From contig JAECYW010000003.1 of NCBI GenBank assembly GCA_023014335.1, positions 2,232,001 to 2,296,000 on the forward strand: 64,000 nt of DNA, given 5' to 3'. The notes below the pieces were generated by a model that saw nothing but the letters and a program-made list of their open reading frames with translations, was not told where the DNA came from and ran no database searches. This DNA is from Galerina marginata (lineage: Eukaryota > Basidiomycota > Agaricomycetes > Agaricales > Galerinaceae). This document shows positions 1 to 64,000 of this stretch, one piece after another (positions within the stretch are counted from its first letter, which is position 1; each line of letters opens with the position of its first letter). The position numbers and the translations under genes are program-made.

Positions 1-632
1 CCGATATCCCTGCCCAGGAACGTCGAGGACCTTCCAGGCCGTCCTCCAGGGCGTCCAGTTCAACGGTTCAGCCCTCTGCGCACGGACCACCCCCCTCTGA
101 TTCGGAGATGGCTGATTTCGAGCCCTCCTCAGACGATCAAGACGGCGATGAAGCAGTCACTGAAGGGAGTGTAACTGCGTCATCCATTGCTGTCACCATT
201 GAGTGCGCCACTAAGGCTCTCCTTAGGGGGAGACCGAGTGTTGATGCTTCTCTTGCCGGGTCTCGACGACTCGCTTCCGGGGTTGTTGATTTTATCGCAG
301 CCCTCAACAATGCCGGGTGGATAGATGTTTCCACCGGCGCCCCCCATGGATTCGTCGGATTATCCGAGGCAATCCTCCCTTTCATCCAGCTTCCCCAGGG
401 AATGGACGTCGACGATCAGACGATCCATCGCCCTGTCACAGCTGGCTCATCCGCCCCAGCCCTCTTCCCTCCGGAGAGGTCTGGACCCCCCGACGTTCCC
501 CCTCCTCCCGACAGGAAGGGTAAGGGGAACGCCGACCATCCTAAAGGAGGTCGGAAACTCCAACCGCAACCGCGGCCTGCAAAGGCCAAGGAGGTGGTTC
601 CATTTCAGAGGCCTCCCCCGCCGATTCCTCTA

Positions 633-3600
633 CTTGGTCAGAGGCCATTGCTGCGCATGGCAAAAACAAGTTCTTACTTTTAAGGTGAGTCCGACTATAA
701 ATAAAGGTTAAATAAGTAAATAATATGTAGTCCGCTCAAATCTGAATGGATTTGGATGATCTTATACTCAAAAAAAGCAGAAAAATGAGGCCCTTCTAAC
801 AAGCCTAAAACGGCCTGGTCACGTGACCAGGAAGGCCCTGATTTTTACGAATTTTTTGATACCAAGATCATAAAAATTGGCCCAGTAATGGCTGAGATAC
901 AGAAACCATGCAGGGTCACTATAGCAGTGGGAGAATTTCCAACCATTGCGTTAGGAATGTTTTCTGCCTGCTATGCAGGCCGGAAAACAAGTTCTTTTAC
1001 TACGTAAGAACTTGTAACAAGATTAATTATTAGACTACAATAAGAAACTTGCAACAAGATTAATTTATACGTCGCTTAGTTTTTATCAGATTGCCTTGAA
1101 ACAAAGTGTGTAATTATCAAAAAAATCAGGGCTAAAAGATGGTGTCACATGCGTATTGTCACATCTTTATGTGACTTACCAAATGCGGAATATTGTTGAA
1201 AACACAGTAAATAAGCTATATTGAGAGATTTTAAAGGCATTAAAATAAAATAAAAATACTGATAATGTTTTTTTTACCTAAGAGATGGTCTGTGCACACA
1301 TATCACATGACATATCCCTGAGAATATTTTGGTCTAACTTGGTGCATTACCAAATCCAAGGCAATTGCACAAAGTCCTGCTGTGAGTTTGATTATGTAAG
1401 CTTCTAGAACATTATTTCCATGTTATTTGGTCATGTTTTGCAATGTTTGGTGTGCCTTTTATGGGTTATCCAGTCAGTTTAACACCAATTTTCGGATTTT
1501 CACCAAGTTGAGCTGACTGTTTGCTGGATTTGGACACCATGACATCATTGCAAAACATATGTAAATATTTGTACATTATTCTAGATTTGTCTGGGCAACA
1601 CATTTTAGCATATCTAGCTCAGTGAAATCTGTTTTAAGTGTAAATTCACACAAATTTGCGCTTTTTGGGTCGTGTGAACAGGTCACATGACTTAATCAAC
1701 CCTGGATACACATGCCACATGAAAGCCCTGATTTTTACGAATTTTTTGATACCAAGATCATAAAAATTGGCCCAGTAATGGCTGAGATACAGAAACCATG
1801 CAGGGTCACTATAGCAGTGGGAGAATTTCCAACCATTGCGTTAGGAATGTTTTCTGCCTGCTATGCAGGCCGGAAAACAAGTTCTTTTACTACGTAAGAA
1901 CTTGTAACAAGATTAATTATTAGACTACAATAAGAAACTTGCAACAAGATTAATTTATACGTCGCTTAGTTTTTATCAGATTGCCTTGAAACAAAGTGTG
2001 TAATTATCAAAAAAATCAGGGCTAAAAGATGGTGTCACATGCGTATTGTCACATCTTTATGTGACTTACCAAATGCGGAATATTGTTGAAAACACAGTAA
2101 ATAAGCTATATTGAGAGATTTTAAAGGCATTAAAATAAAATAAAAATACTGATAATGTTTTTTTTACCTAAGAGATGGTCTGTGCACACATATCACATGA
2201 CATATCCCTGAGAATATTTTGGTCTAACTTGGTGCATTACCAAATCCAAGGCAATTGCACAAAGTCCTGCTGTGAGTTTGATTATGTAAGCTTCTAGAAC
2301 ATTATTTCCATGTTATTTGGTCATGTTTTGCAATGTTTGGTGTGCCTTTTATGGGTTATCCAGTCAGTTTAACACCAATTTTCGGATTTTCACCAAGTTG
2401 AGCTGACTGTTTGCTGGATTTGGACACCATGACATCATTGCAAAACATATGTAAATATTTGTACATTATTCTAGATTTGTCTGGGCAACACATTTTAGCA
2501 TATCTAGCTCAGTGAAATCTGTTTTAAGTGTAAATTCACACAAATTTGCGCTTTTTGGGTCGTGTGAACAGGTCACATGACTTAATCAACCCTGGATACA
2601 CATGCCACATGAAAGCCCTGATTTTTACGAATTTTTTGATACCAAGATCATAAAAATTGGCCCAGTAATGGCTGAGATACAGAAACCATGCAGGGTCACT
2701 ATAGCAGTGGGAGAATTTCCAACCATTGCGTTAGGAATGTTTTCTGCCTGCTATGCAGGCCGGAAAACAAGTTCTTTTACTACGTAAGAACTTGTAACAA
2801 GATTAATTATTAGACTACAATAAGAAACTTGCAACAAGATTAATTTATACGTCGCTTAGTTTTTATCAGATTGCCTTGAAACAAAGTGTGTAATTATCAA
2901 AAAAATCAGGGCTAAAAGATGGTGTCACATGCGTATTGTCACATCTTTATGTGACTTACCAAATGCGGAATATTGTTGAAAACACAGTAAATAAGCTATA
3001 TTGAGAGATTTTAAAGGCATTAAAATAAAATAAAAATACTGATAATGTTTTTTTTACCTAAGAGATGGTCTGTGCACACATATCACATGACATATCCCTG
3101 AGAATATTTTGGTCTAACTTGGTGCATTACCAAATCCAAGGCAATTGCACAAAGTCCTGCTGTGAGTTTGATTATGTAAGCTTCTAGAACATTATTTCCA
3201 TGTTATTTGGTCATGTTTTGCAATGTTTGGTGTGCCTTTTATGGGTTATCCAGTCAGTTTAACACCAATTTTCGGATTTTCACCAAGTTGAGCTGACTGT
3301 TTGCTGGATTTGGACACCATGACATCATTGCAAAACATATGTAAATATTTGTACATTATTCTAGATTTGTCTGGGCAACACATTTTAGCATATCTAGCTC
3401 AGTGAAATCTGTTTTAAGTGTAAATTCACACAAATTTGCGCTTTTTGGGTCGTGTGAACAGGTCACATGACTTAATCAACCCTGGATACACATGCCACAT
3501 GAAAGCCCTGATTTTTACGAATTTTTTGATACCAAGATCATAAAAATTGGCCCAGTAATGGCTGAGATACAGAAACCATGCAGGGTCACTATAGCAGTGG

Positions 3601-3687
3601 GAGAATTTCCAACCATTGCGTTAGGAATGTTTTCTGCCTGCTATGCAGGCCGGAAAACAAGTTCTTTTACTACGTAAGAACTTGTAA
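633..3687 (+). mobile_element. Helentron-like non-autonomous element E1 (family 1), inserted in LINE ORF1
   Basis: Starts CTTGGTCAGAGG directly after host A at 632 and ends ..AACTTGTAA; the host resumes at 3688. Excision restores the ORF1 reading frame with no duplicated target bases. The 5' end holds the box GCCATTGC..GCATGGC, then CAAGTTCTTAC. The 3' end holds a hairpin whose stem is ACAAGTTCTT/AAGAACTTGT, so the 5' subterminal sequence is the complement of one stem arm. A 385-bp head is followed by three further 890-bp units. No protein gene is present. The layout fits Helentron/HINE elements, but the replicase type is inferred. Confidence 0.8.
1018..3687 (+). repeat. Three tandem 890-bp units of E1
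   Basis: Units are 1018-1907, 1908-2797 and 2798-3687. By eye they are identical to each other, and each ends in the element's terminal hairpin. The head unit ends in the same hairpin at 1017. Confidence 0.93.
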
Positions 3688-5718
3688 CATACCAAGCCCG
3701 GTAGGGCGCAGAAGCCTGTTCGCGCGGGCTATGCGGCTGCCGCGGCTAAGCCAGCTGCTCCGGCGGCTGGTCCCTCCAAGAGGCCACTCACGCCTTCTGT
3801 CCCCCAGGGCAATCCCGCTCCTGCTAAGAAGCAGAAGAAGGAGACCCCTTTATTCACATTGTCGGGCCCCTCGCGCAAGCAGGTCCTCGTCGACTTTGCC
3901 TTGCCTTCACCCCCCGCGGTTGAGGGCGATCGTCTTTTGGACATTATTACAAAGTCCTTAGCCGCCCACGGAGCCAGCGTTAAGGCTGAGTCTGTTTCTC
4001 GGGCTTATCGAGGCTACTCGATTGCCACTTCCGGCGTTCCTCGCGAAAAGGATATCGATATCATTCGCGGGTGCGTTCATGATTTCTTCCCAGATGATAT
4101 CGGCGATAAAATCTGGGTTGGCCTCCTGGCCTCGAAGTCTTACCTTCGAGTGCTCGATGTCTCCACGTTCCAGCCCAACCAGGCAGGTCCCACCCATCCA
4201 GATCATATAAGGCAGGCGATGTATAAGTCTGCCCTCACTGATCTCCTGCATCTCGACGGCCCCGTTAGGCTCGTCCGCAACACCAAGACCAGTACTACCA
4301 GTACTGCGTACTTTAACATCTGGGATTCCAAGACGGGATCTCGTGCCCGGGCGCTCATTGGGCGTTCTTTCATGCTTGGTCCGCACACCTTGATCATCAA
4401 GGAGTCCAACCGTAAGGCCGGCGTCCCCCAGTGTCAGCGCTGCTGGCAGTGGGGTCATGCCATTGCGGCGTGCAAGGCTTTGTCCTCGCGCTGCCCCATC
4501 TGCTCAGGTCCTCACTTAGAAGAGCATCACCGAGACCATGCGGCTTGCTGCAAGGGCTCTACCAAGAGCAACCCGCCCATCCCTGCTACGCCAGCGGGTG
4601 AGCCGTGCCCACACCACCACCGCTGCTCCAACTGCAAGAAGGAGCACTCCGCTACCTCGAACAAGTGTCGGTTCTGGGGCCTCCGCTTCGATCGCCCGGC
4701 GATTGACGCTCTCTATGCGCAGGTACGTGAACGCGTTGTCGTTCGTCGTCCGGCTTCCTCCTCTAAGCCGTCGTCCCTAGCTTGATGCCAAGGACACCCG
4801 ACGAGATTAGAGTACTTTCGTACAACGTAGCTAAGAACTCATTAGCACTCGATGTATGCCTGTCCACGCTCGTTGAAATATACGACGTTATCTTTGTCCA
4901 AGAACCGCCGTGGCGTATCGTAAGACAAGCTCCCAGCACCGTCTCTAAAGAAGGTGATGATGTTATTGGGACTGCAAATCATCCGGATTGGATTCCGATG
5001 TTTTGCCCCCAGCCCGCAGGAGTATCCCCCCGTTGTATCGCTTTTGTGAACAAAGGGCTTGGGCTGCTTCGGCCTTCTCTGCGACGTGATCTCATTGACA
5101 GTCGCGATATTGTCCTGCTTTCCCTTTACTCGGGAAAGCATATCTTTAACATTATGGGTGTTTACTCAGATGCTGAACATACGGCTATCAAGCTCCTCGC
5201 TGAGAAAGCCAACTCTCTCCCGCCTATGGTCTACATGGGCGGGGACTTTAACTGTCACTCTTCGGAGTGGGATCCTGATTGCCGCTCTCATGGCACGACG
5301 GCTATTTCTCTGCTGGACACAGCAGCTTCCCTCGGCCTCGAGTTGGCTATTCCTAGCAACCCGGGACCGACTTTCATTTCGCACAATCCAGATCTCAGAC
5401 CATCAGTCATTGATCTGGTGTTCGTTCCGCCGGCTCAAGCTGTGTCTCTCACGACATGCCTTGAACCGGAACTTAAGATGCAATCGGACCATGTGCCGAT
5501 TAGCACTTTTGTCCCCATCAGATCTTCCCGGTTAGATGCCGGTAAAAGATCGGTACCGCTTGTCGATCAGCATCAATACCTGACCGGCATTCTTGCGCAG
5601 ATCTGGGGTCTCCCGATCACAGATCTCACTTCTCCGGAACTCGTCGAGGCCGCGGCTAACACCGTTGCTGAGATCTTCGCAGAAGCATTCAATCGCTTCT
5701 CGAAGCCGAAATCTGTCA

Positions 5719-7903
5719 CTTGGTCAGAGGCCATTGCTACGCATGGCAAAAACAAGTTCTTACTTTGGGGTGAGGCAGTGCCTGAAGACTTACACTGTCA
5801 TTAAACAAATACATATTAAATACGTAAATAATATGTAGTCCGCTCAAATCTGAACCGATTTGGATGATCTTATACTCAAAAAAAGCAGAAAAATAAGGCA
5901 AATCTAACAAACCTAAAACGGCCTGGTCACGTGACCAGGAAGGCCCTGATTTTTACGATTTTTTTGATACCAAGATCATCAAAATTGGCCCAGTAATGGC
6001 TGAGATACAGAAACCATGCAGGGTCACTATAGCAGTGGGAGAATTTCCAACCATTGCGTTAGAAACCATTTCTGCCTGCTATGCAGGCCGGAAAACAAGT
6101 TCTTTTACTACGTAAGAACTTGTAACAAGATTAATTAATTGACTACAATAAGAACTTGTAACAAGATTAATTCTTACGTCACTTAGCTTTTATCGGATTG
6201 CCTTGAAACAAAGTGTGTAATTATCAGAAAAATCAGGGCTAAAAGATGGTGTCACATACGTATTGTCACATCTTTATGTGACTTACCAAATGCGGAATAT
6301 TGTTGAAAACACAGTAAATAAGCTATATTGAGAGATTTTAAAGGCATTAAAATAAAATAAAAATACTGATAATCTTTTTTTTACCTAACAGGTGGTCTGT
6401 GCGCACATATCACATGACATATTCCTGAGAATATTTTTGTCCAAGTTGGTGCATTACCAAATCCAAGGCAATTGCACAAAGTCCTGCTGTGAGTTTGATT
6501 ATGTAAGCTTCTAGAACATTACTTTCATGTTATTTGGTCATGTTTTGCAATGTTTGGTGTGCCTTTTATAGGTTATCCAGTCAGTTTAACACCAATTTTC
6601 GGATTTTCACCAAGTTGAGCTGACTGTTTGCCGGATTTGGACACCATGACATCATTGCAAAACATATGTAAATATTTGTACATTACTCTATATTGGTCTG
6701 GGCGACACATTTTAGCATATCTAGCTCATTCAAATCTGTTTTAAGCATAAATTCACACAAATTTGCGCTTTTTGGGTCGTGTGAACAAGTCACATGACCT
6801 AATCAACCCTGGATACACATGCCACATGAAAGCCCTGATTTTTACGATTTTTTTGATACCAAGATCATCAAAATTGGCCCAGTAATGGCTGAGATACAGA
6901 AACCATGCAGGGTCACTATAGCAGTGGGAGAATTTCCAACCATTGCGTTAGAAACCATTTCTGCCTGCTATGCAGGCCGGAAAACAAGTTCTTTTACTAC
7001 GTAAGAACTTGTAACAAGATTAATTAATTGACTACAATAAGAACTTGTAACAAGATTAATTCTTACGTCACTTAGCTTTTATCGGATTGCCTTGAAACAA
7101 AGTGTGTAATTATCAGAAAAATCAGGGCTAAAAGATGGTGTCACATACGTATTGTCACATCTTTATGTGACTTACCAAATGCGGAATATTGTTGAAAACA
7201 CAGTAAATAAGCTATATTGAGAGATTTTAAAGGCATTAAAATAAAATAAAAATACTGATAATCTTTTTTTTACCTAACAGGTGGTCTGTGCGCACATATC
7301 ACATGACATATTCCTGAGAATATTTTTGTCCAAGTTGGTGCATTACCAAATCCAAGGCAATTGCACAAAGTCCTGCTGTGAGTTTGATTATGTAAGCTTC
7401 TAGAACATTACTTTCATGTTATTTGGTCATGTTTTGCAATGTTTGGTGTGCCTTTTATAGGTTATCCAGTCAGTTTAACACCAATTTTCGGATTTTCACC
7501 AAGTTGAGCTGACTGTTTGCCGGATTTGGACACCATGACATCATTGCAAAACATATGTAAATATTTGTACATTACTCTATATTGGTCTGGGCGACACATT
7601 TTAGCATATCTAGCTCATTCAAATCTGTTTTAAGCATAAATTCACACAAATTTGCGCTTTTTGGGTCGTGTGAACAAGTCACATGACCTAATCAACCCTG
7701 GATACACATGCCACATGAAAGCCCTGATTTTTACGATTTTTTTGATACCAAGATCATCAAAATTGGCCCAGTAATGGCTGAGATACAGAAACCATGCAGG
7801 GTCACTATAGCAGTGGGAGAATTTCCAACCATTGCGTTAGAAACCATTTCTGCCTGCTATGCAGGCCGGAAAACAAGTTCTTTTACTACGTAAGAACTTG
7901 TAA
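5719..7903 (+). mobile_element. Helentron-like element E2 (family 1), inserted in LINE ORF2
   Basis: Same termini as E1 (CTTGGTCAG..TTGTAA) following host A at 5718. The host frame resumes at 7904, giving the uninterrupted K-S-V-T-S-R..WWPPEC linker. The head ends at 6125 and is followed by two 889-bp units. E2 differs from E1 at many positions, including just inside the 5' end (TTTGGGGTGAGG instead of TTTTAAGGTGAG), so E1 and E2 are independent insertions rather than a local copy. Confidence 0.8.
6126..7903 (+). repeat. Two tandem 889-bp units of E2
   Basis: Units 6126-7014 and 7015-7903 look identical to each other but differ from the E1 units at scattered sites. Homogeneity within an array and divergence between arrays is the notable feature. 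Confidence 0.92.
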
Positions 7904-10029
7904 CCTCCCGGTCCGCCTCTTGGTGGCCACCCGAGTGTGCCGAATCCCTGGCTACCTATCGTGCCTCCCTTTCGAGGCATGATTGGAAGTCTTTCCGCAA
8001 ACTCTGTAAAGAGGTTAAACGCAAGTTCTTCGAAGAACGTATCGTTGATATTGCATACTCCAACAAACGCCCCTGGGATCTGATGAATTGGACCCAGAAG
8101 CGTGTGTTACCTGCCTGCGAGGCTCTCTCCTACCAGGGGGCCCCGTGCATTTCACTTGACTCCCTTTGGGAAGCTCTTCACGGGACGTATAACTCGGCCT
8201 CCGGCCGAGAGTATGATCTCTCTCCTCTGGAACAAATCCCCGCCATGCCGGTTAGGGATTGGGTTCCTTTCTCCATGTTCGAACTCACGGAGGCTCTCTC
8301 CGCATGTTCGAGCAGATCCGCTCCGGGCCCTGACCACATCAGTTGGGCACACCTGAAGTGGTTTGTTAAGAAGGAAGGCGGTGCCGCCGACCTTTTCCTC
8401 CGGATCGCCAACGGATGCCTTGAGCATTCGCATTGGCCTTCCGCCTTTAAGGACTCGCTGTCGGTTATCATTCCGAAACCCGGCAAGCCTTCCTACTCCA
8501 CCCCAAAGTCTTTCAGGCCAATTGTGCTTCTGAATACTTTGGGGAAACTTATTGAGAAAATGATCTCAAATCGCATTCAGTTTGACGCCGTCAAATTTGA
8601 TGTTTTTCATCCAAATCAGGTTGGGGGCGTTCGGCAGCGCTCCACTGAGGATGCTGGCCTCTACTTAACGCACATTGTGCGTGCTGGGTGGGCTAAGGGA
8701 CTTAAAACGAGCGTTTTGGCGTTCGATCTGGCCCAATTCTTTCCGTCGATAAATCATGACGTTTTATTGGCGGTGCTGGCCAAGCAGGGGTTTCCACCAA
8801 ATGTGGTGAAATTCTTTGCTTCTTATCTTGTTGGCCGTTCCACGCAGTACGCGTGGAATGCCTTCGTCTCCCCGCATCGGTCTGCAGACGTGGGGGTGGG
8901 GCAGGGTTCTGCTCTATCACCCGTTTTGTCGGCCCTTACGTTGGCGCCCATCATGCGCCTCTTCGAGCAGCATCGTGACAAATGCTGGCTCCTTTCCTAT
9001 GTCGACGACGGTACACTCATTGTGCAGTCGAAGTCGCTCGACATAAATTGTTTGCTCCTCAAAAAAGCTTACAAAGTTATTTTCGAACTGTTCACTCAGT
9101 TCGCTCTCGTCCTCGAGCACGACAAGTCGGAGATTTATCACTTTGACAGGTCGCACTCGGATTACAACCCTTCAATTGATCTGGGCTATGCCCCGTTCAC
9201 TGGAGCCACTCCCTTGAAGCCCAAGCCGTTCTGGCGATACTTGGGTTTCTTTTTTGACCGCAAGCTCACCTTCCATGAGCATGTGCGATTTTACTCGACC
9301 AAGGCATTCTCGTCGGTGAAAGCCATGAGAATGCTTGGTTCGTCCACTCGCGGGTTGGAGCCTACTGAAAAGAGGCTCCTGTACCGATCTTGCGTGGTGC
9401 CCATAGCCACCTATGGGTATCGTTTATGGTTCTTCGAAGGCGCCCGCTGCAAGGGCGCTTTGAAGCTTTTAGGTCAGATGCAGCGTAAGGCTGCTCTCTG
9501 GATTACAGGTGCGTTCTCTACGTCCCCCGGTCCTGGTGTGGAGGCCCTTGCCGGCCTCTTCCCCTTTCATCTTCTCCTCGAGAGGCTCAACTACCGCGCA
9601 ATCCTGCGCGTTGGTACCCTCTCCGGGACTCACCCCGTTCGGTCGTTATTGGCCGGACACATGTTGGGCAAGGCCACGCCTCACCCCCTCTCCTACCACT
9701 CGATGTCCCGCCGTCAAAAGCTGAACACGAAGGGTCCTATTTCGGAGATCATCAAGAAGCTCCCCATCCTGACCGAGCGTTTGGAGCCCATGGCTTCGCA
9801 TGCCCGGCCAGGCCATCGATTCCGCGATCGTTACTGGTCGCAGGTCACTTTTGAGGAATCTCTGGCCCCGCTCAACGAGGACAGGGATTTCAATTATTAC
9901 CTCGATTTCATCTTCGACATGTTCATGTGGGATGAGGGAGGTGTTTGCATTGGGACCGACGCTTTGTTGGAGAACCAAGAAGCTTTCTCCTTCGCCCGCC
10001 AAGCGGCAGCACCGCAAGGCATTGGGTAA

Positions 10030-10715
10030 GGCGTTCCGCGTGGGCTCACTGCTCAGAGAGGCCTTGATACCTTCTTCCGGGTTGCGTCGGTCGGGGGAGG
10101 TCCAATCCCTCCTTCAGACGAGGTTGACAGGCCAAGGACGGGGTGGTGTAGTTCCGCGCGTTCTTCGCGTTTCGTACCCGGTTGCATTCGCTACGACCGG
10201 TGGTTACTTTGCGGCCCTTATCTCGAAAGGTAGCTGCTTTTTTGGCTTGCGCGGATGGTCTGCTTGTGCGGCCATTCGGTTGGGGGCCTTATCCCCGCAT
10301 CTGCTTATTCCTTTTGCTGGTATGGGTTTCAGGTCGTCAAGGCGCGGGTGGATGAAGGTTTTCGGGTCGGGTCTGGGTTCTGAAGTGGGCGTTGGGTTTG
10401 GAAGGCGGAGAGAGTGCAGCAGCTGCGGCTGCCAGGAGATGTTTGGGCTTCGGTCCTTACGTGGTATTGGCGTAGCGGTGGGGGCCGTCCCTCCCTCGGG
10501 ACTGGGCGGTTAGGTGGTCCGTCCCCCCTAGCAAAGGCCTGGCGCACGAAGGACGCCGTTGGAAGGGTTCGGAAGAAGCGGATGGGTTCAGGTTCGGTTT
10601 GGGGATTAGTAGTTTACTGCGCGCTTTTGACTGGGGATTTGTATTAGTTAGGCGACCGGACTGCTTTCGCGCACCGGTATATAAATTGTTGATTAAAAAA
10701 AAAAAAAAAAAAAAA
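10030..10715 (+). other. LINE 3' untranslated region and poly(A) tail
   Basis: GC-rich non-coding tail after the ORF2 stop, ending in a run of about 21 A at 10,695-10,715. The same tail recurs on the minus strand at 31,191-31,880 and 49,726-50,298, each starting at a poly(T) run. This identifies it as the shared 3' end of the LINE family. Confidence 0.85.
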
Positions 10716-10721
10716 GACTAC

Positions 10722-11140
10722 CTTTTATCAAGTTTTAATCTACACAAAAAGCAAAAGATGGGCTAAAAAAGCGCCAGGAAAGCACTTTTTTAGCCCATAG
10801 ACAGTCAACTGACATGACCTGTACTGGGAAAGAAAGCTATTTACAAATAAAAGTGATATAAAAACATATACCTAGCTATTTACTACTGTCTATCAAGTTT
10901 TAATCTATACAAAAGCAACAAAAAAAAGGTAAAAAAGCGCCAGCAAAGCATTTTTTTAGCCTGTAAACAGTCAACCACTATAATCTATGCTAGGAAAGAA
11001 AGCTATCTACTAATCAAAGTACATTAAAGACACATATTTAGCTAGTTAGTATTGTCTATAAAGTTCTAAACCATATAAAAAGCATTGAAAAAAGAAGGGA
11101 AAAGTGCCAGCAATGCACTTTTCTGCTCAATACAAACTTA
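10722..11140 (+). repeat. Three diverged tandem repeats of about 161 bp
   Basis: Recurring blocks around 10,733, 10,893 and 11,054 read TATCAAGTTTTAATCTA, then a hairpin near GCTAAAAAAGCGCCAG with complementary AGCACTTTTTTAGC, then CAGTCAAC and GGAAAGAAAGCTAT. Copies differ by many substitutions. No gene is seen in this stretch. Confidence 0.75.
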
Positions 11141-11336
11141 TAATGAATCTAAAGAGAAAGAGACAACAGTTAGTAAGCCTTGACCAGCATATCATGGTAT
11201 CCCCTCAGCAAGAGGTACACTATCGACCTATCCGGGTGGACAGACATGCTGGTAAAGAAGAAAGAGAGAAATGATGAGCTGGCAGTTTATAACTATGTGA
11301 CATATGTTACAAGTCACACAGATTTATCTAATCCAA

Positions 11337-11380
11337 TAAGATAAGATAAGATAAGATAAGATAAGATAAGATAAGATAAA
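11337..11380 (+). repeat. Microsatellite (GATAA)n
   Basis: A run of about eight GATAA units, perfect except at the end. Confidence 0.9.
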
Positions 11381-11970
11381 ATAAAAAGATAACACTAATG
11401 TCATATATACTGGTTACAGTCAATTTTCAGGATTCTCTATACTTATAGATAATTAATGTAGTACACAATAAAATATTAACTGAAAACTTTTTAATTTTTA
11501 CATTAATATCTTGAGAATTGAGGTGGTAATGACTGGGATAGACTGAAATCATGTTTTTGTGGCTGTGCTGGGTACCATTGGAAAGGCTATAATTTTATAA
11601 TTTTATTGATAGTATTTTTGTGACAATTGATTGAGTAACAACTGAGATACACTACAAGAATTTTCAGTGTACCTTGGGCATTAACAGGACAATTCTTATG
11701 ATTTTAATATCAAAAATTTTGTAAAATTTGGACACTTAAAATACCCAAATTTTACGATTTTTTAATATTATTTTTGTGAGAAATTAAATCAGTAATGGCT
11801 GAGATACAGAAAAAATAATTTGTTGGTGTGGCTGTGCAAAATACCTTGTGGCTGTGCATATTGCCATTGCAAAGACCTGAATTTTACAAATTTTTTGATA
11901 TTATTTTCATGAAATTTGACCCAGTAGTGACGTTCCAAATGAAAATTTGAGTTTTTTTTTTTTTTCTGGG
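11381..11970. other. AT-rich non-coding stretch with MITE-like remnants
   Basis: No supported gene. It contains blocks repeated in the adjacent TIR element: GTGGCTGTGCAAAATACC, AAAGACCTGAATTTTAC and GATATTATTTT, so it is probably decayed copies of the same short elements. Confidence 0.5.
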
Positions 11971-12010
11971 TGGCGGTCCGGAGCACAGTCGCGACTGTGC
12001 TCCGGACCGC
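11971..12010. repeat. GC-rich perfect palindrome
   Basis: GGTCCGGAGCACAGTCGCGA and its complement, centred on TCGCGA. It can fold into a long hairpin. Related copies lie at about 12,643-12,679, 51,162-51,215, 51,747-51,800 and 60,432-60,475. Confidence 0.85.
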
Positions 12011-12642
12011 CACAGTGAAAGATCATTAAATATTGTTTTCAGTGTATTTCAGTGATTACTGGGTCAAATCTTACAAAAATAATATCAAAAAATTTGTAAA
12101 ATTTAGGTCTTTCTAATGGTAATATGCACAGCCACATGGTATCTTGCACAGCCACACCAACACTTTGTTTTTAGTGCATCTCAACCATTACTGGGGCAAT
12201 TCTCATGAAAGTAATATCAAAAAAATTGTAAAATTCAGGTCTTTATGATGGTAAAATGCACAGCCACAGTAGAACCTGAATTTTCATATCCTTATTACCA
12301 CTATAACAATGTTAGAGCAAGTAATAACTGATTGGAGTGTACTTTGGGCAATAACATCTCAATTTTCACACTTTTACAACCAAAAAATTTATCAAATTTA
12401 TGACTTTAAAAAATCCAAATTTTAACATTTTTTTGATATTATTATTGTGAGAATTGACCCAGTAATGATTCAGATACAGTGGAAACAAAGTTTTAGTGTG
12501 GCTGTGCAAAATACCATGTGGCTGTCATATTACCAGTGGAAAGACCTGAATTTTACAAATTTTTTGATATTATCTTTGTAAGATTTGATCCAGCAATCAC
12601 TGAAATACACTGAAAACAATATTTAATGATCTTTCACTGTGT
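12011..12642. mobile_element. Non-autonomous element with ~150-bp terminal inverted repeats
   Basis: The left end reads ACAGTGAAAGATCATTAAAT and continues through CAGTGTATTTCAGTGATTAC. The right end at about 12,500-12,642 is its imperfect complement. Each end abuts a copy of the GC palindrome. There is no coding potential. No clear target duplication could be assigned. Confidence 0.65.
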
Positions 12643-12679
12643 CGGTCCGGAGCACAGTCGCGACTGTGCTCCGGCCCGG
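12643..12679. repeat. GC-rich palindrome, right-hand copy
   Basis: Same TCGCGA-centred palindrome as at 11,971, followed by GGCCCGGCAACCCC and an A-run. Confidence 0.8.
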
Positions 12680-12689
12680 CAACCCCAAA

Positions 12690-13110
12690 AAAAAAAAACT
12701 TCAGAAAAGCGTACTTCATTCAATACAACTGAAGTAAATAGAAACTTTCAGGGTTTAGCCATATATGCTATACATATACCATCATAACCAGAGCAATGAC
12801 ATATGACAGACCAAAAAGTAAAAAGAGACATGTAGAAGGCTCATAATTAGTCATGTTACTGGCAAGACCTAACCTTAGATTAGGTGTACAGGAACAAAAG
12901 CTAAAAATAGACCCTAGCAACGGACATCAGACAACCATTCCCATGGTCAATAATAATTTTGAAACTATTAGAAAAGTTTGTAGACTTTTAATTCAGGGTC
13001 AGTCACAAAAAGTGAAGCAGTGGGAGAATTTCCATCGTTTTTGTTAGGAACCATTTGCTTCTGCTATCAAGTGTAGAAAACGAGTTCTTTTACTACGTAA
13101 GAACTCGTAA
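12690..13110 (+). mobile_element. Helentron-like family 2 element, 3' end defined
   Basis: The end is sharp: hairpin CGAGTTCTT..AAGAACTCG followed by TAA at 13,108-13,110, the family 1 end with A-to-G/T-to-C changes in the stem. Upstream sequence matches 48,470-48,823 (same strand) and 50,299-51,150 (opposite strand). The 5' end could not be placed; the CTTGG/GCCATTGC box was not found. A 64-codon ORF inside is not conserved and is ignored. 13,111-13,437 holds nothing I recognise. Confidence 0.6.
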
Positions 13111-13437
13111 ACTAATGATATTGTGAAATGACTATATACTTGCCTGAAGTCCGGAGTGAGTAACTGGGGACTTCTGGCAACTAGCTAAGCCTTTATATAT
13201 GAAAATGAGCAATATACCCAAATGGGGAAAGAAGTGATAAGAATCTGATAAAGATCAAATGAAGAACTACATAAATGAAGTATGTTCTGATAAGGATCTA
13301 ATCTAATCTGATAAGACTTATTAAGATAGAAAGAGTAGAATGTTATGGAGAGTGGGAAAGCAGCTTTAACAGTAGAAGGCAAAGCAGTCTTCAGATTCTG
13401 ATCTAAAGGTGAAAAAGTGTTAGTATAACACAGAACA

Positions 13438-14881
13438 TCAATCAAGTACATCAATAATACCTGGCTTGAACCATTCAATCTCAGAGTCAGTCATGTTTTC
13501 GATATCACTCCAAGGTAGCTCGGTAGCCAGATATTGCATGGCTAGATATGGCTGAGTAGATCCTTCAGCTATACCAAATAAAGTCAACCAGATCATCCTT
13601 TCGATGCGCTTGATGATTTCAGGCTTTTGATTGCCCAAAGCCTTGGAAAACTTGAAATTTCTAGTAAGAATATTGCTTCAAAAGTTAAATTGAAAATAAA
13701 GACTTACACCAATCATCTCCGCTTTGTCCCAGGAAAAGGAACATAGCTTAAGGTCGCTAAGCAACATAATCGGAGAAACCAGTAAAGCTATCTGAAGAGA
13801 AAGCCGGAAGCCAGCATGTTTATAGTCCTCGGTAAGCTTGGTGAATATGGCCTTTTCTGCCGGTGTTAAGGAACTACTGACTCTATAAAGGTAAAGTTGA
13901 TGACTAAAGATTAAGGATATATATAATATAAATCTGCTTACTCCTCGGAAGGGAAAAACAAGTCATTTAGATCATTTGGAACATCCGGTATACTATAGCT
14001 GTCCGGAGTGTATTCCATCGTCAACAAATGCCTAAGATGCATGGCGGCGAGTTGTAAATTCCATAGAGTTTGCAAGGAGCCGCTATTGGCCTCGACGTTG
14101 CATAAAAACTTGAGCGTGCTCAGGTGTATATTGTTAGTGGCGTAAGGAGTTTGCAGGGTATCTTGGCTCCTGAAATTTGCCCGTGCGTCTAGCAGTATAG
14201 ACCAACAATCATTCACCAGTGATAACCTCTGCAAATATTCAGAATAAAAGACGTAAATAATATAAAAAGAAACATACGCGTAAGCTCAATTTAGGAAGAG
14301 GGAGTTTGGGATGCTGTGGAACCAGTATTGTGGATTACCTGCCAAGTAACCAGGCAGCAACATCCAAAACGCGATATGAACAGACCAAAATGGCAAGGTC
14401 GTTGTTGACTTTGACAGGTTTCTTGCCTTTTTTGTAGGCTACCACGGTATTGCGGGCGGCAGGCTTGCCAGTTTCCATGTCTGGGCCCTCAATACGCAGG
14501 AGCTGGCGAAGTCCACTATCCCCCGTGATGCGGTGTGCTCCAAAGCGCTTTTCAAACATATCCATTGAGTTACCAAAGTGCTTCAGATTGAAACCTCAGA
14601 TAAGAATAGTGTTTTAAAACCCTTAAATTGAACCGTACCTTCAGCAACTTGTCTAAAGTACTGGAACCCTGGAAAACATCTGCAAGAACTGGCTCAGTTA
14701 AGCTATCAGTATCCCATGGGAATGCTGCAAGCAGCAAAGAGTTTGCTCTGGGAGAATAAGCCGCTGTGGCTGGAGCTGGAGCTAAGAAACAACTGAATCA
14801 ACAAGGCTTTTAGTTCAGTAAATGGTTTGAAATAATACCCTGAGAGAGGGGCTGAGAAGAAGAAGAAGCATTGGTAGACAT
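13438..14881 (-). pseudogene. Multi-exon gene of unknown function with one in-frame stop
   Basis: Minus strand, ATG at 14,881, stop at 13,438, about six exons with GT..AG introns. The start lies in a Ser/Gln-rich N-terminus (MSTNASSSSQPLSQ). Exon 3 (14,571 downward) is basic and continues in frame through TAA at 14,335-14,337 into KLSLR, which joins the exon starting RLSLVNDCW. Later exons encode LTPAEKAIFTKLTEDYKHAG and FSKALGNQKPE..FKPGIIDVLD. Without the TAA the product would be about 400 residues. The TAA could be a C-to-T change of CAA. A 25-nt intron using the adjacent GTAATC..CAG is too short to be convincing and gives a stop. No domain recognised. Confidence 0.6.
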
Positions 14882-14987
14882 TTTCAAGAAAAGAAGCAAG
14901 AGTTGTAAAGGGAAGTTGAGGTTGAGGTTGAGATTGACAGTAGGAGACTAAAAGAAATCAACTTCAACATGCGTCTTAGGTCAGGCA

Positions 14988-15042
14988 TGTGGCTGTGCTA
15001 ACCCTAAGAGGACCGACGCTACTCTTAGGGTTAGGGCTCAGT
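14988..15042. repeat. Degenerate copy of the telomere-like palindromic MITE
   Basis: GTGGCTGTGC, then TAACCCTAAGAGGACCGACG, then a damaged centre and CTCTTAGGGTTAGGG. Related to the intact palindromes at 30,289-30,332 and 48,033-48,084. 15,043-15,231 is AT-rich without a gene. Confidence 0.7.
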
Positions 15043-15231
15043 CTTGACTGTGCTCAAGCGCAGGCAACTAGGGCATATAATTATAAGCACATATATTTTA
15101 AACATTTTATCATACTTCTAGTTGTCTAAGTTAATCCTATATCATATTTCCATATGCCAGTACCTATTGCAGTCTTATATTAATAAAGTACACTACAACT
15201 GTACTTATTGTATTCTAATAACTACATTAAT

Positions 15232-15611
15232 TGATGACATTGAATTCATGGTGGGGAACTCAATGCACGGGTGGTGGATTCCCAAACGCGGGTGAGCGGG
15301 CATCAAGTCTGGCGGCGCGGGAGGCTAATCGCACGGGTGGTGGGTCGCAAATGCGAGTAGGTGGGCGTTGGATCTCGGCGACGCGGGTGCCAAACCATCG
15401 GATGGGGGAGACCAATGGCCGCGGGAGGCTAGACGCACAAGCCCCCGAATCCCCGAATACGAGTACGGGGGCCTGGGTCGAGCGGGGCGACTAGCCGGCA
15501 GCTCTGTTGCAAGCAAATGGGCGGGGCCGCAAGAGGCTCGATGCACAGGCGTCGAGTCCCTAGATGCGAGTGCGTGGGCCGGCGGCCGCGAATGGGATTC
15601 ACGGGCGAGTG
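15232..15611. repeat. GC-rich degenerate tandem repeats
   Basis: Repeated blocks around GGGAGGCT, GCACGGGTGGTGGGT, GCGAGTAGGTGGGCG and CGCGGGTGCC, spaced about 70-110 bp. Open frames exist in several registers on both strands, as expected of GC-rich low-complexity DNA. None has introns, domains or a partner to support a gene. Confidence 0.6.
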
Positions 15612-16503
15612 GTAGCTACCACTTTTATGATAAAATGTGGTCAAGTGCCTGTACAACTATTTGGACACTGCCTAGGAAATATATGAAATGAGATACCTAG
15701 TCAAGTTAATGAGATACATATCATTTTTGCTTAGAGATATATCATAAATTCTGGGCAACTATTTCATAATTGCCAGGCTATTTCATTTCATTTCTATCTA
15801 CCACAATTTCATAACTCTCTAGCCATCTCATTTCATTATTCACCAGAGAAAATATCATTTCTGCCTAAGAACAATTTCATAACTCCCTATATATTTCATT
15901 TCATTGTTTCACAGTCAAATTATCATTACTGCCTGACTATTTCATTTCATATTTACCTGGTGATATTCTCATTGTTCTATTTCATTATTGCCAGTCAAAT
16001 ACTTATCTAATTAACTATGTGAAATAACTATGATTTAATTGTTAAATCAGTGCAATATTCTATGTGCTTGCTAGGGGGGGTTCTAGGCCTTATTTCTAAA
16101 TAACTTTTGATTTGAGGCTATAATATGATAAGGGTGTGGTGGGAAAAGCATGGGAAAGGCATTTTGGAAGCCATCAAAAATATTACATAAGCCATTCACA
16201 GACATAATCTAATTAAAACATAAGAAATCGCACTGGCAGCAATGAAATATCAGGCCAGCAACAATGAAACAGAAGAGCTGGGAAGTTATGAAACAAAGAC
16301 AGAGGAGAAATGAAACAATCCTGGAGGAGAATGAAATAGAAATGAAATAAAACAACTAGGAAGGAATGAAATAGAAATAGAAAAGAATGAAATAGAAATA
16401 GGAAAGAAATGAAATATGAAAATGTCGCATTTCATATATTTCCTAGGCAGTGTCCAAATAGTTGTGCAGGCACTTGACTGGATTTTATCATAATTAGTGG
16501 TAG
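15612..16503. mobile_element. AT-rich non-autonomous element with ~75-bp terminal inverted repeats
   Basis: The left end runs from about CTACCACTTTTATGAT through CAAGTGCCTGTACAACTAT and GGACACTGCCTAGG. The right end (about 16,425-16,503) is its near-perfect complement. The interior is rich in ATTTCATTTCAT on the left and GAAATGAAATAG on the right, so most of the element is an imperfect palindrome. No transposase. It interrupts the GC-rich block. Exact ends and target duplication are uncertain. Confidence 0.75.
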
Positions 16504-18533
16504 GGACTAGTGCACGGGCACGATAGGATGAGGGGCAAGTTGGGGGGGGGGGTTCAATGCATCGGCGTCGGGCCCCCGCTTGCTAGTGCGTGGGCGTTGG
16601 GTCAACCTGCGAGAAGGCAGTGACGGCGCTGCGAATGCCCGTGTTTGTCGTAGAGTGGCAGGCGAGATGGGGGGGTGGGGGGGTACCGCGTCACAAACGG
16701 CGGGTGTTTGGGCTAATCGTTGCCCGTCGTCGTGGGCGTGGCCGGAACGGGCTGCTGCGCAACCTGTTGGTGGGTTAGCGCAGTGGGGAGGGGAATGTGG
16801 TGGGTGTGCTTACGGCGGCATTGCTTCCGCTGCCGTTGCTCGCCAACGCACATAACAGCAGCAGCAGTTGTCAGGCTGCTGCTCGCGGTCGGGCGTTTCG
16901 AGAGGCGGGGATGGTGGGAGGGTGTAGCCGACGGAGCCGCTCGCACGTCGAAGGTGATCGAGTGCCTGTGCAGAGGGTAAGGAGTGGGCGGGTGTATGCA
17001 CCCTCTACAAGGTAAGGGGTTGGCCTGGAGGCAGTTGGTGAGGTGTGGGGTGAGGGCAGAAAAAGAACAGCAAAACGAGCCTTGCGACTCGTTTCACGAC
17101 ACACCTGGTGGGTCTCCCATTTCACGGGTCTCCCCTTCGTATTCGTCACCCCGCTAACCCAGTCCACCGTCCAGACGTCGGCCCACAGCCCTCGGGTTGG
17201 AGGGGGGCTCGCAACGTGGCGACGCGATATGTCGTGTTGGTTCGTGCCTTGCAAGTGGCGAGCGGACGAGCGAGGGAGGCGACGGGGTGGTGGTTGATGT
17301 TGATGTTAGTGTAGGCGGCAGGTGCAGGAGCTGCGATGGCTGGAAGGCCTCCTTCGCTCCCTAGTACTTGGGGACCTACGGGTGGTAATTGGCATCAGGT
17401 TGGGGAGTGTTCAGGAAGGCGTCGGCGTGAAGGGAACAGGAACCGGCGTTTGACGTTGCAAGGTGACACGGAGGAAGTGGCGGACGCGGAGGCAAACGCA
17501 GAGAGAGACGCGGAGGTAGGAGCAGACGCAGACGCAGAGGCAGAGGCAGAGGCAGAGGCAGAGGTGCCCTCCACGCTCAATGTCATACGATATGGCAGAG
17601 CGGAGGGGTATTCCTAGGCGATGACAAGGGCGGTTAGTACCAATCTCGCATGGGGGCTAGCCACGTACCTGGTGCGTTCGTGGTGTGGTCGCAGTTCCCG
17701 GCGCTGCTGGCGGTCTTCGTTGGCTGGGGTGCTGAGCCTGTACGGTGGTGGGTGTGGGTCAAGGTAAGGTGGCGAACTTGAACGTTTGAAGTTCAAATTC
17801 GGACTTCACGTGATCCACGGACCGATTCGCCGTGTCACGCCACCGTGGAGAATCATGGAAATCGTTTCCATGAGTTTCCATGATTCCTTGGCTCTCTCCC
17901 CGCCCATCTCCCCTCCCATCTCTCCCACTTTACCGCGCCGGACTCAAAAGAACGTCATCGCCACCCCTCATCTCGACGACGGCAACGTCGAGCAGCAACA
18001 CTGGAGTCATGTGCCCCTCGCCTCGTTGGGGTATGTGGGCCGACTCGCCGCTTGAGAACTGGGCGGCCTCCGCCGCTGCTCCTACCACCCAATCGCCATC
18101 GTTGGGCTCGAAACCGGACGACACAACACGAACCGGCGTCAGATCGCATCCAAGGTCACCACAGGCATAGGAAGTAGGGACAGGAAAAGCAGGAAACAAG
18201 TCAAAAAGCGGCAGGTAAGCACCCCCCGCTGCATCGTCCCCATAGGTAACCCACTCGCTAACCACTCATGGCCCAACCAATACACGATGACGTCGCCAAC
18301 TCCCGCAACTTTCACGACGACAGGCAGCAACTGGCCCGAACCCCCGTCTTTTCGCAATACGGCGCCGCTCACCTCTCAACGAGACATGCGAACTCTACCA
18401 GGCGCAGCTTCACGACCCCGGGACCTAATGCCCACACCCTCGCATTCGCGGTCACTACGTCCCATCGCATCACGCGTGTAGCACCCATTCACGACAGCTA
18501 GGCCATGCATTCGCATCTAGGACCCGACCCCAG
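16504..18533. other. GC-rich low-complexity block, no supported gene
   Basis: Continues the repeat family of 15,232-15,611; its right part (about 18,260-18,533) contains inverted versions of blocks from the left part, such as CTAGATGCGA. Many overlapping short open frames on both strands, none convincing. Confidence 0.55.
17531..17566 (+). repeat. (GAGGCA)n microsatellite
   Basis: Six-base units of GAGGCA/GACGCA, repeated about six times. Confidence 0.85.
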
Positions 18534-19367
18534 TTATGAGTCCTTTGATTTATCAAAGACTCATTCTTTATAAACCTAGAACTTAGTTGAAAATTTCATT
18601 CATTCATTGATCATTCAATACCGCGGAAAAGAATTTCCCAAAAAGGAAACTTTTGACCAAATAATAGATTTAGGTCCCCTGACTATAAATATCAAAAAAC
18701 AATGTGACTAGCTATGTCTGTTCCTGAGATATTGATCTTTTCAGTCCAAAAATCACAAAAGTGCTGGCTTTTTTTGAGTATTTTGCATTTTTCTTAATAG
18801 GGAAGGCAGCTAATCACATGATTTCAACAGATGCAGGGTCCTCAAATCATTTCCCACTACTTTGTTTGTTTTTTCCTAAAAAGGTAATTGCCAAATTGGG
18901 TAACTTTCTCCCACCTAATATAACAAGTTGAACTTTGAAGCTTCTTTCTTCTTTTTCTCTATCACCAATGAAGCTATTGACTTGGTTTTTTTTGCTATGA
19001 CCTCTGGCTATTTTCATCTATTATCTAAAACACTCTCTTAGCCTCTAAAACATTTGGTTTTCTCATATTATTTTACATAATTAAATTGTACTTGAAGTGA
19101 AGATGTTTTAATGACTTGATTGTAGTATATGTCTGACATAGGGCTTGGCTCCAATGGACAATAAATGGATAAAAAAAAACAAAAAAAATGGTTTGATCAT
19201 GATAGTTACGTAGCTAGATAGAAATATCTATATTTTAATAACTTGTAATGATAAATGCTGAAAAAAATAAAAAAATAAAAAATCAACCTTAAATTGTGAA
19301 AAGTATAACTTTTGAAATTGAAGAGGACTCATACATGCCATGCGTAGTAATGGCCCATACCCCCAAG
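18534..19367 (-). mobile_element. Helentron-like family 3 element, long copy (834 bp)
   Basis: Read on the minus strand it starts CTTGGGGGTATGGGCC after host A. It carries the box GCCATTACTACGCATGGC and GTATGAGTCC, and ends in a hairpin ATGAGTC..GGACTCAT followed by AA. The same design with a different stem sequence is present at 41,122-41,583. It interrupts the GC-rich block. No coding capacity. Confidence 0.72.
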
Positions 19368-21267
19368 TGCATCAAGCTCCCGCGACCCCGTCCACCTTTT
19401 GTTGCACACCTGCGGCGCTGATTTGCGAATGCCAGGTCCACATACTCACTTTGGAACCCGACGCTCCTGCATGCAGCCTCCCTCCACCTCATCAGCCCGT
19501 TGTTTATCACCGGCGGCGCTGATTTGAGACCTTCACGCACACCTACTGGCATTCTGGAACCCGGCGCCCATGCCTAAATCCTCCCGCGATCTCGCTCGGC
19601 GGGCTCTGTATTCATCCCCCTCCCCGTGTCTTGACCTCCGCCTTCGAAGTTCACCTCCCGCGGGTCATTTGTTTATACCCCTTATTTATTTATCATGAGA
19701 GCCTATGTAGTATAGTTCTAGAATTAATTACAAATAAAATTTATTTTCTACAATGAAGGGTTGAGAGGGAGGGCTAAGTTGAACGGGAAAAGAGCAAGGG
19801 AAGTCCCGAGAGAAACAAAAACGTACGACTTTGAAAGTCAGGTGTGTGTTGAACGTCACCTGATGTTACGTGACGAGTGACAATTCGCGTTGGCTTAAAG
19901 TCATCGCCTCCCTCCTTCTCTCCCTCCTTGAGCGCGTTGGCTAAAAACCTTCGCCTCCGTTTTTCTCTCCTGCGAATCCGCCCGGATAGGCCGATAGCGC
20001 ATTCCCCACCTAGGGGGGGTGCCACGCTGTTTCTTTTTCTTCTTTTTTTCCTTCTTTTTCATCTTCTGGGCTTTTCTTTCTGCGAAGGCAACTCAGAGGC
20101 GTAAGGCTCTGGCTGTGACAGCCATCCGATGTCGCCTCTGCTGCTCTTCGCGGTTCCTGCGCCTCAACTGTTCAACAAGTAAGTTTATATTCATTTTTTA
20201 CTTACTTTTTGAGTTGATTTAACAACCCCAGAGACCCCTCTCGCGTCACGCCTCGGCTCCGTTACCCTTGACGCAGACATGGTGCTTGACTATTGCCCGA
20301 CCATCACCTCACCTCGCCTCGAACTGCTCCCTCACCATCGCACCACTTGGCCGGCTCACAGCACCAACGTTTCGCCTCGCCTCAGGCCCCGTCGCCATCC
20401 AGCCGCGATTCGCACTCCAGCGGGCCCCGTCGCCATCCAGCCACAATTCGCACTCCAGCTGGGGATTTGGACGTCGATGTTGTCACCTCGCGAAGGCCTT
20501 CCCCCACCGCAATACCCTTCCCGCGGCATGTATGACGCCCTCGCTCTTTTCATGCAACCTTCGACTTCGAGGAATCTCCTCCCGCGGCGGTTGGACGCTC
20601 CCTCAAAAAAGCCATACACGTCCATGACACCAGGCGCGAAGGCCAAGGGTTTATGAGGTGCTACAAGTAAGTAAATACCGGTTTGAGCTGCGATAAATTG
20701 CTTACTTGATAGATAGTAGGTTCTCCCTCCGCTCCCCGACTTAGCCAGCAACAATCTCGACGTCCGCGTTCAGTGTTCAGCAGGCCGCGCCGTCCAGTCC
20801 AGTGGACTGGCATCGCGCTCACCAAGAAACGAGCAGCCCGCACGAAACACAGGGCTGTTGAAACCAGCCGCGGGAGTTGGGAAGCCGGAGGCGAGAGCTG
20901 GGAGGTGGGAAGTTGGCGAAGTTAGGCACTAGAACACTGAGTCTGCTGCCATTGCATGGACGGCGGCCTCGACTATTCCAGTCGCAGCTGTGGTTTGTAC
21001 ATGATGACTAGGGCATACTCGCAGCCCTGGTCAGACGAGCGCCGTCGCAAGACCCCTCTGCCTTGCCTTGCGTCGCCTCACTTTGCGTCGCCTTGCCTCC
21101 CCTTGTCTCTTGCTTCACCTCGCCTCTCGCCTCTCATCTCCATCTCGCGTCGCGTCGCATCGCGTCGCGTCGCCTCTCATATCGCGTCACCTCACCTCGC
21201 GTTGGCGCATCAGGAGACTCCTCACATCTCCCATCCCGTAAGCTCTTTGGCTTTCATTTGTTGTTTG
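19368..21267. other. GC-rich low-complexity block with intron-like signals
   Basis: Contains two diverged copies of a block starting GGCGCTGATTTG (about 19,418 and 19,512). GTAAGT..CAG stretches near 20,179-20,231, and a GTAAGT..TAG stretch near 20,668-20,710, look like introns of a transcribed RNA, but no coherent protein can be assembled. Probably non-coding or long-decayed sequence. Confidence 0.45.
21058..21210 (+). repeat. Degenerate CGTCGC/CACCTCGC low-complexity tract
   Basis: Short units such as CGTCGCCT, GCGTCGCGTC and CACCTCGCC repeat irregularly. A similar tract lies at 26,540-26,745 on the far side of the large inverted-repeat element. Confidence 0.8.
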
Positions 21268-22672
21268 CACTTCAGTGACCCCCCGGAACTAACCTCTTAG
21301 GTTGATTAATTCCTGATAGGAAATACAATCTAAAGGAAGGCTGAAAACATTTCCGAAAACAATTTTTTCCAAGAATAATCTTCAGATTTTTAAAATGTTT
21401 TTTAGGGTTTAGTATAATGTTTTTTTGACAGGTGGTGGCAGGGGTCTCTTGTGGAAAATGTTTTCTAATAATAAACATTCTTCCAAAAATAATTTTTATA
21501 GAAAACAAAAATCAAATGTTTTCTGTGACGTCTTGGCAAAGTTTTGTATTTTAGAAATATATTCTGGTGGCAGGGGTCCTCCAAATTAAAAAAATTCCTG
21601 TGGCTTTGCCAGGATAGCTATAAAAATACTGTAATGACATTTCTTTAGGCACAGGTCTACCTGACCTAACACACAAGAAGCAATCTAAATCAAAGCAAAT
21701 AATATATATATATTTCTATATATAAAAGCTATAGAATTTTCTGTGATTATAGTCCATACTAGCATTTATATTAATAAATACCATCTTGTAGATCTGAATT
21801 TTTTGAATTTTCTAATATTTAAATAATTGCAAGCAAGTAAAAACTAAGCTCATTATAGTCTAATAACATTTTAAAAGACTTGTATTGAGAAATAGATTTT
21901 TTCTTGTAAATAAGCATTAAATTATAATACAGATAAGTATTAAAAGAAACAATAGCTTATACCTATTATATTTAGATCTAAATTTCAAAATCTTATTTTA
22001 GAAGTATTTCTATTTTTAGACATTAAAAATATTTTTGATGTTTCTATTTTTAGAGAAGGTCTATTTTTAGAAGTGTGTCTATTTTTAAACTATAGCCTTA
22101 AAACATTTTGGAATCATTTTTATTTTTAGCTGACCCTGAATTTCCCAATTAGGAACTATTTCCATTTATGGTCATATCAGCTATTTTTAGAACCAATCTT
22201 GTTTTGCTTATATCTCAGTCAGAAAAGCGAATATTGATATGATTTAAATTGTAAAAAGGTTTAAAAATATATTACTTTCTTTTGAGATACTCTTTCCTTT
22301 TTGGGAAATTTTCCCATCTGCCAAATCTGTTTTCAAGAAGCCTGATAACGATTTTGATGCAGCTTTTATCTCAATAAGGAAAGAAGATACAGTTATGATT
22401 TAAACAGATTTAGAATCGCCCTGATGAGTAATACAACTTTTGTTACTAGCACAGCCACATCTGATCACTTTTGGAAATTGCTTCTATTTAAAGCATTGAT
22501 TGATCAATTTAGCATCTAAAGCACTTCAAACATGTTGAATATGCTTTGATATAGCTGTTCAAATACTTAAAAGTCTAATTATGTCACATGTCACATGACT
22601 ATCTATTTTTAGATATGACTGTGTATTTAAAACTTAAATTACAGCTATATTTAGAACAATGAGCATGGTAAG
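21268..22672 (+). repeat. Left arm of the 1.4-kb inverted repeat
   Basis: Contains a cluster of CTATTTTTAGA motifs (about 22,010-22,200), mirrored in the right arm at about 24,360-24,545. Confidence 0.85.
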
Positions 22673-22860
22673 GTCAATGTCTGGCAAAGCCCACTCTTAA
22701 AGTCTGACTATGTCACTTGTCACATAGATCTATGCAGATTTAGACTCAGCTGACATTATCAATAGTGAGTACCTAGATCATGTAATCTATATTACAACTG
22801 AAAGCAAAATGTTAGACCACCCAAGTTTGACTACATGTATAACAAACTTATGTCAGATAG

Positions 22861-22935
22861 GAGCTGTGGTGGCTCAGGTGACACCATCACTCTAAAACCC
22901 TAGGCAGATAAAAACATGAGTTTGAATCCAGCCAG
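22861..22935 (+). ncRNA. tRNA-like SINE head with A and B boxes
   Basis: TGGCTCAGGTG at about 22,869-22,880 resembles an RNA polymerase III A box. GTTTGAATCC at about 22,919-22,929 resembles a B box with one or two changes. The spacing is suitable. No full cloverleaf is evident, so this is more likely a tRNA-derived SINE or pseudo-tRNA than a functional tRNA. Downstream sequence to about 23,270 may be its body. Confidence 0.45.
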
Positions 22936-23893
22936 TTACATAGTTAAAACACTTTAGACACTATGTGATTTATTTAATGTCCCTGGAAGTCACTGTATAA
23001 GCTGTTGTAATAGGAAGGTAGACTATGTCTCTGCCAAAAAGCCAGCTCAAGAGCTTGGATAACACTACCCCTGTGCTCTCACATTATGAAGTTATGGTCA
23101 TGTTGTTCTTCTTGGCATCTGAAAAGGGCATCATGTTAAGATGGGATCTGGAAGACCTAGGACAAGCTGTGTAAGTCCACATGGGCCAGACAGCTGGCTG
23201 CCATTATGCCAAGTCGGCTAGAGCTGCCTCTGGGTTGTTTGATCAGTACCAAAGAGTGAAGTAAAATTAAATCTGTGAAGACAGCTAAAGCTGACCAAAT
23301 GAATGTAGCTGCTGAAGTACTGTGTGGCTGTGTTTAGACAAGACATAGTCAATAAAACGACTACTTATTTTGTGGCGCATGCTGGATGCCTGGAAATGGA
23401 TGCAGGGCTTAGAGGATGAAAGTTCCTTGATGCTCTGGGTGTGACAGTGTTTAGTTAAGTGGAAGCACAAGCTGGTGTATAGAATGAAGCTGGGGATCAG
23501 CCATGACTAGTGTAAATATACAGGATGTCATGTTATTGGGTATAACCAGACAACTGGTATATTGCAACATAGTGGATTAGTTATGAGAGGTTCAAAAGTT
23601 AGATTGCATACTGGATAGCAGGATGTCTACATCTATGTTTTGAGAAGCTTTGATGGCTTTTTTTATGTGCTGCTCATCAGAGGACTTGGTCTCATGTAAT
23701 GAGCAGCAAAGTCTTTTGGCTTTTTGAAGATTGCCAATCCTCCAACTTATTAAGAGAACTTCGAGTTTGTGAGTAAACCAAGGAGAGGATTTTTTCCCAA
23801 CAAGATTTTTCCGAGTGTTTCACTTCCCTAATCTTGGCAGCATGGCTTGCTCTGTGCTGCAATATTGTAAAGTGCCACTCAGACACTGATCTA

Positions 23894-25680
23894 CTATGCT
23901 CATTGTTCTAAATATAGCTATAATTCAAGATTTAAATACACAATCATATCTAAAAATAGATAATCATGTGACATGTGACATTTAGACTTTTAAGTGTTTG
24001 AACAGCATATCCAACATGTTTGAAGTGCTTTAAATGCTAAATTAATCAATCAATGCTTTAAATAGAAGCAATTTCCAAAGGTGATCAGATGTGGCTGTGC
24101 TACTAACAAAAGTTGTACTACTCATCAGGGCGATTCTAAATCTGTTTAAATCATAACTGTATCTTCTTTCCTTATTGAGATAAAAGCTGCATCAAAATCG
24201 TTATCAGGCTTCTTGAAAACAGATTTGGCAGATGGGAAAATTTCCCAAAAAGGAAAGAGTATCTCAAAAGAAAGTAATATATTTTTAAACCTTTTTACAA
24301 TTTAAATCATATCAATATTCACTTTTCTGACTGAGATATAAGCAAAACAAGATTGGTTCTAAAAATAGCTGATATGACCATAAATGGAAATAGTTCCTAA
24401 TTGGGAAATTCAGGGTCAGCTAAAAATAAAAATGATTCCAAAATGTTTTAAGGCTATAGTTTAAAAATAGACACACTTCTAAAAATAGACCTTCTCTAAA
24501 AATAGAAACATCAAAAATATTTTTAATGTCTAAAAATAGAAATACTTCTAAAATAAGATTTTGAAATTTAGATCTAAATATAATAGGTATAAGCTATTGT
24601 TTCTTTTAATACTTATCTGTATTATAATTTAATGCTTATTTACAAGAAAAAATCTATTTCTCAATACAAGTCTTTTAAAATGTCATTAGATTATAATGAG
24701 CTTAGTTTTTACTTGCTTGCAATTATTTAGATATTAGAAAATGCAAAAAATTCAAATCTACAAGATGGTATTTATTGATATAAATGCTAGTATAGGCTAT
24801 AATCAAAAAAATGCTATAGTTTATATATATATATATATATATTATTTGCTTTGATATAGATTGCTTCTTGTGTGTTGGGTCAGGTAGACCTGTGCCTAAA
24901 GAAATGACATTACAGCATATTTATAGCTATTCTAGAAAAGCCACAGGAATTTTTTTAATTACAAGTTCTTACGTAGTAAAAGAACTTGTTTTCCGGCCTG
25001 CATAGCAGGCAGAAATGGTTCCTAACAAAACCAATGGAAATTCTCCCACTGCTATAGTGACCCTGCATGGTTTCTGTATCTCAGCCATTACTGGGCCAAT
25101 TTTGATGATCTTGGTATCAAAAAATTCGTAAAAATCAGGGCCTTCCTGGTCACGTGACCAGGCCGTTTTAGGCTTGTTAGATTCGCCTTATTTTTCTCCT
25201 TTTTTTGAGTATAAGATCATCCCAATCGGTTCAGATTTGAGCGGACTACATATTATTTATGTATTTAATATATATTTATTTAATAACAGTGTAAGTCTTC
25301 AGGCACTGCCTCACCCCAAAGTAAGAACTTGTTTTGCCATGCGCAGCAATGGCCTCTGACCAAGTTTGGAGGACCCCTGCCACCAGAATATATTTCTAAA
25401 ATACAAAACTTTGCCAAGACGTCACAAAAAACATTTGATTTTGTTTTTTATAAAATTTATTTTCTGAAGAATATTTATTATTAGAAAACATTTTTCACAA
25501 AAGACCCCTGCCACCACCTGTCAAAAAAACATTATACTAAACCCTAAAAAACATTTTAAAAATCTGAAGATTATTCTTGGAAAAAATTGTTTTCGGAAAT
25601 GTTTTCAGCCTTCCTTTAGATTGTATTTCCTATCAGGAATTAATCAACCTAAGAGGTTAGTTCCGGGGGGTCACTGAAGT
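23894..25680 (-). repeat. Right arm of the 1.4-kb inverted repeat, interrupted
   Basis: Complement of 21,268-22,672 with scattered differences and one clean 406-bp insertion. The left arm is the empty site for that insertion. Confidence 0.85.
24959..25364 (-). mobile_element. Helentron-like element E6 (family 1), minimal 406-bp copy
   Basis: Head unit only, with no 890-bp units: TTACAAGTTCTTACG.. at the left (3' end on the minus strand) and ..CTCTGACCAAG at the right. The opposite arm of the host inverted repeat (around 21,575-21,595) shows the uninterrupted sequence CCAAATTAAAAAAATTCC. The insertion therefore lies between A and T with no target duplication and no loss. Confidence 0.85.
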
Positions 25681-26760
25681 GTTGTTTGAACTCTTTTTGA
25701 TGTAATTTTTGTTTTGCAGTCAAGCCTCTGGAAGATATCCCGCCTGCATATTCGTTTGCCACCGCCGTTACCGGTGCCTCTACCCTGCCAGCACCAGACG
25801 AAATTGAACGCGTCATCAGCCCAAGTGAAGACGGGTTATTTGCAGGGGGACAGATATGGCCTCAAGGTGTGCCCGACGCCTTCGACGATTCTTCACCCCA
25901 CCGCCCCCCTTCTCCCACCTCCTTCCACCTCCCTCGCATCCGTCGATGACGCCCAAGGCCGTCGATGGTTTTTGTAGCCACCAAGCCACCATGCCCGTGA
26001 ACAAACACGTTGCCCTGGGACCTGCTCCCACCTCCACGCCTCTCAAACGGCGTTGAGCACCGTTGACGTCAAGATGTCGACCACCACGAAGCAAGGACGA
26101 GGAGGAGAGGGCGAGTGTCAGGTATGTGGCCAACCACCACCCATGCACACAACTAACCACCACTGTCTTCACCCCTCTCCCCCCACAGAACCCGTCTCCT
26201 CACAGACAACTGCCCTCCTCTGCATCGCATTTGAATAACGGCATGCCTCCGCTCTGCCCTATCCAACGGCATCGAGCTTGGACAACGGTTCCCGCGCCTT
26301 GTTCGCTCTGCCACATCGACTGGCGGCAAGTGCTGGGAATGCCGCCCCGCTCCTCTCCTCTGCCATGTCGCTGACGTCTGTCCCTCTGCTCTGCAATGTC
26401 GTCTGACATTTGCCGTAACCCCTCTGCTCTTCTTCACGGCATGGCATTCGCCCCGGCTCTGGCATTCACCCGGCCTCTGGCATTCACCCGCCCGCCTCTA
26501 CCTCCTCCTCATACGCTGTGGTCATCACTTCCGCCACCAATTCTGCCTCTCACCTCATCCCTCATCTCGCGTTGTGTCGCCTCTCACCTCCACCTTGCCT
26601 CACCTTGCCTACCTTGCCTCTCACCTTCATCTCACCTCACCTTGCTTACCTCACCTCCACCTTGCCTCACCTTCCCTCTTACCTCACGTCGACTCACGCG
26701 TCGCTATCATGTCGCCTCTCACCTGAGCTCACCTCTCATCTTGTGTTTAACATTTTAGCT
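25681..26760. other. GC-rich low-complexity block, no supported gene
   Basis: Composition and short motifs match 19,368-21,267; 26,540-26,745 is a degenerate CACCTCACCTTGCC tract. Open frames are present on both strands but none has support. 26,761-26,959 is AT-rich and probably includes the promoter of the next gene. Confidence 0.5.
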
Positions 26761-26959
26761 GGACTTTAGTACTTTATTATCTTATCACATCTTGTATTGT
26801 TTGATTGGTAAATTATATATAAGGTCCTTCCTTATGTTACTAAGGTTTGAAGCTGTAAGTTTAATTTTTACCGCCTTCAAGTGAGATCTAACAACTTGTG
26901 ACGGTATGGTCCTGTCTTGTCACATCTAGCTATTAATCTTCTTGTTATCAACCTTCATC

Positions 26960-29900
26960 ATGTCCAGCCACACCCCTGTTCTTCTCCCTATTTCTTCTTT
27001 AGAACTGGGTAACCTTTTGACAGCCTCTTTTGCAGAGCTAGAGGGGAAACCAATTGATAAGGTTACCAGTGTCTTGTGGGAGCAGAAAATGCTGTCCAAG
27101 ATTGTGGCTGATCAAGCCAAATTTGTAAGTACCCTGCTGAACTCTATATAGGCCCAAGACAAGATTCTAAATGATCTAAGATTCCATCTATTAAAACCTG
27201 GCTCAGGAGGAGCATTTCTATGGAAGTAAAGAACCTCTCAGACTCTGAACTCTTGCAATTTTTTGTTGGAAACCAGTTTTTGCAGAAGTACCATCCAGAG
27301 GTTGCTATAGAATATCTAGACCAACTTCAACACATCTTGGATAAGAGGCAGGTAAGGATTTTTACAGTCCACTTAAGGTATCATCTTTAAATTCTGCTAG
27401 TTTGGAACAAACAATCCTCAACACCATCAGCTGAACTTCTTGGAAGACATTACCCGGCATGACTTTGTAGACTCCAAGGAATTTATTTCCGACTCTGGAG
27501 AGGAAGAGAATGAGGATTCCGACTATGAAGATATTGAATCTGGGTCTGTTCCTTTTGATCCTCAGTCACCGCCTCGAAAGCGTCAAAAACAGCCCCAAAA
27601 ATCTATAAATAAAGCTCAAATCCCTACTTCTGTCAACCCCTCCGTATCTTCTACTACTTTTGAGGCTTTTGACAAGATGCCTATTCTTTCCAACAACCTA
27701 TCGCAATGGAATCAAATCCTAGAAGCCAATCCAAGCTTTTGGGAAATGAAAGGTCGAAGCTGGAAGACTTTACTGGATGAAGCATACTCTCTTAGAAAGG
27801 TAAGTATTAATTTAAAATTTTCCTGAATGTTATTGATCTTATAAAACCCCAGGACCTTACTTTATCTAAAGAATCCAATGAAGAACAATATCAGAAGGTT
27901 CTTGGAGTCTTAAGAGAGATACGGAAAGTCAAGCGTAGCATCTATTCCCTTCCAGGATGGCAGAAGGCTATTAAGGTAAAATATCTTCCTTAATTTAATA
28001 ACTGATTAACTGGTATCTTTAGGACTCAGAATTACCCAAAAGTGTTGAACTTTGGAGCAGCCGTTATATGCTTTTCCACTGCAAGGCTCCTTTCGCGGTC
28101 TCTCTTATAAGGAAAAACAAGATTATTGAGTCATTAAGTTTGATTCTATATTCTTGGATACCTAAAGAAGAAACCCTCACTTGGACACCTATGGATAAAA
28201 TTCCGGAGTTTACAGTTAGTCATGTTGTTCTCTATAAAAATATAACATCTAACAAATCGTAGGTGAAGGGCTCCAGAAAGTTAACAGCAAGCGAGGTACT
28301 ACAATTTCTCAAAAAAAATCCCGACGTGATTCCTTGACAAAGTTATCCCTCTTCTATCTATTTTCTTTTGAATCGGGACAACTTCTTGATAGCCTACAAA
28401 CAGTGGCTAGCCTTCGCCATAAATGAAGCAAACCAATCAGAAACCAAGGCCAAGTATATCTATGATGTGTGTCTTTATTTATTTTATTTAATTCTTAAAC
28501 CTGTTTAAACTTTTCATAGCTTAACGGATTGAAAGAAGACCAAATGATCCATTGGCTATATTCTGATCTTATGCGTGAACTCAAACAACAGATCAAGAGT
28601 GGAGCTATTGATTATTATAACAATCCTGCTCTAGAAACCATATTGCGTAGGAGTGATATCTTTCGGGATATTAGAAAGAACTAGGCAATAAAATACTTCA
28701 AGGACGTCCGGTAGGTTTAATTTTCAAAATTTTAATATGATACTGATATTATTCCAGACTGCCAAAGCTACTTGTCTAAAATGTAAAGATTTGGATGTCG
28801 ACAAAAAGTGCCGAAGAAATATATATGTCTCTACAGATAACAAGTTGGACCTTTCTCTGGCTGGCATTGGGGTTTCTTTTGCAGATAAAAAGGATCAGAT
28901 TGAAGCCATTCCTGTCTGCTTTATTACTTTAATTGTCTTGAAATCTTACTGATTATTCTGGTAGGGCAATAACCTTAAAAGTGGCCAGAAACCCACTATT
29001 CTGCATCCTTCTGATAGCAGGTTACAACTGGAAGAAATTATGTATGATGAAGAAGTCATTCAAAGATGCGGCTCTCAAGTTTTCAGGTTTTATGACCAGA
29101 AAAATCCTACAAAAATGGTATAACATCTTTTTTAATCAAATAATTATCTATCTTATTTGATTACAGCTGGATTTTTGGGTCTATAACCCCTTTCCAGCAG
29201 AGATCTTCAAGATTCTTTTATCTAATCATGAAGGTCTTCGAGAGCTCAATCTTAAAAGCCTCAAGCGTGGATCTCAGTTTGAATTCTATTCTCAAGGAAC
29301 TATGGTTCCAAGAGGTTCTCGAATTCCTATGGGAGGGCTTCCTGGAGATGCATATGTTATGTATCCAGGAATGGAGGCTTTGGATTGTGAAGGAATTAAT
29401 ATACTATTCAACGATGCCGAGGTTTTGCTCTTATTTTAATTTAAAGTATTTGGCTCTGATCATATATCCTTTCTTTTAGACCTCTATGATTCTTTCAGAA
29501 GCTGCTAGAATATTTTCTTTTGATCATTTCAAAGCTCTTGATAAGGCAAGCAATGAAGGGGACAGACTAGGCACATCAGGGGCCACCACATATCACTGCA
29601 ACAACTATACTGCACCCCTCCATAAGGACAACGACACTGTTCCTGGAATTTGTTCTCAATATCAGCTTCAAGCTCGAAAAGACCTTAAGGAATACTCTTT
29701 TATTTACGGCGACTATCGGAAATATGTGGTGGCTAGGACAAACTCTTTATGGTATTGATTTTTAAGCTAATTAGATCCTCTGACTAATATTTGTTTTTTT
29801 AGGTCATTCAGTGGATCCACTATGCATGGAACTATGCTACCTTCTACACTGCCTTTAAGGCCAGAAGATATTACAATTAAAAGACGTCAAGATAGTGGTC

Positions 29901-30070
29901 AACAGAAGCTTAGACAAAGAGATCAAGGTGGTGATGGTGGAGGTGATAGGCCACCCAGAGTCTCCAATGGCGACCATAGAACGGAAACCAAGAAAAACAA
30001 TATAGCTGCTCGAAAGTATCAGAAAGTTCGGGTCTGTCATCAAGAAATCTATAACTACTGGAATGAGTAG
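26960..30070 (+). pseudogene. Cassette A gene 1: Tet/JBP-like 2OG-Fe(II) oxygenase protein, decayed
   Basis: Twelve exons align with the intact copy at 60,563-63,698. Exons: 26960-27124, 27181-27351, 27401-27799, 27853-27975, 28023-28205, 28263-28466, 28520-28710, 28758-28913, 28965-29117, 29167-29421, 29480-29751, 29803-30070. Three lesions are visible. The donor after exon 5 is GAGTTT where the intact copy has GTATTT. An in-frame TGA at 28,335-28,337 replaces a CGA codon. One base is lost near 28,676-28,682 (exon 7). The C-terminal part keeps LHKDND (the HxD pair) and MHGTMLPS (distal His), so catalytic residues are unaltered in sequence but not reachable in one frame. Confidence 0.8.
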
Positions 30071-30185
30071 AATTACCTGATTGAATACTGCAATTAAACT
30101 GTTAGGTATTTGCTTACAATATAAAAAATGTTATTCAATTTATAGTTGCAAGCAAAATGAACATATAGCTTGGACAGTACTTTTA

Positions 30186-30234
30186 AAGCTAACCCTAAGA
30201 GGACCGACGAGTCGGTCCTCCTCTTAGGGTTAGG
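30186..30234. repeat. Imperfect telomere-like palindromic MITE
   Basis: CTAACCCTAAGAGGACCGAC, then GAGTCGGTCCTCCTCTTAGGG, then TTAGG; followed by GCACAGCCAC. A damaged relative of the next palindrome. Confidence 0.75.
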
Positions 30235-30288
30235 TTGCACAGCCACCAAAAAATATAAAGTTACTTTTTCCGCTTGGTGAGTGGCTGT

Positions 30289-30332
30289 GCTAACCCTAAG
30301 AGGACCGACGCGTCGGTCCTCTTAGGGTTAGC
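30289..30332. repeat. Perfect 44-bp telomere-like palindromic MITE
   Basis: Centred on ACGCGT between 30,310 and 30,311. Arms contain TAACCCTAAGAGGACC and its complement, flanked by GTGGCTGTG at the left and TGCACAGCCAC at the right. Confidence 0.85.
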
Positions 30333-30959
30333 TTGCACAGCCACTCAAAAATTATAAAGTCTTAGAAACACGTCTGTTACTATAAAAAACGTAAAAAGCT
30401 ATAGACATGTGGCTGTATAAGAATACAATTCATTAATCTTCTCTGTTTTCTTTCTCTTATAATAGGCAAGCCATTCATCTGTGAGATAACTAACTAAGTT
30501 ACAAAAACCCAGACTATATATTTATTCTACCCTATCTCCTTCCTCCTATGATAGGAGAGGGATTCATCTGTGGGGGAGACCCCCTTCCAAAGGTTTCTAT
30601 GAAAACAATCAGACAAGTGATATAATAGATGATAGTGGATTTACTTACTTTGGACTTTTAACCTATGAAAACCAGGCGTGGAAAATGTTGTTCACCCTGT
30701 TTCCAAGGTTTTCTGATAAAGGAATCAGACAAGCAACAAATAACCACCAATTTACTTACAAAGTTGCATCCTCAGCCTTTAAACTCTGGAAACCAGGTGC
30801 ATGGAAGGTCATTAAGACCATTCTGTGTGATAGAGAAAGGAGGTAGGCAAAGAAATATAGAATATAGGTTGATATAAGCAGATGTGGAGAGTCTTGCGGA
30901 AATCGCTACTGATCCACACCCAGGTCAGTTGCTTATAAAGATGTTGAAAGACAAAAATA

Positions 30960-31190
30960 GTACAATAAATGATGGATAGGGCTGTGCTGTGCAGCCATTA
31001 AAGCCATGTACATAGCATTGCGCAGTCATTAAAACCATATACATAGCATTGCGCAGTCATTCACAGTCATTAAAGTCATATACATAGCATTGCGCAGTCA
31101 TTAAACCTACGCATATAGCATTGCGCAGTCATTAAAGCTATGTACATAGCATTGCACTGTCATTAAGGCTATTTATATAGCATTGCGCAG
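30960..31190 (+). repeat. 31-bp minisatellite, left part
   Basis: Units like CATTAAAGCTATGTACATAG plus CATTGCGCAGT recur about six times. The array continues at 32,576-32,870 after a LINE insertion. It lies upstream of the cassette A SET gene. 30,335-30,959 holds no supported gene. Confidence 0.85.
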
Positions 31191-32575
31191 TTTTTTTTTT
31201 TTTTTTTTAAATCAACAATTTATATACCGGTGCGCGAAAGCAGTCCGGTCGCCTAACTAATACAAATCCCCGGTCGAAAGCGCGCAATAAACTACTAATC
31301 CCCGAACCAGACCCGAACCCTTCCACTTCTTCCGAATCCTTCCAACGGCGTCCTTCGTGCGCCAGGCCTTTGCTAGGGGGGACGGACCACCTAACCGTCC
31401 AGTCCCGCGAGGGAGGGACGGCCCCCACCGCTACGCCAATACCACGTAAGGACCGAAGCCCGAACATCTCCTGGCAGCCGCAGCTGCTGCACTCTCTCCA
31501 CCTTCCAAACCCGGCGTCCGCTTCCAGACCCGAACCCACCCCGAAAACCCTCGCCCACCCGCGCCTTGACGACCCGAAACCCGTACCAGCCATTAACAAA
31601 GCAGAGTGGGAGGTTAAGGCACCCAACCGATCGCGAAACGAATGAACAAAACGCGACCGCCCAAGCCAAAAATGTCGCTAACGCTCGAGATGCGGGCGAC
31701 TCTGTAACCACCGGTTGTAGCGAATGCAACCGGGTGCGAGGAGTGGAGAACGCGCGGGCACGACGACCCCGTCCTTGGCCTGTCAACCTCTGCCGACTTG
31801 GGGATTGGACTTCCCTCGCCTGCAGCAACCCGAAAGCGGGTATCAAGGCCTCTCTGGGCGAAGAGAACTGCGCGGACACAGTTAGCCTATGCCTGCGGCG
31901 GGGCGTTCGAAGGAGAATGCGGTGGGATTTTCCAACAAGAATTCCAAAAGACTGTGTAACCGGTCCGTCGGAGCGGGTCTCTCGTAGCCTGGGCAGTACG
32001 AGAGGATGTGCGAGCGGGTCTCGCGAGGAGCACCGCATCGGGGGCAGCCGTGAGGCTCTTGTATGTTAAACCGGCGGTAGTACGCACCGATTGGTGCATG
32101 ATTCAGTATACACCTGCACAAGCGCGCAAAGGAAGTGTTGTCACCTCCTGCCTTGCGGATCCATGGACCACCCTTACGAGTATCCGGGGTTATAGTGACG
32201 ACCTTCTTGCCCAGCTTCCGAAGCTGGAGGAAGTCGCGACCGAGATCCTGCGGACGATCCGTTGCAGCCTTAGCCCAACGATGCGCCGCGGTGGCGTCCG
32301 CCTCCAAGCGGAGGCGATCGAGAGTGACCCGTGAACCATGGTCCACAGGCCGGTGAACGGAGCCAGCAGCGTGCTTGTGCGCCTCATGTTGCATACCCCA
32401 CTTGAGTTTAGAGGGGACGTGGTGAAATGACAACCAGCGTAGCGGATCACCCGCCAGCCAGGTCTCAATGAGCTTGCAAGCGCACAGGGAGTGAGCCTGC
32501 GACGAATGCAAAGAAGGGTCAAGGGCTCGTTTCGCAGCCGCGATCGAGTCCGTGAAGATTGCAATGTGCTCACAA
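31191..32575 (-). mobile_element. 5'-truncated Tad1-like LINE fragment
   Basis: Minus strand. Poly(T) at 31,191-31,208 marks the 3' end, followed by the family 3' UTR and the C-terminal part of ORF2. The 5' truncation lies at about 32,575, inside the minisatellite. A target duplication was not clear because the target is itself repetitive. Confidence 0.85.
31882..32575 (-). pseudogene. LINE ORF2 C-terminus: RNase H domain and zinc motif
   Basis: Reads AIFTDSIAAAKRAL (RNase H D-S motif), HVPSKLKWGMQHEAHKHA (the late RNase H motif), then CPRCGAPRETRSHILSYC (zinc-binding, CCHC type), ending FSFERPAAGIG. The frame is open but lacks its N-terminus, so it is a dead fragment. It shows what the LINE family normally carries after the RT. 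Confidence 0.85.
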
Positions 32576-32870
32576 GCTATGTAAGTATCATCACACTGTC
32601 CTAAAGCTATGCATGTAGTGTTGCATAGCCTGTAAAGCCATGAAAGTAGTATTGCACAGCTATTAAAGCTATGAGATTAGTATCGCGCAGCCTTTAAAGC
32701 TATGAAATTAGTATCGCGCAGCCTTTAAAGCTATGAGATTAGTATGGCGCAGCCTTTAAAGCTATGAAAGTAATATTGCGCAGCCTTTAAAGCTATGAAA
32801 TTAGTATCGCGCAGCCTTTAAAGCTATGAAATTTGTATCGTGCAGCCCTAAACCTATGAGAGTATGTCTA
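32576..32870 (+). repeat. 31-bp minisatellite, right part
   Basis: AAAGCTATGAAATTAGTATC plus GCGCAGCCTTT repeats at least six times, more regular than the left part. Ends about 50 bp before the SET gene start. A short degenerate counterpart (ATAGCTTTATGGCTATGCA) precedes the intact SET gene at 60,190-60,350. Confidence 0.88.
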
Positions 32871-33729
32871 TATAAGATTCCAGAATACTACAATGAGCTT
32901 TAATTTCTTTCACTCACTCCAATGGCTGACTCTGCAGTTGCTTCTACCTCTCATCCTGCTATTACCTGGAATCCAGCAAATTCCATTCAGTTCTCTCTTG
33001 TAAATGACTTGTCCCTTTCTGTTCTTCCTTCCCAGGCTATACTACATATCGACCCTCTTATCGTCAATGCTCTTTTTGGTCAACAGAAGCAAAAATCCCA
33101 GAACAGAAGTCATAATATCCAAACCATCTCTTTTGATACAAATATGGAACCTTTCGGTCACACTATGATCTGGTCTATGTTTGAAAAGGTCAAGCACAAC
33201 CTCAAATTTCAAGATCCACACGGATATATAGCCACTGTGAAAAAGCTTGCAACTAGTATTCTTCATCATTATCCTGCCCTTGTCTGGGAAAACAAGAACA
33301 AAGAAAGTTTGGAAACTCTATTTTGGTGGGTTTTAAGATATCTATCTATCTATATACTATTAATATTGCCTCACAGGTGCATCACCGCCTACAGTTTGAT
33401 TATTAATCCAGCAGCCATAGTGCATCTTAAGGTCAAACCTCTTGGCCATGCTAAACAAAAAGGTGTTGCAATTTATGCCAACAAGGACATTGTACAAGGA
33501 GAATACATCGAAGAACTTCTTGGTTTAATGCCAGAGGATCGTGCTGAAAAATACACTGATCTCTCCACAATCACTCCTCATGAAAACAACCGCAATGATG
33601 GCTCCTTTGAAGAAAAACTCTTGATTGGACCTATTAGGTTCATTAACCATCGCTGTGTTTCTTATAATGTTGAGGTGAGTTTCAATTCTTGTTTACAGGT
33701 ATTTAATATTAATAAATCTGGATAGTTTA

Positions 33730-36408
33730 TTACAAGTTCTTACGTAGTAAAAGAACTTGTTTTCCGGCCTGCATAGCAGGCAGAAAACATTCCTAACGCA
33801 ATGGTTGGAAATTCTCCCACTGCTATAGTGACCCTGCATGGTTTCTGTATCTCAGCCATTACTGGGCCAATTTTTATGATCTTGGTATCAAAAAATTCGT
33901 AAAAATCAGGGCTTTCATGTGGCATGTGTATCCAGGGTTGATTAGGTCATGTGACCTGCTCACACAACCCAAAAAGCGCAAATTTGTGTGAATTTACACT
34001 TAAAACAGATTTCAGTGAGCTAGATAGGCTAAAATGTGTGGCCCAGACCAATCTAAAATAATGTACAAATATTTACATATGTTTTGCAATGATGTCATGG
34101 TGTCAAATCAGGCAAACAGTCAGCTCAACTTGGTGAAAATCCGAAAATTGGTGTTAAACTGACTGGATAACCCATAAAAGGCACACCAAACATTGCAAAA
34201 CATGACCAAATAACATGAAAATAATGTTCTAGAAGCTTACATAATCAAACTCACAGCAGGACTTTGTGCAATTGCCTTGGATTTGGTAATGCACCAACTT
34301 GGACAAAAATATTCTCAGGGATATGTCATGTGATATGTGCGCACAGACCACCTGTTAGGTAAAAAAAAGATTATCAGTATTTTTATTTTATTTTAATGCC
34401 TTTAAAATCTCTCAATATAGCTTATTTACTGTGTTTTCAACAATATTCCGCATTTGGTAAGTCACATAAAGATGTGACAATACGCATGTGACACCATCTT
34501 TTAGCCCTGATTTTTCTGATAATTACACACTTTGTTTCAAGGCAATCCGATAAAAACTAAGCAACGTATAAATTAATCTTATTACAAGTTTCTTATTGTA
34601 GTCTAATAATTAATTAATCTTGTTACAAGTTCTTACGTAGTAAAAGAACTTGTTTTCCGGCCTGCATAGCAGGCAGAAAACATTCCTAACGCAATGGTTG
34701 GAAATTCTCCCACTGCTATAGTGACCCTGCATGGTTTCTGTATCTCAGCCATTACTGGGCCAATTTTTATGATCTTGGTATCAAAAAATTCGTAAAAATC
34801 AGGGCTTTCATGTGGCATGTGTATCCAGGGTTGATTAGGTCATGTGACCTGCTCACACAACCCAAAAAGCGCAAATTTGTGTGAATTTACACTTAAAACA
34901 GATTTCAGTGAGCTAGATAGGCTAAAATGTGTGGCCCAGACCAATCTAAAATAATGTACAAATATTTACATATGTTTTGCAATGATGTCATGGTGTCAAA
35001 TCAGGCAAACAGTCAGCTCAACTTGGTGAAAATCCGAAAATTGGTGTTAAACTGACTGGATAACCCATAAAAGGCACACCAAACATTGCAAAACATGACC
35101 AAATAACATGAAAATAATGTTCTAGAAGCTTACATAATCAAACTCACAGCAGGACTTTGTGCAATTGCCTTGGATTTGGTAATGCACCAACTTGGACAAA
35201 AATATTCTCAGGGATATGTCATGTGATATGTGCGCACAGACCACCTGTTAGGTAAAAAAAAGATTATCAGTATTTTTATTTTATTTTAATGCCTTTAAAA
35301 TCTCTCAATATAGCTTATTTACTGTGTTTTCAACAATATTCCGCATTTGGTAAGTCACATAAAGATGTGACAATACGCATGTGACACCATCTTTTAGCCC
35401 TGATTTTTCTGATAATTACACACTTTGTTTCAAGGCAATCCGATAAAAACTAAGCAACGTATAAATTAATCTTATTACAAGTTTCTTATTGTAGTCTAAT
35501 AATTAATTAATCTTGTTACAAGTTCTTACGTAGTAAAAGAACTTGTTTTCCGGCCTGCATAGCAGGCAGAAAACATTCCTAACGCAATGGTTGGAAATTC
35601 TCCCACTGCTATAGTGACCCTGCATGGTTTCTGTATCTCAGCCATTACTGGGCCAATTTTTATGATCTTGGTATCAAAAAATTCGTAAAAATCAGGGCTT
35701 TCATGTGGCATGTGTATCCAGGGTTGATTAGGTCATGTGACCTGCTCACACAACCCAAAAAGCGCAAATTTGTGTGAATTTACACTTAAAACAGATTTCA
35801 GTGAGCTAGATAGGCTAAAATGTGTGGCCCAGACCAATCTAAAATAATGTACAAATATTTACATATGTTTTGCAATGATGTCATGGTGTCAAATCAGGCA
35901 AACAGTCAGCTCAACTTGGTGAAAATCCGAAAATTGGTGTTAAACTGACTGGATAACCCATAAAAGGCACACCAAACATTGCAAAACATGACCAAATAAC
36001 ATGAAAATAATGTTCTAGAAGCTTACATAATCAAACTCACAGCAGGACTTTGTGCAATTGCCTTGGATTTGGTAATGCACCAACTTGGACAAAAATATTC
36101 TCAGGGATATGTCATGTGATATGTGCGCACAGACCACCTGTTAGGTAAAAAAAAGATTATCAGTATTTTTATTTTATTTTAATGCCTTTAAAATCTCTCA
36201 ATATAGCTTATTTACTGTGTTTTCAACAATATTCCGCATTTGGTAAGTCACATAAAGATGTGACAATACGCATGTGACACCATCTTTTAGCCCTGATTTT
36301 TCTGATAATTACACACTTTGTTTCAAGGCAATCCGATAAAAACTAAGCAACGTATAAATTAATCTTATTACAAGTTTCTTATTGTAGTCTAATAATTAAT
36401 TAATCTTG
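33730..36408 (-). repeat. Three tandem 893-bp units of E3
   Basis: Units 33730-34622, 34623-35515 and 35516-36408 look identical to each other and differ from E1, E2 and E4 units by substitutions (for example CCAGACCAATCTAAAATAAT and CACCTGTTAGG variants). Confidence 0.93.
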
Positions 36409-36793
36409 TTACAAGTTCTTACGTAGTAAAAGAACTTGTTTTCCGGCCTGCATAGCAGGCAGAAAACATTCCTAACGCAATGGTTGGAAATTCTCCCACT
36501 GCTATAGTGACCCTGCATGGTTTCTGTATCTCAGCCATTACTGGGCCAATTTTTATGATCTTGGTATCAAAAAATTCGTAAAAATCAGGGCCTTCCTGGT
36601 CACGTGACCAGGCACAATTAGGCTTGCTAGAATTGCCTCATTTTTCTGCTTTTTTTGAGTATAAGATCATCCAAATCGGTTCAGATTTGAGCGGACTATG
36701 CATTATTTACTTATTTAACCTGTATTTATAGTCGGACTCACCTTGAAAGTAAGAACTTGTTTTTGCCATGCGCAGCAATGGCCTCTAACCAAG
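33730..36793 (-). mobile_element. Helentron-like element E3 (family 1), inserted in the SET gene
   Basis: Minus strand: 3' hairpin end at 33,730 (TTACAAGTTC) and 5' end at 36,793 (..CTAACCAAG). Host after removal reads GTTTA/TTGCTATT, matching GTTTGTTGCC of the intact gene with no lost or duplicated base. The 385-bp head lies at 36,409-36,793 and is followed (leftwards) by three 893-bp units. Confidence 0.82.
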
Positions 36794-37490
36794 TTGCTAT
36801 TCGAAACACATATGCTTTTACCATTATGGCAACAAAGAATATCAAAGCCAAGGAAGAAATCTTGCTTTGCTATGGGGTTGACTACTTCAAGGAGAATGGA
36901 GCTGAATGCTTATGTGAAGATTGCAGGGAAATACCAGATGAGGAGGAGGAGGCAGAAGCATCTAAGAAGGATGAAGGTCAGATTAACATTGAGGAGAGAG
37001 ACAAAGCCAAAAAGAACAAAAGAGCAAAACAAAAAGAGAATCGCAAGCTGGGACCAAATTAATATACCATCTGCTGTATTGACACTTTTATGACCTCTTT
37101 GTATGTTTTTATAACTCTGAAATTCAGTCAAATTTTGCCATTCTGATACTGAGAGCAAAGAACACAAAATATATTGACATGCAGACATTTTACAAGCGGT
37201 GATTCAAGAGCCATTTGATGAGATATATACAAGCAAGTATTGCGTGGCATGTGATGAGATGCAGAGAGAATACAAGTATGTGACAAGAGTGAGTTGAACA
37301 TTGTTAGTTGAATAACAATGAAAACATGCGAATGACAAGAAAGACTCAATAAAGCTCTGATAACCTTTGTCTCAACATATCAAACAAGGGATCATCATGC
37401 CACATAGATCGAGGGAAGTCATAGATCCTTCTACCTGATAAAACCCTATTAATTAATATGTTTTTTTAAAAGTATAAAAGATCATTGCAC

Positions 37491-40161
37491 TTACGCCTTG
37501 GGTGTCGCCAAAACCACAGCCCAACAGATGTTGGTTCCAATTGTCAGCTCATCCGGGGACTTCTGGGAGTTATAACCCAAAGTTGTATATCCAACAAGAG
37601 TCAAAGATCCAGTTGGAATATCTCCTGGAAAGACAGGAAGAGTTTCGGCAACCTTGCGTAGACCTTTTGGAAGATCAATCTGAAGAGATCTCCCATCCAA
37701 GATAGGAACTGGTTATAAAAAAGTTAATATCTTTAAAAACAAGATATCAATGAGAAACTCACTGGTCTCATCACAGGTATATCCCAGCTTCCACTTTGAA
37801 TTTTTGAATTGAGCCTGCTGTGCATTGGCAGGACTCAACTTCTTGGTGCCCATAGGACGAGAAGGACCGGCGCGGCCATATGAATCTATTAGCAACATTA
37901 TTGAGATGAATAAATGATTAAAGTCAAATAAACATACTTTGAGCTTTATTATTGGAGCTTCCGGGGCGGGATGAAAAAGACCAGCGATTGTTGGACATCA
38001 GGGTTTTGATACCAGGTACCTTGTAAACCAAGCAGAGAGTGGCAACCAATCTTTCATATTCCATAGTCTGAATTACGCCCGTTAGAATCTTGTACGATGA
38101 ACCGTTAATATCCTTGGCATGACGAGTGTAGTCTTCATCAACACATATAAGACTGAGACAGAGAGCCGGAGTTTTCTGGTTTCGTAAGGTGATCAAAGGA
38201 TAGATGGATCCAGTGTCCGGTTTCTTGGCGATAAGGTCACAAGGTTCAATCCTAGACAAGTTGACGGTGCTTGTGCCTGTGTCCGAAACAAAAGTGAACA
38301 AATCCAGCAAGTACCTATCAGAATAAAGTTAAAACAGAATATCAAAATAGAATAGAACAGTTTACTTCTTGCTAGTCTTTGTCAAATTTGGCAGCAGTTC
38401 TCACTGGGAACACGACACCGTATTTAGTTACAAAATATGATAAAGAATACGGTAAAAATAGTCAACGTACATTAAGCATAATTGACAATCGGAATATGGT
38501 ATGAATTACGTAGAATAGTTCTTTGTCATATTTTTTCTCCTCTATTGATTTCACTTCAAAGAAAAAATATGACAAAGAAGGATTCTATACGTATTTGGTT
38601 CGCTAACTATGCTTAAAGTACATTGACTATTTTTAACATATTCTTTACCATATTTTACAGCTAAATACGGTGTCATGCTCCCAGTGTCTGAGACATACAT
38701 CATAGGCTCCGGTGCTTCACCTGCAGGAAGATATCGATTGTTGGTGTATCCACTGAAATATTGTTAGTCAATTAGCTATAGGCAGTAAATAAATAGATAG
38801 ATACCTAGGCAATTTGGGAAGATCCTTGTAAGTTTTGGCGAGGAAGACATCAACCAAGTCTTTATCATAAATCTGGCATTTCCGTAACTTGGGACGACTG
38901 TATATATATAGTATCAGGCAATAAAATTGATTAATCGACAGAAATGCATACCTTTCAAGAGGATCTTTAGTGATCAAATCCTCCAGATAAACACCAGTAT
39001 CTTTCAAATCATCTTTTCTCTTAGCAAAAGATTTTTCTTCTTTCAATTTAGCCTCCTTTGCCTTTTTTCTATAAGCCAGAAAAAGTCAATAAAGTAAACA
39101 TATTAAAAATAAGGAACATACATGGCAGTGTTGAGAATTTTTTGACGTTGAGGATTGTTACTAAAAAAACTGGATTAAATAATATTCTGAAGAAAATACA
39201 CCATACACACCTAGTCTTAGCCTTTCCTTTGGACTTACTCAAAGGAAGCTCATCATCCTCTGAGCTATTATCCTCCTCCCTAAGAAAAGGAAAACAGAAA
39301 AGGGAAATTAGCTTAAAGTCAAAAAGAAAAAAAAAAAAAAAACATACGCTTCATCATCTATGAAATTAGCATCAGAATCTTGTTCATCATCTTCCTCCTC
39401 TTCATCTTCTGCCTCTTCTTCATCTTCTGCTTCCTCTTCATCTTCCTCTGCAACTTCAGCATCATCACTATCAAAAACCTCCTCTTCACTGATGATATCA
39501 GATTCTGATTCAGTCTCTTCCTTAATCGCCTTGGTAGTCTTTTTCTTTGTTTGAATCAAAACAATAGGCGATTTGAGTTTCAAATTTTTGGCAGAAGACT
39601 TCATCGTAGGAGTGTTGGGAGGCTTTGACTGTGAAGTATGACGAGGTTTTTTTGGTGACTTCTGTTCAGGACTAAAATAGCCTTTAATATATAAAGTTCA
39701 TAAAAATGAAAACCAAAATACCTTGGAGTAAATGCAGCAGTGTCAATGTTTTTCTTCTTAGACTTGGAGCTGATTAATAAAGTAATTAATAAAAGAGGCA
39801 AAATATCTGAACTAACTACTCACAGGCTTCCTGCAGTTGCTTGAGGAGGCCCTACTCTCTGAGACCTTCTCGGAGTAACCCTAGAAAACTGTATTAGTGT
39901 CATAATATCTTAACATGGATAAAGAAGCAAAAAAGCACGGAGGTGGGGGCTGATCCGATCTGCAATGAAAGTTTAGCTTCAAAAAAGTAAAATACAACAA
40001 GCAGAACATACAAAGAGGCAGCATCAGAGGTTTCATTTTCACTTGCACTATAATAATACCAATAACTTTCAGCATATATCAAAGAAGAACAGATAATTCA
40101 ATATCTACCTGTGATTTTCCTCTGAAGAGGAGTCTTGTTTGACTTTTCTTTTAGGTGGCAT
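37491..40161 (-). pseudogene. Cassette A gene 3: acidic lysine-rich protein, interrupted by a CACTG element
   Basis: Minus strand, ATG at 40,161 (MPPKRKVKQDSSSEEN), stop at 37,491; many small exons matching the intact copy at 56,285-58,654. Order: basic N-terminus, VTPRRSQRV, Lys-rich KKKTTKAIKEET, a long Glu/Asp run, a Lys-rich segment, then a conserved C-terminal region (SRIEPCDLIAKKPDTGSIYP, DGRSLQIDLPKGL, TNICWAVVLATP). A 285-bp element at 38,402-38,686 lies in an exon and brings a stop. No known domain. Function unknown; the charge pattern suggests a nuclear chromatin or nucleic-acid partner (inference). Confidence 0.75.
38402..38686. mobile_element. 285-bp CACTG-ended MITE with 3-bp target duplication TCT
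   Basis: Ends CACTGGGAACACGACACC.. and, complemented, CACTGGGAGCATGACACC..; the inverted repeats extend at least 45 bp (..CCGTATTTAG..AAAATATG..AAAGAATA). Flanked by TCT on both sides. The intact gene copy (57,735-57,745) shows the empty site. TIR start and 3-bp duplication fit a non-autonomous CACTA/EnSpm element. Confidence 0.82.
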
Positions 40162-40820
40162 AATGGGTGTAGTGTATATGAGAGTAAAGATTTGAGGGAA
40201 GACGACTGGATAGACAGAAAGAAATCTGTGGCTTCTTATACCTCTCAGACTTCCCCAAAGGATTTCGGATCACACAAAAGATCCGATTTTTTAGGAGTAG
40301 AATGGATTTACATTTCAGATCAATTCTGGCAGGTTACGTACAAATATATATTGAGCCCCTATAAAAAAAAGCTTCTGAATGACATAGAAATTAAGAACCG
40401 CCAAATTCTAACTGTGGGGACCCTGACAGGTTAGCTGGAAACCAGATCACCGTCTATTTAGTTATAGAAAAGAAGATCCGATTTGATAATGCCAAGATGT
40501 AAAAACAGGGTTCTAGATTCTTTTCTGGTCAGCAGACCTAACACATTTCCGGTCCGACTCCAAAGTTCCTAGCAACTGAATGGGAAAATTTCAAGTCTAT
40601 ATTGAAATAAAAAAGAATATAGCGCCATTTCTAAAGGTACACCGTCAAGGGTCCACAAGACTAGATTGATCCAACACCTAAAAAGGAAGTGACAAAGCTT
40701 TTTTTTTTTCGAGCATAGGAGAATTTGATTGATCGATCATAGAAGTGGAATATGCTTTAAAAGCGAGCAAAAAAATTTGTGAAAGTATTCCTTCTTTCTC
40801 CAACCTATTGACAAAGCACT
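40162..40820. promoter_or_regulatory. Divergent promoter between cassette A genes 3 and 4
   Basis: 659 bp between two starts pointing outward; the intact cassette has 657 bp in the same place. Contains CGGATC and AGATCCG near 40,265-40,290 and AGATCCGATTTGATAAT near 40,474, a motif also dense upstream of gene 5. Confidence 0.55.
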
Positions 40821-42420
40821 ATGGATCAATTCTATGATATGAAAGCTACCGGTTAGTCAAACTTTCATAGTTTTTTCTCTTATTAACGAGATTTTAGAAA
40901 GTAAAGTGGAAAGACTTGCGGAAAGCCAGGTACATAAAAGGAAGCAGTTATGTCATTTTAATGCGGTATGTAACCATGTATGTCTTTTAAAATGACAAAT
41001 GTGACTGAAACAATACTAGACAGACGGCATTAAGAATCAGGTCCAAGTCACTCCAGTGGAGCAAAATAGAAGCTGGAAACTTATCCGTAATATGACCACT
41101 GAAGACGCTGAAGAAGTGGTACTTGGTGTGGGCCATTGCTTCGCATGGCATAGATGAGTCCTTTTCAATTTCAAAAGTTAAAATTTTCAAAATTTAGAAT
41201 TGATTTTAAATTTTCTAATCATTATTTTTTTAAGTAGCATTCATGATTACAAGTTATTAAAATATAAAGTACTTTTTTGGATTTTTATTTAACTACTGCC
41301 TTCCTTATTGAGAAAAAAACTCAAAAAAAACTCAAAAAAACCTGGTGCTTTTGTGATTTTTGGACTTAAAAGGTCAATATCTCAGGAATGAAAATAGCAA
41401 GTCACATGATTTTTTCAGATTTATAGTCAAAGGACCTAAATCTATTATTTGATCAAAAATTTCTTTTTTGGGAAATTTTTTTCCGCGGTGTTGAATGATC
41501 AATGAATGAATGAATCAATGAAAATTTCAACTAAGTTCTGGGTTTATAAAGAATGAGTCTTTGATAAATCAAAGGACTCATAATTGCGTGTTCAAGGTGT
41601 ATTAAGCCAGAAGTCACTTCCACCTATATCGCAGCCATTTAATATGTAAGTCAGAAAAGTTGTCAAAAACACTAAAGAGCCACCCAATGTTAAATATAAT
41701 ATACACACAGTGAACCTAAACAACGACATTTTATGCGGCAATCAGTAACACTCACTGGACTGGGCAGCACACTTTTCTATCAGGCTATACAAAATGCTCA
41801 AGAAATTCACCAGATATTCTCACGCACCTTTCCACAAGGCGCTCTCGAGGATTGGAATTCTGCTTCTTTTGAAGGCTATCCAGCTATTGACATGAACAAC
41901 CGCTTTTTCACACTTCGCAAACATGCAATCACGGATGAAATATTACCTTTCTCAAATGAAGTCGATCCACATGGAATCCTTGCTGCTGCTATGGATATTG
42001 ATGAACAGTTTGTTCATACTACAGAAAATGAAGTTGAGTACTATGAACTCCTTGATGATCGTGAACAAGAAACCAAGTAAGTTTCTGTTCTGATTACACC
42101 TTTTAAGATCTTTAGTAATAATCATGCAGGTATCAACAAGTCAATCCTATAAAGTTCCGGTGTGGAGATATCGTTGAAGCCCAACTTTCCTTTATCTGTA
42201 TCCAAATGAAGAATGCAAAATATAGGATGTTGACGGTTCTTCGGGCAATTACCATTTTGGACACCTCATCTTTAAGGGTGCGTATTGAGTTATTAAGCTT
42301 GTGATGATTAGACTCTGATGTAACTTGACTTTAGGAAGCTGCCATAATACGCAATCGAACTAAAAACCAGACAATCAGGCAGGTTTCTTTAAAAAGAAAG
42401 GTTGGATATGCCACAGATGA
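40821..42420 (+). pseudogene. Cassette A gene 4: FRxGDIVEAQ protein, disrupted and missing its tail
   Basis: Exons 40821-40851, 41024-41121 + 41584-41645, 41711-42076, 42130-42277 and 42335-42420. The second exon is split by a family 3 element (41,122-41,583). The last exon is cut at 42,420 by E4, and its remaining 49 bases lie inverted at 46,641-46,689. Motifs: VTLTGLGSTLF, a DPHGILAAAM/VHTTENEVEYYEL block, FRCGDIVEAQLSF and MLTVLRAITILDTSS. This pattern resembles a hypothetical-protein family I know from agaricomycete genomes. Function unknown. Compare the intact copy at 54,446-55,627. Confidence 0.8.
41122..41583 (+). mobile_element. Helentron-like family 3 element (462 bp), inserted in gene 4
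   Basis: Starts CTTGGTGTGGGCCATTGC after host A at 41,121, with box GCCATTGCTTCGCATGGC and GATGAGTCCTTTTC. Ends in hairpin ATGAGTC..GGACTCAT then AA. Removal gives E-E-V-V-L-R-V-Q-G-V-L-S, identical to the intact gene 4. The 5' end is clearly related to family 1, while the hairpin stem differs. Confidence 0.85.
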
Positions 42421-43694
42421 CTTGGTCAGAGGCCATTGCTGCGCATGGCAAAAACAAGTTCTTACTTTCAAGGTAAGTCCGACTATAAATAAAGGTTAAA
42501 TAAGTAAATAAGGCATAGTCCGCTCAAATCTGAAGCTATTGGGATGATCTTATACTCAAAAAAAGCAGAAAAATGAGGCGGATCTAACAAGCCTAAAATG
42601 GCCTGGTCACGTGACCAGGAAGGCCCTGATTTTTACGAATTTTTTGATACCAAAATCATCAAAATTGGCTGAGTAATGGCTGAGATACAGAAACCATGCA
42701 GGGTCACTGTATGAGTGGGAGAATTTCCAACCATTGCATTAGGAATGTTTTCTGCCTGCTATGCAGGCCGGAAAACAAGTTCTTTTACTACGTAAGAACT
42801 TGTAACAAGATTAATTATTAGACTACAATAAGAAACTTATAAGAAGATTAATTTATACGTCGCTTAGTTTTTATCAGATTGCCTTGAAACAAAATGTGTA
42901 ATTATCAGAAAAATCAGGGCTAAAAGATGGTGTCACATGCGTATTGTCACATCTTTATGTGACTTACCAAATGCGGTATATTGTTGAAAACACAGTAGAT
43001 AAGCTATATTGAGAGATTTTAAAGGCATTAAAATAAAATAAAAATACTGATAATGTTTTTTACCTAAGAGATGGTCTGTGCACACATATCACATGACATA
43101 TCCCTGAGAATATTTTGGTCTAACTTGGTGCATCAACTGATTCCAAGGCAATTGCACAGAGTTCTGTTGTGAGTTTGATTATGTAAGCATCTATTACATC
43201 ATATTGAAGCTATTTGGTCATGTTTTGCATTGTTTGGTATGCCTTTTATGGGTTATCCAGTCAGTTTAACACCAATTTTGCGATTTTCACTGAGTTAAGC
43301 TGGCTGTTTGCCAGATTTAGACACCATGACATCATTGCAAAACATATGTAAATATTTGTACATTATTTTAGATTGGTCTGGGCAACATATTTTAGCATAT
43401 CTAGCTCACTGAAATCTGCTTCAAGTGTAAATTGACACAAATTTGCGCTTTTTGGGTTGTGTGAACAAGTCACATGACCTAATTGACCCTGGATACACAT
43501 GCCACATGAAAGCCCTGATTTTTACGAATTTTTTGATACCAAGATCATCAAAATTGGCCCAGTAATGGCTGAGATACAGAAACCATGCAGGGTCACTATA
43601 GCAGTGGGAGAATTTCCATTGGTTTTGTTAGGAACCATTTCTGCCTGCTATGCAGGCCGGAAAACAAGTTCTTTTACTACGTAAGAACTTGTAA
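42421..43694 (+). mobile_element. Helentron-like element E4 (family 1), left member of an inverted pair
   Basis: 1,274 bp: head to 42,805, then one 889-bp unit. The left junction GATGA/CTTGG lies in the last exon of gene 4. The matching right host side (AGTTGTAGAAGC) is not adjacent but at 46,689 read backwards, beside E5. Confidence 0.85.
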
Positions 43695-44014
43695 TTAAAG
43701 TTCTGCTTTGCTTGAACATTGTACTGTACCTAAAGTCCTATGTATTTTATTCATCAAGAGTCAATAATATATCACTCTTACACCTATATCTTTTTAACCA
43801 ACATAGCCTCTTGGGGGCCCCCCTGAGCTTTAGCGAAGGTGGGGTGGCTACAGGGGGGCCCCCAAGAGGCTATGTTGGTTAAAAAGATATAGGTGTAAGA
43901 GTGATATATTATTGACTCTTGATGAATAAAATACATAGGATGCTTAATACAGTACAACGTCATGTCAAACTTAACTTAAATCTATTAGAAATGTATTTCA
44001 ACTGTTGTAGCTCA
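43695..44014. mobile_element. Palindromic foldback element with a shared 46-bp core
   Basis: Long inverted arms (for example TAACCAACATAGCCTCTTGG and its complement, ATATATCACTCTTACACC and its complement) surround a core containing CCTGAGCTTTAGCGAAGGTG. The outer right arm continues to TCTATTAGAAATGTATTTC at 43,981; its partner lies beyond E5 at 47,964, separated by the inversion. The same core sits at the centre of another palindrome at 51,119-51,845. Confidence 0.75.
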
Positions 44015-44201
44015 GTGAAGAAAGTGTATACTCATAAACTCAGGAGAAAATCTCTGTGGATATAATAAATAACATGTAGATTCTTCTATATACATCACAT
44101 TTCTATATACATATCTATACATACGTCAGCTCTATTTACATACATGATAAGATTAATCGTCGGCTGCAGCAAATATCTATCAATAGCAAGTTTACTCAAA
44201 T

Positions 44202-46175
44202 TTAGTTATAGAAATTACGCTGATAACTTACAAATCCAGATGGCCTCCCTGCTTGTGGTGCTCCACATACTCCAGCTCCAACTGTCCAGTATATAGTATC
44301 GAGCCGTGGTCGTATGTGGTTGAAATTGATGCCAGGCATAACATAACCCATATCACCTGCTGCTGGAACAATTTGGCATTTGAGGAAAGGCCAAAGAATA
44401 CATCCGCGATCTCCAATAACTCAAGGAGTCAGTGGACAGACTGGATCAATGCGGCATCGATGCTCAAGTGCCATGGTATTCCCACCCATTTCAATATTAT
44501 GAAGATCGCAAGTAGTGATGAATCCTCTATTGGCATATTTCCTTTGCAAGTTGGTTGAGATTTCTTCAGCTTCATGCCTTCCAAGGTAGGGATTGTTGCG
44601 GTTTTGGTCAAAGGCCATCCATGGATTGTTCAGAGAGATGCGGAAGTGAAGAAGTGCAGGGTAGGCAGAGAATAGACCTTTTGGAGTGATCGCATTCATC
44701 ATCGCGGTGGTTGGCTCATAGAAAATTGATTCCAGTGGAGAGTGTCCATTTTTGATAATGAGAATCCGGATTGTGTGTCCTGCATCCTTGTGGGAAAAGA
44801 TGATGCGGTCACAGATGACAGGATTATAAGAATGGAATCTGGTGTCAGGGATATAGAGAGTGTAGCCATGGAGGATTTTGGTTTGGAAGAGTCGGACTGC
44901 GTGGGTAGACATGACGATATCGAGATTATTGGAGTTGAAGCGCTGGTCTTTTGGAAGGAGGGGCTGAAGAGCAAAGGATCCAGTGATGATGGCCTGACAG
45001 TCTGCCAGAGCTGACATGAAAATATCCAGAGTGAATCCAAAATCCTCTAGCATGGATCCAATCAAGTTGCAGTTATACCGGTTTAAACAAAAAAGATGAC
45101 TTTTGCTGGTTTCAGCAAAAGATTGGCGATCATATGCAGAGAGATTGTCGAGTATTTTGTTCTGAATAACAGCTGGAAGAAAGAATGTTTTGCTGTGCTG
45201 AACAGCATATGTTACTTGGTTGACTGTTCATATAATCAGATATCAATAGTCAGATAAATAATAACACAAGCTTACTGATATTACCGCTTAGGATTCCAAC
45301 AGACTTGGCAAGAATCAGAATAAAAGCCTGGACATCTGGTCCTAGAACTTCTTCTTCTGCTAAAGCGATCAAATCAACAAGATTTTTGGAGTTTCCCCAT
45401 CTGTCCCAGAGAGTTTTTGATGCGTGTTTGAGTTCGTCTGATAGGTGAGGGATACTACTGTTGACCTCGAAGATGTTAGGTCTCTTGGTTACCCTGTCTT
45501 CACCAACAGGAATTGGTATAGTTGCGCCCAAGTTAATGTCGAGACAAGCTGCAGCTTGGCGAACCACGCAAATGGCATGACGACGAGATTCTTCATTTTT
45601 CATGGATTGGTTGACAATAGATTGAACTGTGCCTTTCCACAACAACTTGAGAGCATCGCAATTGAACTTTCCTAGTGGAAGATTATTGGAAATGAAGCGT
45701 TCTAGATGGAGCTCTCTAGCATCCTCTTCCAGAGGATACTCAAGTTCTTCAGACACTATGGTTAATTTTAATCAGTAAGTTATAAAGTTATATATAAGTT
45801 TGATTACTTACTATTTGTATCTTCTATTACAGTATTATTGGCCTCTGTATGAAAAGTATTGAGTCAATATTATTAACATAGTCATAAACTCTAGACATAC
45901 CTATAATCGAAACACCAGAGTTGTTGGCCTCTGTATGAAAAGTATTGAGTCAATATTATTGACATAGTCATAGACTCTAGACATACCTATAATCGGAACA
46001 CCAGAGTTGTTTGCCGTATCCACTTGATTGGTAGCTGTGGAGGCCTTGTGAATTCTAGCAGAGCGACGACGGTAAGGTGTTTCTATTATTTAAAAGATTA
46101 GCTTTATAACAATTTTGAATTCAAATATAACCCACCAGCATGAGTGGCTTGCTTTTTAGTTTGACTTTTGGCCAT
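44202..46175 (-). CDS. Cassette A gene 5: F-box-like protein
   Basis: Minus strand, ATG at 46,175 (MAKSQTKKQATHA), stop at 44,202; exons follow the copy at 52,071-53,955. A large exon starts SEELEYPLEEDARELHLERF and includes NIFEVNSSIPHLSDELKHAS. The last exon starts with an F-box-like segment (FLPAVIQNKILDNLSAYD, then RQSFAETSK). It continues with a long conserved C-terminal region (CQAIITGSFALQPL, SIFYEPTTAMMNAITPKGLF). No stop or frameshift noticed, so the frame may be intact, but the gene lies in an inverted segment. F-box proteins recruit substrates to SCF ubiquitin ligases; that role is only suggested here. Confidence 0.72.
45836..46012 (-). repeat. 86-bp tandem duplication of a small exon and intron in gene 5
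   Basis: The block GCCTCTGTATGAAAAG..CACCAGAGTTGTT occurs at about 45,841 and again 86 bp later, with few differences. The corresponding part of the other copy (about 53,710-53,800) has it once. Confidence 0.8.
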
Positions 46176-46329
46176 AGTGACGATAACAGGAAGAATAGAG
46201 AATATTTAGCTAGAGAGTACGAGTGGAGGAGAAAGGAAAGGAACTGAAGAAATTGGACGAAGTTGAACCAGATTATATATTGTATCGGCTAGTCTTCCCT
46301 GAAGCAGTGACAGACTCTTTTGCGGCAAG

Positions 46330-46520
46330 CTCCAGAAGATCCGCAAGATCCGTAACCTCTTCTGAGTGCATAAGATCCGCAACTCTATTCAATACTGAAG
46401 ATTTGTAAGCCCTATTCAATACTGAAGATTTGTAAGCCCTATTAAATACACAAGATCCGTAAGCTTATGCAAGATCCGTTTACACAAGATCCGTAACCTT
46501 ACACAAGACAAGACCCTTGC
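46330..46520 (-). promoter_or_regulatory. AGATCCG motif cluster upstream of gene 5 (copy A)
   Basis: AAGATCCGTAA, AAGATCCGCAA and near variants occur about six times in 190 bp, between the ends of genes 4 and 5. A counterpart cluster lies at 54,090-54,260. It could be a binding-site array or a short degenerate satellite. Confidence 0.55.
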
Positions 46521-46640
46521 TTAATAGCGTATGCGGTCCATCCGGTCACAAATTTGCTATAAGATTATCCAACTTGTTAAATCTTTTATTAATATATTTA
46601 TATTGAATAAAGAAACTGCTATTAGAGTATCATGAAATAT

Positions 46641-46689
46641 CTAATCTTTCAGTTTCATACGGCTCAGTCTATCGCGTGCTTCTACAACT
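46641..46689 (-). pseudogene. Displaced, inverted 3' end of cassette A gene 4
   Basis: On the minus strand it reads (E)VVEARDRLSRMKLKD-stop, which continues the exon broken at 42,420 exactly (GATGA + AGTTG) and matches the intact gene 4 end at 54,446-54,494. Confidence 0.88.
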
Positions 46690-47963
46690 TTACAAGTTCT
46701 TACGTAGTAAAAGAACTTGTTTTCCGGCCTGCATAGCAGGCAGAAATGGTTCCTAACAAAACCAATGGAAATTCTCCCACTGCTATAGTGACCCTGCATG
46801 GTGTCTGTATCTCAGCCATTACTGGGCCAATTTTGATGATCTTGGTATCAAAAAATTCGTAAAAATCAGGGCTTTCATGTGGCATGTGTATCCAGGGTCA
46901 ATTAGGTCATGTGACTTGTTCACACAACCCAAAAAGCGCAAATTTGTGTCAATTTACACTTGAAGCAGATTTCAGTGAGCTAGATATGCTAAAATATGTT
47001 GCCCAGACCAATCTAAAATAATGTACAAATATTTACATATGTTTTGCAATGATGTCATGGTGTCTAAATCTGGCAAACAGCCAGCTTAACTCAGTGAAAA
47101 TCGCAAAATTGGTGTTAAACTGACTGGATAACCCATAAAAGGCATACCAAACAATGCAAAACATGACCAAATAGCTTCAATATGATGTAATAGATGCTTA
47201 CATAATCAAACTCACAACAGAACTCTGTGCAATTGCCTTGGAATCAGTTGATGCACCAAGTTAGACCAAAATATTCTCAGGGATATGTCATGTGATATGT
47301 GTGCACAGACCATCTCTTAGGTAAAAAACATTATCAGTATTTTTATTTTATTTTAATGCCTTTAAAATCTCTCAATATAGCTTATCTACTGTGTTTTCAA
47401 CAATATACCGCATTTGGTAAGTCACATAAAGATGTGACAATACGCATGTGACACCATCTTTTAGCCCTGATTTTTCTGATAATTACACATTTTGTTTCAA
47501 GGCAATCTGATAAAAACTAAGCGACGTATAAATTAATCTTCTTATAAGTTTCTTATTGTAGTCTAATAATTAATCTTGTTACAAGTTCTTACGTAGTAAA
47601 AGAACTTGTTTTCCGGCCTGCATAGCAGGCAGAAAACATTCCTAATGCAATGGTTGGAAATTCTCCCACTCATACAGTGACCCTGCATGGTTTCTGTATC
47701 TCAGCCATTACTCAGCCAATTTTGATGATTTTGGTATCAAAAAATTCGTAAAAATCAGGGCCTTCCTGGTCACGTGACCAGGCCATTTTAGGCTTGTTAG
47801 ATCCGCCTCATTTTTCTGCTTTTTTTGAGTATAAGATCATCCCAATAGCTTCAGATTTGAGCGGACTATGCCTTATTTACTTATTTAACCTTTATTTATA
47901 GTCGGACTTACCTTGAAAGTAAGAACTTGTTTTTGCCATGCGCAGCAATGGCCTCTGACCAAG
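46690..47963 (-). mobile_element. Helentron-like element E5 (family 1), right member of an inverted pair
   Basis: 1,274 bp, the same length as E4 and nearly identical to it (one visible difference: GGTGTCTGTATC versus GGTTTCTGTATC). One 889-bp unit (46,690-47,578) plus head (47,579-47,963). The right host side TCTATTAGAAATG pairs with the palindrome arm at 43,981. Confidence 0.85.
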
Positions 47964-48032
47964 TCTATTAGAAATGTATTTCAACTGTTGTAGCTCAGAG
48001 AAGTTTTGAATAGAAATCTGAGGTATAATTGT

Positions 48033-48084
48033 CTGTGCTAACCCTAAGAGGACCGACGCGTCGGTCCTCTTAGGGTTAGCACAG
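48033..48084. repeat. Perfect 52-bp telomere-like palindromic MITE
   Basis: Centred on ACGCGT between 48,058 and 48,059; arms CTGTGCTAACCCTAAGAGG and complement, so each arm carries TTAGGGTTAG. It lies between AT-rich repeats of AATTGGCTTGTTATCAATAT (two copies at about 48,105 and 48,213). 48,085-48,469 holds no gene. Confidence 0.9.
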
Positions 48085-48469
48085 CCACAATCAAAAAAAA
48101 AAAAATTGGCTTGTTATCAATATTCAACCTCAGACTTATACTTAAAAAGCATTTCTGAGGTTTAAAAATTTAGGTGTGTTTTTGGTTAGCACAGCCACAA
48201 CACAAAAAAAATTTATTTGGCTTGTTATCAATATTCAACCTCAGACTTGTATTTAAAAGGCATTTTCAATGCTTAAAGTTTTTGATGTGTTCATTTTTAG
48301 CATGTCAATTCTCCTGAGTTTGATTTCAAACCAACGGTAAACAGAAGTATTACATTGAAGGATATAGAAAGTACTAGGAGAAGTTGAACAAGACTTACAA
48401 CGAGTATTATTTATTACTGGAATGCATCTAGAAGTATATAAATAGATATACAACTGACATGAACCATGT

Positions 48470-48823
48470 TTGGTGACTGTTTAGTCATATAAGCTATATA
48501 TAAACCTTAGCAACCAGAGCAAGAGCCTGTAACGGACTGCAAAGTAAAAGAAGTGATATTTAATCACGTTACTGACAAAACCTAACCTTAGTTTAGGTGT
48601 CCAGGAACAAAAGCTAAAAATAGACCATAGCAACGGACATCAGACAACCATTCCCATGGTCAATAATGATTTTGACACTATTAGAAAAGTTTGTAGACTT
48701 TTAATTCAGGGTCGCTCACAAAAAATGAAGCAGTGGGAGAATTTCCAACCATCGCGTTAGGAATCAAATCCTTCTGCTATCGAGTGTAGAAAACAAGTTC
48801 TTTTACTACATAAGAACTCGTAA
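48470..48823 (+). mobile_element. Helentron-like family 2 element, 3' part
   Basis: Matches 12,740-13,110 and ends in hairpin CAAGTTCTT..AAGAACTCG then TAA at 48,821-48,823. Host LINE sequence follows at TTGGGTTCC, which in an uninterrupted LINE (8,240-8,260) is preceded by GGGA, so insertion again followed an A. Confidence 0.65.
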
Positions 48824-49725
48824 TTGGGTTCCTTTTTCCATGTTCGAACTCACGGAGGCCCTCTCCGCGTGCTCGAGCAGGTCCGCTCCAGGCCCCGACC
48901 ACATCAGTTGGGCACACCTGAAGTGGTTCGTTAAATCGGAGGGCGGCGCTGCCGACCTCTTCCTCCAGATCGCCAACGGGTGCCTCGAGCATTCGCACTG
49001 GCCCTCCGCCTTTAAGGATTCGCTGTCGGTTATCATCCCGAAACCCGGCAAGCCTTCCTAGTCCACTCCAAAGTCTTTCAGGCCCATTGTGCTTCTGAAT
49101 ACCTTGGGGAAACTCATCGAGAAAATGATCTCGAACCGCATTCAGTTTGACGCTGTCAAATTTGATGTTTTCCATCCAAATCAGGTTGGGGGCGTTCGAC
49201 AGCGCTCCACTGAGGATGCTAGCCTCTACTTAACGCACATTGTGCGCGCTGGGTGGGCTAAGGGACTTAAAACAAGCGTCTTGGCGTTCGATCTGGCCCA
49301 ATTCTTTCCGTCAATAAATCATGACGTTTTATTGGCGGTGCTTGCCAAGCAAGGATTTCCACCAAATGTGGTGGCATTCTTTGCGTCTTATCTTGTTGGC
49401 CGTTCCACGCAGTATGCATGGAATGCCTTCGTCTCTCCACATCGGTCTGCAGACGTGGGGGTTGGGCAGGGTTCTGCTCTATCACCTGTTCTGTCGGCCC
49501 TACGTTGGCGCCCATCATGCGTCTCTTCGAGCAGCATCGCGATAAGTGCTGGCTCCTTTCCTATGTCGACGATGGTACACTCATTGTGCAGTCGAAGTCG
49601 CTCGACATAAACTGTTTGCTCCTTAAAAAAGCTTACAAGGCCATATTCGAACTGTTTACTCAGTTCGCTCTCGTCCTCGAGCACGACAAGTCGGAGATCT
49701 ATCACTTCAACAGGTCACACTCGGA
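48824..49725 (+). pseudogene. LINE reverse-transcriptase fragment, decayed
   Basis: Corresponds to 8,250-9,160 of the first LINE: FELTEALSACSSRSAPGPDH, RT blocks and SYVDDGTL. A nonsense TAG at 49,059-49,061 replaces a TAC, and a base is lost near 49,500 (CCCTACG for CCCTTACG). It begins exactly at a family 2 element end and stops at a poly(T) run. Confidence 0.88.
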
Positions 49726-50298
49726 TTTTTTTTTTTTTTTTTAAGTCAACAATTTATATACCGGTGCGCGACAGCAGTCCGGTCGCCTAACTAATACAAA
49801 TCCCCGGTCGAAAGCGCGCAGTAAACTACTAATCCCCGAACCAGACCCGAACCCCTCCACTTCTTCCGAATCCTTCCAACGGCGTCCTTTGTGCGCCAGG
49901 CCTTAGCCGAGGGGGACGGACCACCACCCAGAGGCGCCGCACATCCACGTTTGGGCAAACCGAAGCCTGCCCGCACATCTCCTGGCAGCCGCAGCTGCTG
50001 CACTCTCTCCGCCTTCCAAACCCGACGCCCACTTCAGAACCCAGACCCAACCCGAAAACCTTCACCCACCCGCGCCTTGACGACCCGAAACCCATACCAG
50101 CAAAGGAAATAAGCAGATGCGGGAATAAGGCCCCCAACCAAACGACTGCGAAAGCAAGTCATCCGCGCAAGCCAAAAAAGCAGACACCTTTCGAGAGAAG
50201 GGCCGCAAAGTAACCACCGGTCGTAGCAAATGCAACCGGGTATGAAACGCGAAGAACGCGCGGAACTACACCACCCCGTCCTTGGCCTGTCAACCTTG
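49726..50298 (-). mobile_element. LINE 3' end fragment, opposite orientation
   Basis: Poly(T) at 49,726-49,742 followed by the LINE 3' UTR on the minus strand, up to the equivalent of position 10,130 of the first LINE, where a family 2 terminus begins (host CAACCTTG / TTACGAG). Confidence 0.85.
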
Positions 50299-51160
50299 TT
50301 ACGAGTTCTTACGTAGTAAAAGAACTCGTTTTCTACACTCGATAGCAGAAGGAAATGGTTCCTAACAAAAACGATGGAAATTCTCCCACTGCTTCACTTT
50401 TTGTGACCGACCCTGAATTAAAAGTCTACAAACTTTTCTAATAGTTTTAAAATTATTATTGACCATGGGAATGGTTGTCTGATGTCCGTTGCTAGGGTCT
50501 ATTTTTAGCTTTTGTTCCTGTACACCTAATCTAAGGTTAGGTCTTGCCAGTAACGTGACTAATTATGAGCCTTCTACATGGGCGGTCTAGCTTTAGGTGT
50601 GGCCTTTATAATTAATTCATCTCAGAAAGACAAGGAGGGAGAGAGAAAATAATATACTCACTCGTGGATTGAATGTAAATTCTCAGATTCTTTTTAGTTT
50701 GAACCTTGTAGGTACAGAGATAGAATGCACCAAAAAGATGGAATTTTTCCAGTGCCTGCATAATATGAGGGTTATTTAGATTTGTATTTAGCTATTTTGG
50801 AAGCACATTCAAATTTTTTCAGCCTGATCAGAGCTATGTGGAAGAGTACAGCCCTCTTCAAAGCAGTCTCTCTTCCAAATTATGCCTTCCTAAAGTGCTA
50901 AGTTGAGTTAATTAATGTGGTAACTCATGTGAATAAATGTAGTAAGTTGTTTCAAACTCAAATAGGTTTCTGCCAAGCCCTATAGTTAGACCACCTTCTA
51001 CATGTCAAATATTATTCTTTTTACTTTTTGGTCTGTTATATGTCATTGTTCTGGTTACTATGGTCTATGTATAGCTTATATGGCTAAACCCTGAAAGTTT
51101 CTATTTACTTCAGTTGTATTGAATAAGGTACTCTTTTCTGAAGTTTTTTTTTTTTTAGGG
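50299..51160 (-). mobile_element. Helentron-like family 2 element, minus strand, with nested insertion
   Basis: Hairpin end TTACGAGTTCTTACG at 50,299. Sequence then follows the complement of 13,110 back to about 12,690, except for a 415-bp insertion at 50,581-50,995. It merges on the right with a palindromic element. Confidence 0.7.
50581..50995. mobile_element. 415-bp MULE-like MITE with 9-bp target duplication
   Basis: Ends GGCGGTCTAGCTTTAGG and, complemented, GGTGGTCTAACTATAGG. Flanked by TTCTACATG at 50,572-50,580 and 50,996-51,004. The related family 2 copy at about 12,828-12,838 has this sequence once (empty site). A 9-bp duplication suggests the Mutator superfamily. Confidence 0.82.
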
Positions 51161-51845
51161 TTGCCGGGCCGGAGCACAGCCGGAGCATAGTCGCGACTGT
51201 GCTCCGGGCCGGCATTCCGTGCAGCCATATAAAAAGTTGTTTTAACATGTTTGATGTATAATGAATATATATATACAGTTGTAGTATTCCGAAAGCTACT
51301 CTGCATGGCAACTACTTTAGAAATCCTTTTTTAATAGTGTAAAGTTACACTTTGCTTGAACTTTACCTGGGACTTTTGCTTCTATGTATGTTATTTATCT
51401 ACTCCACATTATATATATATTATATTCAACTTGATCATATATCCTTTCATCCAAGATAGCCTCTTGGGGGCCCCCCTGAGCTTTAGCGAAGGTGGGGTGG
51501 CTAGTTTGGTGAAAGAATATATGATCAAGTTGAATATAATATATATATAATGTGGAGTAGATAAATAATATATATAAAGAATCAATAGTTCAGCTTCAAG
51601 TCATGTCAAACTTAACTTAACACTATTAAAAAAGGATTTCTAAAGTAGTTGCCATGCAGAGTAGCTTTCGGAATACTACAACTGTATATATATATTCATT
51701 ATACATCAAACATGTTAAAACAACTTTTTATATGGCTGCACGGAATGCCGGCCCGGAGCACAGTCGCGACTATGCTCCGGCTGTGCTCCGGCCCGGCAAC
51801 CCTAAAAAAAAAAAAACTTCAGAAAAGTGTACTTCAATGGTTTTG
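51119..51845. mobile_element. Palindromic element of about 730 bp with shared core
   Basis: Arms of about 340 bp (TCTTTTCTGAAGTTTTTT.. and ..AAAAACTTCAGAAAAG) each include a GC palindrome (GTCGCGAC centre at about 51,190 and 51,765), a TATATATATACAG tract and GTAGTTGCCATGCAGAG. The centre (about 51,450-51,515) has the core with CCTGAGCTTTAGCGAAGGTG also found at 43,820-43,865, although the adjoining arm sequence differs. No coding. Confidence 0.8.
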
Positions 51846-52070
51846 TTAGATATAGCAGGTTCATTGTCAGTCTCAAGACTGTATTTCATATCTGTAGAAT
51901 CATTTTAATCCAATAAAAATCTGTATAGTGGTATATTACATCTATAACGCTATTCTATATACATGATTTCTATATACATGCCTTTATATACAAAATAAAC
52001 ACTTTATATACATACATGATAATGTTAAAAATCAGCTGCAAATATCTATCAATGGCAAATTTACTCGAAT

Positions 52071-53955
52071 TTAGTTGTAAAAATTAGGCTGATAACTTAC
52101 TAATCCAGATGGCCTCGCTGCTTGTGGTGCTCCACATACTCCAGCTCCAACTGTCCAGTAGATATTATCAGGTTGAGGTCGTATGTGGTTAAAATTGATG
52201 CCAGGCATAACATAACCCATTTCACCTTCTGCAGGAACAGTTTGGCATTTGAGGAGAGGCCAAAGAATACATCCGCGATCTCCAACAGCTCGAGGAGTCA
52301 GTGGACAGACTGGATCAATGCGGCATCGATGCTCAAGTGCCATGGTATTCCCACCCTTTTCAATATTATGAAGATCACAAGTAGTGATGAATCCTCTATT
52401 GGCATATTTCCTTTGCATGTTGGTAGAGATTTCTTCAGCTTCATGCCTTCCAAGGTAGGGATTGTTGCGGTTTTGGTCAAAGGCCATCCATGGGTTGTTT
52501 AGAGAGATGCGGAAGTGAAGAAGTGCAGGGTAGGCAGAGAATAGACCTTTTGGAGTGATCGCATTCATCATCGCGGTGGTTGGCTCGTAGAAAATTGATT
52601 CCAAAGGTGAATGTCCATTCTTGATAACGAGTATCCGGATTGTGTGTCTTGCATCCTTGTGGGAAAATACGATGCGGTCGCAGATGACAGGATTATAGGA
52701 ATGGAATCTGGTATCAGGAATATGGAGAGTGTAGCCATTGAGGATTTTGTTTTGGAAGAGTCGGACTGCGTGTGTAGACATGACTATATCAAGATTGTTG
52801 GAGTTGGAGCGCTGCTCTTTTGGAAGGAGAGGCTGAAGTGCAAAAGATCCAGTGATGATGGCCTGACAGTCTGCTAGAGCTGACATGAAAGTCTCTAGAG
52901 TGAATCCAAAATCCTTGAGCATGTCTCCAATCAAGTGGCAGAGGTACTGGTTTAGACAAAGAAGGTGACTTTTGCTGGTTTCAGCAAAAGATTGGCGATC
53001 ATATGCAGTGAGGTGGTCGAGGATTTTATTCTGTATGCCAGATGGAAGGAAGGACATTTTGCTGCGCTGAATTGCATATGTTACTTTGTTGACTGTTCAC
53101 ATAATCAGATATCAATAGCCAGATAAATAATAACACCAGCTTACTGATATTGCTGCTTAGGATTCCAACAGATTTGGCGAGAATCAAAATAAAAGCCTGA
53201 ACATCTGGTCGTAGAATTTCTTCCTCAGCCAAAGCAATCAAATCAACAAGATTTTGGCTATTTCCCCATTTGGCCCAGAGAGTTTTGGATGCATGTTTGA
53301 GTTCGTCCGACAGATGAGGAATGCTATAGTTGACCTCGAAGATGTTAGGCCTCCTGATTGCCCGGTCTTCACCAACAGGAATTGGTATAGTTGCACCCAA
53401 GTCAATTTCCAAACAACCTGCAGCTTGGCGAACCACGCAAATGGCATGACGACGTGATTCTTCATTGTTCATGGATTGGTTAACAATAGCTTGAACAGTG
53501 CCTTTCCACAACATCTTGAGAGCTTCGCAATTGTACTTTCCTACTGGAAGGTTATTGGAAATGAAGCTTTCTAGATGAAGATCTCCGGTATGCTCTTCCG
53601 CAGGATACTGAAGTTCTTCAGACACTATGATTAATTTTAGTTAGTAAGTTATAAAGTTGAATACAAGTTTGATTACTTACTATTTGTATCTTCTTCCATT
53701 ATGGTATTATTGTTCTCTGTATGAAAAATATGGAGTCAAAGCCATTAACAAAGTTATAAACTAAACTCATACCTGTGATTGGAATAGCAGATTCACTTGA
53801 CATATCGGGTTCATTTGCAGATGCCTTCAGAAGTCGAACCGAGCGACGACGGTAAGGAGTTTCTATTATTTGTAAGGTTAGCATTATATCAACTTTGAAT
53901 TCAAATGTAACCCACCAGCATGGGTTGCTTGCTTTTGAGTTCGACTTTTTGCCAT
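52071..53955 (-). CDS. Cassette B gene 5: F-box-like protein
   Basis: Minus strand, ATG at 53,955 (MAKSRTQKQATHA), stop at 52,071; five exons. Exon 1 is 53,916-53,955; exon 2 encodes TPYRRRSVRLLKASANEPDM; a small exon ENNNTIMEEDTN follows. Exon 4 begins SEELQYPAEEHTGDLHLESF, and exon 5 begins INKVTYAIQRSK. An F-box-like segment opens exon 5 (FLPSGIQNKILDHLTAYD, RQSFAETSKSHLLCL), followed by about 290 residues without a known domain (CQAIITGSFALQPLLPKEQR, PLLKCQTVPAEGEMGYVMPG). About 560 residues. The frame is intact and close to copy A, so both are probably expressed or recently functional. Substrate-receptor role in ubiquitination is inference from the F-box-like segment. Confidence 0.78.
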
Positions 53956-54089
53956 AGTCAGGAAGAATAAAGAGTATTTAGAGAGTAGTAGTGAAGACGA
54001 AAGGAAAGGAACTGAAGAAACTAGACGACCTCGAGCCAGCTTATATATTGTATCGGCTAGTCTTCCCTGAAGCAGTGACAGACTCTTTT

Positions 54090-54260
54090 GCGGCAAGCTC
54101 CAGAAGATCCGCAAGATCCGTAACCTTTTTTGAATGCCTAAGATCCGCAACACTATTCAATACTGAAGATCCGTAAGTAAACATGATCCGTAGGCTTGTA
54201 CAAGATCTGTAGGCTTGTACAAGATCCGTAGGCTTGTACAAGATCCGCAACACCATTCCA
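54090..54260 (-). promoter_or_regulatory. AGATCCG motif cluster upstream of gene 5 (copy B)
   Basis: About seven AAGATCCG/ACAAGATCCGTAGG units, the last ones as a regular 19-bp repeat (CTTGTACAAGATCCGTAGG). It is conserved in position with 46,330-46,520 although the surrounding spacer has diverged. 54,261-54,445 holds no gene. Confidence 0.6.
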
Positions 54261-54445
54261 CACCAAAAATCCATAAGCCTGTTTGCACTGTAGTATACAC
54301 GTTAATTTTCTTGCTTCCAACGACTTTATTTAAACTATCTATAAGACTAATCAATATATCACAATAACTAGTAAGAATTGTATATTACTATGGCTTTTAA
54401 TGCTATATGAATCTAATCCTTAGAAGTCCAGTTTCATAGAAATCT

Positions 54446-55627
54446 CTAATCTTTTAGTTTCATTCGACTCAAACGATCTCGCGCTTCCACAACTTCATCT
54501 GTGGCATATCCAACCTTTCTCTTTAAAGAAACCTGCCTTACTGTCTGGTTTTTAGATCGATTGCGTGCTATGGCAGCTTCCTAAAAGTAGAGTGATGTTA
54601 GAGTTGAATTATTTATGAGTGCAATAAGTCAATACGCACTCTTAAAGATGAGGTGTCCAAAATAGTAATTGCCCGAAGAACCGTCAACATCCTATATCTT
54701 TCATTTTTCATTTTAATACAAATGAAAGAAAGTTGGGCTTCAACAATATCTCCGCAGCGGAATTTTATAGGATTGATTTGCTGATATCTGTTCAATAACT
54801 ATTAAAGATTTCAAACAGTCTAATCTGAATAGAAGCTTACTTGATTTCTTGGTCAGGGTCATTGATAAGTTCATAGTACTCAACTTCATTTTCTGTTGTA
54901 TGAACAAATTGATCATCAATACCCATAGCAGCTGCAAGGATTCCATGTGGATCGACTTCATTCGAGAAAGGTAATATTTCATCGGTGATTGCTTGTTTGC
55001 GAAGTGTAAAGAAGCGATTGTTCATATCAATTGCTGGATAGCCTTCGAATAATGCAGAATTCCAGTCCTCAAGAGCACCTTGTGGAAAGGTACGCGAGAA
55101 TATCTGGTGGATATCTAGAGCATTTTGTATAGCCTGAGAGAAGAGTGTGCTGCCCAGTCCAGTGAGTGTTACTGATTGCCGCATGAAATGTCGCTGTTTT
55201 GGTTCTCTGCATATGATGTTTAGTACTGTCAATCTTATTAATATTTCAACAACAGTTCTGACTTACATATTAAATGGCTGTGATATGGGTGGAAGTGACT
55301 TCTGGCTCAATACACCCTGAACACGTAGAACAACTTCTTCGGCATCTTCATTACTCAAAGATCGGATAAGTTTCCAGATCTTGTTTTGTTCTAAAGGAGT
55401 GACCTGGACCTGATCCTTGATTCCATCTGTCTATTATTGTTTCAGTCACGTTTGTTATTTTAAGATACATCATGACATACCGCATTGAAATAACATAACT
55501 GTTTTCTTTTGTGTACCTGGTTTTCAGCAATTCTTTCCACTTTGCTCTCTAAACTCTTGTTAATTGCTATTACAATGATCGGAAAATCCAACTGACCAGT
55601 AGCTTTCATATCGTAAAATTGATCCAT
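54446..55627 (-). CDS. Cassette B gene 4: FRxGDIVEAQ protein
   Basis: Minus strand, ATG at 55,627 (MDQFYDMKATD), stop at 54,446; five exons, about 280 residues. The first intron is long (about 170 nt); joining exon 1 directly to DGIKDQVQVTPLEQNK is the only phase-consistent model, and it holds in copy A too. Order: N-terminal helix region, VLSQKSLPPISQPFN, VTLTGLGSTLFSQAIQNA, a DPHGILAAAMGIDDQFVH..NEVEYYEL block, FRCGDIVEAQLSFICIKMK and MLTVLRAITILDTSS. The tail is basic (RNRSKNQTVRQVSLKRKVG). The GDIVEAQ pattern recurs in many agaricomycete hypothetical proteins; function unknown. It shares a divergent promoter with gene 3. Confidence 0.82.
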
Positions 55628-56284
55628 AATGTTTTGGTGATAGATGGAAGAAAGAAGGGATAGGTTTCCAAAATTCTGCACTGGCTTTTAAAGACATGTT
55701 ACACCGGTATGATCGATCCGATTGAATTTTCTTGTGTTCGTAAAAAAAGCATTAACATTTCCTTTTTAGCTATTAAATTGATCTAGTTGTTGTTTAGCCT
55801 TGTGGACCCTTGACGATGTACCTTTAAAAAACGGAGCTAGACTTCTTTTTCAATATAAAATGAAGAAATTTGAATTCGGTTACTGGGCCGGTTTGAAAAT
55901 GCATCAGGACAGCTGACCAGAGATTAGTCTAGAACCCAATTTTTAGGCCTTGGCATTATCATGTGGGATCATTTTTATATATAACAACACAGACGGTGAT
56001 TTGCTTGCTATATAAACTGTCAGAAACCTTATTTTTACAATTTGACAGTTCCTGGTTTCTACGTCATTCAGAACCTTGGTTGATAGGGGCTATATATATT
56101 TGTATGTAACTTTCGTAAGTGATGTGAAATGTAAATCAAGTTTAACTTGGAAAAAATCGGATCTTCTGTTTGATCCGATATTCTTTTGGGAAACCTGAGA
56201 GGTATAAGAAGCCACAGATTTCTTTCTGTCTATCAGTCGTCTTTCTTCAAACTTTCAACCTTTCAACCTTATACTCAGCTCCTA
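55628..56284. promoter_or_regulatory. Divergent promoter between cassette B genes 3 and 4
   Basis: 657 bp between outward starts. Carries GATCGATCCGATTG near 55,712, and CGGATC plus GATCCGATATTC near 56,159-56,185. It is alignable with 40,162-40,820, including a block around TTGTGGACCCTTGACGATG(T/G). Confidence 0.55.
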
Positions 56285-58654
56285 ATGCCTAAAAGAAAAG
56301 TCAAGGAATCCGCCTCCTCTTCAGAGGAGAATGAAAAAAGTCACAGGTAGATATCTAGTTATCAGTCTTTCTTTGATTTATGCTGAGAGTTATGGCTATT
56401 ATTATAGTTCTAGTGAAAATGAGACGTCAGACAATGCTTTTTTGTGTGTTCTGATCCTTGTATTTTATTTTGTTTAAAACTAAACTTTTTTGCAGGTCTG
56501 ATCAATCTCCACCTCCGTATTTTTGCTTTTTTATTTTTTTGATATTTTAAGGTTGACCTGGTTTTAGGTTTACTCCCAGAAGGTCTAAAAGAGTAGCGGA
56601 TCCACAAGCAGCTTTGGGAAGCCTGTGAGTAACTGGTTTAAACTTTTTGATTACTTTATTAATTATTCTGCCAATCAGCTCCAAGTCAAAGAAGAAAAAT
56701 ACTACAGTTGCAGCATTTACCCCAAGGTATTTTGATATCTAATTTTTGTAGACTTCATATTAAACATATTTTTAGTCCAGAACAGAAGTCACCCAAAAAA
56801 CCTCGTCATATATCAAAGCCAAAGCCTTCCACCACTCCAACTAAAAATTCCAAGCTCAGATCGCCAATTGTTTTAATCCAGACCAAGAAAAAGATTACAA
56901 AAGCCATTAAAGAAGAGACTGCATCCGAGTCTGACAGTGGTAGTGAAAAGGAGATAGATAGTGAAGACAAAGAAGACGAAGAGGAAGATGAAGACCAGAC
57001 CGAAGATGATGAAGAGGAAGAAGAAGAGGAGGAGGAAGATGAAAAGGATGATTCTGATGCCAATTTCATAGATGATGAGGCGTATGTTCTTTTTGCTTTT
57101 TTCTTGAAATTAAACTAATTTTTTCTTATTGGTTTACTTTTTTTAGTGAGGAGAATACCAGCTCAGAGGAGAATGAACCTCCTTTGACCAAGTCCAAAGG
57201 AAAGACCAAAGCCAGGTATGTATGATATACTTTGCTAAGAATAATATTTAATACTGCCTTTTAATAGTAATCCTCAACGTCAGAAAATTGTTAATGCGGC
57301 CATGTATACTCTCTAATTTTCTTTCTACGTGTTCATTTTGTTGATTCTTTTCTGGCTTATAGAAAAACGGCGAAGAAGTCACAGGCAAAGGAAGAAAAGA
57401 CCTTTGATAAGAGAAAAGATCTTTTGAAGGATACAGGAGTTTATCTGGAGGATTTGATCACTAAAGATCCTCTTGAAACGTACGCATTTCTTTTGATTAA
57501 TCAATTTTATGGTCTGATATAATATTTATACAGCCGTCCTCTGTTAAAAAAATGCCAGATTTATGACAAAGACCTGGTTGACAACTTTCTTGCTAAAACA
57601 TACAAGGATCTGCCTAAATTGCCTAGGTATCTACTTATTTATTGTCTATGGTTGTTTTACTAATAATATTTCAGTGGATACACCAATAATCGATATCTTC
57701 CTGCAGGTGAAGCACAGGAGCCTATGATGTATGTTTCAGAACTACTGCCAGATTTGACAAAGATTAGCAAGAAGTAAGGTTTCCTATTATTTTTTGATAT
57801 TCAGCATTAATTTCTCTTTACAACAATAGGTACTTGCTGGACTTGTTTACCTTCATTTCTGATAAAGGCACAAGCACAGTTAATTTGTCAAGAATTGAGC
57901 CTTGTGATCTTATCGCCAAAAAACCTGACACTGGATCCATTTACCCTTTGGTTACCTTGCGAAACCAAAAAACTCCAGCTCTTTGTCTCAGTGTCATATG
58001 TGTTGATGAAGACTACACTCGGCATGCCAAGGATATCAACGGTTCACCATACAAGATTTTAACAGGCGTCATTCAAACTATGGAGTATGAAAGATTGGTC
58101 GCAACTCTCTGTATGGTTTACAAGGTACCTGGTATCAAAACCATGATGTCCAACAATCGCTGGTCTTTTTCATCACGCCCTGGAAGCTCCAATAATAGAG
58201 CTCAAAGTATGTTTAATTGCCTTTAATCCTTTCTTCATCTCAATAATCTTGTTAATAGATTCGTATGGCCGCGCTGGTCCTTCTCGCTCTGTGGGCACCA
58301 AGAAGTTGAGTCCTGCCAATGCACAGCAGGCGCAATTCAAAAATTCAAAGTGGAAGCTTGGGTATACCTTTGATGAAAACAGTGAGTTCTGCATTAATAT
58401 TTTGTTCCTTAAAGCTATCTACTCATTTATAATCAGTTCCAATCCTAGATGGCCGATCTACTCAAATTGATCTTCCAAAAGGGTTACGCAAGGTCGCCGA
58501 AACTCTTCCTGCATTTCCTGGGGATATTCCAACTGGGTCTTTGACTCTTGTTGGTTATACTACTCTGGGGTATAACTCGCAAAAGTCTCCAGATGAGCTT
58601 ACAATTGGAACCAATATCTGTTGGGCTGTGGTTTTGGCAACTCCTCAGGCGTAA
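56285..58654 (+). CDS. Cassette B gene 3: acidic lysine-rich protein
   Basis: Plus strand, ATG at 56,285 (MPKRKVKESASSSEENEKSH), stop at 58,652-58,654; about 14 short exons with GT..AG introns. Order: basic N-terminus with Ser-rich patches, TPRRSKRVADPQAALGSL, SKSKKKNTTVAAFTPR, a Lys-rich segment (TKKKITKAIKEET) followed by roughly 60 residues almost all Glu/Asp/Ser, then KTAKKSQAKEEKTFDKRKD. After that comes a folded C-terminal half (KISKKYLLDLFTFISDKG, CVDEDYTRHAKDINGSPYK, SNNRWSFSSRPGSSNNRAQ, NICWAVVLATPQA). No known domain recognised. The two-part layout (charged tail plus conserved globular end) resembles chromatin-associated proteins, which is inference. It is transcribed towards gene 2. 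Confidence 0.8.
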
Positions 58655-59056
58655 GTGAAATATGTTCTCTTATATTTTAAAAAATATATTAATTAATAGG
58701 ATTTACCAGGTAGAAAGATCTATGACTTCCCTCGATCCATGTGGCATGATGATTCCTTGTTTTATATGTTGGGACAAAGGTTATCAGAGCTTCCTTGAGT
58801 CTTTTTGTCATATGGATGTCTTTATTGTTATTCAACTAACAATATTCAAGACCCTGCTGCTTGTCATACACTCGTTCTTGTTGCATACTCGTCGCATACT
58901 CACTCGTCGCATACTTGTCACATACTCGCTTTTGTACTTGTCCGCTATTCTTTTCTTATCTCTACATTGCACAATTATTTGTATATATCTCACTCAAGTG
59001 CACTTTAAATCACCAACATGTAACATAGTATTGTTAAATACACATTTGGTACTCTG

Positions 59057-60140
59057 TTAAATTGGTCCTAGTTTGCGGCGCTCCTTCTGTCTTGCTCTTT
59101 TGTTCTTGTTGGCTTTGCTTTGCTCTTCTACGTTAATCTGGCTTATACTGTTCTTTGATACTTCCTCTTCTTCCTCTGGTATTTCTCTACAGTCTTCACA
59201 TAAGCATTTAGATCCATCCTCCTTAAAGTAGTCAACCCCATAGCACAGGAGAATTTCTTCATTTGCTTTGATATCTTTGGTTGCAATGATTGTAAATGCA
59301 TAAGTGTCTCGCACGGCAACAAACTGTTCAAATAATAGCATTGATATCAAGTTTTAGTAAACAAAAATTGAAACTCACCTCAACGTTATATGAGAAACAG
59401 CGATGATTGATAAATCTTATAGGGCCAATCAAGAGCTTTTCATCAAATGAAGAATTCTTGTCCTTGTTGCGGTTATCAGGATGAGGGGTGATTGTAGAAA
59501 GATCAGTGTAATTTTTTGTGCGATCTTCTGGCATTAATCCAAGGAGTTCTAGGATGTATTCTCCTTTTATAATGTCCTTGGTGGCATAAATTGCAAAGCC
59601 TTTCTGATTAGCATGGCCAAGAGGTTTGACCTTGAGATGTACAATGGCTTCTGGGTTGATAACCAAGGTGTAGGCTGCAATACACCTGTTAAGCTTTATT
59701 AATAGTGTATAGAGAATGAAATATCTTAAAACATACCAAGATAGGGTCGCCAAACTCTCACTTTTTTTATTTTCCCAAAGAAATAAAGGATAAAGAGAAA
59801 GAATACTTTTTGCCAGCTTTTCTGCTGTTGACACATATGCTGGTGGATCTTGGATATTGAGTTGGTGTTTGATCTTCTCAAACATAGACCAAATGATAGC
59901 ATGGGCAAAAGATTTCATATTCATCTCCAAAGAGATAGTTTGGATATTGTGGATTCTGCTTTCAGATTTTTCCTTTTGTTGAGCAAAGAGAGCATTGACA
60001 ATAAGAGGGTCAATGTGTAGTATAGCCTTGGAGGAAAGAATAGCAAGAGACAAATGATTTGCAAGAGAGGATTTGTTGGAATTGCCTTGATTCCAGGCCA
60101 TAGCGCGATGAGAGGTAGAAGCAACAGCAGAGTCAGCCAT
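59057..60140 (-). CDS. Cassette B gene 2: SET-domain protein (putative lysine methyltransferase)
   Basis: Minus strand; exons 60140-59737, 59685-59380 and 59323-59057, about 320 residues. The N-terminal half is unique. The SET domain begins near HLKVKPLGHANQKGFAIYA and GEYILELLGLMPEDR, and includes RFINHRCFSYNVE (canonical NHSCxPN, here NHRC). It ends EEILLCYGVDYF followed by CLCEDC, a post-SET-like Cys group. An acidic then Lys/Arg-rich tail (KANKNKRARQKERRKLGP) closes the protein. Intron 1 is 51 nt, stop-free and a multiple of three, so retention would add 17 residues in frame. By family it should transfer methyl from SAM to a lysine, perhaps histone; the Ser-to-Arg change in the motif leaves activity open. 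Convergent with gene 3; 421 bp from gene 1. Confidence 0.87.
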
Positions 60141-60431
60141 TGAGTTGAAAGAAATTGGAGTTTTTTATTATATCCGGGAATCTTATATACACATACTCTC
60201 ATAGCTTTATGGCTATGCAACTGTAGTTTCATAGCTCTGTGGCTATATCATATTACTTGCATAGCTTTGTGGCTTGGCGACCATGATCTCTTAGTAAACA
60301 ATGTGGCAATGCAAAAGGACTTACATAGCTCCAATGGCTATGCAGCGGTGCAATTCACACAAAAAAAACCCAAGTTTACCTTTAAAGTCCTCTTTTAAGA
60401 CTTCAAACTTTTTTGGCAGTGGCGGCATTCC

Positions 60432-60475
60432 GGGCCGGAGCACAGTCGCGACTGTGCTCCGGATCCCCGGGCCGG
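60432..60475. repeat. GC-rich palindrome between cassette B genes 1 and 2
   Basis: GCCGGAGCACAGTCGCGACTG.. with its complement, centre TCGCGA, then GGATCCCCGGGCCGG. Same family as at 11,971. The remaining 60,141-60,562 has short AT(A/G)GCT(T/C)TGTGGCTATG units related to the minisatellite before the other SET gene. Confidence 0.8.
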
Positions 60476-60562
60476 TATTCGGCCGCTTCATAAAATTGGA
60501 TCTTAGCTTTCAAAAACACACTTACGGAATATGTTAGATTACCAAGTATTAGTTTACCTAGT

Positions 60563-63500
60563 CTACTGACTCCAGTAGTTATAAATCTGTTGGTGACAAA
60601 CCCGAACTCTCTGATATTTTTGTGCCGCTATATTGTTTTTCTTGGTTTCAGTTCGGTGGTCGCCATTGGAGACTCTTGGTGGCCTATCACCTCCACCATC
60701 ACCACCTTGATCTCTTTGTCTAAGCTTCTGTTGACCACTATCTTGATGTCTTTTAATCGTAATATCTTCTGGCCTTAAAGGCAGTGTAGAAGGTAGCATA
60801 GTTCCATGCATACTGGATCCACGGAATGACCTAAAAAACAAATATTAGTCAAAAGATCTAATCAGCTTAAAAATAAATACCATAAAGAGTTTGTCCTAGC
60901 CACCACATATTTCCGATAGTCACCATAAATAAAAGAGTATTCCTTGAGGTCTTTGCGAGCTTGAAGCTGATATTGAGAGCAAATTCCAGGAACACTATCA
61001 TTGTCCTTATGGAGGGGTGCAGTATAGTTGTTGCAGTGATATGTGGTGGCCCCTGAAGTGCCTAGTCTGTCACCTTCATTGCTTGCCTTATCAAGAGCTT
61101 TGAAATGATCAAAAGAAAATATTCGAGCGGCTTCAGAAAGTATCATAGATGTCTAAAAGAAAGAATACATGGTCAGAGCTGGATACTTAGAGTTAAAATC
61201 AAAGAAAAACCTCGGCATCGTTGAATAGGATTTCAATTCCCTCTAGATCCAAGGCTTCCATTCCAGGATACATGACATATGCATCTCCAGGAAGGCCTCC
61301 CATAGCTATACGAGAACCTCTAGGAACCATAGTTCCTTGAGAATAAAACTCAAACTGTGATCCGCGTTTGAGGCTTTTAAGATTGAGCTTTTGGAGACCT
61401 TCATGGTGTTTCAAGAGAGTCTCAAAGATTTTATCTGGAAAGGGATTATAAACCCAAAAATCCAACTATAATCAAATAAGAAAAATAGCTGTTGATTGGA
61501 AAATACACTATACCAATTTTGAAGGATTTTTCTGGTCATAGAATTTGAAGACCTGAAATCCACATCTTTCAATGACTTCTTCATCATACATGACCTCTTC
61601 TAGTTGTAATCGGTCATCAGAAGGATGCAGAATAGTAGGCTTCTGGCCATCTTTAAGATTATTGCCCTAAAAGATTAATTAGTAAGTTCCAAAATAATAA
61701 ATAAGAAAACTTGGTATACAGGAATTGCTTTTATCTGGTCTTTTTCCTCTGCAAAAGAAACACCATGTCCAATAAGAGACTTGTCCAGATCATTATCAGA
61801 GGAGACATATATCTCTCTTCGGCATTTTTTGTCAGCTTCTAAAGTTTTACAATTCGGACAAGGAGCTTTGAGAGTCTTAATTAAAAATATTATCAGCCTT
61901 GTATTCGATATGTATATGTTAAAAACTTACAGGTCGGTTTTTAAGTATTTTGTTGCCTAAGCCTTTTTTAGCCTCCCGAAAGGCTGTACTTCTGGTGAAT
62001 ATAGTTTCTAGAGCAGGATTGTTATAAGCTTTGAGAGCTCCACTTTTGATCTGTCCTTTGAGTTCTCGCATAAGATCTGTATATAAAGTATCCATCGCGT
62101 TTTCATCTGTCAAAAGATCAAGCTGAATAAATAGTAAGTATATATAAAAATTGAAATAAGTATTGACTGACATTAAATATTCGATTGATCCTCATTTCTG
62201 CAGGATTTGCTTCATTTAAAGCAAAAGCTAGCCACTGTTTGTAGGCTATCACAAAATTATCCAGATTCAAGAGAAAATAAACAGAGGATGGATAACTTTG
62301 TCGAGGAATGATGTCCGGATTTTCTTTAAAAAAGCGCAACAGCTCTTTTCCAGTTAATTTTTTATTTCCCTTTCGCTAGACATCATTAGATGTTATATTT
62401 TATATCAAGAAAAAAAAAGAACAGACTGAAAATACGGGAATTTCATCCTGAGGCATCCATGCCAAAACCTCCTCTTTAGGAATCCAGGAATATACAACCA
62501 AACTTAAGGATTCGATAATCTTGTTTCTTCTTAAAAGTGATATGGAAAAAGGAGCTTTGCAGTGAAGAAGCATATAACGGCTGCTCCAAAGTTCAACACT
62601 TTTGGGTAGTTCCGAGTCCTAGAAACACCAATTAATTAGATTCTAAATTTAGAAAGATACTTTACCTTAACCGCTTTTCGCCAAGCTGCTTGTTTGTAGA
62701 TGCCGCGCCTTACACTTCTCATCTCTCTTAAAACACTGAGCACATTCTGATAATGTTGTTCATTGGTTTCTTGCGATAGAGTGGTGTCCTATAGTTGGAT
62801 AGTGTAAATAACTTATATTTATTTTTAAAATTATAAAAGTACCTTTCTAAGGGCGTAAGCTTCATCTAGAAAGGTCTTCCAGCTTAAACATTTCTTTTCC
62901 CAAAAGCTTGGATTTTCCTGCAAAATTCCATTCCAAACATCGTGGTTTCGGGAAAGGATAGCCATATTGTTGAAGGCCTCAAAAGTAGTAGAAGATAAGG
63001 ATGGCTGGGGAAAGGTAGTCTTTTCAGATTGATTTGCAATTGGTTGGGGTTGTTTTTGACGTTTTCGAGGGGGTGATTGAGGATCAAAGGAAACAGATCC
63101 TGAATCAAGATCTTCTTCATAGTCAGAATCTTTGTCACTACCATCTCCAGAGACCAGGTTAAATTCAGCTGAATCCTTTTGGGATAGGAAATCATGCTCT
63201 GTGATATCTTCAAGGTAATTCAGTTGATGATGTTGTGGTTGGTTACTTCCAAACTAGCAGAATTTGAGGATAAGATTTTTGGCTGACAAGAGGATCTGAT
63301 CCCATACCTGCTTCTTATCCATAATATGTTGGAGTTGCTCCAGATATTCTATGGCTCTCTCTGGATCATACCTCTGCAAAAACTGGTTTCCAAGAAAGAA
63401 CTGCAAGAGTTCAGACACTGAAAGGTTGTCTACATCCATAGAAATGCTTCTCCTCAGCCAGGTTTTGATAGGTCCAATCTTTGATAATATAGAGTCCTTC

Positions 63501-63698
63501 CTCCAATCTAGAGTCCAGCAAGGTACTTACAAATTTAGGTTGATCACCAATATCTGACAACATTTTCATCTCCCAAGACACACTTGTAAATTTATCAACA
63601 GGTTTCTTTTCTAGCTCCACAAAGGAGGCTGCCAATAGGTTACCAAGCTCCTGAGAGAGGGGGGAGATAGGCAGAAGAACAGGGGTCTCACTAGCCAT
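60563..63698 (-). CDS. Cassette B gene 1: large protein with C-terminal Tet/JBP-like 2OG-Fe(II) oxygenase domain
   Basis: Minus strand, ATG at 63,698 (MASETPVLLPIS), stop at 60,563; about 12 exons, roughly 820 residues, no lesions seen. Order: N-terminal helical region (GNQFLQRYDPERAIEYLEQL), an acidic segment then basic PPRKRQKQPQ (possible nuclear signal), a middle region (SVELWSSRYMLLHCKAPFS, KQWLAFALNEANPAEMR), CPNCKTLEADKKC (possible zinc site) and FWVYNPFPDKIFE. The C-terminal part has GATTYHCNNYTAPLHKDND (HxD) at about 61,000-61,050 and W-S-F..MHGTMLPS (distal His) at about 60,800. These motifs and their spacing fit Tet/JBP-like dioxygenases expanded in basidiomycetes, which oxidise 5-methylcytosine or thymine; activity here is inference. 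A charged, Gly-rich tail follows. Confidence 0.75.
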
Positions 63699-64000
63699 GA
63701 TGATGAAGATGAAGGTTAAAGCTAAGGTGCTTAAGTCAAAGTCAAAGGCGACTCATCACCAGTGACTCGTCACCGAATCAGAGTCTATGAATAGAAATAT
63801 TAGGCTTACCGGTTCTGAACTCCTAAAACAATCCTTACAGTCAACTCATGTTACTATACATTAGTCTAGAGTACTTCTAGCAACTATCTTAAGTAAATAT
63901 GCACCAACAGAAATTATCTACTAGGGCCACAGTGGCGAGGGAAGGGAAGACTTCAACATTGATCATCAAAGTCAACCTTTACAACCTCTACAACGCAGGC
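63699..64000. other. Upstream of cassette B gene 1; no gene seen
   Basis: Contains CACCAGTGACTCGTCACC, a short imperfect inverted repeat. Little similarity to the region before copy A gene 1 beyond AACCTTCATCATG, so cassette homology ends close to the gene start. Confidence 0.5.

Follow-up and report, generated by a model that had tools for sequence, protein, structure and literature searches.

The hairpin-ended repeats analysed here are very probably non-autonomous Helitron2-type rolling-circle transposons, mobilised in trans by an autonomous RepHel protein. The window in which they lie is a stretch of 64,000 nucleotides of Galerina marginata (GCA_023014335.1, contig JAECYW010000003.1, 2,232,001 to 2,296,000, forward strand). 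They are a known class in a varied form, the unusual points being a one-base target, a USP-like tail, arrays of 5' ends and clustering in blocks. The first-pass annotation of this DNA had proposed rolling-circle elements with a Helentron/HINE-like layout, and this proposal was borne out by the termini, the clean empty sites and the copies encoding RepHel.

The box GCCATTGC..GCATGGC occurred exactly seven times in the window, against 0.02 expected, and once more with one mismatch. As listed in Table 1, eight of the ten insertions that had been annotated were real elements, although two of these had been given swapped right flanks (the correct pairs are ATGA/TTAA and ATAGA/AGTT); for the GGGA/TTGG and CAGA/CGAG junctions no corresponding elements were found in the window. 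Three families sharing the box had also been described, two of which could be delimited (families 1 and B), while the third was represented by isolated hairpins only, with no complete element in the window.

Table 1 Helitron2-like elements and isolated hairpins in the window.
Position	Strand	Feature	Length (bp)	Remarks
633..3687	- (conventional 5' to 3')	Family 1 non-autonomous Helitron2-like element	3,055	890-bp 5'-end unit present three times; conventionally read from 3687 (5') to 633 (3')
5719..7903	-	Family 1 element	2,185	Two 889-bp units; sits within LINE
13075..13109	-	Isolated 5' hairpin, ACGAG type		Resembles autonomous family C repeat; matching 3' end sought, none found
18534..19367	+	Family B element	834	Hairpin ATGAGTCC
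24959..25364	+	Family 1 element	406	One 5' end only
33730..36793	+	Family 1 element	3,064	Three 893-bp units
41122..41583	-	Family B element	462	5' hairpin matches the one in complete autonomous B copies
42421..43694	-	Family 1 composite	1,274	One 889-bp unit; 91% identity between outer and inner 5' ends
46690..47963	+	Family 1 composite	1,274	The composite of 42421-43694 again, at a different site with different flanks
48788..48822	-	Isolated 5' hairpin, ACGAG type		Right half of the annotated GGGA/TTGG junction
50300..50334	+	Isolated 5' hairpin, ACGAG type		

The CTTGG box had been taken as the 5' end of the elements. This orientation was rejected because the RepHel open reading frame of the autonomous copies runs to the CTTGG end, so the box is the conventional 3' end, the strand annotated earlier is antisense, and its 5'/3' assignment is inverted relative to the coding strand. 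Read in the conventional direction, the 5' terminus is D^[TTAC(AAGTTCTT hairpin), D standing for A, G or T, and the 3' terminus consists of the inverted repeat, the palindrome GCCATGC.GCAATGGC and 11 nt ending CCAAG]^T.

The target is a one-base rule, A/G/T^T, and nothing is duplicated. Seen from the antisense strand, insertion was after A: across the genome this base preceded every one of the 394 exact family 1 termini, C, G or T none of them, and the base ahead of CTTG was A in all 19 paired insertions examined. The host had been said to continue with T, C or A; consistent with this, G was found in 0 of the 19 paired insertions, and on the coding strand no exact copy of the opposite terminus adjoined C anywhere in the genome. 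At least one alignment bridging the junction was obtained for 11 of the 19 insertions examined. In all 8 alignments with at least 90% identity (5 insertions) the junction was ungapped and the A was retained; among the weaker ones, an alignment at 72% had its gap at the junction and another at 82% (41122-41583) had T in place of A. When the flanks of 5719-7903 were joined, 11 of 38 matches covered all 300 bases, at 91-96% identity, and represent empty sites. An empty site for 633..3687 was present in a related LINE copy with 90.6% identity, and the one annotated for 24959-25364 was located elsewhere in the window at 94.5%. The earlier statement that no target is duplicated was thus confirmed, since removing the elements gives uninterrupted DNA and the empty sites are clean at 90% identity or more. 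The same empty sites argue against hairpin-ended DDE elements that move by cut and paste, a reading that nothing was found to favour, and the autonomous copies studied encode RepHel; with both lines of evidence the DDE filing was rejected, and we regard its probability as negligible. Two observations had been named beforehand as overturning the rolling-circle proposal, target duplications and an autonomous copy with a DDE transposase, and neither was seen.

The first-pass annotation had suggested looking for a long copy carrying a Rep/helicase, and autonomous RepHel copies do exist in the host genome. Both an HUH Rep domain and a PIF1 helicase are encoded by intact RepHel frames of ~2,600 codons, which ended in the same box as the window elements, and at least 29 frames of at least 2,500 aa without a stop were counted by eye among the matches listed. 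The Pfam domains DUF6570, Helitron_like_N and PIF1 were found in 6 of 6 frames scanned, and the HUH motif HxH and the Walker motif GGM.GTGKS in 10 of 10; judged by these domains and motifs, the protein is predicted to combine an HUH Rep with a helicase, as does the RepHel of Helitron2. A literature search for DUF6570 returned no paper. The Rep profile PF14214 gave 120 matches in this genome and none in 14 control genomes, a weak control because those genomes are prokaryotes. The N-terminal region of RepHel appeared poorly conserved in the alignment, and 0 of 7 open reading frames lying upstream of the A, C and X copies contained a Pfam domain, for which reason we assign them no accessory function.

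The box followed the stop of the open reading frame in seven A, B and C copies and in one D copy, and none was seen at the end of two X copies. Three complete family B copies of 11,004, 10,648 and 10,029 bp were recovered, and their hairpin is that of the family B elements in the window. An autonomous partner with ends identical to family 1 was not found, the A and C copies being only similar. No 5' end was located for the A, C, D or X copies; for A copies a search with the expected hairpin gave no match, and in two of them homology faded near composite position 3,770, with no clear hairpin. The dispersed D copy ends CTAG before T, which is compatible with the CTRR of Helitron1 too. Canonical Helitron1 (5' TC, 3' CTRR, A/T target) was rejected for families 1 and B, which have TTA, CAAG and A/G/T^T.

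Across the genome, allowing up to 3 mismatches, 592 3' ends and 1,171 5' hairpins were counted, and controls with reversed patterns gave 0. The 5' inverted repeat forms a hairpin whose stem starts at base 3 of TTACAAGTTCTT and TTATGAGTCC, in agreement with the 0-2 bp from the 5' end quoted for Helitron2, and in each of two families 0 of 200 shuffles folded equally well. The 3' repeat TAAGAACTTGT lies ahead of GCCATGC.GCAATGGC and ends 33 bp from the terminus, somewhat past the distance quoted for Helitron2. The 3' palindrome is conserved, but shuffled sequences are predicted to fold about as stably (z -0.55 and -1.30). The stem had been described as always complementary to the element's own subterminal sequence, which is right in outline and too strict in wording, as the two inverted repeats of complete autonomous B copies pair imperfectly, at 10 of 12 positions.

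This layout is the published Helitron2 layout (PMC3627910, PMC5148889, as quoted), therefore a new lineage of mechanism, which had been raised as a possibility, is not required. That the elements work by a mechanism unlike all known Helitrons could be argued from their TTA...CCAAG termini and one-base target, which differ from those of Helitron1, Helitron2 and Helentron as quoted in PMC5148889. However, the Helitron2 features are present, except for a measurably stable 3' hairpin, the protein is an HUH-PIF1 RepHel, and target and terminal letters already vary among the Helitron2 members quoted in PMC5148889, which makes a new mechanism highly improbable. Compared with Helraiser, the RepHel of this family scored 32 bits, all of it in the helicase, whereas one member of the genome's other RepHel group scored 589. 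Since the layout fits and the proteins are not Helraiser-like, we tentatively place the elements in the Helitron2 clade.

The C-terminus of RepHel has a USP-like fold, in which the boxes SC.YDS, Y.G..HF and W..DG were invariant in 6 of 6 domains. We take these to be the putative Cys, His and Asp catalytic residues of the USP family. The Pfam UCH/UCH_1 cut-off was not reached, one of the six matching UCH_1 at 20.9 bits against 22.2. Among 70 long homologues, the strict USP-box motif was found in 10, the loose motif in 14 and relaxed USP boxes in 38; of the remaining 32, the 6 inspected have HY or other variants. The domain might remove ubiquitin or a ubiquitin-like protein, thereby protecting the transposase or opening its chromatin. 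The literature searched, in which supplements and subscription journals were outside the scope, held no description of a USP-like domain in a Helitron2.

The same tail bears on whether the elements are strict Helentrons or HINEs, whose RepHel has an AP endonuclease at its C-terminus and which insert at TT. The Helentron layout is similar, having inverted repeats in subterminal position as well as a stem-loop, and its non-autonomous derivatives likewise carry internal repeats; drosophilid DINE-1-like elements are also commonest in centromeres and heterochromatin (PMC4067079, as quoted). Nevertheless, no AP endonuclease was found in 6 of 6 Pfam-scanned frames outside the final 88-183 residues, and none in those tails either (6 of 6), which belong to the USP-like fold; a single T suffices as target, with A, G or T on the other side. 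Because both the endonuclease (in six scanned frames) and the TT target are absent, the Helentron filing was rejected, and we consider it very unlikely.

For the Helitron2-type elements, it is most likely that RepHel (HUH endonuclease plus PIF1-type helicase, ~2,600 aa), acting in trans, nicks the 5' terminus, that one strand is peeled off or copied as far as the single 3' terminus, and that this strand is joined into the target D^T, where no base is gained by duplication and none is lost. Transfer of a single strand would follow from the family to which the elements belong, as would a pairing between the 5' and 3' repeats that marks where the element ends. Mobile composites carried several 5' ends in near-identical arrays of 843-893 bp. 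Such multi-hairpin elements probably started with one element inside another, moving from the outermost hairpin, and the arrays may then have expanded by copying or by recombination between repeats.

All 94 sampled ends lay in dense repeat blocks, and these blocks may be centromeres, by analogy with Agaricus bisporus, where one repeat cluster of 110-280 kb per chromosome is the proposed centromere and cluster-specific repeats make up about half of it (PMC7473861, as quoted). The literature search mentioned above likewise gave no description of a block-confined Helitron2. The clustering could have arisen without targeting, if selection or recombination removed the insertions that fell elsewhere, an explanation that is compatible with Helitron2 elements and that we give an even chance: a LINE family was confined too (37 of 38 matches in blocks), and putative centromeres rich in repeats are known from A. 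bisporus (PMC7473861, as quoted). On the other hand, 53 of 98 other RepHel matches of 60-190 bits survive outside the blocks, therefore chromosome arms tolerate such insertions, and the copies within blocks resemble one another fairly closely, protein identity being 94-98% among A copies and 97% between two B copies, as if there had been no long period of sorting. A more far-reaching and doubtful idea is that this Helitron2 lineage inserts preferentially at the centromeres of all the mushroom's chromosomes, with its USP-like domain as guide or protection, and builds centromeric satellite arrays in place by multiplying its 5' unit.

These results tie unclassified short repeats to an enzyme, and hundreds of insertions in one genome yield an exact target rule. 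Related RepHel lineages in one nucleus, clustered and dispersed, make targeting versus later loss directly testable, and the composites, which move as a unit although they have several 5' ends, together with near-identical arrays, offer a possible route from transposon to centromeric satellite.

Compared with known systems, the elements share with Helitron2 (Bao and Jurka 2013, PMC3627910, as quoted) the terminal 5' hairpin with its repeat within 0-2 bp of the 5' end, the subterminal 3' repeat upstream of a 3' palindrome (a hairpin in Helitron2), a 5' T, RepHel, and the lack of target duplication in most copies of short families. They differ in target (TTTT^T/C in Helitron2, A/G/T^T here), in the distance of the 3' repeat from the end (~20-30 bp versus 33 bp) and in the USP-like tail, which the quoted description of Helitron2 does not mention. 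FoHeli1-5 of Fusarium oxysporum (PMC5148889, as quoted) are likewise a fungal Helitron2 type with asymmetric inverted repeats, some copies combining multiple 5' ends with a single 3' end, and their autonomous copies of ~5-11 kb are comparable to those found here; the word 'ubiquitin' occurs 0 times in the main text of that paper. In contrast, the FoHeli1/2 target is TNAT^A (or T) and the duplicated 5' parts of FoHeli are short, typically <200 bp, against the 843-893 bp arrays in our elements. The repeat clusters of A. bisporus (PMC7473861, as quoted) are similarly concentrated and putatively centromeric; they consist mainly of retrotransposons, whereas Helitron2 copies are numerous in the blocks described here, several of which are larger or split. 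Animal Helentrons with VTD or OTU deubiquitinases are known (PMC9741609, as quoted) and are likewise RepHel elements carrying a deubiquitinase, but of the VTD and OTU classes, while the fungal RepHel ends in a USP-like C-terminal fold of putative activity.

The short elements of the window (contig C23, 2232001-2296000, in a genome of 69.3 Mb and 43 contigs) belong to a real Helitron2 system, which looks recently active. The host is probably a gilled mushroom: of the 120 RPB2 relatives listed for its RPB2 fragment, those nearest to it that bear a species name belong to Agrocybe pediades (97% over 92%), Marasmius (94%) and Mycena (93%). Eight delimited elements inside the window bear the ends described in the first-pass annotation, namely a box starting CTTGG after a host A and a hairpin followed by TAA; on the coding strand the box is the conventional 3' end and the hairpin the 5' end. 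Ten junctions had been claimed there. Eight were located, two of these with their right flanks exchanged, and no element was located in the window search for GGGA/TTGG and CAGA/CGAG.

The box was searched for in the examined sequence with at most two mismatches. This gave 25 boxes, 19 of which were paired with a hairpin end, the outermost hairpin being chosen where several followed in an array. Of the six unpaired boxes, one was cut by a locus edge and five belonged to RepHel copies (long copies encoding an HUH Rep and a PIF1-type helicase) whose other end was not located or lay outside the fetched sequence. The results agreed with the proposed insertion rule: A preceded CTTG in 19/19 paired insertions, and the base after TAA was T in 8, C in 6, A in 5 and G in none. 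Apart from that A, no position within 12 bases of the junction was fixed in these insertions. Across the whole genome, exact ends of family 1, one of the short families, were preceded by A in 394 cases and by C, G or T in none, and a genome-wide search found no exact 5' hairpin with a preceding C on the coding strand. Exact empty sites were recovered: with the joined flanks of element 5719-7903, 11 of the 38 matches spanned 300 bases of 300. Bridging copies were present in the examined sequence for 11 of the 19 junctions, and the five bridged at 90% identity or more retained the A with an ungapped junction. One weaker alignment (72%) was gapped at the junction, and in another (82%) the paralogue had T where A was expected.

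The first-pass annotation had called for a search for a long copy with a Rep/helicase, and such copies were found. The PF14214 profile matched this genome 120 times and the 14 control genomes not once, a weak control because all 14 were prokaryotes. Eighteen matches reached at least 190 bits; the one member of this group compared, L006, was Helraiser-like, scoring 589 bits against Helraiser, a Helitron1. The remaining matches included 29 stop-free frames of 2,500-2,940 aa, counted by eye. Ten of these loci were read. The reverse complement of the annotated box lay just 3' of the ORF stop in all the A and B copies (three each) and in the single C and D copies, the D box being divergent and terminating CTAG before T; no such box was seen at the end of the two X copies. 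DUF6570, Helitron_like_N and PIF1 were detected in all six frames scanned, and HxH and GGM.GTGKS were retained in 10/10 frames. The three complete B copies (11,004, 10,648 and 10,029 bp) open with the hairpin of family B of the window (41122-41583) and close in CCAAG or GCAAG before T. An A-copy ORF starts about 11 kb past the right edge of the window. A RepHel partner whose ends are exactly those of family 1 was not found. Separately, C40:2444305-2552693 holds six Rep matches in about 108 kb, four of them sharing one score and a frame of 2,646 aa and split evenly between the strands; the segment looks like an inverted segmental duplication.

Some elements carry several 5' ends. With at most three mismatches, the genome held 1,171 5' hairpins versus 592 3' ends, and 535 hairpins had the internal left flank TTAATCTTG. 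The repeat period was 843-893 bp, with up to about ten units among the matches listed and the window. In the examined sequence, 16 units formed six arrays, two of them single-unit; units of one array were 99.97% identical to each other (22 pairs, minimum 99.89%), and units of different arrays averaged 94.7% (98 pairs, maximum 99.89%). In the window's three multi-unit elements, the first 180 bases of unit and core were identical at two decimals. In the single-unit elements 42421-43694 and 46690-47963, outer and inner 5' ends were 91% identical, and the outer one matched the 5' end of the window's 406-bp element at 99-100%. Both represent one composite that occupies two sites and has different flanks at each, so its movement started at the outer end. 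Self-insertion has been proposed for the short, multiple 5' ends of Fusarium elements (PMC5148889); later expansion of the arrays here could be due to hairpin slippage or unequal exchange.

Further features are collected in the table. The palindrome is whole in the window and recurs, at least half of it being seen, upstream of the A copy on contig C6, near 3,640 of a composite; it is perhaps the end of another element. The ORFs of 268 and 341 aa near the duplicated stretch had no Pfam match. A SET domain is reported in an account of a proto-Helentron (PMC4067079).

Coordinates of further features in the window and in B copies
Feature	Location	Strand	Detail
LINE-type reverse transcriptase frame	window 7894-10029	+	RVT_1, 97 bits
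ORF with weak SET domain	window 59328-60164	-	23.6 bits, cut-off 22.4
31-bp tandem arrays	window 30991-31191 and 32602-32859		related unit at both places
Duplicated stretch	window 44166-44465 and 52035-52334		92% identical
Palindrome with TAACCCTAA/TTAGGGTTA	window about 48033-48084		telomere-like letters; next to GCACAGCCACA
GC-rich long inverted repeats around GAGCACAGTC.GACTGTGCTC	L023 89-137, 762-789, 1437-1470; L027 655-682, 1322-1349		upstream parts of B copies; two or three within ~1.5 kb

The elements cluster in dense repeat blocks. All 94 sampled ends (exact ends preceded by GA) were confined to 16 of the 43 contigs. Neighbouring ends lay a median of 21.7 kb apart, where even spread would give a mean of 737 kb, and block spans totalled 5.3% of the genome. 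Three contigs were less tidy: C4 and C39 had two groups each, and the span on C40 was 530 kb. Since elements of this very kind served to define the blocks, the 94/94 is not independent; the counts for Rep and for the LINE are more nearly so. Widened by 60-kb margins to 7.6% of the genome, the blocks held 45 of 98 Rep matches of 60-190 bits, four below 60 bits being excluded and fragments included, at least one of which (L020) is by alignment a piece of a Helitron1-like copy, versus 2 of 18 in the Helitron1-like group. The complete B copy at C10:144693, one of three, fell outside the blocks so defined. The joined stretch of the tabulated LINE had 37 of 38 matches in the same blocks, so the clustering is not special to Helitron2. 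The second Rep group of this genome, L006 and 17 other matches of at least 190 bits, had 16 of 18 outside them. Each chromosome of A. bisporus is described as having a single repeat cluster, 110-280 kb long and proposed to be the centromere (PMC7473861); by comparison, we infer that the blocks here may be centromeres. The clustering and the USP-like tail, a C-terminal domain of the long RepHel proteins, are worth experimental test.

On the coding strand, the elements show TT, an inverted repeat and a hairpin on the 5' side, and an inverted repeat, a palindrome, 11 bases and the end on the 3' side. In two families, no shuffle out of 200 gave a fold as good as that of the 5' hairpin; the 3' palindromes folded no better than shuffles. 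The rolling-circle layout first suggested was borne out; the ends fit published Helitron2 terms, so they need not mark a new lineage. The Helentron-type endonuclease, which would set Helentrons apart, was not found in the RepHel frames scanned. Published targets include TTTT^T/C, TNAT^A or T, TT for Helentrons and A^T for Helitron1 (PMC5148889); because published members differ in target, the one-base target here is a variant and not a different kind. Once turned to the coding strand, the end layout matches the structure by which Bao and Jurka defined Helitron2 (PMC3627910), a type that Chellapan and others also describe in Fusarium (PMC5148889).
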